Positions 1 to 64,000 of a stretch of DNA of 64,000 nt are shown piece by piece (position 1 is the stretch's first letter; every line of letters begins with the position of its first letter). The position numbers and the translations under genes are program-made. The stretch spans positions 372,001-436,000 of the forward strand of contig JARUPZ010000036.1 of the NCBI GenBank assembly GCA_031213475.1, read 5' to 3'. The notes below the pieces were generated by a model. It did not search any database, was not told the DNA's origin, and worked only from the letters and a program-made list of their open reading frames with translations. Origin of the DNA: Nereocystis luetkeana. Its lineage: Eukaryota > Sar > Phaeophyceae > Laminariales > Laminariaceae.

Positions 1-237
1 ACTATTTCATAGATTGCGTATGTCGTGCCTGTCGTATCTAGTATGATGACATGGCTTTGCATCGCCCACTGCAGTGCACACTGCACACGTGGCAACGTAG
101 TATCTCTGTGGCGTAGCTTTGTGACCACAGAACTTGTATCTCTTCTAGGATTGAAGAATCGGCACGGACACTGGTTGTACCTGATGTCGACGGGTAGAAA
201 GGACGGTTTAATGTGAAGAACACATACACACACATAT
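1..237 (+). mobile_element. LINE-A 3' end
   Basis: Plus-orientation 3' UTR end, cut by the window start. It finishes TTTAATGTGAAGAACACATA followed by CA-rich tail sequence. Confidence 0.88.
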
Positions 238-469
238 ACCTTCTGATGACGAAAGTAAAGGCACTCTAAATTTGAAATGCGAGCACTTAGGGAACACTTC
301 CAAGTAGACGATTAACAGATTAATAGCTTTTCATTTCGTTAAAAAATATTTCCAACCATGAAGCGGACAATCAATCACGGAGTCGTATCTCGTAAACCAC
401 CGCGAATTAGGACTTGAAATTTGGAGGGACTAACCCTGACATATCAGTGCATGTACGTGCAAAAACAAT

Positions 470-1483
470 GTTGTTGTTGTTGTTGTTGTTCTCACATTAA
501 CTCTCTGACGAAGGAGTCCGTGGTCACACAAAGGTGCTGGAGCCCTAGGAAGATCCGAAAAACAAAAAAAAATCGAAAATTCGGCTGCCTCAAAATACAC
601 GAGACGAAAAAAGCGCACACAAGATAAAACCAATGTGCAAAACTGAACTAACATGGCCGCGGGTATATCCTCTCAACTATAACATAGAAGAGTACCCCCG
701 TTCCCACCACTAACCAACTCGTGGCTGCTGACTACAGCGGATGCTGTCTGAAGTGCTGCCTGCACCGTACGAAACGCACGGTAGTCGTGAAAACGAAAGA
801 GGAACACACCTGCCTGCTATCTGGAGTGCTGTGAGAGTGAAGACTCGCGGTTATGCAGTGAAAAAAGGAGCAATCGAACCTTACTACCACACGAATATCA
901 ACGATCGCCATCTCTTCCTGGACTGTCTGACACAAAAAGGTGCAGCACAGTTATGATACCACGTCCCTGATCATTGCGTAGGTTATTCCCCATGAAGGGT
1001 ATACAACTCGTTAAACTACAAAGACCAGTGACGACGTTTATAACAAGTACCGGTAGATATTATTCTGCCTCGTGAAAAACAATACCAGGAAAAAACAAAC
1101 TATGACTGCTTCTCTCGTGATGATAGTGTGCGCGCAGATCATGGGTCTCCATGCGAAGCCGGTCGCCCCGGTGGTTCAAGTGGTTAACCTCGAATTCTAC
1201 TTGTTTGAGTCCTGGGTTCGAGCCCCAGGAGGGTCGGACTTTGACTTTATTTGCAAAAATATAAAAAAGGGATTCAATTGTTGAGAGCGCCTTGCAGCGT
1301 GGGTAGGCACAATTCGATGCGAGTCGACGAGGGAAGAAAAGGCTGAAATCTTCTCGCGATAAAAAATGAAGGCACGTACCGTAGCGGGAAGGGGGGAGAA
1401 GAGCCTGCTATGTGACCCCGGATCTGAGTTACGAGTTGGAAGGAGAGAGAGAAGAAGATGTGCGAAGATAATAAATGGGATGG

Positions 1484-1518
<35 letters not shown>

Positions 1519-1802
1519 CGTCTTCCTGCCGCTCTTCATGGCCGCATCATCGCCTTGGCCCAATCCACCCGCTCCTTTGCGCGTGCACTCGTTGCCATTC
1601 CCTTCCAGTCGATTCCCTTTCTCCGTCATCCTGACAAACAAAATGCTCCTCGCACTCGCGGTTCTGATCTGGAAAATAGAAATTCTCGCGCAGGGGGAGG
1701 TCAATCCGTCTCTTCCCCGCACGTCGACGCTCAGTCTCCCTCCTCCCTCGTCGTCGAATCCAGCCTCCTACCGGCGCAATAGACTGTGCCGTAGTGTGGC
1801 CT
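470..1802 (-). mobile_element. Element E, copy 1 (5'-truncated, with 13-bp target duplication)
   Basis: The element lies on the minus strand. Its 3' end is the (GTT)n/(AAC)n run at 470-489 next to ctcacattaactctctgacg. It is flanked by perfect direct repeats GTGCAAAAACAAT at 457-469 and 1803-1815. Its 5' part stops short of the other copies. A full SINE-C is inserted at 1155-1513; the empty site is intact at 29484 and 54383. No RT is visible, so it is non-autonomous. Confidence 0.88.
1155..1513 (+). mobile_element. SINE-C, full length
   Basis: A tRNA-derived head: A box-like tggttcaagtgg and B box ggttcgagcccc. An unrelated body follows, then poly(A) of about 29 at 1485-1513. ATGC is duplicated on either side, and the empty site is seen in two other element E copies. 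Confidence 0.92.
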
Positions 1803-1985
1803 GTGCAAAAACAATATATGTACATGAAAAATTATGACATTTTGATAATTCGACTCGAACTCGACGAGATATCGGCGAAAACTCAAAAACACCAACTTTT
1901 TCCGCTACATTTTTTGCTAAAATTCAGTAGTAACGTCGTCGTTCCCGATCAAGGCAAAATCTGGAGGAGACGTTACTGAGGATAC

Positions 1986-2313
1986 GTCCCCGGTGGCTTG
2001 GTAGGTGGTCCCGCGTGCCTGTCAACATCAATTTCGAGGGTTCAAGTCTCATCGAGTGCATGCTCGTAGGGCTTTTTCTTGCATAAAATAAATTGATTAG
2101 CGGAAAGCGCGAGAGCGTGAGTTAGCTACATTCGATAAATATCGACGAGCAGTGGGAATGCTGAACCCTATGCGCGACAAAAAATAAAGGCACGCACCGG
2201 GGGGGAGAAGGGACGACACCTGTGACCACGGCTTGTCCAGAAGGTCGTCGAGGGTAAAACCTCCTACGAGTTAGTCTGGGAAGTGAAAGTGATGATTGAA
2301 AAAAAAAAAAAAA
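1986..2313 (+). mobile_element. SINE-2, full length
   Basis: A different tRNA-derived SINE: A box-like tggcttggtaggtgg and B box ggttcaagtctc, then a body sharing the atgaaggcacgtacc motif with SINE-C, and poly(A). Confidence 0.85.
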
Positions 2314-2339
2314 AAACTACATGGTAATCAATATCAGTT

Positions 2340-2515
2340 TCATTGTTCAGGGGGGGAGAATGTAGTAAGGCTTAGATTGGGTCGGCGATTGGCTAACCTT
2401 TTATCTTTTGCCCAACGGACTATTATTATTAATAAGACCTTCACAAATGGCGATGACGGCAGAACATGGGTTGTTGTGGTCGTGAGTTCGAATCTCACGT
2501 TCACCATGAAATCGC
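2340..2515 (+). repeat. tRNA-like arm and shared repeat
   Basis: 2354-2440 matches 4310-4395. A tRNA T-arm-like segment, cgtgagttcgaatctcacg, follows at about 2480. No matching acceptor or anticodon arm was found, so this is probably another SINE head or remnant. Confidence 0.4.
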
Positions 2516-3259
2516 TTTTTAATGAAAAGTGAATTTTCTCACGTCAAGAATCTGAAAAATACTTCTGGATCCCCAAAAATTGGAACCGCGTGTTGGTGTC
2601 ACGCGTCGACCCGTATATCCGGTCCGTTCCAGGGGGGGGGGAGGGGGGGGGGGGGGGTGTACTCGATACATGGTAGGAGAGATGTACTCGTTCTCATGCA
2701 TGGCCGTAGTCGTATGATCATAGACCCTCGCATCCCTACAATGCCGGGACGGAGCATGTCGGGTTTTCACCGACCAGTGTGAAGGTGTTACCTACTGAGC
2801 TACCAGGGTATAGGGGTAAAATACCGATCGATTACCCAGCCCAAGGTCATCCTTATAACACTCTCCCTCCCTCTGAACGGCGGGATCTTTGGGGCGTCGG
2901 AACCGTGGAAACCCATTGTGATTTCACGCGCAGGTTCGTGTCCTGCCGACGACGCCAATTGTGATGTGGGAGAGAAGGCAAGGGTACCACTGATGGTGGA
3001 TCCACAGAAGAGGTGTGACACAGGTGTCTGTGCTTGGCCAAACTTAGACGCAGTTCGTGAGACTTCTCTTTTATTAGGAGTGTGCGGCTTACTCGAAGGG
3101 GGCAAGAGACGAGTGAGCAAGGAGGCGGGGTCGGACGCTGCTGGTTTTAAAAAGACAGAAATATGATCTGTCTTCAACCGGCTATATTCTACTGGCAAGG
3201 AGGCACGCGTCACCCTCAACTGGGGGCACGCGCCACCCTCAACTTCAAGCGTGCCATCC

Positions 3260-3720
3260 CGTAAAACTTCAAGTATGGAGGTTTTACTATGTAGTGCAAC
3301 ACCCGCTTAGTCCTGTATGAGGATGCTATATAGAGCAGCACCCGGAGAATCCTGTATGGGCTCACTATGGACGCTATGTAGTTATACCCCTGGAATTATG
3401 TATGAACATAGTATCCTTTTCTGAAGATGCTATGTAGCGAGATACCCTATGACTTCCGTAAGAGCGAGTCGACGAGGGAAGAAAAGGCTGAAATCTTCTC
3501 GCGATAAAAATGAAGGCACGTACCGTAGCGGGAAGGGGGGAGAAGAGCCTGCTATGTGACCCCGGATCTGAGTTACGAGTGGGAAGGAGAGAGAGAAGAA
3601 GATGTGCGAAGATAATGAATGGGATGAGGAAAAATGAAATAAAATAAAAAAATAGTACCCTGTATGAAGATATTATTCAGCGCAACATCCCGTACGTTCT
3701 GTATGAACATACTACGTACG
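3260..3720 (+). repeat. Degenerate tandem array split by SINE-C
   Basis: Repeated cctgtatgaN...atgctatgtag units of about 50 bp; the array resumes after the SINE at 3656. Confidence 0.6.
3466..3655 (+). mobile_element. SINE-C, 5'-truncated
   Basis: Starts at cgagtcgacgagggaagaaa and ends in an impure A-rich tail. It splits a degenerate tandem array. Confidence 0.85.
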
Positions 3721-4687
3721 TATATTTCTATCTCCTCGGCTACTTCGATACTAGACGTACGTATCCATTCTGCGATTACAACTATCTTATTTCCCGACGG
3801 TTGGTCTATATACATACTGATGGTTGGTCTCTACCTGGTGTCCTATAAACCAAGGTACTCTATCACACCAGACAGACCTTGCTTGCACCAAGCGCGAAGC
3901 GCCGTGAGGTGTCTGGCGAGTCGCATGAAGGGTGAGAGCTGCATCCTACCAAGAACCGCTTTTGAGGCGGACTTGGATATGGACGACAGCTTCAATGAGT
4001 TGATTCAATTTCCGGTGTAGGCATTTCCAGAGACAGCAATGGGAGCACTATGTAACTGCCTCTTGGGGGCCTTACCTTGAACACTACGTGATACGATCAT
4101 TTCCCACTTGTGCGAAGCAAAGGTTATTTGTCTCGCACAAATGATCTAACTCGACAACCAGCTGTGGGCGACCGCCAAAAATAAAATAAAATACGGTACC
4201 CTGGTTGTCTAGCTCACGTAGTGAACGGCATGTTTTACAGCAGTGTCGTTGCCAACCGACGCCAACCCAACCTTTACCAGGTATAAAATAGAGGGCGTTC
4301 CAGGGGGGTAGAGTGTTATGAGGCTTAGATTGGGTGGGCGATTGGTTAACATTGTACCTTCAGCCCAATGGACTAAGACCTTAACACTTAACACCATCAC
4401 GAAATATGGCCAAAAACAATACAAGGTACCACATACTTAAGTCAATTGTAACGAGAAAAACATTTGACTGCGATGCAGCGCTTGATTGCAATTTCCATCT
4501 GAAATTTCAGTACCGTACTTGTGACGCCCGTCCAAAGCTAAGTCGTTCCTGGCTTTTTGATTCTTCGTCTTTTTAACCGAGTTTCAGTCGTGTTTCTATT
4601 TTTTGGGGTATATCTTCGGTCATCGGTCATATATCTCTCTCCCGAAGAAACAAAAAAACCAAAGCCCAGCACGACACGTCTCGGTTG

Positions 4688-5222
4688 GTGTGTGTGTGTG
4701 TGTTCTTCACATTAAACCGTTCTTTCTACCCGTCGACATCCAGCACAACCAGTGTCCGTGCCGATTCTTCCATCCTAGAAGAGATACAAGTTCTGTGGTC
4801 ACAAAGCTACGCCACAGAGATACTACGTTGCCACGTGTGCAGTGTGAACTGCAGTGGGCAATGCAAAGCCATGTCATCATACTAGATACGACAGGCACGA
4901 CATACGCAATCTATGAAATAGTGAAACGAAAAGAAACAGTCAAAGAGAAAACAAAAACAAGGTAGACAAGTCGAAAAAGAAAAAGAAGAAAAATGAAAGC
5001 AAAATCTAAGAGAAACAATCTGTCGTGCCCCCCCCCCCCGCAGGCGAGGTGGCCTACACTTGAAAAAGAACGAGCTGGAAAAAAGAAGAAATAACAAAAA
5101 ACACCACTGCTTGTGAACAGAGTAAGACAAAGAACCAAGGAGAAAGTAACAAGGAAAAATAACAAAGGGGAAATAACAGGCAGACCAAAGCCCAAAGCAC
5201 CTTCTAGGTGGCGGCAGCAGGT
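4688..5222 (-). mobile_element. LINE-A 3' end, 5'-truncated
   Basis: A (TG)n run at 4688-4702 is the complement of the CA tail. It continues through the LINE-A 3' UTR, including the poly-C run at 5029-5040, to about 5222, where similarity ends at tgcatggacaac. Confidence 0.88.
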
Positions 5223-5429
5223 GCATGGACAACACCGTGTCAAAATTTCATGTCCAACTGCGTAAAATTGGGCGCTGCATGGCCGATCTCCTGAATCGAC
5301 GGGGTCTTGGCTCGCCCAGCTCGTATTTGACCCCGCCAGGAACACTTCCTAGCTGTAGCCCGCAAACAACGAACAGCCTGGCCTCTGGAATATTCTACCG
5401 GACACCCGGTTGATACAGTAGTACTGTAG

Positions 5430-5519
5430 TTAAAGCACCGCAGTCCCGTTTTGGGGACAAACTACTTGAAATTTGACGGGCTTGTCCCCAAAACGGGACT
5501 GCGGTTCTAAAGGGGTTAA
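5430..5519. mobile_element. MITE-D
   Basis: A near-palindrome with inverted repeats around gcagtcccgttttggggaca, bounded by TTAA at both ends. Confidence 0.85.
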
Positions 5520-5588
5520 TAGTCCTCCTCCTAACTCCCACTGCCCAACGGATACGCACCTGGTACCGATACAAACTGATGAGCCGGC

Positions 5589-5876
5589 GTCCCCGGTGGC
5601 TTGGTAGGTGGTCCGTGTGCCTAAGATCAATTTCGTGGGTTCGAGTCTCACCGAGCGAGTGCATATTCGGAGGGACTTTTTTTTACATAAAAAATGATCA
5701 GCGGCAAGCGCGAGAGCGTGAGTTAGCAACAAACATTCTATGCAAATAGGCGAGTAGTGGGAAAGCTGAACCCTATGCGCGATAAAAATGAAGGCACGTA
5801 CCGGGGGGGAGAGGGGAAGGCACCGGTGACCACGGCTAGGCCAGAAAATCGCAGAGGGTAAAACCTCCTACGGATC
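5589..5876 (+). mobile_element. SINE-2, 3' end lost to MITE-D
   Basis: Same head and body as 1986-2313. It ends at cctcctacgg where a MITE-D begins. Confidence 0.85.
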
Positions 5877-5971
5877 AACCCTGTTAGGACCGCAGTTCCG
5901 TTTTCGAGACAACTCATTGGGAATTAGACTGGTTTGTCCCCAAATCGGGACTGCGGTACTAGAGGGGTTAA
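5875..5971. mobile_element. MITE-D, inserted in SINE-2
   Basis: Same foldback structure; ends TCAA / TTAA. Confidence 0.82.
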
Positions 5972-5974
5972 AAG

Positions 5975-7155
5975 GGGACGCTAGCACCCTCAGGAATGCG
6001 TCAAGTACCCGCCCGTAGGTGTTTCGGTAACACATACGTACGACTTGCAATTGGAGTAAGGGGTTTACCACCAAAACCCCGTATTTCGTAGTTGTAGAAT
6101 AGTCGATGCAACAAGAATACGAGAATCCTCAACTATTTAGCCGTATTTTTCACATTTGTTTCTAGGCCCAAAACCTCACTACCCATCATGGGACCGTAGT
6201 TTTTCCTCCCGCGGCATCTTCGACAACGACTCGTCGTCAAGAACTATATCATCCGCCTGGAGAACAGCAACCTTTTAGTAAAGACCATTTCTTCATCGGT
6301 GATGCAGCCATTGTGCTATGCTCCCTTGCGTGAAAGAAAACATTTTAGCGCTTTTTTTGCGATATATTTGTGCCACTCGCTCGCAATTCCGAACACACGA
6401 AAACACCTCGTGAGTCTTTTCTCGCTGCCTACGACTGCCGCCTGGCGCACCCGACGCCCTCACACACCCCATCAGGAGCATCCCTTATTTTCGCGGGCCA
6501 TGGTTTCCTCTGACGAGCTGTAGCTGTCCGCACGTGACACAGGTGCAAACTTTCAGCTAGGGGTTGTTTCTTGTCTCATTTTGTGCACCCCAAATTTCGA
6601 CCATTTTGGACCACTGCAGCACCTCTAAGTCGAGGTGTAGGCCTCTGTTGAGAACCTGCGGGAAATCAATCTCGAGTCTCGAGAGAACACACAAGCTGCT
6701 GTGATGAATATGTTTCAAGTCACCGTCGCTCTCCGGTAAAAACGAACCAGCCAGAGTTCTAAGCGCTGCGTGTTAAAATAGCGACTTTTTTTTGGTGTTC
6801 CGATTAAACATTTCGAGATAAGAGTCACCGGACACCCGGGGACCAGAAGCCGCTTAGGTGCCAGCGTGGCCTTAAGCTCGAAAATAAAAGTGACGATTAA
6901 ATAAAAGAAAAACGAACGCAGTCCGATCAACTTAAATCTGATAGTACAGTAGTATACTGAAAATCAAGCAGAACACAATTTTTCTTCTTGGAATATCGTA
7001 CAAAGAAACCCCATCCCACAGGTTTATGTTTCATTCTCACCTGGGGGGGAGTGTGGTGTCATTTGTCGTTTTATCTGTTCCTTGTTCCGTGTGCATTGTG
7101 GGTGTTCTTCGCCTCATTAAAAGCCTTCTTCATAAGCGCTGACATTCTTTATTTT
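5975..7155. other. No gene or named repeat found
   Basis: Mixed-composition sequence with only short ORFs. Confidence 0.5.
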
Positions 7156-7159
7156 TTTT

Positions 7160-7232
7160 ATAGCACAACCAGTGTCCGTGCCGATTCTCAGATCCTCAAG
7201 AATCCAAGCCCTTTGGTCTCAACATTACGCCG
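7160..7232 (-). mobile_element. LINE-A 3' UTR fragment
   Basis: A short diverged match to the agcacaaccagtgtccgtgc part of the LINE-A 3' end, in minus orientation. Confidence 0.55.
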
Positions 7233-7484
7233 CAGATAGACTAGATTGTCCTGCAGTAAGAAGAGTAGACGATGCAATGCCATTTTTATGACCGATGAAC
7301 AGCAGTGTCGTCAACGAGTAGTCGTGAGGGTCGTTTCCATTCTCAGCCACCTTGTCCAGCCCGGTAATACGTCTGGCATGATTGAGTTTTTCACCACGGC
7401 TATTATTGAGACGGTTGAAAAAGAGGTGCCACCCCCTCCACGTCGCCACCGCAGACAGCGTTGTCTACTGCGCATACTGCATAA

Positions 7485-7635
7485 CAATGAAGCATCTCTG
7501 CAGCGTAGCTTTGTGACGACAGAACTTGTATCTCTTCTATTAATAGGATTGAAGAATCGGCACGGACACTGGTTGTGCTGGGTTTCGACGGGTAGAACGA
7601 GCGGTCTAATGTGAAGGAACACACACATGGATGGC
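7485..7635 (+). mobile_element. LINE-A 3' end fragment
   Basis: Diverged plus-orientation 3' end, finishing gtgaaggaacacacacat. It carries TATTAATA at 7538-7545, at the same site as the copy at 41525. Confidence 0.8.
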
Positions 7636-8126
7636 GCAAGTCTGCCGAACCTTGGCCGCATTCATATGTGCATGGACAGCGAGGTAGGACGCGCGACAAT
7701 TCTTGCGCGCCCACCCCCGGGATGGAACCGCGTGGAAGACACTTGAGATCTGCGTGTGTGACCCTGCAGGAGGTGATTGCCGCAGGACTGCATGCGTATT
7801 TTGAAGACTACCTCTCCACAACCGAACGACTCCTAGTGAATAACGACCAGAGGGCGTTCTACAAGCACGTGAAGAGTACGGTGGGATTGGAAGGGACTAA
7901 CACGAGGAGCGAGCAGTTCAGTAGGAGCGAGGATGGTACGCCGCTGCGGTGTAAGGTGCCCAATCGTGAACGACGGTCGGGGTTTAGCACAAACCCTTGA
8001 ACACGAAATCGCTGAAACTCGATCCCACGAACGGCTCACCAAGTCTCACCACCAAGTCCTCTTGAGAGACATTGGCTTCCAGCGCCGACTTCAAACTGAC
8101 TACGCCACCATCTCGTACGCGAAGGT

Positions 8127-8405
8127 CCTAACCCTACCCCTAATCCTAATCCAATCCTAGTCTAGGTGTAGTGCTCATTGGGTGCCGTGGGGTTGTCATG
8201 ACATGCCGTGAGGTTGGTTGCCATGGGGTGCCGTGGCGGTTCCCGGGGGGGTTGTCATGGTACCACCCATGGCATGCCACGGCACCCCCCACGGCGTGCC
8301 ATGAAATCCTATGCCATGCCATGGGATGCCGTAGGGACGCCATGGTATACCATGCGTGGTACCATGACACTGCCACGAAAAAGTAAAATAGTGTAAAACC
8401 CTGTC
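8127..8405. repeat. Telomere-like and CCATGG-rich filler inside LINE-A
   Basis: LINE-A copies read gcgaaggccctcaagatgac across this point. Here the line is broken by cctaaccctacccctaatcc and then about 220 bases of degenerate copies of ccatggggtgccgtgg in both orientations. Confidence 0.7.
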
Positions 8406-8666
8406 GAGATGACACGATACGAGAGCATCGAAACGGCCATCCGTACTCGGCGGCTCATTTTTTGTGCGGGGGCCGTGGCACGGCTAAGCAAGGAGTTATT
8501 ACCCAGTCGGGTCATGTTCGGAACGATGGCTGGCGGGGAGAATCCGAGACCTGGCGGACAGTTTAAGACTCGGCATAGATGCATAGTCGAAGACCTCAGA
8601 GAGTTCCGAGCCTCCGGATGATCAACGGAACACTCCCCCGTGGTGTTTGGAGTTGAGGCTGCGCTG

Positions 8667-8793
8667 TGGTCCACTGCAGCAAAAAAAGACGGGGAAGTGG
8701 TCCACTGCAGCAAAAAAAGGCGGGGAAGTGGTCCACTGCAGCAAAAAAAGGCGGGGAAGTGGTCCACTGTAGCAAAAAAAGGCGGGGAAGTGG
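8667..8793 (+). repeat. Minisatellite, 31 bp x 4
   Basis: Four near-identical units beginning gtggtccactgcagcaaaaa. The same sequence is single-copy in the LINE-A copies at 14 kb and 26 kb, so it amplified inside this one copy. Confidence 0.9.
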
Positions 8794-9559
8794 TGCCGAG
8801 GGGCCCTTGAAGAAGCCGAACGGTTCATGGTTAGGTGGCACGAGGATGAGGCACAGCTGAGTAGGCAGCCCCGCGCATCCGCCATGGGTAGTGCTCAAGG
8901 GAATGGGGGAGGGGGGGCAACAGGAGGAGTGGAAGGAACCCGAGCAAGGGAAGGCGGGGAAAGGGGGGGAACAGGAGGAGTAGAAGGGAAACCACGGTGG
9001 ACAAAAGTAGAACGGAGACGGCCGACAAGGTAGAACGGCACCAGGCCGGTTAGTAAGTAGAACATGTCTTCGTTACTCGTGCCGCCAACTCGTGCAGCTG
9101 GTTCGAACGTGGTCTTCCGATGTCTTCCGTTTCTTTTAGCGCTCGATCCTTCGCGATTTTCTTATTATTACTTCATACTATTTCTTCTTGTCCTTATGAA
9201 AGGATTCTTGGGGCGTGGGTGGGCGACGAACCTGCTTTGCTTGTTTCGTATCGTCTGATGCATCCTCTCCGGGGGTGGGGCATAGGTGACGAACGCAGGA
9301 CGGAGACGGCAGACAGGGTAGCAAGGTACCAGACCGACTAGAAGGTAGAACCTGGCTATGCTACTCGTACCGCAAACTGCTACGGCTACCTGGAGGGTTT
9401 TTGTGCTTCGGTGCAACCTGCTGCGGCTGGAGGGGTTTTGTGCTTTGGTTTGCTCGTTGGTTCCCTTGGACCTTAGTCTTAATCTGTGTATATGTAGTGG
9501 CGCTGTTTCTTTCCCTCGTTTTTTTCAGGGATCTTTACGGTTATCCGTCCGTGCACGGT

Positions 9560-9970
9560 GCGGTTTTTTCGAATCGAAATCCTACGGTCCGGTTCGGTGC
9601 GGTTTTAGAAAATCGGAAATCTTACGGTGCGGTTCGGTGCGGTTTTCAGGTATTATAAATTCTGCGGTGCGGTTCGGTTTTGTGATATATCCTACGGTGC
9701 GGTTCGGTGCGGTTTTCAAAAATCGGATTTCCTACGGTGCGGTTCGGTGAGGTTTCAGATTTTGTGAATCCTACGGTGCGGTTCGGTTTTAGGATAAATC
9801 CTACGGTGCGGTTCGGTGCGGTTTTCAAAAATCGGAAATCCTACGGTGCGGTTCGGTGCGGTTTTAGAAAATCGGAAATCTCACGGTGCGGTTCGGTTTG
9901 GTGATATATCAGACGGTCTGGTTCGGTTCGGTTCCCCGTTGAAGCGGTGTTTCTACGGTGCGGTTCCAAT
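9560..9970 (+). repeat. CGGTGCGGTTCGGT satellite, block 1
   Basis: About ten units of 36-44 bp, each with ctacggtgcggttcggtgcg followed by a variable AT-rich spacer. Confidence 0.92.
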
Positions 9971-9989
9971 CCCCGTAGGGAAAACCGTA

Positions 9990-10290
9990 CAACACACGCT
10001 TTTCTCTACGGTGCACCATATATATAAACCGTACAAAACCACGGTTTCGTACGGTTCTCAGACTTGTTATCGGGGCACTAACGAAACCGCTGTTTCTCTA
10101 CGGTGCACCGTACGGATGAACCGTACGTACATAACCGCGGTTTCGTACGGTTCTCAGGCTTTTTTACGGGGCACTAACGCAACCGCTGTTTCTCTACGGT
10201 GCACCGTATGAATAAACCGTACAAAACCAAAACCGCGGTTTCGTCCAGTTTCTGACGCTTTTTCTCGAGGCACTAACGCACTAACGAAAC
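9990..10290 (+). repeat. Higher-order tandem repeat, about 92 bp x 3
   Basis: Units run from aaccgtacaaaacc through cggtttcgtacggttctcag to ctctacggtgcaccgta. Related in sequence to the flanking satellite. Confidence 0.85.
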
Positions 10291-10294
10291 CGCT

Positions 10295-10640
10295 ACAAGC
10301 AAGCGCTGCTGCAAGCAAGCGCAGCTGCAAGCAAGTGCTGCTGCAAGCAAGAGAGCCACCTCAAGCAAAAGCGCTGTTGCAGGTGCTGCTACTGCTTGCG
10401 GCTGCTGCTGCTGCTGCTGCAAGCTCGCGCACCCTCGCTGCCACGCGTTCCTGTGATCTTAGCCGCTCCGATCCCTTCTCGGGCAGGGAGGACAACCAAG
10501 AAGAAGAAGGCCGATATTCTCGTTGTGGCGGTGTTGCTCACACAGCGAGTGTCGAGGAGCGGAAGTTAGATCGCACGTCTGCCTGTTGGTGCTTGCTGCT
10601 GCTGCTGCTGCCGCTGCTGCTGTGCTGCAGGTAGGTACTG
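10295..10640 (+). repeat. CTG-rich and AAGCAAGC tandem tract
   Basis: About four 16-bp units of aagcaagcgctgctgc, then (CTG)n tracts near 10400 and 10600. Confidence 0.8.
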
Positions 10641-10699
10641 CTGCTTGCACGAGTTCTGTTCTGCTCGTTGGGTGCTGCAAAAGTGCTGCCGCTGCTGCA

Positions 10700-11100
10700 A
10701 GTGGTTATTTTTCCAATAATATAAGAATCCCATATTTCGCCATTTTTCGTCTTCGATTATGAGCAGGCCGGAAGGCTTTCAATTTTGACTATCTTTCCGA
10801 TACACAATAAAAATACTATGCGCAGACACTCTAATGTTTCTGATAAAATGTTCAGTTTTTACAGGTATCCTATTTTTTCTGATATTTTCATATTTTCCCT
10901 ATTTTCATATTTTCCAGCAGGTGTACTTCCGGAGACTCGGAGTACCTGGTATATAATATATCAGAAATATAAACGTATACCAGGTACCAGGTATATAAAC
11001 AATGAAACCTTTTTCTGTTTTTAAACCACAAAAATATTCAAAATATGAAATACCATACCTGGTAGGATTTACCAAGCCAGCGGGAACACTTTTGACACGA
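10700..11100. other. AT-rich stretch with four TACCWGGTA motifs
   Basis: No coding signal. Motifs at 10943, 10978, 10985 and 11056, two of them overlapping. Confidence 0.6.
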
Positions 11101-11229
11101 AACCGTGCAGAAACCGTCATGAGCCGTGCGAAACCGTGACCCTATTGCACCGTTCCGCGGCCGATGGAACGGCGGTTTTTCTACGGTTTCAAGCTAACCG
11201 CACCGTTGGATGTCCGATCCAACGGATTT

Positions 11230-11735
11230 TGGCACCGTATCTTGACGCACACGGTGCGGTGCGGTTTCGATGGCATTCCTACGGTGCGGTTCGGTGCGGT
11301 TTAAAGAAATCAGGAATCTTACGGTGCGGTTCGGTGCGGTTTTTAGATATTGTGAATCCTACGGCGCGGTTCGGTGCTGTGATATATCCTACGGTACGGT
11401 TCGGTACGGTTTTAAAATATCGTAAATGCTACGGTGCGGTTCGGTGCGGTTTTCAGTTGTCGGGAACCCTACGGTGCGGTTCGGTTATATTTAAAATCCT
11501 ACGCAGGGGTGCGGTGCGGTTTTCCTATTTCGTAAAACCTACGCAGGGGTGCGGTGCGGTTTTCAAAAGGCAAAAATCCTACGGTTCGGTTCGGTGCGGT
11601 GCCATTAACCCTTTTAGAACCGTAGTCCTCTTTAGGGGACACACTACCCTAATTCTAACTATTTTGTCCCCGACACGAGACTGCGGTCCAAAAAGGGTTA
11701 ACCGCACCGAACCGCACCGAACCGATAGGAAAAAC
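11230..11735 (+). repeat. CGGTGCGGTTCGGT satellite, block 2
   Basis: The same family as block 1, including an inverted piece after the MITE-D at 11605-11701. Confidence 0.9.
11605..11701. mobile_element. MITE-D inside the satellite
   Basis: TTAA on both sides; interrupts the CGGTTCGGT satellite. Confidence 0.88.
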
Positions 11736-11754
11736 CGTACCGTTGTTTTGTTTC

Positions 11755-11915
11755 GAGTGTTTGCCACATCCCCTTAGGGGAGGCACGACAGCAGTTTTTT
11801 TTGTTTTCCCCCTGTTCTCTTTGGACTTGTTTTCTCATTTTTATGTTTTTTTTCTCTTGTTTTCCCTTTTGCATATAATGGGTATGTCGTGCCTGCCGTA
11901 TCCAGTGATGGTCTT
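11755..11915 (+). mobile_element. LINE-A 3' UTR fragment
   Basis: Contains the T-rich UTR and the tatgtcgtgcctgccgtatc segment. It is cut by element E sequence at its right side. Confidence 0.65.
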
Positions 11916-11917
11916 AT

Positions 11918-13095
11918 GTTCTCACATCATCTCTAGAAATGAAGGAGTCCGTGGTCATACAAGGGAGCTGGAGTCCTAGGAAGATCCGAAAACCCATGAA
12001 AATAAAAATTCGATTCGGCTGCACGACGCTTCCCAACCAAAGTGAACTAGTATACCAGGTATCATTTTTTTTTTTTTTATTTCTTTGCTCATCCCATTTT
12101 TTATTATCTTCGCCCATCTTCTTCTCTCGCTCCTTCCAACTCGTAACTCAGATCCGGGGTCACGTAGCAAGCTCTTCTCCCCCCTTCCCGCTACGGTACG
12201 TGCCTTCATTTTTATCGCGAGAAGATTTCAGCCTTCTCTTTCCTCGTCGACTCGCATCGAATTGTGCCTACCCACGCTGCAAGGCGCTCTCAACAATTGA
12301 ATCCTCTTTCATTTTTATTTTTGCAAATAAAGTCAAAGTCCAACCCACCTGGGGCTCGAACCCAGGACTCAAACACAAGTAGAATTCGAGGTTAACCACT
12401 TGAACCGTCGGGCCGATTGCAACTCGGCAGCAATACTAATACCAATGACGTGAAAAACAGGTACATACTGCTGCCTCGTGAAACACAAAGGGTGGCTGGT
12501 GCTCTAGTGATGGTGTGCGCGCTGGTCGTGGGTTTCCGTGTGCTGTGCTGCTGCCGTTCTCCATGGCCACCTCATCACCTCAGCCCAATCGACCCGCTCC
12601 TTCGCACGTGCTCTCGTTGCCACTCCCTCTCAGTCCTCCCCATTCCCGAAAACAAGATGCTCCTCGCCCTTGCGGTTCGGATCGGAACAATTCTCGCCCA
12701 CGGCAAGTTCAATCCGTCCCTTACCCGGTCGTCCACGCTCTGTCTCCCTCCTCCTTCGACGTCGAATCCAGCCTCCTACCGGCGGAATAGACTTACCGTA
12801 GTTCAACCTGTGATAGCGCCTGCCTCCGCGCACGGACATCCCGATCGAACATTGCTGCTCTGCCGCTGTTGCCTAAAAACGACGCGCGAATCGGAGGTGT
12901 CCGTGCCTGACGCACCACGTACGACCTAACGCTACTGCCATGAGCAAGCCTCGCGGCCACACGCAGCAGCGAGAAGGTATCACTCCTCGAGGGTGAGTCC
13001 GGCCTTACACCCGCCAGAAAGACCTACCGCACTCGCTTCAAGCCTGATGGGGCATGCCTCGCAGCATACCTCGCCGATGCAGCGAAGGGAGCGAA
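11918..13095 (-). mobile_element. Element E, copy 4, diverged, split by SINE-C
   Basis: The 3' part at 11918-12050 (gaaggagtccgtggtcatac) and the 5' part at about 12440-13095 flank a SINE-C. Divergence from copies 1-3 is much higher, so this is an older lineage. Confidence 0.65.
12063..12420 (-). mobile_element. SINE-C, full length
   Basis: Poly(T) at 12063-12079 and B box ggctcgaacccagg near 12353. A TACCAGGTA sits at its poly(T) end (12053-12061). Confidence 0.88.
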
Positions 13096-13142
13096 GGTTA
13101 CGGCATTGCATTGTCTACTCTGCTTACTGCATAACGAATGTA

Positions 13143-15690
13143 GTATCTCTGTGTGTGTTCTTCACATTAAACCGTTCTTTCTACCCGTCGACATCCAGCA
13201 CAACCAGTGTCCGTGCCGATTCTTCAATCCTAGAAGAGATACAAGTTCTGTGGTCACAAAGCTACGCCACAGAGATACTACGTTGCCACGTACCAGGTAT
13301 GCAGTAAGCACTGCAGTGGGCAATGCAACGCCATGTCATCATACTAGATACGACAGACACGACATACACAATCTATGAAATAGTGAAACGAAAGGAAACA
13401 ATCAAAGAGAAAACAAAAACAAAGCAGACAAATAGAAAGAGAAAAAAAAAAAGAAAAAAAAATGAAAGCAAAAACTAGGAGAAACAATCTGTCGTGCCCC
13501 CCCCCCGCAGGCGAGGTGGCCAACACTTGAAAAAGAACGAGCTGGAGAAAAGAAAGAACAAAGAAAAGAAGAAAAAACACCACTGCTTGTAAACAGAGTA
13601 AGACAAAGAACCAAGGAAAAAAGTAACAAGGAAAAATAACAAAGGGGAAATAAGCAGACCAAAGCCCAAAGCACCTTCCAGGTGGCGGCAGCAGCTTGTG
13701 GTACGAGTAGTATAGCCAGGTTCTCCCTGCTAATCCGCCTGGTACCTTGCTACCCAGACTGCCGTCTCCGCTCTGCGTTCGTCAACTATGCCCAGCCCCT
13801 TGGCGTCAGACAATACGAAACGAGCAGAGCAGGTTCGTCATCCAACCACGCCACACGGCTCCTTCAGTACGGTTTATCAATCAGAAAAGGAAGAGAAAAA
13901 AATAAAAATTACGGAGAGTCAGCGCAAGAAAGAAAAAAAAACAAAACAAAAAGAGAAGACAAGGGAAGACCACGTTCGAAGCAGCTGCACCAGTTGATAG
14001 CACTAGTAGTATGGTCATGTTCTACTTCCTAGTCGACTTGGTGCCTTGCTACCCTGTCTGCCATCTCCTTCCTACTTTCGTCTACCGCCGTTTCCCTTCT
14101 ACCCCTCCTGTCCCCCCCCCTCTCCGCATTCCTTCGGTCGGGCTTTCTGCCACTTCTCCTGTTGCCCCCTCCCCCCCCGTTCCCTTCGGCACCATCCACG
14201 GCGGATGCGCGGCGCTGCCTACTCATCTCAGCCTCAGCCTCGTGCCACCTCACCATGAACCGTTCGGCTGCTTCAAGGATCCCCCGGTACCACTTCCCCG
14301 CCTTTTTGGCTGCAGTGGACCACAACGCGGTCTCAACTCCAAACACCAAGGGGGCAACTTCCGTTGACCCTTCGGTGGCTCGGAACTCCCTAACTAAGGT
14401 CTTCGACTATGCATCTATGCCAAGTCTTACACTGTCCGCCTGGTCTCGGGTTCTCCCCACCAGCTATCGTCCCGAACATTACCCGACTGGGTAATCGCTC
14501 CTAGCTTTGCCGTGCCACGCCCCCGCAAATAAGAGCCGCCCTTTACGAATGGTCGTTTCGATGCTCTCGCAACGTGTCATCTTGAGGGCCTTCGCGTACG
14601 AGAGGGTGGCATGGTCAGTACGAAGTCGGCGCTGGAAGCCAATGACTCGCAACAGGACTTGGTGGTGAGCCGTTCGAAGCTTGGCAAAGTGTTCCGCTCT
14701 GAGGGTCCACGTCACACACCCGTACAGTAGGGTCTCAATCACCTCGGCCTTCAGCATTCGGACTTTAAGGCTAAGGGGGGCGGTCGTCCTATCATACAAC
14801 TCCGGGCCGAACCGTTTGAGGCATGCTCGCATGAGGCGGATCCGTCGGTCGATTTCGAGCGAGAGCGCAGCGTTTTCGTGGATAACGCCGCCTAGGTATA
14901 AGAACTGGGTCGTCTGCTTATACCTCTGGCCTGCCGCTTCGATGACGAGCGGTGGTGCGAGGGTTATCTGGTCTGGTGTTTGTAGGACCATTGTCTCAGT
15001 CTTCTTTTCCGACACCGTGAGGCCTGCTGCTTCGAAGACAGTCACGATGACTGTCATCATTTTTGCGAGCCCTTCAGCCGACTTCGAGACAATTCCTGCA
15101 TCATCGGCGTACAACATGCCCCATACAGACCTTCGCACGCACGCCAATGGCTCCTCCTTCCCTGTTCGAACTACTCCAGCTTCACTGAGTTGGACTAAAT
15201 CCCTTACAATGGCTTCGTCTTGGCTGAAGCGTACTAGTACGACGTGTAACGCAGCAGCGAAGAACACGTTGAACAGTAACGGTGATAGCACACAGCCTTG
15301 CCGCAGCCCCTGCGTGACATCAAACCATTCCGAGAGCTCGCCGTCATCAGTACGCACGCGAGCCCGCATGCCATCGTGGAAATTACGGATAATTCTCAGC
15401 ATCTTGGTTGGTACGCCAAAGCGTGTGAGTACCTTCCATACCAGCTCTCGGTCGACAGAGTCGTACGCTTTCTGCAGATCGATGAAGCACACGTATAAGG
15501 GGATTTTCCTTTGTCGTCCGAGCTCTTGCAGCCGGCGCACGACGAACAACATATCAATCGTTGATAGTGCGGGGCGGAAGCCGCACTGTTCCTCGGGGAG
15601 TAGTTCCTCGGTCTCGCAGTAGTTGCTGAGGCGGGACGCGACGATTTTCAATAACACTTTGCCTGCGTGAGCAACTGTGGCGTAATTTTG
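13143..15690 (-). mobile_element. LINE-A copy, 5'-truncated, best preserved
   Basis: The element reads leftwards: RT, C-terminal tail, then a T-rich 3' untranslated region that ends TTTAATGTGAAGAACACACA at about 13143. The final (CA)n is the 3' tail. The UTR contains a poly-G run of about 10 near 13500 and a TACCAGGTA micro-insertion at 13291. The copy at 25 kb is nearly identical over the shared part, implying recent activity. The body stops near 15690, and an unrelated LINE-A fragment begins 30 bases further on. Confidence 0.9.
14479..15657 (-). CDS. LINE-A reverse transcriptase (5'-truncated ORF2-type protein)
   Basis: This is a 392-residue fragment of a non-LTR retrotransposon polymerase. 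Visible RT blocks in order are [15 protein letters not shown] (fingers), [12 protein letters not shown] (motif A), [13 protein letters not shown] (motif B), YADDAGI (catalytic motif C) and FLYLGGVI, followed by the LINE thumb-like part with [10 protein letters not shown]. The catalytic aspartates are present. The apurinic endonuclease and the start of the RT are absent, so this is a typical 5'-truncated copy. Downstream on the minus strand a second frame (14029-14349) continues the C-terminal tail, so the full ORF is frame-disrupted here. The tail is Gly/Arg-rich. I suspect an RTE- or Jockey-like clade but cannot fix it without a tree. Confidence 0.93.
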
Positions 15691-15712
15691 TTACCGCATG
15701 AATTGTAACTCT

Positions 15713-15766
15713 CTAGGATTGAAGAATCGGCACGGACACTGGTTGTGCCGGATGTCGACGGGTGTG
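15713..15766 (+). mobile_element. LINE-A 3' end fragment
   Basis: A plus-orientation aggattgaagaatcggcacg segment running to the gtcgacgggt motif, where it passes into the 19-bp tandem array. Confidence 0.75.
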
Positions 15767-15832
15767 TGTGTTGTCGACAGGCGTGTGTGTTGTCGACAGG
15801 TGTGTGTTGTCGACGGGTGTGTGTGTTGTTTA
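15757..15832 (+). repeat. Minisatellite, about 19 bp x 4
   Basis: Units of gtcgacgggtgtgtgtgtt with small length changes. The unit fuses the LINE-A gtcgacgggt box with a (GT)n tail, so it seems to have grown from a LINE-A 3' end. Confidence 0.85.
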
Positions 15833-16184
15833 CGTTGAACCGTTCATTCTACCCGTCGACATCCAGCACAACCAGTGTCCGTGCCGATTCTTCGATCCTA
15901 GAGAGATACAAATTCAGTTGTGTAGTCACAAAACTACGCCACAGAAGACAATCGTTATCCAGTAAGCAAAGTAGACAACGCAAAACGAAATGCCATGTCA
16001 TCGTATTGGATACGACAGGCACGACACACATATTACATGAAAAAAATATAACAAAAAGAAACCAGCGAAAAAAACAAGAAACTGGAAAAAAAATAAAAAA
16101 AATTAACGAGAAAAAAGGAAAAGGAAAAAAGAAAAAAAAGAAGAAAAACCTGTCGATCCTCTTCGAAGGGGATGTAGCAAACAC

Positions 16185-16281
16185 TTGACCCTTTTAGAAC
16201 CGCAGTCCCGTTTCTGGGACAAACTATATATAATTCGACTGGTTTGCCCCCAAAACGGGACTGCATTCCTAAAAGGGTTAA
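16185..16281. mobile_element. MITE-D inside LINE-A
   Basis: TTGA / TTAA flanks. LINE-A is otherwise continuous across it (acacttgaaaaagaacgagc in other copies). Confidence 0.88.
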
Positions 16282-16476
16282 AAACAACGAGCTAAAGAAA
16301 CAGCATCACTATGTCGACGGGTAAAAATAACGGTTTAATGTGAAGAACACACACATACGAGCAGAGTGAGACTAATAACCAAGGGAAACAACAGGCAAAC
16401 CGAAGATCAACCAGGTAGCCGCAGCAGTTTGTGGCACGAGTAGCATAGCCAGGTTCTACGAGTACTACTACTACTA

Positions 16477-16686
16477 TTACGGGGAGCCATAGTAAAAGGA
16501 CCTATGGTATACATAAAAACCTATATATGTAACCATTTTACTATTACGGGGGACCATAGTTAACAGGACCAAATATTGTTTGTAAAAATGGTCAAACATA
16601 TAGGTTTTTATATGTACCATAGGTCCTGCTAAATATGGCCCCCCGTAATAACAATATTTGGTCCTATTAACTATGGTTCCCCGTAG
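16477..16686. mobile_element. MITE-B containing a second MITE-B
   Basis: The inner copy at 16544-16648 is bounded by TA on both sides. Removing it restores the normal MITE-B centre, ttttactaacaatattt, so the TA target duplication is shown directly. Confidence 0.92.
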
Positions 16687-16975
16687 TAGGTGGTCTCGTA
16701 CGTTGCGATCCTGTCTACCATCTCCGTCCTGCGTTGGTCAACTATGCCCCACCCCCGGAGAGGGTGCCTCAGACAATACCAAAAAAAGCAAAACAGGCTC
16801 GTCATCCACCCACGCCACACGACTCCTTTCATAAGGACAAGAAGAAATCAAGATAAAGTAATAAAACGAAAATCACGGAGGATCAAGCGCAAAATGAAAA
16901 AAAAAAAACACAAAGGAAGATCACCTTCGAACCAGCTCCACCAGTTGGCGGCACGAGTAATAGAACTACATACTT

Positions 16976-18105
16976 AGATCACAACCCCTGAGCGTGCTCC
17001 GTTGGTGCATCCCTGGCCTCTTAGAGCTCCCACTTCCAAACCGCCTCCTTTCATTACTTGCCGGACCTTTCCAGCAGTTCTTTGTTTTCTCGGTACTTTC
17101 TTCCTTTTTTCTTCTTTCGTTTCGTGTGCGTGCGTGTTCTCCGAGCACGGCATCGCGGGAGGGCCCGGCACCGTCGCGGGTGTCAGCGGGTGCTGGCGGG
17201 TAGAGGGGGGGTTGCAAGGAGCGCGGTCGCCGCTTTCGTGCCTAGGCGTCGCGTGTGCTTCGAGACACGAGGGATGCATGAACGGGCTTTGTCTGGCTTC
17301 GATTTATGATTTTTGATAGAGTATGTACGACTTATGAAGGTCGTTCGGGAGGGCAAGATAATATTCAAGCGGTGCTTATTTTTGCGACCACGCTGAAGTT
17401 GAAAGGGGGAGGTGTGCAGTTTGAACACCAACGTTATCGAGCTGGCGAACGACGGCCACGGTGAGCACCGGGCTTCACGCGAGGCGGGCGACGGGGCTGA
17501 TTGTGGCAGAGAGTGATAAAAGCTTTACCCGGACCGAATCGGTAGCGAGGTGGTCGCGAGAGGGGCGGGCGGCGTACGAGGCTGAGAGAGAAGCTCTTCT
17601 GTGCGATTTTTTCTTTTCTTCTTTTCGACCGGGGGTATAAGGTGTTCCAATCAGGCAGAAAAATATTACACGAGAGGGGACGGGGTTTTTTTTTCCCTTT
17701 CCGAGTTTTCGGTTTCATTTTCATTGTTTTTGCTGTTGTGCCGTGCTGTGCTTTCTCTTTCTTCGTACATACAGTACAGACATAGAGCATATCGAAAGAA
17801 GAAAATAAGTACAGACAGTAGGAGTACCCTACCTGGGGTATGTACGTACGTACGGCATCCGCGACGCGAAGCGTATATGTGGCATCCAAGCTAACGTCGG
17901 AGCTGTTTTTTCCTGAAGCATGGCGGCAGGACTCTTGGCATTATCAAGTCGCCGGTTTGCAATTACGATCCTTGAAAAAACTAAACTCAATCGTGGACCT
18001 CTGTTCGCTTCGCATGATTTGATGTACTTTTTTCCTTCCTGAGCGAGCGCAGCGGGCGGCGTAGGCCGCCCGCGGAGCGAAGCGCCTTGTATGGACATAT
18101 TATAG
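16976..18105. other. No supported gene
   Basis: GC-rich 17100-17300 and T-rich 17600-17750; overlapping ORFs on both strands without recognisable domains. Confidence 0.4.
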
Positions 18106-18109
18106 TATA

Positions 18110-18232
18110 CTCACTAATCGGCCTGGTGCCATGCTACCCTATCCGCCATCTCCTTCCTACTGTCGTCCACCACGGTTTCCCTTCTAGAAAGAACGAAATC
18201 ACGGATTAATGTCAAGAACACACACACGATCA
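18110..18232. mobile_element. LINE-A fragments, inverted pair
   Basis: 18110-18185 matches LINE-A C-terminal sequence in minus orientation. 18190-18232 is a plus-orientation 3' end finishing attaatgtcaagaacacacac. Confidence 0.6.
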
Positions 18233-18307
18233 TCGACCTCCTTCCACCGCGATCACTTAAACCGTCGCTCGAAACTAAACCATTCATGGACGAGATGACG
18301 GAAGCAC

Positions 18308-18405
18308 TTCACCCTTTTAGTACCCCAGTCCCGTTTTGGGGACAAGCTACATATAATTAGAGTGGTTTGTCCCCAAAAACATGACTGCAGTTCTTAATGG
18401 GTTAA
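18308..18405. mobile_element. MITE-D
   Basis: TTCA / TTAA flanks and matching inverted halves. Confidence 0.82.
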
Positions 18406-18407
18406 GG

Positions 18408-20690
18408 GCATGTCAAAATTAGAAGCTTTCGGGCCAGATGGTCTCCCGGCCGAACTCCTAAAAATCGACCACCCCGCAATCGCCCAGTGCTTTCACAACA
18501 TCCTTGGAGAAGTCACAACAGGGTAACAGGACAAGTCCCCCAGCAATGGAAAGATGCGATCATCAAGGTCCTTCAAAAAAAGAAGGACCGAACTGACAGC
18601 GACAACTACACAGGGGTTTGGCTTGTCGCCCACGCACGCAAGTATTGTTGAAAATCGTCGCGTGCCGCCTTAGCAACGACTGCGAGACCGAGGAATTAGT
18701 CCCTGAGGAAGGAAAAGTGCGGCTTCAGCCCCGCACGATCACCCATGTTTATGGTGTTAGTCGTGCACCTGTTGCGAGAGCTCGGACTGGAGAGGAAAAA
18801 ACCCCCTGTACGCGTGCTTCAACGATCTGCAAAAAGCGTACGACTCCGTCGACCGAGAGCTGCTGTGGGAGGTACTCACACGCTCTGTAGTAGCAACCAA
18901 GATGCTTACAACTATCCGGGGTTTCCACGAAGGCATGCGACGTGCGTACGGATGACGGCGAGCACTCGTAATGGGTTCACGTCACACGGGGGCTGCGGCA
19001 AGGCTGCGTGATATCTGTGACTGCTGTTGCTAGGTACTCTTCGCGGCTGCGTTACACGTCGTACTGGTACGCTTCGGCAAAGACGAAGCCATCGTCAGAG
19101 GTTCGGTTCAACTCAATGATGTTGGTATAGTCGGAGCAGAGGGGCAGGAACCGTTGGCATGCGTGCGAAGGGCTGTATGGCGCGTATGGGGCATGTTGTA
19201 CGCCGATGACGCAGGAATTGCCTCGAAGTCAGCTGAAGGGCTCGCAAACATGATGGCAGTAATCGTGACTTGTCTTCGAAGCAGCAAGTCAGAGGTATAA
19301 AAAGACCGCCCAGTTTTTATACCTAGGAGGCAGTATCCACGGAAATGCTGACCTGTCTCTCGTAATCGACCGACGGATCCGTCTCATGCGGGCATGCCTC
19401 GAACGGCTCGGCCCGGAGTTGTTTGACAGGATGACCGCTCCGCTTAGCCTCAAATTCCGAATGCTGAAGGCCGAGGTGATCGAGACCCTGCTGTACGGGT
19501 GTGTGACGTGGACCCTCAGAGCGGAACACTTTGCCAAGCTCTGAACGACTCCCCACCAAGTCCTCTTGCGAGTCATTGGTTTCCAGCGCCGATTTCGTAC
19601 TGACCATACCACCCTCTCGTATGCGAAGGCCCTCAAGATGACACGTTGCGAGAGCATCGAAACGACCATCCGTAAACGCCGGCTCTTATTTGCGGGGGCC
19701 GTGGCACGGCACAGCAAGGAGCGATTGCCCGTCGGGTCATGTTCAGGACAAAGGCTGGCGGGGAGACCTGTGCCGAGAGGTCCTTGAAGCAGCCGAACGG
19801 TTCATGGTGAGGTGACACGAGGATGAGGCACAGCTGAGTAGGCAGCGCCGCGCATCCGCCGTGGGTGGTGTCCAAGGGAGGGGAGGGGGGGCAACAGGAG
19901 GAGTGGAAGGAAACCTGACCGAGCGATAGGGGGGAGGGGGGGCAACAGGAGGAGTGGACGGAAAACCACGGTGAACGCAAGCAGGAAGGAGACGGCAGAC
20001 AGGGTAGCACGGCACCAGGCCGACTAGTAAGTGGGAAATGTACATGCTACTCGTACACCCAACTGGTGCAGCTGGTTTGAACGTGGGCTTTCTTTGTTTC
20101 TTTTTTTTTTGCGCCTTGAACCTCCGTGATTCTCTTATTGAAACTTCTATCTTTCTTTTCTTATTGTCCTTATAACAGGAGTCTTGTGGCGTGGGTAGAT
20201 GACGAGCCCGCTTTGCTTTTTTCGTATTTTCAGACGAATCCTCTCCGGGGTTGGGGCATAGTGTATATTCTACTCGTACCACAAACTGCTGCAGCTACCT
20301 GGGGGGTGATTTTTTGTTGTGCTTCGGGTTGCCTGTTATTTCCCCTGGTTACTCTCTTTATATGTAGTGGTGTTGTTTCTCTAGCTCTTTGTCACACCCC
20401 CGGAGGGGAGGGACGACGGTTTTTCCTTCCTTTTTTTTCTCTCTCTCGATTTGTTTGTTTGTTTGTTGGTTGTGTTTTCCCTCTTTCATATAATGTGTAT
20501 GTCGTGCCTGTCGTATCCAGTTTATGGCATGGTTACCGCAAACCATGTAGTATCTCTGTGGCGTAGTCTAGTGACCAAATAACTTATTCTCGTACCTGGT
20601 ATGTCTCTAGGATTGAAGAATCGGCACGGACACTGGCTGTGCTGGATGTCGACGGGTAGAAAAAACAGTTTAATGTTAAGAACCCCCCCC
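18408..20690 (+). mobile_element. LINE-A copy, 5'-truncated, degenerate
   Basis: It starts in the pre-RT segment (frames give [16 protein letters not shown] and [17 protein letters not shown]), runs through a broken RT (YADDAGIASK near 19200), the C-terminal segment and the 3' UTR, and ends near 20690 at gaaccccccccccacc instead of a CA tail. Multiple frameshifts; not functional. A MITE-D abuts its left end. Confidence 0.85.
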
Positions 20691-20960
20691 CCACCGCGTA
20701 TGAAAGAGAGAAAACAAGAGAACAAAAGAAACAAATCAAAAGAAAGGAGGAAAGGAAAATAACATAAAAAATGTCGTGCCCCGCCGTAGGGGGTGTGGCA
20801 GATAATACAGAACTGCTGACGTAGCTAAAAAAACAAAACCACCACATAGCAACAGAATAAGACTACTACTGCTGTAAGAACCAAAGGGAAACCGGGCAAA
20901 CCGAGGCACAACAAAAAAAACATCCACAACCCTGGCTGAGTCTGAATACTTAAAATGAAC
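20691..20960 (-). mobile_element. LINE-A 3' UTR fragment
   Basis: Minus-orientation UTR (gtcgtgccccgccgtagggg). It meets the preceding plus-orientation copy tail to tail at a poly-C run. Confidence 0.6.
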
Positions 20961-21099
20961 CAATCCCCGGTACATCATATTATACGTAACATTTCTTCAA
21001 AGCTTGCTATAGCGTTTTCAGTATAACTGATTTAGCCCGGTAGCATTTCGCTGCTACCCTGGTATTAGTAGGTGGCAGGTCCAAGGTGCGTGTGTGTTT

Positions 21100-21185
21100 G
21101 TATCTGTTCTTCACATTGAACCGTTAGGCTTGTGCTCGTGTGTTCTTCACATTCAACCGTCGTTTCTACCCATCGATATCCATCA
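21100..21185 (-). mobile_element. Two LINE-A 3' tips in tandem
   Basis: The gttcttcacatt motif occurs twice (near 21112 and 21142), each followed by the start of the LINE-A 3' end. Only the terminal bases are duplicated. Confidence 0.6.
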
Positions 21186-21228
21186 CACCCAGCGGGCGCT
21201 GTGTACTATTAGTAGAGAGGTAAATAAC

Positions 21229-21482
21229 TGTTGTGACTCGTAAGGATTTCACGTCAATTAACCTATTAACTACAGTACCAGGTAATAACTAGTCGGTAGG
21301 TTCCATAAGCCGACTAAGTGACTGCAGTCGCCACGTCGTCTGATGAGGCCAGCTGGTCGCCAGCCGACTTCTCGGCTCGAGTCAAACCCAGCAAATCGGA
21401 CGGTCGGCGCCTCTGGCACACGAGTAACTATTACTCTGACTATTAACTAGTTGGTGACTTGGGTCGTGCCGATCCACAGCTC
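21229..21482. mobile_element. Inverted-repeat element I, copy 1
   Basis: Left part taataactagtcggtaggtt and right part actattaactagttggtgac are inverted. TACCAGGTA at 21276-21284 lies near the left end. Confidence 0.5.
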
Positions 21483-21789
21483 TAGCTTCCAGTATAAACG
21501 ATTTAGCATCGCAGCATTCCGCTGTCGCGGTTTGTGCGTTCCTGTGTGTTGAAAAGCTATGTTCAATCCATCGACACACCGCACACCCAGCGGACCCTGG
21601 GTATATAACAAGCCGCCAAGAGGGCCCGCTTGGTGCCCACCTCTAGCCCCCTCTGGTTCGGACTGCTCCGACCTCGGGGTGGGCCGAAAAAGTCCGCCAG
21701 GGCCTGCAACGGATCTAGCGGCAGTCACTCGAGCCTCAGCCTCGTTAGAGAGGAGAACCTTGCCCATTTCTTTCCTTTATCACTTTCAC

Positions 21790-22030
21790 TTTCCAGCTTC
21801 TGGACAAAGCCGTGGTCACAGGTGTCGCCTCTTTCCCCCCCCGGTACGTGCCTACATTTTTATCGCGCATTGGGTCCAGCATCCCCACTGCTCGTCGTTT
21901 TTCATAGAACGCGCTTTCTGCTAATCAATTTGTATGCCAGAGTATGTGCACTGGGTGAGACCCAGTGGTTATTTTTTGAAGGCACGAGGACCACCGACCA
22001 AGCCACCGGGGACACCGATCTGGCCGGTTA
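21790..22030 (-). mobile_element. SINE-2, diverged
   Basis: Minus orientation: ccgtggtcacaggtgtcgcc and, at the right end, gaccaccgaccaagccaccg, the complement of the SINE-2 head. Confidence 0.7.
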
Positions 22031-22129
22031 AGCTCTCACTTCAAGGACCGCGTGAGGTGGTGGTGGTGGTGGTGCGTTTTCTCTTCAACCTCAATCGCAA
22101 GGAGTTCACTCCTGTGAAGAAAAGCAGAA

Positions 22130-22880
22130 GAGGGCCATCACCGCACCAGAGCGGGGATACTCCTTGAGTAACGGTGCAGCTGCCGGCTGGCGCGATCAAG
22201 AGTCGACATGCTGCTCGTCGTGCGTCGACTGCAAGAGCTCCGACGAGAGAGGAAAGTTATCTTGTGCATGTGCTTCACTGATTTGCAGAGAACGTATGAA
22301 TCAGTCGACTGAGAGCTGCAGTGGGAGGTACTCACACGTTTCCGCGTACCCGTGAAGGTGCCTGCAACTGTCCGCCAGTTTTACAACGGTAAGCAGGCTC
22401 GCGTGCGAACCGATGAGCGCGAGCACTTGGAATAGTTTGAGGTTGCGCAGGAGCTGCGACAAGTTTGCGTGCAATCGCCGCTACAGCGCAACGCATCGGC
22501 CTTGGGTGGTACCCAAGGGGAAGGCGGCCGGGCGGGGCGACAGTACGGAAGCCGCGGTTGAAAAAAGCTGGAAGGCGGCCGACAGGGCAGCAAGGCACCA
22601 GGCCTATCAGTAGGCGGAACCTGCCTATGCTGCTCGTCCTACTGTACTTCAAACTGCTGCGGCTTTTTCGAAATTGATTTTGTTCCGGTTGTGGTTGTCT
22701 TGCCTCGTTTAGCCTTGGTTGGTGGCGAGCCTGTTGTTGTTGGCGTGCTTGTCTGTCTTCTTCGCCGTCCGAGGGAGCGCGGTAGCGATGGTGTCCGTGC
22801 TGGTTCTTCATCTTAGAGAGATGCAAGCTTTGTGTTCACAATTCACGAGACAGGAAAGATGCAGACCACACCATATCTAG
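22130..22880 (+). mobile_element. LINE-A fragment, strongly decayed
   Basis: The frames give remnants of the RT (VRRLQELRRER, YESVD, EVLTRF) with stops, then UTR-like sequence including ggttcttcatcttagagaga. Old copy. Confidence 0.65.
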
Positions 22881-22884
22881 CAGC

Positions 22885-24230
22885 TCCAGGGTATGACGAA
22901 CGCCACACCTCGGTGTTTGCGAAAATGAAGTGCACTATACCCTGCTCTGCGTTGACACAGAGACGAAGAGGTTAGTACGTGGGAAACATTTTGGGGCGGT
23001 AGCGCGACTCGACTACTCACACAGTACGGGCCCGCCTACAAGAGACACAAAATCCGGCACCAACCTTCAAACGTTATCATGACACCAACTTTGAACAACC
23101 TTGAACCTTGAGCATAGGCTATTGTATAGGATTTAGTGTACCTCTCGACGCTGAGCACAATATCTGAATTAAAATTTATTAGTGTCCCCCAAAAAATGAA
23201 CCTCATATTCATTTCATTTTCGAGGGCCTGTACTGTAAAGTATGATTAACACCAAACATAGACGAAGCTGAGATCTGCTTAGCATCCAACAACCTTAGCA
23301 AGTGCGATGCTCTTGAGTATTGAAGCTATCGAGGAAGTTGCTGGGGGGTCGACAGAGATGGGCCCGTTGGTGTTCTGAAGCCATAGCACCGTGCAAGTGT
23401 AGCAGGGCAACAGCAGGACAGACAGCCGCTCATTTAGAGCCGCTCAAATCTAAAGCTTTTTTGTACAACACCAATATTCCGGATATAATTCCGTTCCTGT
23501 ATTTTTTACGTTGGTATACATATCATACAGCATTCATCAATAGCGGGTACTGACTGTTGTAGACCATTAGATGCTATTAATAGTCTGATGCATTCATGTC
23601 AGCATAGCCTCAAGTCTGCCACATATGCTACTGCGGAGTGCCGTGTTGTGCCATGTATCATAGATCGCCATCTACTTCATCATGTGGTGCATATCATACC
23701 GTGTAAACACTCACGTAGTACTCATACCTGGTTTCATACCATGTATAGTAGTGCCTACGTGCCTACTGTAGAATTCTGAAAAATACCACAAACTGCACCG
23801 GGTCTCGGGTGGTGCGTGATGGGTGATGGGTCGATACGTTAAAAGAAAAAAAGGCCAGGCACCAGACACTCTCCAACTCCAACATGTTCCCTGTCGGTTA
23901 CTGCTGGTATGGTCTTAAGTCTATTCGTAGTCAATAGACTGCCAGTGCCACAAGAGTATCAGTTAGTATCGGTATGCTTCGTATGAATAGTACCGTTACG
24001 AGCGAATTCTGTTAGTACAGCCATATTAATCGCGCCTTCAAATTTTGACGGTGCCGACAAAATAGGGATCACTTCCTTCCTGCCTCAAGCCTCCGCCGAG
24101 CGCCGTAATCCCCTTAAAATCAAGAGAAAACACGCAGATGAATAGGGTTGGATTGTGCTTGTTGACACCGTCCACCAACGCACGCAAGTTGACGACAGTT
24201 ACACACATCTCGCGCGCGAGTTCCGAGCGA
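22885..24230. other. No supported gene
   Basis: Apparently unique, AT-leaning sequence with one TATTAATA (23575). Confidence 0.5.
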
Positions 24231-24235
24231 CAGCT

Positions 24236-24583
24236 TCTTTTTTTTTTTTTGTTTTGCTCATCCCATTTATTATCTTCGCACATCTTCTTCTCTCTCTCCT
24301 TCCAACTCGTAACTCAGATCCGGGGTCACATAGCAGGCTCTTCTCCCCCCTTCCGGCTACGGTACGTGCCTCATTTTATCGCAAGAATATTTCAGCATTT
24401 TCTTCCCTCGTCGACTCGCATCGAATTGTGCCTACCCACGCTGCAAGCCGCTCTCAACAATTGGATCCTTTTTATTTTATTTTTGCAATTAAAGTCAAAT
24501 GTCCGACCAACCTGGGGCTCGAACCCAGGACTCAAACACAAGTAGAATTCGAGGTTAACCACTTGAACCACCGGGGCGACCGG
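24236..24583 (-). mobile_element. SINE-C, full length
   Basis: Poly(T), SINE-C body, and B box ggctcgaacccagg at about 24515. Confidence 0.88.
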
Positions 24584-24660
24584 CGTCTACCTGTACCGTG
24601 GTATCACCAAGACCTTAAGTCCTTGGTACTATTGACCAGGTCGAGGTACCCTGGTGTATG

Positions 24661-24870
24661 TTTTCGCCAGGGCTCTTCACAGATCATGACCCGACCCGCG
24701 GTTCGGGTAAGGAGACTTAAAAATAATGTCACGGGCCGGGTCGGGTTGGGTCGAGTTGGGTCGGGTCAGGCGGTGTTGGAAATCTTACGGGTCGAGTGGG
24801 GCCACGACCTGTGAGATACCGTTCATGTCGCCGGTCGGGTCACCTTGACCCGCGAGTTGCTCTCTGACAA
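24661..24870. mobile_element. GGGTC-rich element H, copy 1
   Basis: Starts cagggctcttcacagatcat, with many GGGTCGGGT-type units that reverse strand in the right half. The CAGGG end resembles hAT ends. Confidence 0.5.
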
Positions 24871-25023
24871 CCCGCGGGGCGGACCCGCCGTTCCGAGAGA
24901 TCAAAAACCCACCGCTCCCTGCCTAATGGCCTCAGTAGTGCGGGTACTCCTTTGGTATCACAATGGTACCGTATCCAGACATTTAATCAAAATACGTATC
25001 TGGTCTAACAACAAACACGTCGT

Positions 25024-26384
25024 TAGCTGTGTGTGTGTGTTCTTCACATTAAACAGTTCTTTCTACCCGTCGACATCCAGCACAACCAGTGTCCGTGCCG
25101 ATTCTTCAATCCTAGAAGAGATACAAGTTCTGTGGTCACAAAGCTACGCCACAGAGATACTACGTTGCCACGTGTGCAGTGTGCACTGCAGTGGGCAATG
25201 CAAAGCCATGTCATCATACTAGATACGACAGACACGACATACACAATCTATGAAATAAGGAAACGAAAAGAAACAATCAAAGAGAAAACAAAAACAAAGC
25301 AGACAAATAGAAAGAGAAAAAAAAAAAGAAAAAAAAATGAAAGCAAAAACTAGGAGAAACAATCTGTCGTGCCCCCCCCCCCGCAGGCGAGGTGGCCAAC
25401 ACTTGAAAAAGAACGAGCTGGAGAAAAGAAAGAACAAAGAAAATAAGAAAAAAACACCACTGCTTGTAAACAGAGTAAGACAAAGAACCAAGGAAAAAAG
25501 TAAGAAGGAAAAATAACGAAGGGGAAATAACAGGCAGACCAAAGCCCAAAGCACCTTCCAGGTGGCGGCAGCAGCTTGTGGTACGAGTAGTATAGCCAGG
25601 TTCTCCCTGCTAATCCGCCTGGTACCTTGCTACCCAGACTGCCGTCTCCGCCCTGCGTTCGTCAACTATGCCCAGCCCCTTGGCGTCAGACAATACGAAA
25701 CGAGCAGAGCAGGTTCGTCATCCAACCACGCCACACGGCTCCTTCAGTACGGCTTATCAATCAGAAAAGGAAGAGGAAGAGAAAAAATAATGTGAAAATC
25801 ACGGAGAGTCAGCGCAAGAAAGAAAAAAAATCAAAACAAAAAGAGAAGACAAGGGAAGACCACGTTCGAAGCAGCTGCACCGGTTGGTAGCACTAGTAGT
25901 ATGGTAATTTTCTACTTTCTAGTCGACTTGGTGCCTTGCTACCCTGTCTGCCATCTCCTTCCTACTTTCGTCTACCGCCGTTTCCCTTCTACCCCTCCTG
26001 TTCCCCCCCCTCTCCGCATTCCTTCGGTCGGGCTTTCTGCCACTTCTCCTGTTGCCCCCTCCCCCCCCGTTCCCTTCGGCACCATCCACGGCGGATGCGC
26101 GGCGCTGCCTACTCATCTCAGCCTCAGCCTCGTGCCACCTCACCATGAACCGTTCGGCTGCTTCAAGGATCCCCCGGTACCACTTCCCCGCCTTTTTGGC
26201 TGCAGTGGACCACAACGCGGTCTCAACTCCAAACACCAAGGGGGCAACTTCCGTTGACCCTTCGGTGGCTCGGAACTCCCTAACTAAGGTCTTCGACTTT
26301 GCATCTATGCCAAGTCTTACACTGTCCGCCTGGTCTCGGGTTCTCCCCACCAGTTATCGTCCCGAACATTACCCGACTGGGTGA
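25024..26384 (-). mobile_element. LINE-A copy, 5'-truncated
   Basis: Almost base-for-base the same as 13143-14470, including the C-terminal frame (25919-26350, minus) and the 3' UTR with its (CA)n tail at 25024. It breaks off at 26384, inside the sequence encoding the region after the RT, which is typical incomplete reverse transcription. Confidence 0.9.
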
Positions 26385-26792
26385 ATTCGACCGGCTGGGT
26401 GGTAGATACTCAACTTTAAAAGCGACGTGAACGAGTGTTCGTGCTGCTGTTTGTATTCCATTCTCTGTTTTCGAATTTTTGTTCAACAAAACGGCGGTGG
26501 GAACAGCGCTGGTGCACATGCAAATAAACGCTTCTTATGAAACCATCATGTTTACACTTCAATAGGGCACACACGCACACGCATACCTGGGAAAAACACC
26601 ACACCGACAGGTACACAGGTACAAAAATACCAGGTGCTGCATACCTGGATACCTGGATACCTGGTGTTCGTTCAGTTCATTCATACTTGAAGCTTCAAGC
26701 ACACAGCAGCAGTACAGCACAAGATGTATCAACTCACCTGTCGCCTCCGGCTTCCCAGCGCCCAGTGCGTCCGGTGAACATGAAACGGTGGT

Positions 26793-27314
26793 ATGGCGGT
26801 CATTCTCTTCACACTGCCGACACTAACGTCTCGTACGTGTTCGGGATGCTGTCGCCATCTCGGCTATCGGATTGATGGTAATCGTGATGCAATGCAGGCG
26901 TCGCGAACGAACGGGCGCTGTCCAGCATTTCCACGCTCCCTCCTCCCACGCCATCTCCCTCCCTCACTTTCCGCCGCCTTTCTCTCTTCGTTCTTGTCAC
27001 TATTAATAGTCACAAGTCACATGTACTTTGTTGGTCATCCAGTGTGGACACGAGCGATGACACCACGCAACCTTAGGCGAACCTTCCTTGATGACGACAC
27101 GGCACTACGAAAGGCCATGCGTGCCCTTATCTCAAGATCCAAGTACGCTTCAGGCCGTCCGAAGATCATCTCGGGCTGCAGAGTGCGCCTATGGGCTATG
27201 ACAGTAGAAAAAGGATACGTGAGCTTCTATTGTAGACATCAGGGTTTGTGTGGTTTGGAGAGGCGTTATTTCAACCTTGTGTTTTTCTTTCTTGCCCCGG
27301 CGCATCGCGCATAA
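26793..27314 (+). CDS. ORF of 173 codons, unrecognised
   Basis: Contains RNLRRTFLDDDTALRKAMRA, which looks protein-like, but splice or start signals are poor and no family is evident. It lies upstream of the host gene. Confidence 0.2.
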   Translation: MAVILFTLPTLTSRTCSGCCRHLGYRIDGNRDAMQASRTNGRCPAFPRSLLPRHLPPSLSAAFLSSFLSLLIVTSHMYFVGHPVWTRAMTPRNLRRTFLDDDTALRKAMRALISRSKYASGRPKIISGCRVRLWAMTVEKGYVSFYCRHQGLCGLERRYFNLVFFFLAPAHRA

Positions 27315-28328
27315 GCGGTCGGGCTACGTGAGCACCTGACAGTTAACTCTCCGAGTGATTGCGCCTCAGACTCTGCTGAGTGCACGCAGCATCAAGAGAC
27401 GCCCGTGGTGTACCTGTGAAGAAGTCACAAAGCGGGACAGCCGAGTCAAAAGGTGGGTGGAATGGGCGTTACATCTGGCAATGAATACCAGTATGTAAAA
27501 TTGCACCAACGGCGACTTTTTTCATGGGTCTGTCTTCTGGCTTCATAGCTCTACAGCTGCGAGCAGCTGTATTCCAGGTGCTTTTGAACGGCGTGCGTTC
27601 CCCTGTGCCAGACCAGATAGCCTCAAGTGGGGTCTGAGTGGAATATTTTCCGCGCTTGTGAGCCTACTGTTCAGCCCTGGTTCGTCTTTATCAGTGAGCT
27701 CTCTTGGCATTGAACAAAACCGATTTGTTACCCCGAATGATGAAGATGGCTCTCGGTGTTTTGCTTCCTCTTCGCTGGAGATTGGCAGGCCCGACCAACG
27801 TAACGTGCCCGCTGCTGGCTGTTGCTCGTGCTCAACCACAGGCACGAAGCGCAGTAGATGGCCGATAGGTGCCAAGCGTGTGCTTCGTACTAACTCCGCC
27901 AACTATGTCCCAACGCGCATGTCTGTTTGTATTTGGTCTCGCTTGCAATGACATGAAAAGTAAAAGTGGCAAATATATATCCCGCCAACAGCCGATGGGT
28001 TGGAAATGTTGGGTTGTCACGTCACAGCAGTCAAGACCTGGTATTCCAGTAACAAAACTACTGCTGTTGGCACGTACTCGCAGAGGTCATCTGCAGCAGC
28101 AGCCTCTAGGTAACTGGCAGACTGATACTTTTGAGTGCATTGTTGTGCCACCAGTGGCGTTCCAATGTAACAGCAGCCGACAGGGGGTTCCGCGCAGAAG
28201 CCTTGGCCACGCGTCCCCTCCTCGCCCCCGACCCCTACATTGCGGCCACGTTCAACGGCTCATCGTATCATACGTTTCCACTCCTGTCAAAAGCTCAAAA
28301 CGATACTCTCTACGAGTACTGCTGTACT

Positions 28329-28361
<33 letters not shown>
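28329..28361 (+). repeat. (CTG)n microsatellite
   Basis: About 11 units, just upstream of the putative first exon of the host gene. Confidence 0.9.
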
Positions 28362-28608
28362 GTTCACGAACGCGCTCCACTACTTCTGCTACTGCTGTCG
28401 GTGTCGGTGTTGACGTGTTCTTGAAGGAGAGAAGAGGGCTGGAGTCTGGAACGGCACCCCCAAGGCCGAAAAGCAGGGCGCTGCTGTGACGGTTCGCGCG
28501 GAAAAAAAAAAGACGAGAGGGAGGAAGAGAGGGAAAAAACCCGAGAGAAAGAGCCAGCTACGTGACCTCGAGCAAGGCAAGACAGAAAGACAGGACAGGA
28601 AGACCGCC

Positions 28609-28650
28609 ATGGCCATCAATGAGCCCGCAGTCGTGAGGAGGCACAAGAAG
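28609..28650 (+). CDS. Putative first coding exon (14 codons)
   Basis: The ATG sits in a strong context (accgccATGg) and reads MAINEPAVVRRHKK up to a good donor, AAG|GTGAGT, in phase 0. The same frame is open upstream to 28414 and encodes a Lys/Arg-rich stretch, so translation could also begin earlier in an unseen exon, with an acceptor near 28426. I prefer the ATG because of its context. The CTG repeat at about 28329-28361 would then lie in the promoter or 5' leader. Confidence 0.5.
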
Positions 28651-30690
28651 GTGAGTCGAAAACCTAGCACAGTACGACTAGAGCAGGAGTGCATAATGCA
28701 GTAGTATCTCTAGCCTGTACCGGGTAGCTGTTGATCGGGACGCTGTGGGAGTATGTACAGCAGTACTGCTGATACTATTGTTAATAATACACAGCAGTAC
28801 CGATATATAAATTGTTGTTGTTGTTGTTCTCACATTAACTCTCTGATGAAGGAGTCCGTGGTCACACAAAGGTGCTGGAGCCCTAGGAAGATCCGGAAAA
28901 CGAAAAAAATCGAAACTTCGGCTGCCTCAAAATACACGAGACGAAAAAAGCGCACACAAGATAAAACCAATGTGCAAAACTGAACTAACATGGCCGCGGG
29001 TATATCCTCTCAACTATAACATAGAAGAGTACCCCCGTTCCCACCACTAACCAACTCGTGGCTGCTGACTACAGCGGATGCTGTCTGAAGTGCTGCCTGC
29101 ACCGTACGAAACGCACGGTAGTCGTGAAAACGAAAGAGGAACACACCTGCCTGCTATCTGGAGTGAGTGCTGTCAGAGTGAAGACTCGCGGATATGCAGT
29201 GAAAAAAGGAGCAAAATCGAACCTTACTGCCACACGAATATCAACGATCGCCATCTCTTCCTGGACTGTCTGACACAAAAAGGTGCAGCACAGTTATGAT
29301 ACCACGTCCCTGATAATTGCGTAGGTTATTCCCCATGAAGGGTATACAACTCGTTAAACTACAAAAACCAGTGACGAGTACCGGTAGATACTATTCTGCC
29401 TCGTGAAAAACAAAACCAGGAAAAAACAAACTATGACTGCTTCTCTCGTGATGATAGTGTGCGCGCAAATCATGGGTCTCCATGCACCGTCTTCCTGCCG
29501 CTCTTCATGGCCGCCTCATCGCCTTGGCCCAATCCACCCGCTCCTTTGCGCGTGAACTCGTTGCCATTCCCTTCCAGTCGTTTCCCTTTCTCCGTCATCC
29601 TGAAAAACAAAATGCTCCTCGCACTTGCGGTTCTGATCTGGGAAATAAAAATTCTCGCGCAGGGGGAGGTCAATCCGTCTCTTCCCCGCACGTCGACGCT
29701 CAGTCTCCCTCCTCCCTCGTCGTCGAATCCAGCCTCCTACCGGCGCAATAGACTGTGCCGTAGTGTGGCCTGTGGTGGCGCCTGCCTCCGCGCATGAACA
29801 CCCCGATTGAGCATTGCTGCTCTGCCGCAGCTGCCTAAAAAGACGCGCGAATCGTAGGTCTCCGTGCCTGACGCACCACGTACGACCCAACTCTACTGCC
29901 GCCTGAGCCTCGCGGCCACAGGCAGCAGCAAGAAGGTATCACTCCTTGAGGGTGAGTCCGGCCTTACACCCGCCAGAAAGACCTACCCCACTCGCTATTA
30001 GCCTGATAGGGCATGCCTCGCAGCATTCCTTGCCGAGGCAGCGAGGGGAACGGATACTGCAAGCTGGTATCAGGTACCCGGTATGTGCGAAGCGTCGGCG
30101 TACATAGAAGCAGTGCACTTCATACATACTGGTATAGGACAAGGAGGCGCTTACAAGTAGTAAACGTAGAGGTGCCAACGTAGTGCTTGGCGTACACAGC
30201 AGCAGTAATCATGGTGGCAAGCGGTGGGTGCTTCCTGTTTAGCGTTTCGGTCATGACACAATGATACATACTGGTGCTGTCTGCTGCTATGTCGGCAGAT
30301 AATACATTACAGACATCGAACATGTACATGGGCTACCAGTACGTAATGATATTCCAGGTACCTGGTACCTGGTATGTGATACGTCCAGACGTCGTGGTAT
30401 TTCGAGCTCGCATGTACTTGAAATACGAACATCTGTCAATAGAATACACCCCTGTTGGTCTTGTGACAAATCAAGTTGACTTTACGTCGGCGGTGGTTGT
30501 CGTCATTAATAGTTGTCATGGTTGTCTCACAAGAAGCAGCCCACGGCAAAAAACTGGATGGATCAAGCAGACGTACACGAAGTATACCTCTCCATTTATC
30601 ATTTTACGCGACTTTATTATGTGCCTCTGGTAGCCAAGTAGTGACGTCGGTTGTAGACCACCTCCACTCGGCCGGCCAGGAAGAGGTATA

Positions 30691-30739
<49 letters not shown>

Positions 30740-33700
30740 GCTACTACAGTAGGTGCCCACGGCATTCGCTACCGGATTAAAAAACACCCACTACGAACCT
30801 CTATATATGTCCATTTGCTCCTAAAAGCAGTAGCAGTAAATACGTTGTATTGCTAAAAGTGACAGTTAAGCTTTTAAGTGACCTGTATCCTGTATCTCCT
30901 GTTAGTATTCATTTGGTAGATCATGATTGGCATTGGATAAGACATCATGGCGGCGGAACTACAGCAGTATTACGAACCCGAGAGATACGCATACTCCGGA
31001 CAGCCGGCACCTGAGGCCTACGTAGCGCAGAGCGTCTGGTGGCCCGCTTTACTGACCACGCTTGTGGCGTATATATAGGGCTACCCTGGTTGGCGCTACT
31101 CAGTATTTGGCAATTTCCCTCGGAAGCCGACTTTCCAACACCCACCCTGACGTACTGTATGTACAACGGGTAGTCAATGGTAGTATTCGACCTTGCTGTG
31201 AGCTACCAATTGCGTGTATATCCTATTAATAGTTCAGTACTGCATGATTATCGTACAGCAAAGAAGTTGCGTTTCCTGTTGGGGAGCTGGTTTCGCTGAC
31301 ATATTTACTGGGCTTGGTAGTTTCCGGCGTGGCCTTGACTGGCGCTCGTTGATAAATTTTGCTTCCAAGTTGTTTCGCCAACGCAGTTAGCGCTGCCGTT
31401 CCTCGACCTTGTTGTGTGGCTCGAGCATTGACATATCTAACTGCGAGTGCAATCAAGATTCCTGCTGGTTGGTGCGTTGTATACTCATGCCTCGTCTCGG
31501 GCGTCTATGGTCACGCTTCCTCTCTGCATACCACTATTCTATATTGGTAGTTCGTACCGGTACGTACGTATACCTGGTATGTATACCTCGTGCATGCATC
31601 TATATTCCATCATGTCCCGAAGCCTACGGGACGTTTGCATTAAATAATAATACGTAGACAGTCGTTGTATTTCAGGACAGGAGGGGCATATTGGAGTTTG
31701 CGTAGTGATTGCCTATTAATAGTACGGTGGTGTACCTGGTAGTCCAGAGTACATTATAGAAGCAGTTACCGAGAGAGAGTTAGTACAGCATATTTGGAGC
31801 ATGAAACTTCTCTACTACTGCAGGAGTGTGTGGGTGTTCTTCACATTAAACCGTTCTTTCTACCCGTCGACATCCAGCACAACCAGTGTCCGTGCCGATT
31901 CTCCAATCCTAGAAGAGATACAAGTTCTGTGGTCACAAAGCTACGCCACAGAGATACGACGTTGCCACGTGTGCAGTATGCACTGCAGTGGGCAATGCAA
32001 AGCCATGTCATCATACTAGATACGACAGTCACGACATACGCAATCTATGAACAAAAACAGTACAGGTGCTCTACTATTGTAGTAATAGTAATATTGGTAT
32101 TAATGGTGTGTTTTGTGGTTTCAGGTCATCCGCGTCTCCTCGCAGCACTTGCTCCATACCAGGTATGTTTCTTCGCCCACGCTTGTCTCCTCCGCGCGCT
32201 ACGTATGCACGGTCGGTGTACGACTTTATCGCACTGCTGTTTGTTACGTCTTGCGTGGAGAGATGGTCCTAACCTGACCCAACCGGCGCCCCATTATCCC
32301 TGGCCTTGCTGTGCTACTGCAGGATCGGTCGAGCATCGGCTCCAAGACACCTCTGACCTTTCATCAGAAGAAGGGCAAGTTCGCCGGAGGGACGCCGCGC
32401 ACTAACCCCGACCATCTAGACCGGATTCGAAAGGTATGGAAGGAGGAAGAGGGAGTGCATATGCCCGCCGTTCCCTGGCCCTGCAACGCTCGCCTGCCTG
32501 GTAGCCTGGCGCTTTATCGACTGGGTGGTCCAAGTTATTTATGTCTGCCCTAAAAAGTTCATGGGCTGTGTATCGGCTAAGTAATAGTCGTGGTACTACT
32601 GTATTATATGCGAGTAGTAGTAGCACCAATATTATAGGAGGACCGTCTGCGTAAGTAGTAGTACCTGGCGAAGTAGTTGAGTGGATGTATGTACTTTAGT
32701 ACGAGTGTTAATAGTAGTATATATAGTGTTTTACCTTGTGCTCTCTCAGCAGAATCTAGAACAGTTCTTTGTTCCGATATTGCCACCCACAGCCGAGCCA
32801 GCGTGCGGTGGCATCTACGTACGTATGTATGGTCACCCCATTATTCAGTAAGATCCTCGTTTTTTTTGCCGTTGGCGACGGTCTAACGGCCTTTACAAGT
32901 AGGTTGTCTATCTTATTGGCGGGTTTGTGCTATCCTGGCACCTAAATATTTTGATATTTATAATACCGTAATACATTTCGTGCGTAGTGAGATCGGTTCT
33001 ACGTTGCACAGCTGGAAGCCGGCCTGTCTAAACTTGAGTTGATTGCTGGAATATGGTTTTAACATTTCGGGCCCAGGAAAAACGACCGACAACGACAGGT
33101 ACCATCATACCAACCGTCTCCCTACTGCTGTAGTGTGAGAAGTGTCATGCAGCAGTTCGAGCAGTGTCATGCAGCGCGCGTGTCGTGTATCTCTGTTGAG
33201 ACACGTACCTGGTAATGACAATCGCCCACCGGTAACCCACCAGGCCGCCTTGCTTGCTCTGGCCGACACCGCTGTGCTGTAATCGTCATGCTCTTTCGTC
33301 CGTTTTTCCCTATATACTATACTCAAGTTAGTCGAGTCCCAAGACGGTTGAAGCAGCAGAGGCAGTTGAAAATGCCAGGTGCTGCTGTACCGTACCAGTA
33401 TTATGTCTGTTTGGCAACCGACAATGTGGAGCACAAGCCTCCCTCAACGTCGACCACTCGAAAACATTCCCAGTAATCTGACATTCCTATTTATAGGAAA
33501 AAGACGGCAAGCCACGACACTCTCGCTGTCCGCTGGTGGCCTCTCAAAATTGAATCCACGGAACAGCAACACTTTCGTCCGGATCATTTTCGATTGGATC
33601 GCGTTCGTTTGTCCGTTTGCTGTATTTTCGCGCAGGATGCGCTTGAAGACTTCACTCGCGCCACGATCAAGCGCGCCCAATCCGTCCACCAGATGGTTGC

Positions 33701-36700
33701 CATGTACGGCAGCAACGGTTCGGACAAGGGAGACACTGGCAAACTGGCACATACTGGTGAGCCTAAACCAATATTAGTCTCCATGAAACACACACCGGAA
33801 CTAGGCCCCGTAGGAGGAAGTGGCGGCGGTTTGCTTTCAATGTCTTCTTTCCATTTTGGAGTCTCCTTGGTCTATCCGTGAGGAGTGCGCTTGGAATGGG
33901 TGATAGATGGCTGTTGTTGTTTGTTTGCTTTTCGTGTACCCGTAAGTGTTCAAGTATGTATCCAAAAACACCTGCGCATGCCTCACATTCCTGTGGAAAG
34001 TTACCCTATCGGATGTCATACCCTCTTACGCCACTTACTTGTGAGATCGACGGTCGACATAATTATGAATAAGTCGATATTTGAAGTGGGTGTAACAAGG
34101 AGGTATTAAATAGTAAAAAGTGCTGTATGTCATCTGTTCGATCCCCCCCGAAACTTGTGATCGACTGCTGCGGCTTGTACGTGGTGTTAATTGTTTGCTG
34201 CTGGTGACCTTCGGAGCTTTTGATTCGAACGACCTGCGGCCTGCGGCTTTTGAAACCGCGATCGTCTCTTCTTTGGTGATGCGTTTTAATGTGAATAGAC
34301 GAGGCAGGTGGCGCGAAGGTAGTCGGAGGAAGCGGCGGAACGCCCATCAAAACTACAAGGTGCCTCACCAGGAGCAAGGGCGTGAGCGGACTCGTCAAAT
34401 CCAACTCCGATAGGGCCGGAATGAGGTGCAGTGCTATGTTGTATGAATAGCGTTGAAGTGCTGTAACGGGAAGATTGTGGTCCAGCCGCGATTCTACCCG
34501 GTACTTCATGTGTGCCTTTTTGTGTTTCCATCGAACGATGTGTTATTAGTAGAATTGAGAGCGTGGCCGATGATCACACATAAACATCCCCAGAAGAACA
34601 CCAGGGGCAACTAGGAAAGGATTGTATTCACTTAGGGTTCAAATCCATTTTATACCTACTGCCGGCTTCATTAGCGTCGATATATCGATATATCACACCG
34701 GCATAAGAACGACTCGGGCTTCGCTATGTCTTTGTGGAGACAGAAAATGCCGTTATTCTGGCTAGTGGCTAGTAGTGTGGTCACGAGAGTTTGCCAACCC
34801 TCATCCGAAGCACATGTACTGTAGTTTGGCTTGACGTACGTACATGTGCACCACCCACGTTTCGGGTGGACACGTGCAAAAATTAAATAGTTGCAGTTTG
34901 TAGCTATGGACAATGTTGGATCATGTTTGCAGTACCAAAAGAGCTAACGGTTAAATTGGCAGGTGCTTTGGCTGGCGAACTTACCGCCGCTTCCACCTGC
35001 CAGTGCCACTCCGGAGATTGCGCCATTTTTATTTTTTTTTCTTTGCCAGCGGAGTGTCCTTGGCCGGTCGCCCCGGCGGTCTGTTACGAGGTGCCATACT
35101 GCTGTAGTAATATATACCTGGTACCAGATAGTGCAGTAGTCATTACTCTCAAATGGACCCCAAAACCAGGTATCCCTCTAGGTTAACGCACAATATCTGA
35201 ATATGATTACTGTGAAAATGCGATATTACTATTGTCTTCTGCTGGAGTTGGATTCTCGTCGAGGGTGGCATTTCAGGGGGGGGGGAGGAAACTATGTCGA
35301 AAGCGTCTACTCGTAGCGTGTATAGCACGATTCGACTCACGCCGACGAGGGAAGCAAATGCTGAACTCTTGTCGAGATAAAAATGCAAGGTACGCACCGT
35401 CGTGGAGGAGCGGGAGAAGAGCCTGCTTTGTGGCCCCGGATATGGGGTACGACTATTATCAGTACTACAGCAGTACATGCCAGGATTAAGGAAGGGAGCT
35501 GGGGTAGAAGGATGAAAACAAAAAATGGGATGGAAGATGGAAGCAAAACAAGACAAGAAGTGTGTGCGCATGCTATTTTCCTTTTTTCGGGTGTTAAGGT
35601 AGCGTTACTCGTATTTTAAGTTACCAACGATTCAAGTCAAGTCTCTGCATCTACATTTTATGTTTGAGATATTTTACTTTGATACCTGGTGGGTAATACG
35701 TACGTGTTGGTGTTGAATAAATAGTATCACACCTGGTATATCCTACAATATGTCGTGCTGTTGTTCTGGTATTGTCCTTGCTTGCCCTTCCGTATCAACA
35801 CCAAGTGCTCCTTCTCTGCACTGCATATAGTATTTTCGAAATTGTATGCAACGAGCGCGTATGGTGTAAGACCAACTATTATGGGAAATTTTTGAAGGGG
35901 CCTCAGAACTGGCTTTTTCTGCCGAAAATCGGCGATTTACTCGACTGGACTGTCAAAAACACCGGTAGACTCGTCAGGATGCTCCCGTTAGTTTTCCGAG
36001 AGCTTTCTCGAGCACTTTTCCGTTTCTCCAGAGTCGTAGTAAGACTGTTCGTCCATATTTCCAGTTCTGAGGACATCATGGTTTTTCATCAAAAATCCTC
36101 CAAGATCCGTTATTTCTGGCCCCAGTTCTGACCAACAGCCTTATTTCTGAGCCTCCAGAGAAAACTGATTGGCTGCCCCAAAAAAACAACTACGACTCCG
36201 GAGAAACGGAAAATTGTTCCTGAAAGCTTGCAAAAAACTACGGGGAGTATTTTGAGGAGTCTATCGGTGTTTTTGGCTTTCCCGCCGAGTAAAACGCGTA
36301 TATTCGGCCTGAAAACTCAGTTCTGAGAGCTCAGAAATAATTTCCCATAATAGTTGGTCTAACACGCATGACATGATAGCACACCCCATCGGGCCCATTT
36401 CGGAGCTGACTTTATCAACAATGGAAAGAGGTGAAACGTCAAGCGATAAAATCGAGCGTTGTGTGTGCCTCCCTCCCTTGAGGCATGGTTGGGAGAAATT
36501 CGGCTCGGAAATTCGTCCCAGGGGGTGTTTCGTCTTGATCATAGTATGCCTTTTTGTTTTTGTAAAAATCAGCACTGCTGTTAAGACAAGAAAATAGTTA
36601 CCTCTAGCATCCCCAATAAGAACGGTTTCTCCTAATGATGGCGACTGCTGGCTGTCTTGTTCTGCTGACCTCTTTGCGTTACAGTTTTGGGAACGGCCAA

Positions 36701-37721
36701 CTTGAACTACTGAATGGTGTATGCCTATCTATACCTATAGATGCACGAGTGCCTTTTCTTTTTTTTTCGAAAAAGAGCGACTGCAACAAGTAATTTACGA
36801 ACAATTTTTGTTCTTGCTCAGATTTGTCCATATACCGCCGCAGTAATACCATAGGTGCACCAGTCAACTCCTCCTGCGACTGAAAGCGAGGGGCAACATG
36901 ATGGCAGTATCACATGACGCGTCGGGTGCGCGGGATCAATCACAGTACAAGCCACAATCCGCATGTGGTCATGTTCCTCTACGCGCACGTAAAGAGGATA
37001 CAGGTATCATACTATCAATAGACTCCCTACGAATATGCTGATTACTTGATGGGCCGATCAGCCTGGCAATCGAACGAGAAAGAAGGATGCGCAGTATCTC
37101 CTCTATAATAATGTGACAGCAGTGAATATTTACGGAGGTTTTGCGCTTTGTGCCTGATCGCTTGGTAAGACTGCTGTACGTTTGTTCGACCGGCTTGGAT
37201 GCTGTGCTTGGAAAAGACTCTACGTACCAGGTATTTTGATAGGTTGATTCGGCCCGCTCGGAATGGTGTGGTGAATGGCTTGGAAATACTCTAGGTAGAG
37301 TGAGGCGCGTGTAATATTACCCCTTACGTAGCAAACCAAAGTGCGCAAATGGCTCACCATCAGCAGGTGACCACTTCTCCTGTCGAGAGGGGAAGATGGA
37401 TATGGATATTCAATATTTCGGCCGAAAACTATTCGGCAGAAACGAGTTGTCCCGCGTTCAGAATGTTTTTTACTTCGAAGTAATTGTTAAAGTTGGATTT
37501 TGAGATCCACTACGTGCTGCTGTATTTATAGTCACCATAAAGTATACTACACTACTCACCAGTCACCATGAACACGCCGCGATATCTCTCCGTGCTGGCT
37601 GGGATTCAAACAGTCACTCCCACAAAAATCTACTGGTAGATTTATAGTTATAATGTATTGATGTTAACGTGGACTATTCCGATATCACTCCGCTCAAAAT
37701 ATACTGTACCAGGTAGATGTA

Positions 37722-37754
<33 letters not shown>

Positions 37755-40700
37755 CCATCCCATTCATTATCTTCGCACATCTTCTTCTCTCTCTCCTTCC
37801 AACTCGTAACTCAGATCCGGGGTCACATAGCAGGCTCTTCTCCCCCCTTCCCGCTACGGTACGTGCCTTCATTTTTATCGCGAGAAGATTTCAGCCTTTT
37901 CTTCCCTCGTCGACTCGCATCGAATTGTGCCTACCCACGCTGCAAGGCGCTCTCAACAATTGAATCCCTTTTTTTATTTTTGCAAATAAAGTCAAAGTCC
38001 GACCCTCCTAGGGCTCGAACCCAGGACTCAAACAAGTAGAATTCGAGGTTAACCACTTGAACCACCGGGGCGACCGTACGAGACATCGGTGTTCATACCT
38101 CTAGATTATTGTATTAACGCGTTGATGTTGACAGTCCTTCACAGACTATTTCGATATCACTCCGGTCAAACTATAGATATGTACTCGTAGACATCAGTAG
38201 TCATATTATACACCATCTATATATCAATAGTATAAGTATATGTACATCCGTTGCGTGTGAGTAAGATTTTAATAGTACTATGTAATCGCGGAAAAAATCT
38301 GGTGGCAATACTCCTGATAAACGTACCGCGAACGATCTATCTCATGAAACCTCGCCGGCATCGGAGGTATCCTACAGATCTACTATTAATATTGATTTTT
38401 AACTCTCTGTCCGGAGGGTAAGGACTGTTTAATCTTTTTTAATATTAATAGTATAAAAACCAAACGTAGTTTACATCTCTGGACAGTTTGCTCCTTTTAT
38501 TAATAATACGTACCAGGTACCAATACTATCTATTCCCCTGGTACGATTGTAGCGTTGTAAGGGCTGTCGTATAGGCATCATATATACCTCGGATTGACCG
38601 ATGTGGGCGTCTGGACTAGGTAGTCTGGGCCAAGGCGCCTGGTGGAAGAATACGAACACTGCAAGGTCTTGTGGCCGCCGGAAGCGTAGTCAGTCGCGTG
38701 TTTGTCTTTGTCTTTGTGCGGTTTACTCCCAAATACCTGCATACCTGCGCTACATTCTCCGTTGCTGTTATTAGAGCTCGCTCGCTCGCCCGACCCCTTG
38801 GGTCATAAGTGTTCACATCGGTGTTCGGAGCTCCTCTCGGCCTGCGGAAAGGTGCTGACTGCATTGCTGCTTCTGTTGCTGCTGCCCTGCGATCAGTTGA
38901 TCGCTTGGCTGTGAGTGCTTGAGGTATAATAGAGGTGTGTATGCACCTGTGTGCCGCAATTGCTGGTCTTGCTGTGTTAGGCATCCCATGTATTTTCCAG
39001 TACAACGTACTGATGAGCAGTACCAGATTACCGTATGGTAAGTTGGCTGCTACCTGGTATCTTAAACCTGGTATACACCAATGTTAATGTTATAATGCAC
39101 TGCTCTGTAGTTGCTTATTTTGACGCCCCTGCTGTTCCTCTGGTACGGAGTGCTTTAGCTTTGGTGCGTTAGCTTTGAGTGTGAATGTTCTATTAATACG
39201 AGCGCTGGACGAACAGCGGCTTTTTTTTACACAAGTCACACTGCCAATTCGCATTTGTTACAAAATGCGTCAGCTGCGAGCTCGATCGATGGCGCGGTTG
39301 ATGCTCAACTTTGCGAGGTACCAGGTACCAGGATTAAATAAGAGATACCTCGGGCGCACGTGCTGATTTTTTTTTCATATATTTGTTGCTTCGCGCTGTC
39401 GCGTGGTCGTCTTGACTCTGCGCCGGCGCGGCCGAAGCTGACTAAACACCCCCTTCAATGCTGCAAGCACAAAAAGTTGGGGACAAACTACTTGGAATCA
39501 GTGCGGGTTGTTTTGAATCAGTGCGGGTTGTTTTTTACAGTATTTTTACCCTGGAACATATTCATCAGAACCAAGTATGGTATCGTAGACATAAAGGGAA
39601 AGTACAACTTTTGGGTCCATCGTGTGTGTGTGTGTGTGTGTTCTTCACATTAAACCGTTCTTTCTACCCGTCGACATCCAGCACAACCAGTGTCCGTGCC
39701 GATTCTTCCATCCTAGAAGAGATACAAGTTCTGTGGTCACAAATCGTGGGTTCCGATTACTACCTGGTATGTATTACTATGTAATACTGCTACGAATATG
39801 CCCCCAGGGGGGCATAGTAAATAGGACCAAATATTAACCCCCTTAGAACCGCAGTCCCGTTGGGGGACAAAACTACTTGAAGTTTGACTGGTTTGTCCCC
39901 AGAACGGGACTGCGGTTCTAAAAGGGTTAATGTAAAAATATCGAAACACTTATTTCTGTATCGTAGGTCCTTTTCAACATGGCCCTCCGTAAAGAAAAAT
40001 AATAATCTTTTGGTGGTTGACTTTTGGTACTTTACCCTGCATTGCATATGACTGCGAGTAGTACTTGTCGATGGAGTAGTACTTGTCGATGAAGAATCGC
40101 GCAAACCTTTCAAAAGTTTGTCACCTGTACATGAGGCTGACGAATGAAAGATTTCAACGGGAAGGTTAAACTGTTTTACCGTCGCTTCGCGTATTTGTGG
40201 ATGGTAGGGCTTGCTTTCTTGCCTCGGCAAATGTGACCACAACCAATTATTGCTTTTGGTATTTTCCCGTTGTTGTGTTGTAGTCAGGGGATGGGTGGGT
40301 GTCCATGAGGCTCTGCTTTGGTGTGTATGTTTGTCACATTGCATTAAACCGGTCATTCTACCCGTCGACATCCAGCACAACCAGTATCCGTGCCGATTCG
40401 TCAATAATATCATTCCGGGGGATCCCGGACCATATTAAATAGGACCTACGGTACACACAAAAAATACTATATTTGGTCCTACTTTCTATGGTCCCCCGTA
40501 ATAATTAATATACAAGTTCTTTCGTAAAAAAACTACGCCGCACTCCTGTGAACAATATCCTACTTTAACATGAGCAAGAATCTGGTCCTCAAACGGTGTA
40601 CGCGGTTCTAAAGAAGTTTTCAAAGCCGGCCGTAAACGATCTGCGTGGAGGTCATCTTATTGGTGCGCATTTATTGCTGCTGCTGTATTTTGGAATTGTC

Positions 40701-43700
40701 AGGTCGCCGAACGGACAGCTGGAGGAGATGCTTCGAGACCAAAACCTGGCGGTAAGTGGGATCTAAATTCGCCCGAGGAGTGTATATCTGATATACATAC
40801 CATATATATTCATATTCTTCGGCCTTCTCTGCGACACCCATGTTTTTTTCTTTTGGTTTTTTGGGTTTTTTTTTACTCATCCCATTTATCGTCTTCGCAC
40901 ATCTCGTCTTCTCTCTCTCCTTCCAACTCGTAACTCAGATCCGGGGTCACATAGCAGGCTCTTCTCCCCCCTTCCCGCTACGGTCCGTGCCTCCATTTTT
41001 ATCGCGAGAATATTTCAGCCTTTTCTTCCCTCGTCGACTCGCACCGAATTGTCCCTACGTAGTATCTCTGTGGCGTAGCTTTGTGACCACAGAACTTGTA
41101 TCTCTTCTAGGATTGAAGAATCGGCACGGACACTGGTTGTGCTGGATGTCGACGGGTAGAAAGAACGGTTTAACCCCTTTAGAACCGCAGTCCTATTTTG
41201 GGGACAACCCACTCAAATTCTAAGCAATTTGTCCCCAAAACGGGACTGCGGTTCTAAAAGGGTTAATGTGAAGAACACACACCCACGCTGCAAGGCGCTC
41301 TCAACGATTGAATCCTTTTTTATTTTTATTTTTGCAAATGAAGTCAAATGTCCGACCCACCTGGGGCTCGAACCCAGGACTCGAACACAAGTAGAATTCG
41401 AGGTTAACCACTTGAACCACCGGGGCGACCGGTCATATGTATGTGTGTGTGTTCTTCACATTAAACCGTTCTTTCTACCCGTCGACATCCAGCACAACCA
41501 GTGTCCGTGCCGATTCTTCAATCCTATTAATAGAAGAGATACAAGTTATGTGGTCACAAAGCTACGCCACAGAGATACTACGTTGCCACGTGTGCAGTGT
41601 GAACTGCAGTGGGCAATGCAAAGCCATGTCATCATACTAGATACGACAGTCACGACATACGCAATCTATGAAATAGTGAAACGAAAAGAAACAATCAAAG
41701 AGAAAACAAAAACAAGGTAGACAAGTCGAAAAAAAAAGAGAAGAAAAATGAAAGCAAAATCTAGGAGAAACAATCTGTCGTGCCCCCCCCCCCGCAGGCG
41801 AGGTGGCCAACACTTGAAAAAGAACGAGCTGGAAAAAAGAAGAAATAACAAAAAACACCACTGCTTGTGAACAGAGTAAGACAAAGAACCAAGGAGAAAG
41901 TAACAAGGAAAAATAACAAAGGGGAAATAACAGGCAGACCAAAGCCCAAAGCACCTTCCAGGTGGCGGCAGCAGCTTGTGGTACGAGTAGTATAGCCAGG
42001 TTCTCCCTGCTAATCCGCCTGGTACCTTGCTACCAAGACTGCCGTCTCCGCCCTGCGTTCGTCAACTATGCCCAGCCCCTTGGCGTCAGACAATACGAAT
42101 TGCGTATTTTAAACCTCGCTCTTTTCGTACCGCCGAAAGGCCCCCACTTAATTCCAAGTTGTTCGTCCTCGAAAACTTCGTTGCATTTTTTATTTCAGCA
42201 GTAGCGTTTACCTTCTGATATACCAGGTAGCAGCTATAGGACACTACGGTTGGTACAGACTGTGTACGAGACAGAGGCCCTATTAACCCTTTTAGAACCG
42301 CAGTCTCATTTTGGGGACAATCAATTCAAATTTCAACTAGTTTGTCCCCAAATCGGGACTGCGGTTCTAAAAGGGTGAATTCGTAATGCTTACCAGTACC
42401 TGGTACCAATTACTAATGGTTGATTGCATTTGGCTACCTCCCGCTTAGGGTTAGGGTTACGTATTTTTACGGGGGGCCATAGTTAATAGGACCTATGGTG
42501 GGCACAAAAACCTACATATTTCACCATTTTTACCAACAATATTTGGTCCTGTTAACTATGGTCCCCCGTAATAGAATCATTTTGTATCGGTATCTTGAGT
42601 CGTGAGTACTGACCCTCAACCTTAACCCTTTTAGGACCGCAATCTCATTTTGGGGACAATTGGGGACAAATTACTTGGAATTTGAGTAGTGTGCCCCCAA
42701 AATGGGACTGGAGTTCTAAAAGGGTTAACCCTGACTATATTATTAATACTCATGCCACCAACGGGGGGCTAGGCATAGTTGACGAACGCGGGGCGGAGAC
42801 AGCAGTCAGGGTAGCAAGGTACCAGGCGGACTAGCAGGGAGAACCTGGCTATGCTACTTGTACCACAAACTGCTGCCTCCACCTGGGGGGTGCTTTCTGC
42901 TTTGGTTTGCCTGTTTTTTTCCCTTTGTATTTTTTTTTTCCCTTGGTTCTTTGTCTTACTCTGTTGACAAGTAGTGGTGGTTTCCTTCTTTTTTTCTGTT
43001 TGTTTTCCAGCTCGTTCTTTTCAAGTGTTTGCTACATCGTCTGCGCGGGGGGGCACGGCAGTTTGTTTCTCCTTTTTTCTTTCATTTTTTTCTTTTCCTC
43101 TTTCGATTTTTCTTCTTTGTTTTTTCTTTGTTTCCTTTCGTTTCTCTTTTTCATAGAATGTGTATGTCGTGCCTGTCGTATCCAGCATTATGACATGGAA
43201 TTGCATTGCCCACTGCTGTGCTTACTGGATACAAGGTACCTGGTACGTGGCAAAGTTTATTATCTCTGTGGCGTAGCTTTGTGACCACAGAACTTGTATC
43301 TCTTCTAGGATTGAAGAATCGGCACGGACACTGGTTGTGCTGGATGTCGACGAGTAACAAGAACGGTTTAATGTGAAGAACACACACACATGATGTCGAT
43401 AACTGGTAATTTCCGGCAGCAGTAGTACCGCTCTGCACAGAAGCCTATACTTGGTATAAAAATGCAAGACTAGAGCTCATTCTTATCGGAGAGCGCTTTT
43501 TTACCCAAAGGCTCATTCTTATTGGAAATAATTGGACATATGTATCGATATACGGAGGCGTTCTGTCACTATTCGTGAAATTCTCGAGAAGCAAAAATAT
43601 CAAGTTCGTTAACATTCCAATATTTGGAAAAAAAACAAGAAAATATGGAAGATTGAAAAATTGCGAAAAAAATGTCGAAAATATGGACAAAAAGCTCTCC

Positions 43701-46700
43701 GATAAGAATGACCCTAATTCCGAGTAGTTTGTACCTCACTGTCTCACAAAGGGGAGTGCAGTCCTCAAAAGGTCAACCCTGTTAGTACTGCAGTCCCGTT
43801 TAGGGGACAAACCAGTCAAATTCTAAGTAGATTGTCCTCAAAACGGGACTGCAGTCCTAAAAGGGATAACACCTGATTGCGCACACCCATGTTTTTGGGG
43901 ACAAAGACGAATTGGAGGTATCTGAGAATGGATACTAGGACATTTTTGGAGTTGTATTACGTTATAACATTACGGGGGACCATAACTAATGGAACCTATG
44001 GTATAGATAAAAACCTATATATTTAACCATTTTCGATAACAATATCGGGTCCTATTAAATATGGTCCCCCGTAATAGTATAGGCCCACGACTAAGAAAGA
44101 AGCTAGATACATATTGCTAAAAACAAAAAGGATTCAATTGTTGAGAGCGCCTTGCAGCGTGGGTAGGCACAATTCGATGCGCGTCGACGAGGGAAGAAAA
44201 GGCTGAAATCTTCTCGCGATAAAAAATGAAGGCACGTACCGTAGCGGGAAGGGGGTAGAAGAGCCTGCTATGTGACCCCGGATCTGAGTTACGAGTTGGA
44301 AGGAGAGAGAGATGAAGATGTGCGAAGATAATGAACGGGATGAGAAAAAAAAAAAAAAAAAAAGGCTGCCGTTTTGGGGGGCGCCACATGTGATAAGAAG
44401 TTTGGATTCAGAAATCGCGCTGAGCGGCGATGGATACACTAAATCCTACCAGCAGATGGTGTCGAATAGCCTCCGTATACACTCGTAGGTGGGAAGATTG
44501 CTCACGGATGATGTATTTTGTAGAAATTTTGTAATTGTGTGCTGTATTGGATTTTATTATGACGGGGTGCGGGAGGCTGTAAAGATTAACCTCTTTAGAT
44601 CTCCAGTCCCGTTTTGGGGACAAGGCACTCACATTCCAAGTAATTTGTCCCAATTGTCACCAAAACGAGACTGCAGTTCTAAAAGGTTAATACTCATCCG
44701 AGATGGTTGGCACGGACTGTGTACGAGACAAAGAGACTAACGCTAGCCAATGGTTGATTGGGCCTGAATGTCTCAGGGTTACGGCTAGGGTAACTATTGT
44801 ATGTTGTTCTATTCGCCTAGTACACAAGCAGTGGCCCTTGATCATTTTCTCGAATATCTGGTACGTGCTGCTGTGCTATGCTTCCCTCGTGGAAGGGACC
44901 TGCCTCGAGCACAGGCAGAAGCGCCCTGGTTTCGGTGTTTCGGTGATGAGGAATGAGCGTAAATCCTGAGGTAGGGTTTTGGCAAGGTCCGGTGCCTCGC
45001 GAGGTACTGCGCAAGGTGCTTGGCATGGCGCAAGTGGCCCACAGAACGAGAGAGGATGGCATGCTGAATCCTGCTTTTGTATGATGCAACCGTTGTGATT
45101 TGTGGTGCGTTGTTGTTTGCTGGTGGGATCTGTATAATTTTATAGTGTTTTCCGAGGTGGGGTCTGTATGACCTGTGGGATGTAGAGTAGATCACGAACA
45201 TTATTACTGCTGCTGCAGTGTTATACTGTACTATCAATAGTTAGATGCTTATGGTGGCTTACTCAGACGGTTATCCTCGGAGTATGCCTACAGCAGCAGG
45301 AGCTTTGTTAAGCAAGTATGCGCCCTACTCGCCCATGTATTTTGCCTCTAGCTGTGTCGGCGGCGTGTGTTGGTTTGTCTATGCAATGTTTTTGCCGCAT
45401 TTTGTGGTGGTGGTGGAAGCTCTTGCACGATGGTGCAACACTAGCGTGTCTGGGTTTTATCGCTGAAGTTACCGTAGAATTGGGTGGATGATTTGTACGC
45501 AATGCGGAGGTGTTTGAGGTGACGTCCAACATCGCTGGCTATTGTTGGCCCAAGGGGCCCAGCATGACTTTGGTTGGCCCCCTGGCGAACTTTCCCCGCA
45601 TTGTTTTTTTATTTTATACCTGGTATACATTGGCTTCGACTACTCTGTGTATACCTTTGGCCCTTGTAGAACTGCCGTCTCGTTTTGGGGGCAAAACATT
45701 TGTAATTTGTTTGTTTTTTTTTGTTTTTTTTGCTCATCCCATTCATTATCTTCGCACATATTTTTCTACTCTCTCTCCTTCCAACTCGTAACTCAGATCC
45801 GGGGTCACATAGCAGGCTCTTCTCCCCCCTTCCCGCTACGGTACGTGCCTTCAATTTTTATCGCGAGAAGATTTCAGCCTTTTCTTCCCTCGTCGACTCG
45901 CATCGAATTGTGCCTACCCACGCTGCAAGGCGCTCTCAACAATCGAATCCTTTTTATTTTTATTTTTGCAAATAAAGTCAAAGTCCGACCCACCTGGGGC
46001 TCGAACCCAGGACTCAAACAAGTAGAATTCGAGGTTAACCACTTGAACCACCGGGGCGACCGGCTGATTGGAGTGATGTGTCCCCAAAAGGGGACTGCAG
46101 TATATACCAAAAGGGTTAATTCTCGCAATTTGGCTTATGCAGTACCTGGTAGTCCGAGTACAGTTAGGGCTGTGATATGTTATTATTACTCTCAACCAGG
46201 GCTCTTTCACGGGTCATGAAATGACCCGCGGGTTGGGTCAGGAAGTTTTCAAGATCTCGGGGGTCGGGTCGGGTCGGAAGGCTTTCAAGCTGTGTAACTC
46301 TCTCGGGTCGTGCTCGGTAGCCGTTACCCGACCCGACCGGTCCCACGATGTTTGACCTGACCCGTGAACAGCCGGCCGTTAACCCTTTTAGGACCGCAAT
46401 CCCGTTAGGAACAGAACTACTTGAATTCTAAGTAGTTTGTCCCCAAAACGGGGCTGCGGTCCTAAAAGGGTTAAGGCTTCCTGTCTTAGGTATGCGTCGG
46501 CTTTCGGGTTGTGGGTTGTGTGCCCTCGATAAGAGATCGACGAGTGCGTGTGTACATTACGACTGTCTGGTCAACTGGTATTGGATTGACGTACTATTGC
46601 GGCCTTATTTACTGTCGGTGAGGCCGCATTCAAAATAACACCTATGGGAATAACAAGCTCTATTATCACTACCTGGTATGGTATGTATTACCTGGTAGGT

Positions 46701-49700
46701 ATGTTCGACCGATGGTTTTCGCAAATATCCCTACAAATACGGGGGACCATAGTAAATAGGACCTACGGCATGCACAAAAACCTATATGTATCCCTTTTTT
46801 AATGACGACATATTTGGTCCTATTTACTGTGGCCCCCCGTGAACAATGATGATGCTCAACATACCAGGTATGGCCCTGACTATTTAATAGATTGACTATT
46901 TAATAGTTTAGCATAGAGCAACGATAGTGCAACGATTGTATATCCCCCATGAAGGTCATATGAAACCCGCAGTACGCGCGATGGAAGTATCACACGCAGC
47001 TTGCATAAATGAGCTTCGACGAAATCCTCGATCCCACACCTAATGTTCCGTTTGTTTGTTTTTTACACCCAGTAGTGCTGCCTGGTTTCGCGTTTGCCCC
47101 CGCCCCGAAATCATGCATTGCCGCCGCCAGCAGCGAGACGACAAGGCGCTGAACGGTCATGCCTTTGGTACTGACGGAGAGGGCTGCAGCGATGACTTTG
47201 ATATGTCGACTACCGTCGGGATATCACCTGCACAACCAGCGCATGAGGTGCAGACCAATATATATATTATATATATATATGTATATATATACCTCTCAGG
47301 TATATATATATATTATATTACCTGGTATACATTCATCGACATTGCAAAGGACGTCAGAGACTAAGAGTGCAGTGGCTAAAGCTCCTTGGGGTTTAGGTTG
47401 AGTTGGAGAGTAAAAACGACGGAACACGATACGAAGTATGATGGTTATCGCTTACCAGGTATGTTGGTTGTCGCTCTGGTCTCATTTTTTTCTCCCTCTC
47501 TCTCTCGCTCTCTCTCTCACGCCCACTCTCTCTCTCTCTCTGTCTCCCCTTCTCGTGTGCTCCTCTCTCTCTTCTTCTCCTCGGCTTACTTTCCCTCTGT
47601 CGTCTGTTTCCATCCCTTGTGCTTCATCTCTATTGCCACCTCTCTTCGGTTTGTTTCTCCCTCTCGTTTTATTTTTACTTTTTCACCTTTGGTTGCACCG
47701 GCGTTATCGTACCAGTTGCTCAAGTTCGAGTCGTTCTCCAATCCCAGCGCCACGGACTTGAGAGCGCTCGAATTCAAGAAGGTAAGCGTACCGCTGTAAG
47801 TATCGCATAGTGGAACCAACATGTTTCGTGGTACTCGATTGACCGTATCGGCTGCTGCATTACATAAGAACTGCACCCGATTTCTGAGGAAATACTACTT
47901 GGAGTTAACCCTTTTAGAGCTACAGTCCCGTCTTAGGGACTAACCACTCAAATTATTGGTAGTTTGTCTCCCAGACGAGACTGCGGTCCTAAAAGGGTTA
48001 AATTGAGATGTACTTGTGTAAGAGCTTATAAGCAGCACGAGCAGAGGGTCTACAAAAGGCATCTTACACGCGACGACAAAACGAAAAGGCATTTTGCTGT
48101 GGCCTCAGAAATATTGAACATTACCGACACACAAGAAGCGTTTTGTGGCATCAGTGTGTCCTGCCTCCTGACGTGGATATGTATTTGCGCGAAGGCGCGA
48201 GTTGGCAAAATTCGGCGAGCATCGACGAGGCGCGTCTCTTTAGCTCCCTCCGCTGCATATTACTGTAGAAAATTGTTTGTTGTGACGTGTCTTGACCTCG
48301 GACTAGCCCCTGTATACGTGCATCTATGTATACCAAATGTGCGGCATGATTCGTGTGATGAGATAACTTAGTATCTCACGTGTGGATAGATAGCACACTA
48401 TTCATGCCGTATGTCACTAGTACACGTGTGGTGAGATAGCACACCACCTTAGGACGTTTTTCCTACTGTAGCTGTCTTTTTATCGACAGTACTCGTAGAA
48501 AGAATGTAAATGCTAATAATATGGAGCGATGCGTCTGTGGAAAAGCCTCCATGATATGTGTCCAACGCCAGCTTTTTGTTGGTGTTATGCCCGTGCCCTA
48601 GGCCAGGCCCTCATCCCTTTCAAGACTGCAGTCCGGTGTTGGGAACAAACTATTACGGGGGGCCATAGTTAATAGGACCTATGGTATACATAAAATCCCT
48701 TATATTTAACCGTTTTTACTAACAATATCTGGTCCTATTGACTGTGGTCCCCCGTAATAGTTATCATTTGAATGGTTTGTCCCTAAGACGGGATTGCGGT
48801 TCTAAAAGGGTTGAGACATAGCGTATGTTTGGAGAAAATCGGCTTCCAAAATCCGTCCCAGAGGGGGGTGTGAGGCCTTTTTGACTATAGTATACTGTAA
48901 TTTGGACGAACTAACATTTTTTTGTATATTTTGCTGAGCTTAAAGTAGCTAGTCTTGCAGCATCAAACTATGAGGCAAGAGGTGGAAGTAGGTATCGAGC
49001 GGATCTAGACGTATCCAAAAGGTCTCTACATCTGGTTTATGACGACCAATAATTTCACACCGGGTATGATAGCAAGATCATATGCAATGATAACTTGAAA
49101 TAACTCTACCCTGCTATTATTCCTCTTGACGCCCTGATCCCACCTCGACTACATTCCTCGAAGGGTCATTTTTATCGGAGAGCTTTTTTCCCAATTTTTC
49201 GACATTTTTTTCGTGCAAAATTTCAATCTTCCATATTTTCCTGGGTTTTTTTTTTCCAAATATTGGAATTTTAACGAACTTGATATTTTTGGTTCTGGAG
49301 AGTTTCACGAATAGTGACAGAACGCCTCCGTACATTGATACATATCTCCAATTATTTCCAAACTTTGGAAATTATGGAAAAAACGCTCTCCGATAAGAAT
49401 GAACCTAACTGACCCTGAGTACGGTATTAGCCGCCGGCAGGACCCACCAAGTACCCTGATTGATCGCATCCTGATCCGATGACCGTAATCGAGCGTTTCC
49501 GCCAAACGGTCACAGCGAATAAAGAAAAAAATCTCAGCCAGCACATACCAAGGACGTGTGGAGTTTTATTTGTATGATGCCCTGCGTGTAATCAGCGTTT
49601 CCTTTTCTACTTTTTTGGGATTCCTTCATGTTTCTTTCGCCGCTTGTGAGCGATCGACGTCAAAGCTTGTGTTCCATGTGTTCGGATGGCATGTGAGACA

Positions 49701-52700
49701 ATCATACGGTCATTGTGTCTTCCGCCCTCCTCTACCCTACCCATTATTAATAGTGTTCTCTAGTATTGAATATGTGACATCGAACGAGATTCGACTTTGA
49801 CATTTGACATGGAAGCTTTCGTTCGTTCAGTATCTACTTAAAAAAAAACGGGGGGGGCTGGGAATGAGAGCAAAACACGTTTGATAGTTAGATATATCTC
49901 TCAAGTTCGATATTTCAACCTATCGAAAAAAACGATACGATTTCCAACATTATTTACCCTTTTAGAACTGCACTGGACATGTGCTTGAATTTGACAATAA
50001 TTCCGACGGGTTTCGTCTTCACAATGGGAATGCAGTTCTTAACGGGTCAATACCACCCACGGCCGAAAACGTGGCCGAAACGTGAAAGGACGGCGTATAA
50101 AAAAGTTGGCAGTCAACGACAACATCACGAAAAATCAAAAGCATCATTTCGCTTTGTTTATACAGTCCTGTACATTTATTAATACTCGTGCTGCTGCAGA
50201 AAGGTTTTACAAGTCAAGAAGAGTAATCCCAGTCTAACTCGTAATGTTTTTTGTGTCCCCGAAAAGTTGGTGCAGTAGTTCTGACTGACGATATTAAGCT
50301 CTGTATTTTTGGAGTATTTTTTTTTCATTGTTTTATTGCCGGTGAGTTGATCCTTTGCAATTTGCTGTCCGGGACGGTGTGTGCGCAGCTACACTTGGAC
50401 GAGGCTTTGAATGTGACGAGCCACCGCCGGGGCAACGTGAAGGACATCGCCAAAGGCTTCAAAGGAGAGAGCAGGCAAGCCCCCAACTCCCTCACTAGTG
50501 TAGCCTACGTGACCTGGCACACGATATACGATACCAGGTGCCACTGCTGGTATTTTCATATTTGTGTAGCCTGTACAGGTAAGTTCGGTCGAAGTTTGAG
50601 CCTTTTCGAAGAACCGCAGTCCCGTTTGGGGGACAAATCACTCATTTTTTAAGTAGTTTGTCCCCAACAGGACTGCGATTCTGAAGGCGTTAAGCGTACG
50701 CCATCAGTTATTAGAGCTGTGAGCCGGGAATATTTCACGAGTAATAACTAATCGACGGGTGCCGTTAGCCAACTAAGTGACTTTAGTCGGCAAGTCAGCT
50801 GCCGAAGCCAGCTGATGGCCAATCGACTTGCTGACTTGAGTCAGGCGAGTGAAGTGGTCTAAATCAGCCCTCCCGCAATAAACTGCTAAATGGTTTTCCG
50901 CATTCAACAGACCTTCCTATGTACATATACGGAAACCCAACCAGTCGAATAGTCGGCAATTCCGGGGAACGACTACTGCAACTATCATTACGACTATTAT
51001 CTAGTTAGTGACTTAAGTCGTGCCGACTCACAGGTCTTGTCATGTGTGTTCGCGTCTCCCGAATGTCTTCTGCCCGGAGAGAGGCGAGTAATTCCTCATC
51101 CAGGCAGACGATACTATATAACGCCTTCCAGGTATGATGAGGGGACGCTTGTTCGATTTCGTAACGCCGTTACAGGGAAGCAGGGATACCATAGCGTTCA
51201 GCTGTTTTTTTTCGGTAGGCAAACGCTGGACCCACGCTGCAAGCCTGAGAATGACATCATAACGGTCAGCTGACCTAGTCGTGAACAATGCACGCTGCAG
51301 GCCTGAAAATGTCGAGGTTTTCCACAAAAGGCACAAAGAGGAGGAGGCTGCCTACCGCTACAAGGTCCACGAGGGCAAGGAGACCCTCAAGAAAACATCC
51401 CAGGTTGGTGCAGTAGTGTTTGGAGTCTGTATTGTCTAGCGGCTGAAGTGAATTATCCCATCATGTTCGACTTAGCTGAAGAACAGACGACCAAGGCAAA
51501 CGGGGGATACCGGTAGGATTTATATTTACTGTAGACTATGACTAAACCAAAACAGACACAGCCGACAGACAGATAAATAAACTTGAATGTACAAACGAAG
51601 TAAGGAACACACGCAGACACACAAAAGACCGAGCAAAGTGCTCTTCTACCAAAGTTGATGCTCCTGTTGATGGTGACCGACTGATTTTCCGCTCGTATGA
51701 AATATACCGGGTACCGGTATCTTGGTACCCTTAGCCATACCATACGTGGTACACCATATAACGCATACTCGTACATATTTATACATACTGATACATACCG
51801 TAGTACGTACGGTATAAGGTACCATGCACCTCGTACGGTTATATTCGCAATACCATACATCGTAACATTTCCCTGCGGATTGAAAAAAAAGAAGGCCATC
51901 GTATCAAATCGAACCCCGAAGTTTTGGAGAACCCACGGTATTATTTGTACGTTTACCAGTCTGCTGCTACTGCTGTTGCTGCCATGTACCGCTACCATGT
52001 TGCTCGTACTATGCTTACTGCAGGTTACCGATGCCATGTACAACTTCGTGCTGAAGCTGAACCTTGCAACAACCGAAGGCAAGGAGAGGTTCATGAGGAG
52101 GTGGGCGGTTGGAAGGATTGCCAACGGAGAATCGACCACGCCTCGCGAGGGCTGGAAGTTCTTGCAGAGCCTCGGCATCGACATCGACAAGAAGGTGAAC
52201 AGTGTTTCGGTAGGGTACGGTACAGTATATACTCCGGGGCACCTGGGTGCCAGACCTGGTTGATTGAGTCATACTCGGGTAGGTACCCGGGGATCCCTAG
52301 AATATATTGTAGAGCTTGCACTATGGGGTACCCGGTTCCCAAATCTGGTTGATTGTATCATACCCGAGTGGGTACCGGGTACCCTGGTATATTAGTTGGG
52401 TTTGTCGTCAGGGGCACCTGTGTCCTCTGGAGCACCTGTGTATCAGACGTGGTTGATTGGGTTTACTCGGGTGGGTACCCGCTGGAGGTCCTATTACAAT
52501 CTGTGAGCTTGGATCTTTAGGTTGGTAGGCTGTTCAGGTATTTTGCCTCCTGTTGGGATCAAGGTACGGGCGAAGACACAACCCAACCCCTGACTCTAAC
52601 GCTAACCCTAACCCTGACCCCAAACCGCAGCCAAAACGGGCCAAAATTAGCCATAAACGCGGCGCAGCCGCGTTTACGTCGAACCAGGAAAATTCTCAAT

Positions 52701-55700
52701 TGCGGACGACGATTCCGAAGTGCAGACCGCGCTACGCAATTTTTTGGTCAAAAACACCCCTAAGGCTCCAAGCTCACAGATTATGAAATCTACTCTGCTC
52801 TGGGGTACCTGGGTACCAAACCTGGTTGACTTGGTCATAAGTCGGTACCCGGGGACCGCCAGAATATATTATTACGGCGGACCATAGTATATAGGACCAA
52901 ATATTGTTTGTATAAATACGTAAATATATACCAGGTAGGTTTTTGTGTGTCCCGTAGGTCCTGCTGGTATTTACTATGGTCCCCCGTAATATAGTAGGGT
53001 AGACACTTTGGGGTACCCGAGTACCAACCTGGTTGATTGGTTATTCATACTCTTGTAGGTACCTGAGTACCGCTAGTGGGTGGGACATTCGACTTTATTT
53101 GCAAAAATAAAAATAAAAATAAAAAGGATTCAATTGTTGAGAGCGCCTTGCAGCGTGGGTAGGCACAATTCGATGCGAGTCGACGAGGGAAGAAAAGGCT
53201 GAAATCTTCTCGCGATAAAAAATGAAGGCACGTACCGTAGCGGGAAGGGGGTAGAAGAGCCTGGTATGTGACACCGGATCTGAGTTACGAGTTGGAAGGA
53301 GAGAGAGAAGAAGATGTATGTGCGAAGATAATAAAATGGGATAAGCGAAAAAAACAAATTAAGAAAAAAAAAGAGTATACTCCCTACCAGTCACGCCCTT
53401 GCAACAATGGTACTGTATCAACAGAAGACCGTCTATTTTGGGCGCGCCAAGATGGTTTTAGGTCTCTTATTATACTGTTTTTAGTGTACGGGCCAGTGAA
53501 GAGGTCAAACCGCGATCTCCTATTAATACTGCATAACGCCGCTGGTATTTGATGGACGCGCCAAGGCGTTCTTGGTCCTCCAACATGATGGTTTTAGTGT
53601 GGGGGGCGTTCAGTCAAGGGGCCAAACCGGCAACTTCTAGTATCGGTGATGACGGTGACCGGTGAACAGCAGAACCCTGGGGCAGTGGCTGCCGAACATG
53701 AAGGCGCTATTGTTGCTGTTGTTGTTGTTGTTCTCACATTAACTCTCTGACGAAGGAGTCCGTGGTCACACAAAGGTGCTGGAGCCCTAGGAAGATCCGA
53801 AAAACAAAAAAAAATCGAAAATTCGGCTGCCTCAAAATACACGAGACGGAAAAAGCGCACACAAGATAAAACCAATGTGCAAAACTGAACTAACATGGCC
53901 GCGGGTATATCCTCTCAACTATAATATAGAAGAGTACCCCCGTTCCCACCACTAACCAACTCGTGGCTGCTGACTACAGCGGATGCTGTCTGAAGTGCTG
54001 CCTGCACCGTACGAAACGCACGGTAGTCGTGAAAACGAAAGAGGAACACACCTGCCTTCTATCTGGAGTGCTGTCAGAGTGAAGACTCGCGGATATGCAG
54101 TGAAAAAAGGAGCAATCGAACCTTACTGCCACACGAATATCAACGATCGCCATCTCTTCCTGGACTGTCTGACACAAAAAGGTGCAGCACAGTTATGATA
54201 CCACGTCCCTGATAATTGCGTAGGTTATTCCCCATGAAGGGTATACAACTCGTTAAACTACAAAAACCAGTGACGAGTACCGGTAGATACTATTCTGCCT
54301 CGTGAAAAACAATACCAGGAAAAAACAAACTATGACTGCTTCTCTCGTGATGATAGTGTGCGCGCAGATCATGGGTCTCCATGCACCGTCTTCCTGCCGC
54401 TCTTCATGGCCGCATCATCGCCTTGGCCCAATCCACCCGCTCCTTTGCGCGTGCACTCGTTGCCATTCCCTTCCAGTCGTTTCCCTTTCTCCGTCATCCT
54501 GAAAAACAAAATGCTCCTCGCACTTGCGGTTCTGATCTGGGAAATAAAAATTCTCGCGCAGGGGGAGGTCAATCCGTCTCTTCCCCGCACGTCGACGCTC
54601 AGTCTCCCTCCTCCCTCGTCGTCGAATCCAGCCTCCTACCGGCGCAATAGACTGTGCCGTAGTGTGGCCTGTGGTGGCGCCTGCCTCCGCGCATGGACAC
54701 CCCGATTGAGCATTGCTGCTCTGCCGCAGCTGCCTAAAAAAGACGCGCGAATCGTAGGTCTCCGTGCCTGACGCACCACGTACGACCCAACTCTACTGCC
54801 GCCTGAGCCTCGCGGCCACAGGCAGCAGCAAGAAGGTATCACTCCTTGAGGGTGAGTCCGGCCTTACACCCGCCAGAAAGACCTACCCCACTCGCTATTA
54901 GCCTGATAGGGCATGCCTCGCAGCATTCCTTGCCGAGGCAGCGAGGGGAACGGAAGTACATTATCTTAGAGCTATATACTACCCTGGTATGTATCAACGG
55001 TCGGTAATATAGGGATCGTTTGGATTATGATAGGGATATCAAACGGAGGTTATATTACCGCCCAGAGTGATACATAGGAGACCCGTCTTTTAAGGCGCGT
55101 GAACGCCTCTTTTATGCTCAACGCCTCTAGACCTTAAGGACGGCACGCCCGTTTCGGGGACAAATGACGTGAGCTTAGACTTGGATGTTTGTTTCTGTAG
55201 TGCAGTGCAGTATTACGGGGGACCATATTAAATAGGACCTTCGGTACCCACAAAAACCTACATCTTTCGCTTTTTTTCTAAATATTTGGTCCTATTTGAT
55301 ATGGTCCCTCGTAATAGTGAAATAGTCAATCTACTTCAATGACGTTGCCTCTGATTCGTAAATTATTAGTCCTTCCTCCCTCTCCCCGCTCTCCTTGTGA
55401 TACACGCCGCCATAAATTATCCTAGGAAAACCCCGACAAAGAGGCATCGGCCGTCCCTGGCACTCCCCTTGTGCTGTCGAGCGGGTGGCAAAACACCGTG
55501 GCCACACCTGGTCGCGGTTGGCAGAGCACCGTGGCGACCCCTGGGAGGGGTAGGGGGCATGGGTGGAGCACGCCCAGACGCCGCGGTAGCCACTGGCCCA
55601 CCGCCTCGGCAGAGGATGGCATGGAGCAGGAGACGTCGGCGTGGGAGGAGGCGTTGTCTCGGGCGGTGGGTGGGCTTGTGAGGGGGGACGCGGACGCCTG

Positions 55701-58700
55701 TGCTCCAACCTTGCGCACCCAGTGAGTACTTGGCATTTGCTGTTCACACCCAAAAAGAATGGAACTATGTTGAAGTAGGGTTTTGAGCTTAGTAAATGGT
55801 GGGGGGGCGCTTGTTTTTCGACCTTACACCCACTGAAACGAGTACATATAACAGGTGGTGGGCTATGTTGTTTTGAAAGGATTGATCGTGGTGGGTAGAG
55901 CCTATTCCCCCGTGATGCGTACGCAGTGAGCCGGTGAGTACAACTAAAAGTTTTTGATACGATTTTAACGTACGTGCAGCGATACACCTATAGCCCTTCC
56001 GCATATGCCGACTTCTTCAACTCACGTACACCCACACCGGAACATATTCGAACATATGCGCATACCAGGCGTACTTTTAACGTATGTGTACGCAGCTAGA
56101 TGGCAACAGTCAGTTGACCGACCTATTTATAGGTGTTGCACCAGTACTTGAAACATGGCATATGCGCCTGTAGGAGTCCAAGCTATTTCCCACCACCACC
56201 ACCACCTCAATTTTACGTCGATTATGTCGCCATGCACGCCGTCCTTCCATGTACTGCAATGTGATTGGCTTGCAATAGCCGCCGGAGAAGATCCGGGTCG
56301 GGATTGGCCAAGAAGCCCCGCGAGGTGTTCCAAGCGGCGTTGACATGTCGTGCGCCGAGGAGCCAATCCTTTTTTGGGACAGAGCCAAAGCCGACTGCCC
56401 TTTCCCTGGGAAAAAAGTCAGACGGGCTGAAGGGAGAGGAGGAGGGGCAGGAAGGTCGAGGTTTTGGATCGATGTTCCCCGTTAGTCCCGCCAACGCAAC
56501 GTCGGGGCAGCCATCGTCCTTCAAGGTATGCTTAAAGTTTCACCCCTTTTGTGCTGCGCTGTGCATGTACCCAAATATGACTCTCATTCCTAGTAATTAG
56601 TCCCCACAACGGGAGTCCAGTGTTGGACGAGATAACTCCTTTCGAAGAAAGTAAACGCAGTATGCGCACGTTTTTTTATCCAAACTGCTCTACTTGGAAT
56701 TTGCTTTGGCAGGATTTTTGCAGTGGTCGTAGGGGTACCGCAAAAGTGAGCATACTCTATGTTCACGCTGTTTGCCCCATAAAAACGTTTCGGTTTGTGG
56801 GGTGAAGGCTTACACCCTACGTTGTTGGGGGGAAACGTATTGAGAATCGCCTGCCTACGAGTAAAACTGTTGATAGAATGTGAGTTGTTCATTTTTTGGT
56901 CGGAGTTCCACGCGGAAATTAATGAAACGTTTTTAGCTAACAATTAAAAAAAAATGGCATCAGCTATGAAATCGAAGATTCCGTCGTATTGAAAACAAGG
57001 TGGGGGACGCCCTGTCGCATTCACAGTGAAAACTAGAGCCTGCGCTAAAATCGGAGCTTCTTCTGAAGGCAATGTAGCCAAAATGGGCCACCTTGAAAAT
57101 ATCCTTAATCCCTACCTTTTCTATTAATAGTCGTCTTACTTGGCGATGTCGGACCATGCAGCAGCATCGCTGGTGCGCCCCGATGCCATGCGCCCTCTGC
57201 AGACTGCCAGTACCCTGCTTTCGTGTTTTCGCGGAGGGTTTCTGTAACAAGAAGCTTGCTCATGTTTGTGTTTGTACCCCACTCTGTCGTATTCCCCATT
57301 GCGTCACTGTTCAGGGCCGCCTTTGTTATATGATGTTAACAGGCACCCCTCGCGCAATCAAATATTGAAATATTCGATATTCCAGGACTGAACTGGGATC
57401 GACTACTTAAATGAAATGGGTGTCATTCGAACGTTCCTAGTTTGAAATTTTATCCAAATATATTTTTTCGAACAATAAGAAACTTTCTACGAATATGTGA
57501 TTCGAACGCACGATGGAAAACCCAACGGGTCAATCCACTGTTACTCATTTATTTACAGACTGCGTACGTCATACCAGGTACCAGGTACGATATATCTGGT
57601 ATATACCTACAGCAGTAGTATTTATTTTTGTCATCACACACCCCTTTCCCGTGCGTCTCTTGTTTCGGTTTTTGGTATTTTTTTGTCCCTGTCCTTCCTT
57701 TTCTCCCCCAACTCACGTCGTAGGAGAATGTGAAAGATACCAGGAGGAACGGGATGTGTTAAAAAAGGAAACGAGGAAAATAGACGAATGTGACATGGAG
57801 GAGTTTGATGCACTATATCGGGGGACCATAGTCAACAGGACCTATGGTATACATAAAAACCTACCAGGTATATGTTTAACCATTTTTACTAACAATATTT
57901 GGTCCTGTTAACTATGGCCCCCCGTAATAGATAGCAGCAAGAAAACGATAGATCGCTATCCGAGGAGACATATGGTGGCCACAGGCTGCCAAACAGGAAG
58001 GGGATAATATTAGCAAAACGCTTTTATGTACTATATGGAAACAACGTAATGAGCGCCCAGTTGTTGGAGGTGTCTCTATCAGGAGTAGGAACGGTGTTCC
58101 GTCTCGAAAGGGATGCATGGTCAATGTTCCAAACACTAAGGCAAGCAACAAACGAGTACTCCCCCTCCTTCCCTCCTTCCCATGCTCCTCTTTTTTTGTA
58201 TTCCTTTCACGCAATTGTTTTCCTGTTTTTTGTGTTGATTTTGTAGCCGTGGGAGGACCGTAGGCGGCCGCTATCGCAAGGTTTCGGCACGTGCCGAGAG
58301 TCTCTGGAAGACAGACTGTCGGTATCACCATCGCGGTTGTCGGTATCACCAGCGAGGCTGTCCGCTGGAGGACTGTCTTGCTCCGGCACGCCGACCCGGA
58401 GGTGAGATGTCGTGTTGGATCTCGTATCGAAAGTTCCGATACAGGGGGGGGGGCTACGATTTATGAGAGCTCCATTTGAGAGAAACACCGATGCAAGAGA
58501 TGTCCGACGGCCTGGCACGGGCATACTAAACGCTGTGTAGTACCCATTGCGGTTCAAGGGAAATACCGGTTTAACCCTTTTTAGGCTGCAGTCCCGATTT
58601 GGGGACAAACTACTTGAAATTTGATTGGTTTGTCCCGCAAACGGTACTGCACACTGAAAGGGCTGAGAGGAGCCCGCGATGCCTGACACACACTATTAGT

Positions 58701-61700
58701 AGTACACATTAATGATACACCCCTGCATGTATCTATTCGACGCGTACGTAGTGATTGGATATCGCATACCAGGTGTATTTGTTTCAAGAGTGTTACCCGA
58801 AGCCAATCCGAAGCCTACCACCTCCCGCCCGCTTTGTGACCCTCGCCACCCTAATTTCGTCGTCGTTGTTCTTCTAATTGTCCTTCTCCTGCCTCGCTCA
58901 TCTACACCGTTTAATTATCCCAATTCCTTTTTCCGTGATCCTGCCCCTGTCCGTCCCTCCACCTCCTCTAATGCTTCCGATTCGCGTCGATTTCCGACCG
59001 ACTTTCGCTCGACTACCGATCGCCTTCCTTTCGATTGCCGACCGGGTTCCTTTCGACTACTGGCGGTCTTTCGACTACCGACTGGCTATATTTCAACTAC
59101 TGACCGCCTTCTGTTCGACTGCCGACCGCCTTCCTGTCGGTTGCCGACCGGCTCCCCTTCGATTACCGACCGCCTTCCTTCCTGCCTTCCGTTCGACTTC
59201 CAACCGCTTTCCCTTTCATTACCCGATCGCCCTCCCATCGCGCGCAGTAGAGGAGGGGCGCGGTTTTCCCTCAGCCCGCTTTCGAACCTCCCCGGTCGCT
59301 TCGACTTATCCCCCCGGAGGGTATCGGACGGTCGATCGCCCATGACCCCGGCAGAGAAGGTGGACATGGTGGCAGCCTCTGCCCTGTCTGCCAAGGTGTC
59401 GTGGGACTTCGCAGACACGCCTGCGGTAGGTCTCCAGCTTCCCAGTAGGCTGTTGAGTATCGGAGATGATGGTGCTGGTTTGCCGGAGGCCGAGGAAGAC
59501 AGGGGAGGAAGGGAGAAGGGCTTTGGAAAGAAGGGAGGGAATGCCAGTTCGGAGGAGGACTTTGGTGAGTCTGCGGGCGGGTTTGCATGCGGAGGAGGCG
59601 GTGGTGGAGGCGGGGAGGGGGATGAGAGTGAGGGCGAGGGTGAGGGGGGCCCCTGCCATCGCTTCAAGCTCAACCTTTCTCACGGCGGTGGTGAAAATAT
59701 GACCCTCTTAGGTGTGAGCGAGGAAGACGGGAATGGGGAGAAGGAGGAGGAGGGAGGGGGCGGATGGGTGTCCGGGTCCAAGCGCGACAGTGACGTTGCT
59801 GGAAAAGATTGTTCATCGGGGTCTCCTGTGGATGTTTCGGTCGACGGTGCCGTTGACGACGCTGACGGGAAGATTGAGGGTGGGGTTGGTGGGGCGATCG
59901 TCGCCGAGGCTACCCGCCCGGACGAAAGTATCCAACTGCTGTTCGGATCTGGTTCCGACGCCGTTGTCAAAACAATCGGTCAAGAGCAAGAGGAGGGAGA
60001 TGTGGCCGGAAGCATTGGCAAGGAGTTCGACCAAAAGGAGAAGAAGGAGGGGGGAGGGGTTGGGGGAAGCATGGTCCAGGGGTTCGGCCAAGAGGAAGAG
60101 GAGGGAGGTATTGTGGGAAGCATTTTCAAGGAGTGCGACCAAAGAGAGGAGGAGGAGGAAGGGGGTGGGGAAAGCGGGAGCGAGTTGTTTTTCTCTCCTT
60201 CTGCGGACCGTGTAGTTGGTGCAGCTGAAAGCTCGGAAAACGAGAGCGGGGTGTTCTCGTCCCCTTATGAAGAACGCGCTGTAGGGGGAGTGGAAACTCT
60301 GTTGGAGCTGGAGATGCCTCCTCTTCTGGAAGTTGCCGATGGTGAGGTGCTTTTTGTGCCGTCGGTAGGCGGAGAAGATGGCCTCTTGGTCGTCGGTCAT
60401 GATGATAGTGATGACGATGGTGGGGATGACGGTGATGATGAAGGAGGTGAGGATGATGATGATGAAGATGAGGAAGATGGCGTTTCATGCGTCGGCGAAG
60501 ATAGCGAGCCTGCTGGGGTGTCTGGCGCTGCGGGAGCAGCGTCGGGGGACGCGAGCGACAGCGGGTACGCCCCCGATGACGACACTTCAGAGAGCGAAAG
60601 GAAACTGGCCCTCGACTTAGCCGTTCGGGAAACGCTCGAGAACTTGACCACCGGAGTCGCCATCCTGATGAAGGACGACGAGTTCCTGCTCTGCTCAGAG
60701 GAGCACTCAGAGACGCCCTCGGAGGAAGGGGCTGAAGCGGTGGAAGGGGTTGGACCGGAGGGAGGAAATGAAGCAGAGGGAGAGGATGGAGTGACAGACG
60801 AGAAGGATGTGGATGAGCGAGAGGCGTGCTCGCCAACGGCAGTGTCTGGTGCGTCTTCCTCCGTCGTGGTTGGTGTCCAATCGCCGACTGAACAGGGCGA
60901 CGAGGGAGGGGGGGGGGAGGTGAAGGAGGACGAGGGAATTCAGGAGCTTCAGTCGGGTCTTAAGCAAGGTGAGCGGCCCTTGATTTCCCTGCCTCTTTTG
61001 AGGGGTGAGAGGGTATACACATACCATAGTAAACTTAGTACCAGGTATATTGTATCGATGGGTGTTTCCTTAACTCCGTTAGAATTGCACCTCTTTGGCC
61101 GTTAATATAATCCTCGTTTGGACTCTGATATGGACATCAAACCGTTCTGATATTCCTGGCCCCTTTTTTTATTTTGAGTCATGCTACTCGGAGATTTTCG
61201 TAGTTTGGGATAAATTGTGGATTTTTTTTACAGAAACAAAGTTTTTTTTTTTTTTTTTAATACTTTACCTTGATTCACCCCCCACTAGTTCCCAACTATT
61301 GTAAAAAAACAGATCTTCCACACTAGTTACAGGTAGTTCGTTCCGAAAAAGGATAGTACACTTGTTGGGGTTTTACTCCTTCATTAAATCCCATTTTTCG
61401 CTGCATGTACTGCTGTAGTGCTGTAGTCGTGCCTACTCCTAAAATGTGTGTAGAGCAGTTAGTGCATGAGTTTTTCAGGTTGCTATCCCCTTTGACCCGA
61501 TGCACCTCATTATCGTGTAGCACGTCAAATAACGACTATTAATAGTGCGTTGCTCTCAATTGTCCATGAAAAAATCAAAAGGATTCAATTGTGGAGAGCG
61601 CCTTGCAGCGTGGGTAGGCACAATTCGATGCGAGCCGACGAGGGAAGAAAAGGCTGAAATCTTCTCGCGATAAAAAATGAAGGCACGTACCGTAGCGGGA

Positions 61701-64000
61701 AGGGGGTAGAAGAGCCTGCTATGTGACCCCGGATCTGAGTTACGAGTTGGAAGGAGAGACAGAAGATGTGCGAAGATAATAAAATGGGATGAGCAAAAAA
61801 AAAAAAAAAAAAAAAACGTGCCTCAGTAAAAACGGATACTACCATCATCGTCATGCTTCGCGCGGACGGTACACCTCCTTGCAATGCAATTTCAGAAACG
61901 CCCCTTATCCCCTACCCCAGCAGCAGCCTCTTGTAGCTACTACAGGGAGCATAGTACTCAGGATCAAATATGCTTGGTAAAACTATTACGGGGGACCATA
62001 GTTAATAGGACCAAATATTGTTTGTAAAAATGGTGAAAGATGTAGGTTTTTATGTATACCATAGGTCCTATTAACTATGGCCCCCCGTAATAGTGGAACA
62101 TAGAGTTTGTTGTGATTGGATTTGGCCCTGGTTACTATGGTTCCCCCGTAATATCATAGAGTAGCTAATATGAGCTGCTTCGTGCGGGCGATGTTGCTCT
62201 TATATAAATATATATATATATATATACCAGGTATATATATATATATTCTTGCACTGTTTACGTATCGTCATTTGGGGGGGGCAGTGTTGTAGGGGTTCAC
62301 CCGTATACCCCTTCTACGAGACACAAAAAAAGTAACCATAAGCCAATCAGAACCCGTCAACCGTTGGTTTGCATTCGCCCTTCATTCTCTCAAACAATGT
62401 CCTTCAACCATAGTGTCGAATAGTTGCTGAACTGAACTGAAGTGTGCGTATTAATCGTGTACGGGGGGACATATATATCAGGACCAAATATGCTTAGTAA
62501 ATATGGTGGGGTATACCAGGTATAAGTTTTCGTGTTTATCGTGGGTCCTGATTACTATCGCCCGGCGTAGTAGTTTTAAAATCCCGAAGGGGTCAAAATG
62601 GAGAAGACTAAAATACCTTTAGAACTACCCCCGCGTTTTAGACTGATCTATCTGTTGAACAGATCAATGGTCTATCTACAGTAGTAGAGCTTGATCTGAG
62701 TGATCTATTAATAGCACATGTTTCTCGTTGGATTTGTACTGTTTGTACGTACAGATCGTGCACAAGATATCAGAACGGCAAGCTAGGATCTAAAAAAATT
62801 ATAGTATGCAGATCGTCATCTGTCCGATCTGTCCGATCTGTCAAATACTGGCTGCACTTGTGAAAGGGATACCCTAACGATGTATCTGCTCTTTCCTGTG
62901 ACCTCCGTGTCTGTCTTTTTTTTTCGCCGTCGATCGGTGATGGGTTATGAAATGTGTCTTAGACTCGCCCAAGGACCTGAAGCTTGCTGTCGGCGAGGAC
63001 TTAAAGGAGGAAGAGCCTCCCGTGCCCAGGCTGGAGTGGGGGGTGAAGAGCATCATCGTGGACAGCCCCGTGACTCCGACTCGGTAAGCTGTCAGATGAC
63101 TCGCAACACGGTAGGAAAGGTGTTCTATTTAACGCATAGCATGACCCGAATTGTCGTGTATGTATGAAGCCCTGTGTTGTTTGTAGAGAAAAGGAGGGGG
63201 AGAAAGGGGTGTGTGGGCAGTCGACGAAAAAGGTGCAGGTGCGTTCTCTGCTGTCTTCCTCGGTGGTTCGGTGCGTCGGTAGCATTCCTCTGCGTCTCGC
63301 CACCGCTCTGCAGCACCACAGGTAGCATGGTGTATATGGAGGAATGAAAAAATGGGATTTCCTGGCGCAGACCGCGCACGTGTTGACCATGGTTCCCGCA
63401 GGGGGAAAAGTTATGTCCGCCCCTTCTTTCCCCCGTTTTAGTTCTAGCGCGCTCGCTTTTTTCCATGTTCTCGCAGAGATGTCATCTTCTGACCCGCCTC
63501 ATCGCACTTGTTCACCTCGATTCCCGCAGAGAACACGCCTCCTGATAACAACAATCCTCTTCCTATTAATAGTACGATATTTCCTTTTTAGTTTCAACGT
63601 GCACACGTTTCTTTCCCTTTTCCCGGAGAGATATCGCCCTCTGACCCGCCTCTCTTTCTGTGTCTGTTTTTTGTTGGTCCCTGCTGTTTTATTGTGTGCG
63701 TGTGTTGTTTGTCGTGGCAGCTACGACGATGTTTCCTTCCTCGTGGACGACGGCACTGCTGCAGACGTCTGCCCTACCATTGACATTGACGTCGATGTCA
63801 ACGGTCCCGAACATCAGCCGGAAGGTTCGCTTGAACCCGACCCAACGGCTCTCACGGCATCTGCGCCAGAGCCGTTGAAAGAGGGATCGCCATCGACCGA
63901 TCCTCCCGCCGTGCTCGGAGATGAAACTGTACGCGACGACAAGGATGATGAAACGGTGTGCATCGATGTCGGAGATGATGAGGATGAGGATGACGATGGT
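28609..64000 (+). CDS. Large multi-exon host gene, product unrecognised (open at right edge)
   Basis: I assembled this from GT-AG (one GC-AG) splice sites and matching codon phases. Coding exons: 28609-28650, 32125-32162, 32323-32433, 32753-32818, 33636-33756, 35050-35090, 47131-47247, 47716-47781, 50389-50474, 51301-51403, 52024-52194, 55426-55721, 56279-56525, 58247-58401, 59275-60968, 62963-63083, 63721 to the edge. From 32125 onward every junction is phase-compatible, giving about 1,240 residues without a stop. The first exon ends in phase 0 but 32125 needs phase 1, so at least one exon is missing between them; the 12-kb intron 35091-47130 may hide others. I recognise no domain. The product is charged, low in hydrophobic segments and very acidic near its end; no signal peptide or membrane span is visible. 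The introns are packed with repeats. It could instead be two adjacent genes. Confidence 0.6.
28812..30053 (-). mobile_element. Element E, copy 2 (apparently full length)
   Basis: From the (GTT)n tail to gaggcagcgaggggaacgga. It shares both endpoints with copy 3, which defines a length of about 1.24 kb. It lies in the first intron of the host gene. Minus-strand frames of up to 124 codons exist, but they overlap and I recognise nothing in them. Confidence 0.88.
30689..30747 (+). repeat. (TAC)n microsatellite
   Basis: About 16 TAC units with one TGC variant; intronic. Confidence 0.95.
30947..31078 (+). CDS. Small ORF, 43 residues, unproven
   Basis: Starts MAAELQQYYEPERYAYSGQP and ends LLTTLVAYI before TAG. 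The composition (Tyr, Pro, Gln, then a hydrophobic end) looks more protein-like than the surroundings. It could be an intronic ORF, an exon missed in the host gene chain, or chance. It contains a TACAGCAGTA motif. Confidence 0.25.
   Translation: MAAELQQYYEPERYAYSGQPAPEAYVAQSVWWPALLTTLVAYI
31826..32052 (-). mobile_element. LINE-A 3' end
   Basis: Starts at gtgttcttcacattaaaccg and continues to the cacgacatacgcaatctatg box. It lies in an intron of the large host gene, antisense to it. Confidence 0.88.
32125..32162 (+). CDS. Exon, 38 nt, phase 1 in, phase 0 out
   Basis: The acceptor is tttgtggtttcag and the donor is CCATACCAG|GTATGT. The frame reads HPRLLAALAPYQ. The alternative frame runs into a stop in the next exon, which supports this reading. 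The donor lies inside a TACCAGGTA micro-motif at 32157-32165. Confidence 0.5.
32323..32433 (+). CDS. Exon, 37 codons, phase 0-0
   Basis: The acceptor is gtgctactgcag and the donor is CGAAAG|GTATGG. The peptide begins DRSSIGSKTPLTFHQKKGKF and ends DHLDRIRK. The base composition is GC-richer than the flanks. No domain was recognised. Confidence 0.65.
32753..32818 (+). CDS. Exon, 22 codons, phase 0-0
   Basis: A pyrimidine-rich acceptor (ctctctcagcag) precedes NLEQFFVPILPP, and the exon ends ...CGGIY at the donor TAC|GTACGT. Confidence 0.6.
33636..33756 (+). CDS. Exon, 40 codons plus 1 nt
   Basis: The acceptor is tgtattttcgcgcag and the donor is ACTG|GTGAGC. The peptide starts DALEDFTRATIKRAQSVHQM and looks helical and charged, followed by a Gly/Ser-rich turn. 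It joins in phase to the exons on each side. Confidence 0.65.
33757..35049. other. Intron, unique sequence
   Basis: The intron between two host exons; no repeat recognised. Confidence 0.5.
35050..35090 (+). CDS. Short exon, 41 nt
   Basis: A long T-rich tract followed by ctttgccag makes an excellent acceptor. The exon completes the phase-1 codon of the previous exon and reads ECPWPVAPAVCYE to GAG|GTGCCA. That donor is weak, so the 3' boundary is uncertain. Confidence 0.4.
35325..35545 (+). mobile_element. SINE-C, old diverged copy
   Basis: Matches gacgagggaagcaaatgctg and the following body at lower identity. Near 35449-35480 it carries extra sequence including TACAGCAGTA. Confidence 0.6.
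35870..36359. mobile_element. Foldback MITE with 3-bp TAA target duplication (Harbinger/Tourist-like)
   Basis: About 490 bp. The ends gaccaactattatgggaaat and atttcccataatagttggtc are perfect inverted repeats, flanked by TAA at 35867-35869 and 36360-36362. More inverted similarity continues inward. The length and 3-bp TWA-type duplication fit PIF/Harbinger-derived MITEs. No transposase is present. Confidence 0.8.
36363..37706. other. Intron, unique sequence
   Basis: No gene seen. TACCAGGTA occurs at 37225 and 37707. Confidence 0.45.
37724..38078 (-). mobile_element. SINE-C, full length
   Basis: Poly(T) of about 28 and the complete body and head. It lies in the 12-kb intron, antisense to the host gene. 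Confidence 0.9.
38080..39620. other. Intron, mostly unique, dense in micro-motifs
   Basis: Holds TATTAATA at 38384, 38443, 38498 and 39191, and TACCWGGTA at 38511, 39051 and 39319. A possible exon at 38758-38850 does not fit the phase. Confidence 0.45.
39622..39748 (-). mobile_element. LINE-A 3' end, very short
   Basis: A (TG)n run then the first 105 bases of the LINE-A 3' end, broken just after ctgtggtcacaaa. A TACCTGGTA follows within about 20 bases. Confidence 0.85.
39800..39991. mobile_element. MITE-B split by MITE-D
   Basis: Outer halves gggggcatagtaaataggac and gtaggtccttttcaacatgg; the ends are decayed. Confidence 0.75.
39834..39930. mobile_element. MITE-D inside MITE-B
   Basis: TTAA duplicated. 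The flanks caaata and tgtaaaaat join to the MITE-B centre. Confidence 0.9.
40340..40560 (-). mobile_element. LINE-A 3' end split by MITE-B
   Basis: cattaaaccggtcattctac to cgattcgtcaata, then a MITE-B (about 40413-40496), then resumption with atacaagttctttcgtaaaa. Confidence 0.7.
40413..40496. mobile_element. MITE-B, shortened, in LINE-A
   Basis: Inverted ends ccgggggatcccggaccata and ctatggtcccccgtaa; the centre is shortened. Confidence 0.7.
41057..41283 (+). mobile_element. LINE-A 3' end inserted in SINE-C, itself split by MITE-D
   Basis: About 115 bases of LINE-A (tagtatctctgtggcgtagc onward), a complete MITE-D at the TTAA in ggtTTAAtgtg, then the last bases with the CA tail. The surrounding SINE-C resumes at cccacgctgcaaggcgctct. 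Confidence 0.9.
41170..41266. mobile_element. MITE-D inside LINE-A
   Basis: The cleanest case: ggTTAA...TTAAtgtgaag, whereas empty LINE-A copies read ggtttaatgtgaag. Confidence 0.93.
41441..42100 (-). mobile_element. LINE-A 3' end, 5'-truncated
   Basis: It contains the full LINE-A 3' UTR with (CA)n at the left end, matching 13143-13800. It carries a TATTAATA micro-insertion at 41525-41532 relative to other copies. Confidence 0.9.
42283..42379. mobile_element. MITE-D
   Basis: TTAA / TGAA flanks; intact foldback. Confidence 0.85.
42467..42571. mobile_element. MITE-B
   Basis: Inverted ends ttacggggggccatagttaa and ttaactatggtcccccgtaa. A telomere-like ttagggttaggg lies just before it. Confidence 0.85.
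42622..42728. mobile_element. MITE-D
   Basis: TTAA on both sides. It contains a short duplication of the ttggggacaa segment. Confidence 0.85.
42745..43392 (+). mobile_element. LINE-A 3' region
   Basis: Plus-orientation, from the end of the coding tail (gacgaacgcggggcggagac) through the UTR to gaacacacacacat at about 43392. It carries TACCTGGTA at 43237-43245. Confidence 0.85.
43478..43716. mobile_element. Small inverted-repeat element G, copy 1
   Basis: Ends catTCTTATCGGAGAGC and GCTCTCCGATAAGAatgac. The interior matches 49160-49410 in reverse orientation. The target duplication is unclear, possibly TA. Confidence 0.65.
43712..43869. mobile_element. MITE-D plus a MITE-D half
   Basis: 43712-43772 is a right half; 43773-43869 is a full copy with a decayed right flank. 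Confidence 0.7.
43970..44074. mobile_element. MITE-B
   Basis: Matching inverted ends; TA on the right side. Confidence 0.85.
44126..44362 (+). mobile_element. SINE-C, 5'-truncated
   Basis: Starts at aaaggattcaattgttgaga and ends in poly(A) of about 18. Confidence 0.88.
44586..44690. mobile_element. MITE-D
   Basis: TTAA on both sides; an extra tcccaattg near the centre. Confidence 0.82.
44692..45715. other. Intron, no supported exon
   Basis: Only short ORFs; part of a decayed MITE-D at 45660-45700. Confidence 0.4.
45716..46063 (-). mobile_element. SINE-C, full length
   Basis: T-rich tail, body, and B box near 46003. A decayed MITE-D half lies on each side. Confidence 0.88.
46064..46119. 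mobile_element. MITE-D right half
   Basis: tgtccccaaaaggggactgc to gggTTAA; the left half is lost. Confidence 0.65.
46197..46378. mobile_element. GGGTC-rich element H, copy 2
   Basis: Starts cagggctctttcacgggtca and ends tgacccgtgaacagccgg, an imperfect terminal inverted repeat. Confidence 0.55.
46379..46474. mobile_element. MITE-D
   Basis: TTAA on both sides; follows a GGGTC-rich element. Confidence 0.87.
46738..46840. mobile_element. MITE-B
   Basis: Inverted ends acgggggaccatagtaaata and tatttactgtggccccccgt. Confidence 0.82.
47131..47247 (+). CDS. Exon, 39 codons, phase 0-0
   Basis: The acceptor is ccgccgccag. The peptide begins QRDDKALNGHAFGTDGEGCS and ends PAQPAHE before the donor GAG|GTGCAG, which is weak. 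A TA-rich intron tract follows directly. The 12-kb upstream intron could hide further exons. Confidence 0.5.
47260..47316. repeat. (TA)n tract
   Basis: Alternating TA containing tacctctcaggta near the centre, followed by TACCTGGTA at 47319. Confidence 0.85.
47488..47700 (+). repeat. CT-rich tract before an exon
   Basis: Dense (CT)n and T runs leading to the acceptor at 47715; probably the polypyrimidine region of the intron. Confidence 0.8.
47716..47781 (+). CDS. Exon, 22 codons, phase 0-0
   Basis: A long CT-rich intron tract (about 47486-47700) precedes the acceptor cgtaccag. The peptide begins LLKFESFSNPSATDLRALEF, and the donor AAG|GTAAGC is strong. Confidence 0.65.
47905..48001. mobile_element. 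MITE-D
   Basis: TTAA on both sides; intronic. Confidence 0.87.
48002..48608. other. Intron, unique sequence
   Basis: No repeat or exon recognised. Confidence 0.45.
48609..48814. mobile_element. MITE-D split by MITE-B
   Basis: The halves at 48609-48650 and 48760-48814 flank a MITE-B. Confidence 0.82.
48653..48757. mobile_element. MITE-B inside MITE-D
   Basis: TA on both sides (48651-48652 and 48758-48759); the host MITE-D is continuous around it. Confidence 0.9.
49160..49410. mobile_element. Small inverted-repeat element G, copy 2
   Basis: Reverse-orientation relative of 43478-43716 with the same terminal tatcggagagc. Confidence 0.65.
49949..50050. mobile_element. MITE-D, decayed
   Basis: Starts acccttttagaactgcac and ends gcagttcttaacgggtca; the middle is diverged. 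Confidence 0.55.
50389..50474 (+). CDS. Exon, 28 codons plus 2 nt, GC donor
   Basis: The acceptor is gtgtgtgcgcag. The peptide begins LHLDEALNVTSHRRGNVKDI. The exon ends GAGAGCAG|GCAAGC, a GC-AG intron with otherwise perfect donor context. The split codon AG|G joins in phase to 51301. Confidence 0.6.
50599..50693. mobile_element. MITE-D, diverged
   Basis: gaaccgcagtcccgtttggg ... ccccaacaggactgcgattc; the right flank is GTTAA. Confidence 0.7.
50730..51036. mobile_element. Inverted-repeat element I, copy 2
   Basis: ctgtgagccgg at the left and ccgactcacag at the right. The interior matches copy 1 (agtgacttaagtcgtgccga). It lies in the intron before exon 51301. Confidence 0.55.
51301..51403 (+). 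CDS. Exon, 1 nt plus 34 codons
   Basis: The acceptor is gcacgctgcag. The peptide, PENVEVFHKRHKEEEAAYRY and onward, is very rich in Lys and Glu and probably helical. The donor is CCCAG|GTTGGT, phase 0. Confidence 0.65.
52024..52194 (+). CDS. Exon, 57 codons, phase 0-0
   Basis: The acceptor is cttactgcag. The peptide begins VTDAMYNFVLKLNLATTEGK and later contains FMRRWAVGRIANGE and FLQSLGIDIDKK. It looks like a folded globular segment, the most domain-like part of the chain, but I cannot name the family. The donor is AAG|GTGAAC. Confidence 0.7.
52236..53075 (+). repeat. Degenerate repeat, ctggttgattg / tacccgggtacc units
   Basis: At least five units of 75-90 bp (near 52236, 52326, 52405, 52800 and 53012) share cctggttgattg, catactcggg and ggtacccggg. 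A MITE-B interrupts the series. Confidence 0.75.
52872..52989. mobile_element. MITE-B with TACCAGGTA insertion
   Basis: TA on both sides. TACCAGGTA at 52929-52937 is extra relative to other copies. Confidence 0.88.
53088..53372 (+). mobile_element. SINE-C, 5'-truncated
   Basis: Starts at gactttatttgcaaaaataa, just after the tRNA-like head, and ends in an A-rich tail. Confidence 0.85.
53711..54955 (-). mobile_element. Element E, copy 3 (apparently full length)
   Basis: Very close to copy 2 across its entire length, with a (TTG)n tail at 53711-53730 and the same right end. It lies in the intron between exons at 52194 and 55426. Confidence 0.88.
55213..55314. mobile_element. MITE-B
   Basis: TA on both sides; close upstream of exon 55426. 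Confidence 0.87.
55426..55721 (+). CDS. Exon, 98 codons plus 2 nt
   Basis: The acceptor aaattatcctag is immediately preceded by an in-frame stop. The peptide begins ENPDKEASAVPGTPLVLSSG. It carries an imperfect duplication of about 11 residues (WQNTVATPGRG then WQSTVATPGRG), then an Arg-rich stretch and an acidic helix-like end. The donor CCCA|GTGAGT is strong, phase 2. Confidence 0.65.
56279..56525 (+). CDS. Exon, 1 nt plus 82 codons
   Basis: The acceptor ttgcaatag has a weak pyrimidine tract. The frame starts RRRRSGSGLAKKPREVFQ and ends SGQPSSFK at AAG|GTATGC, phase 0. Phase agrees with the exons on both sides. The opposite strand is also open here, which I take as a GC shadow. Confidence 0.55.
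57816..57927. mobile_element. MITE-B with TACCAGGTA insertion
   Basis: TA on both sides; micro-insertion at 57862-57870. Confidence 0.87.
58247..58401 (+). CDS. Exon, 51 codons plus 2 nt, Ser/Arg-rich
   Basis: A T-rich acceptor (gtgttgattttgtag) precedes PWEDRRRPLSQGFGTC. The middle repeats RLSVSPSRLSVSPARLS, a likely disordered, phosphorylatable stretch. The donor is CGGAG|GTGAGA. Confidence 0.65.
58571..58664. mobile_element. MITE-D, diverged
   Basis: TTAA at the left, CTGA at the right; lies in the intron before the large acidic exon. Confidence 0.75.
58985..59245 (+). repeat. Degenerate 20-24 bp tandem repeat at an intron 3' end
   Basis: Units such as gaccgccttcctttcgatta. Open in the frame of the next exon, but it carries an acceptor after it, so I read it as intron. 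Confidence 0.65.
59275..60968 (+). CDS. Large exon, about 564 codons, Gly/Glu/Asp-rich
   Basis: The acceptor ggttttccctcag fits the phase of the preceding exon, although the same frame is open far upstream through intron repeats. Order: Ser/Arg-rich start (to about 59340); MTPAEKVDMVAASALSAKVS, a compact segment; a poly-Gly run near 59590-59620; short hydrophobic islands (HRFKLNLSHG, ESIQLLFGSG); four degenerate copies of a motif of about 18 residues at about 59980-60190; an almost pure Asp/Glu/Gly tract at 60400-60480; and a helix-like segment, SERKLALDLAVRETLENLTT, near 60592-60651. The donor CAAG|GTGAGC is strong. The two long minus-strand ORFs here are composition shadows. The likely role is a disordered acidic region, but no function can be assigned. 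Confidence 0.75.
61050..61570. other. Intron, AT-rich
   Basis: T-run near 61240-61258, TACTGCTGTA at 61408 and TATTAATA at 61537. Confidence 0.5.
61573..61816 (+). mobile_element. SINE-C, 5'-truncated
   Basis: Starts at aaaaggattcaattgtggag and ends with poly(A) of about 22. It lies in the intron after exon 59275-60968. Confidence 0.88.
61986..62090. mobile_element. MITE-B, intact
   Basis: A good reference copy: TA / ttacgggggaccatagttaa ... gtaa / TA. Confidence 0.9.
62128..62152. mobile_element. MITE-B terminal fragment
   Basis: ggttactatggttcccccgt, right end only. Confidence 0.6.
62203..62248. repeat. (TA)n palindrome centred on TACCAGGTA
   Basis: A TA run on both sides of the motif at 62225-62233. 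Confidence 0.85.
62459..62570. mobile_element. MITE-B, diverged, with TACCAGGTA insertion
   Basis: Ends diverged. The micro-insertion at 62513-62521 falls in the AT-rich centre. Confidence 0.72.
62963..63083 (+). CDS. Exon, 121 nt
   Basis: The acceptor aatgtgtcttag gives the phase needed by the previous exon (G|AC). The peptide reads SPKDLKLAVGEDLKEEEPPV and then RLEWGVKSIIVDSPVTPT. It ends ACTCG|GTAAGC, phase 2. Confidence 0.7.
63721..64000 (+). CDS. Exon, open at right edge
   Basis: The acceptor ttgtcgtggcag is good. The split codon CG|C is completed, and the frame then reads YDDVSFLVDDGTAADVCPTI and stays open to the edge through a Pro/Glu/Asp-rich stretch ending in a GATGAT-type acidic run. 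Confidence 0.7.

Follow-up and report, generated by a model that had tools for sequence, protein, structure and literature searches.

The word TACCWGGTA is a real footprint-like sequence that is spread across the genome of the brown alga Nereocystis luetkeana, and we read it, with a probability of about 0.72, as what repair leaves behind after excision of a cut-and-paste transposon that targets TA and would be cleaved 5 nt inside its ends. Footprints of this kind are known; their length and abundance here are unusual. Some copies are seen as additions of CCWGG plus a second TA within established repeat copies, the word as a whole has a preference for particular flanks, and it is accompanied by minor words that fit paired overhangs. 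The overhang itself, the parent ends, the low copy number and the type of transposase are what we infer from this record.

Results

The initial annotation of the window, the whole stretch of 64,000 nucleotides analysed here, had counted 39 copies of TACCWGGTA against some 0.5 expected by chance. All 39 are present, 38 of them at exactly the start given, while the last begins at 62514 and not at 62513 (Table 1). The excess stands, with a mean of 0.44 copies after dinucleotide shuffling (maximum 3 over 100 shuffles); the reversed-letter control ATGGWCCAT is absent from the window and has a single occurrence in 200 kb elsewhere. Counting beyond the window, which had been proposed as a check, gave 67 copies against ~1.9 expected in 200 kb of the same genome, sampled as 20 stretches of 10 kb, one from each of 20 other contigs (L012-L031), with a range of 0 to 9 per stretch. 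Extrapolation to the assembly of 465 Mb in 1987 contigs gives ~156,000 copies (95% bootstrap 105,000-209,000), a figure that rests on a non-random sample of 20 stretches, taken at position 100,001 in each of the first 20 contigs. The window and L012-L031 together make up 264 kb, and a wider set comprises 304 kb. The centre letter of the motif is W in 106 cases and S in 13, and the exact word far outnumbers its single-letter variants. Mutated scars are also present; a hand sum of the excess single-mutant words gives an only rough mean scar age of ~8% divergence.

Table 1. Coordinates of TACCWGGTA footprints and of TATTAATA copies in LINE-A, in window positions.
Feature	Position	Strand	Evidence
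TACCAGGTA footprint	4275..4283	.	exact match
TACCTGGTA footprint	10943..10951	.	exact match
Double footprint TACCAGGTACCAGGTA, starts 10978 and 10985	10978..10993	.	
TACCTGGTA footprint	11056..11064	.	exact match
TACCAGGTA footprint	12053..12061	.	exact match
TACCAGGTA footprint in LINE-A, inherited insertion common to 43237, L026 and L029	13291..13299	.	siblings
TACCTGGTA footprint in LINE-A	20593..20601	.	siblings without motif
TACCAGGTA footprint next to TACAGTA	21276..21284	.	
Double footprint TACCTGGTACCTGGTA, starts 30359 and 30366	30359..30374	.	
TACCTGGTA footprint	31571..31579	.	exact match
TACCTGGTA footprint	31733..31741	.	exact match
TACCAGGTA footprint	32157..32165	.	exact match
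TACCTGGTA footprint	33206..33214	.	exact match
TACCTGGTA footprint	35115..35123	.	exact match
TACCAGGTA footprint	37225..37233	.	exact match
TACCAGGTA footprint next to TACTGTA	37707..37715	.	
TACCAGGTA footprint	38511..38519	.	exact match
TACCTGGTA footprint	39051..39059	.	exact match
TACCAGGTA footprint, then second half unit	39319..39327	.	
TACCTGGTA footprint	39761..39769	.	exact match
TACCAGGTA footprint	42221..42229	.	exact match
TACCTGGTA footprint	42397..42405	.	exact match
LINE-A site, two units: mutated TACAAGGTA, then TACCTGGTA (9-mer at 43237)	43230..43245	.	
TACCTGGTA footprint	45617..45625	.	exact match
TACCTGGTA footprint	46143..46151	.	exact match
TACCTGGTA footprint	46670..46678	.	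exact match
TACCTGGTA footprint	46689..46697	.	exact match
TACCAGGTA footprint	46862..46870	.	exact match
TACCTGGTA footprint	47319..47327	.	exact match
TACCAGGTA footprint	47453..47461	.	exact match
TACCAGGTA footprint in MITE-B	52929..52937	.	4 empty siblings (TA), 1 filled
Double footprint TACCAGGTACCAGGTA, starts 57572 and 57579	57572..57587	.	
TACCAGGTA footprint in MITE-B, TA of 52929, W opposite	57862..57870	.	18 empty siblings (17 TA), 1 filled
TACCAGGTA footprint	61039..61047	.	exact match
TACCAGGTA footprint within TA microsatellite	62225..62233	.	
TACCAGGTA footprint in divergent MITE-B copy	62514..62522	.	sibling alignment
TATTAATA, second class, CTAG target of LINE-A	7538..7545	.	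14 empty siblings (13 TA), 1 filled
TATTAATA, second class, LINE-A position of 7538	41525..41532	.	14 empty siblings (13 TA), 1 filled

That CCWGG and a second TA were added after the host repeat had landed, as first proposed, is borne out by two analyses. A catalogue of insertions of 4-60 bp between repeat copies in 264 kb, built blind to the motif, holds 172 sites, among them 24 distinct 7-bp insertions. Eleven of these have the form TA to TA-X-TA; seven are exact TACCWGGTA (three at one LINE-A position), and the other four are its mutated relatives TACAAGGTA, TACCTCGTA, TACTTCGTA and TAGCTGGTA. In the sibling test, a joined-flank search of 304 kb, an empty sibling was found for 11 of 123 TACCWGGTA sites and a filled one for 4; among 1000 random other TAN5TA sites used as controls, the numbers are 12 and 160. 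The Fisher p of 8e-9 for this contrast ignores shared descent and is inflated, because several of the 11 sites with empty siblings are one event: W13291, L026 and L029 carry one LINE-A insertion, and W52929 and W57862 lie in one TA. W43237 was scored against LINE-A copies that are one unit shorter.

The six filled and empty cases on which the proposal had been based each differ from the other repeat copies at the motif, but they represent fewer than six independent events. Those at 13291 and 43237 are not independent: both descend from one inherited LINE-A insertion (also in L026 and L029), to which 43237 adds a second, mutated unit. At 52929 and 57862 the same MITE-B TA is occupied with opposite W. 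The empty site had been described as a plain TA, which holds for 4/4 siblings of 52929 and 17/18 of 57862, but not for 13291, where the strict test finds nine empty siblings (7 TG, 2 TA) and two filled, nor for 20593, where the one strict empty sibling reads TC and looser alignments have GTA. At L026, the empty siblings read CA in 7/9. The siblings of 62514 align at 71-74% and none appears in the strict test; its exact target TA is ambiguous and is probably a third one in MITE-B, the others being that hit by 52929 and 57862 and a different one hit by L041:5408. A TA target with duplication of the TA is thus seen directly in repeat copies, with TG or TC in some sibling targets.

The flanks of the motif are not those of an average TA. 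After flanks resembling a neighbouring unit had been dropped, the profile of TACCWGGTA is A/T-rich at about -8 to -5 from the TA and avoids T at -1. TA is present at -7/-6 in 25% of half-flanks compared to 8% around all TAs, an excess of which part may be decayed older units. The flanks of TACCGGTA, TACCAGGGTA and a set of one-letter variants fit this profile (0/2000 background TA-flank resamplings matched their scores), those of S-centred words fit it only weakly (p 0.055), and those of TATTAATA do not fit it in profile scoring. The flanks of TAGGWCCTA fit as well, yet this word was set aside as presumed part of MITE-B.

Tandem doubles of the motif number 10 in 264 kb (4 AA, 3 TT and 3 mixed W), more than the one or two estimated by hand from random hits. 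Existing scars may therefore be preferred as targets, or some of the doubles may stem from slippage; those with mixed W imply either two separate events or one event whose W later changed.

In the proposed mechanism, the transposon would integrate at TA and duplicate it. On excision, the non-transferred strand would be cleaved 5 nt inside each end, and the two identical 3´ overhangs, (TA)CCAGG, would anneal through four G:C pairs around a single A:A mismatch at the centre. Mismatch repair would turn the centre into A or T, giving CCAGG or CCTGG, and loss of the mismatched base would give CCGG, that is TACCGGTA. Pairing one out of register would create two mismatches that yield TACC + AG/CT + GGTA when settled on one strand, and CG or AT when settled apart.

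This predicted set is partly present. TACCGGTA has 22 copies where 4.7 are expected and TACC(AG/CT)GGTA has 12 where 0.82 are expected, 11 of the latter outside a local array in L041. The AT word, TACCATGGTA, occurs once. The CG word, TACCCGGGTA, has five copies, all in the L041 array and 0 elsewhere in 304 kb, and was dropped as support for the model. The array itself, L041:7531-7939, is made up of TACCCGGG units. The remaining seven two-letter classes total 7 against 4.4 expected, and the CA/TG words, which an overhang of CCTGG would predict instead, are found twice against 0.52. The minor words point to parent ends reading 5´-CCAGG, although the AG word was already known when this fit was made. 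The mechanism is well supported and coherent, even if it was partly framed after the fact.

No certain parent was found among 941 TACCWGG...CCWGGTA pairs placed 60-10,000 bp apart in 304 kb. Three pairs match well inside their ends. L026:2141-6126 was rejected because its outer flanks are also alike (14/14), placing it within a larger inverted duplication; this duplication, L026:1781-6486, has long and mostly identical arms. W52929/57870 was rejected as a pair that joins two MITE-B copies. The third, L042:3062-9191 (C2:6447062-6453191), spans 6130 bp, and both of its ends start with TACCAGG. These ends are alike at 23/28 bases, the outer flanks at 4/14, and a DDE_1 gene is enclosed at 4747-5742 on the minus strand. 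To gauge chance, pairs were also taken across loci, and 5 of 31,593 were as alike with unlike outer flanks, corresponding to ~0.15 expected among the 932 compared; sorted by eye, four of these five consist of a whole scar with another scar-like unit or a scar flank behind it, unlike the L042 ends. In the window and L012-L045, no further match with <8 mismatches to these ends was seen. Judged by eye, the acidic residues expected of the DDE domain are presumably replaced in the enclosed gene, which would make it a dead copy. The L042 element is suggestive only, with perhaps one chance in three of being a relic of the parent with a degenerate pogo-like gene. It is the single candidate that came out of looking for elements with TACCAGG...CCTGGTA ends and a DDE gene, as had been recommended.

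Other searches yielded no parent, neither among the best 40 listed TACCWGG...CCWGGTA pairs of up to 1.2 kb in 264 kb, nor among 90 listed inverted repeats (of 314 in 264 kb) that are bordered by TA and measure 60 bp to 5 kb; these are mostly one repeat inverted. Clustering of 133 half-sites in 304 kb revealed no parent end. TACCWGGTG half-sites, considered as element ends, look like mutated scars, and a half-site pair in L022 and L025 that shares 8 nt is at about chance level by estimate.

Among transposase domains, DDE_3 (PF13358) and Transposase_1 (PF01359) have 0 matches genome-wide, the control for the latter also being without signal, and DDE_1 (PF03184) has 28. Four of the 28 DDE_1 loci were examined in 10 kb and one, present as two identical copies, in 5 kb. 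The four 10-kb loci have no clear terminal repeats by exact 9-base seed search, which missed the imperfect ends at L042 because exact seeds are required. Open frames at L032, L033, L036 and L038 match DDE_1, one of them also matching the Tc5 DNA-binding domain below its cut-off. The pieces L040-L043 are interrelated at ~62-80% DNA identity, and L044 and L045 share 4975 identical bp in which no element boundary is visible. Taken together, the pogo-like DDE_1 genes of L032-L043 are diverged members of one small family and have open frames; they may be transposases that are dead or have been domesticated.

A second class of TA-bounded micro-insertion with its own target preference is represented by TATTAATA, found 57 times in 264 kb against 5.9 expected. 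The window has 19 copies (2427, 7538, 23575, 27001, 31224, 31714, 38384 and 12 more to 63564), most of which sit in CTATTAATAG. Empty siblings exist for 6/71 sites and filled ones for 4/71, compared to 9/1000 and 98/1000 controls. Its flank profile has T-A-C before the TA and the mirror image after. Three further words are in excess in 264 kb or lean the same way: TACAGCAGTA/TACTGCTGTA (26 against 1.3 expected in 264 kb), TACGAGTA/TACTCGTA (46 against 11 in 264 kb) and TACWGTA (93 against 39, with empty siblings at 2/112). The flanks of TACWGTA, TACGAGTA and TACAGCAGTA lean to the TATTAATA profile (p 0.0005 or less), for which only the shared C beside the TA is offered. As a scar, TACAGCAGTA was rejected, with empty siblings at 1/34 and TA in none of its siblings.

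Discussion

The staggered-overhang origin first suggested for the W centre of TACCWGGTA agrees with insertion at TA, with the flank preference and with the minor words; the part of it that calls for a parent and a transposase has so far produced the L042 candidate but no certain example of either in 304 kb. Overhang-derived footprints have been described for excision of Sleeping Beauty and other Tc1-mariner elements, and Sleeping Beauty has a 3-nt overhang and a CAG footprint (PMC7827188, PMC8151067, in the sections drawn on here). The scars in Nereocystis would resemble those of Sleeping Beauty and Tc1 in the TA target and its duplication, in the few terminal bases from 3´ overhangs and in the mismatch-derived W centre, and would differ in the 5-nt overhang and the CCWGG core. 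Footprints are also described for Stowaway and Tc1-mariner elements (PMC1925063, PMC3660474, PMC2874221, in part). In grasses, fossil footprints of Stowaway MITEs were inferred at TA sites, with one TA reused; as far as the sections drawn on go, these are variable end fragments of 1-4 bp at single gene sites with elements in relatives, whereas here one exact word dominates and the element is a candidate only (PMC1925063).

The TA target and 7-bp scar set the present words apart from piggyBac, which targets TTAA and is footprint-free. Minos leaves a 4-nt end footprint, and the scars are like it in having more than 3 nt plus the TA. A scar of the Minos type itself is not supported, since the TACGAGTA-type words considered for it have empty siblings at 0/55. 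Membership of the parent in Tc1/mariner is, on sequence grounds, a candidate assignment only. In Ectocarpus, a survey lists 17 Mariner-Tc1 families with almost 12,000 copies, mostly non-autonomous, and calls brown-algal transposon biology underexplored (PMC12477816, in part); elements of this superfamily can thus be abundant in a brown alga, and the words "footprint" and "excision" are absent from the main text of the survey. A search by title found no work on such a genome-wide scar record, and no paper was found with TACCAGGTA, TACCTGGTA or CCAGGTACCAGG as a whole word, subscription papers and supplements being outside the scope.

The alternative that survives best, although we consider it unlikely, is that the 7-bp unit was inserted directly and that no full element was ever at the site, for example by repair that adds a fixed CCWGG at a TA cut by a transposase or nuclease, or by capture of tiny end fragments. 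More than 100 scars in 304 kb without a certain parent, and the dominance of one exact word over its single-letter variants, would be natural outcomes of such a process. A fixed 5-nt word with a W centre, however, needs a templated source, which transposon ends provide, and the minor words fit paired overhangs. The excision reading can also account for scars without visible parents, as a low-copy family that stays active for long would leave one scar per jump, and its scars would come to far outnumber its elements.

Considerably less probable is programmed or near-obligatory excision, in which one life stage or cell lineage would retain the elements and the tissue that was sequenced would have lost them by excision, with the excision of internal eliminated sequences (IES) in ciliates as a loose analogy. 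Scars do exceed visible parents, and pogo-like DDE_1 genes are present, three of the four examined at 10 kb being without end repeats. Against this, scars are shared by descent among LINE-A copies and some are mutated, which makes them heritable and of mixed age, and plain hopping explains both observations.

Selection or slippage acting to multiply a short functional site or a minisatellite unit is more improbable still: the tandem doubles would suit it, 7/10 having the same W, but it is contradicted by the empty sites left by single insertions at TA within LINE and MITE copies, simple duplication does not give the 3/10 doubles with mixed W, and it offers no account of the flank preference. 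That the motif is an ancestral repeat consensus carried by LINE-A or MITE-B, raised at the outset as the reading that could undo the proposal, is the least credible of all, for while a single LINE-A insertion passed by descent to at least four copies (13291, 43237, L026 and L029), the scarcity of filled siblings relative to controls contradicts it for the bulk of the sites.

With repaired excision footprints as the preferred reading, one further, if rather doubtful, possibility is that the >100,000 scars are the itinerary of one or two transposons, of very low copy number or nearly always removed, that kept jumping over a very long time and are excised with an unusual 5-nt stagger. TATTAATA would then mark a second hopper with a TACTAGTA-like target, the first would have left the 6.1-kb candidate in L042 as a relic, and the related DDE_1 genes might supply transposase in trans. 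If this is true, excision is the rule and not the exception. The footprint studies considered here deal with single sites or assays. With approximately one footprint per 3 kb, transposon history, target choice and double-strand-break repair would become readable from genome sequence, and every scar is a possible phylogenetic marker. As only 7 bp stays behind, a mobile element of this kind may be difficult to see in other ways, and a short exact word can point to it.

Other repeats in the window were noted alongside. A MITE of ~98 bp, present at 41170-41267, 42283-42380, 11605-11702 and elsewhere, has CCCTTTTAGAACCGCAG ends with mostly TTAA alongside and looks piggyBac-like; at 41170 it interrupts a TTAA within LINE-A. 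Scans of viral sequences for a MITE end and for the reverse transcriptase of the window found no match, and occurrences of TACCAGGTACCAGGTA in five viral contigs were judged chance. The reverse transcriptase (14479-15657) has Ectocarpus relatives at 61% identity among the best 120 of 2230 listed matches, which also contain better full-length ones. The same 120 include a partial match of 92% over 59% of the query in a Luteolibacter MAG, which is taken for contamination. Contigs of the Oligoflexales g2_MAG_00001 (L006 and L007) encode relatives at 58% and 81%, probably from algal contamination of the MAG. Degenerate tandem repeats (family D2) lie at 9573-9974 and 11270-11602, and the abundant CGGTGCGGTT words probably stem from them.
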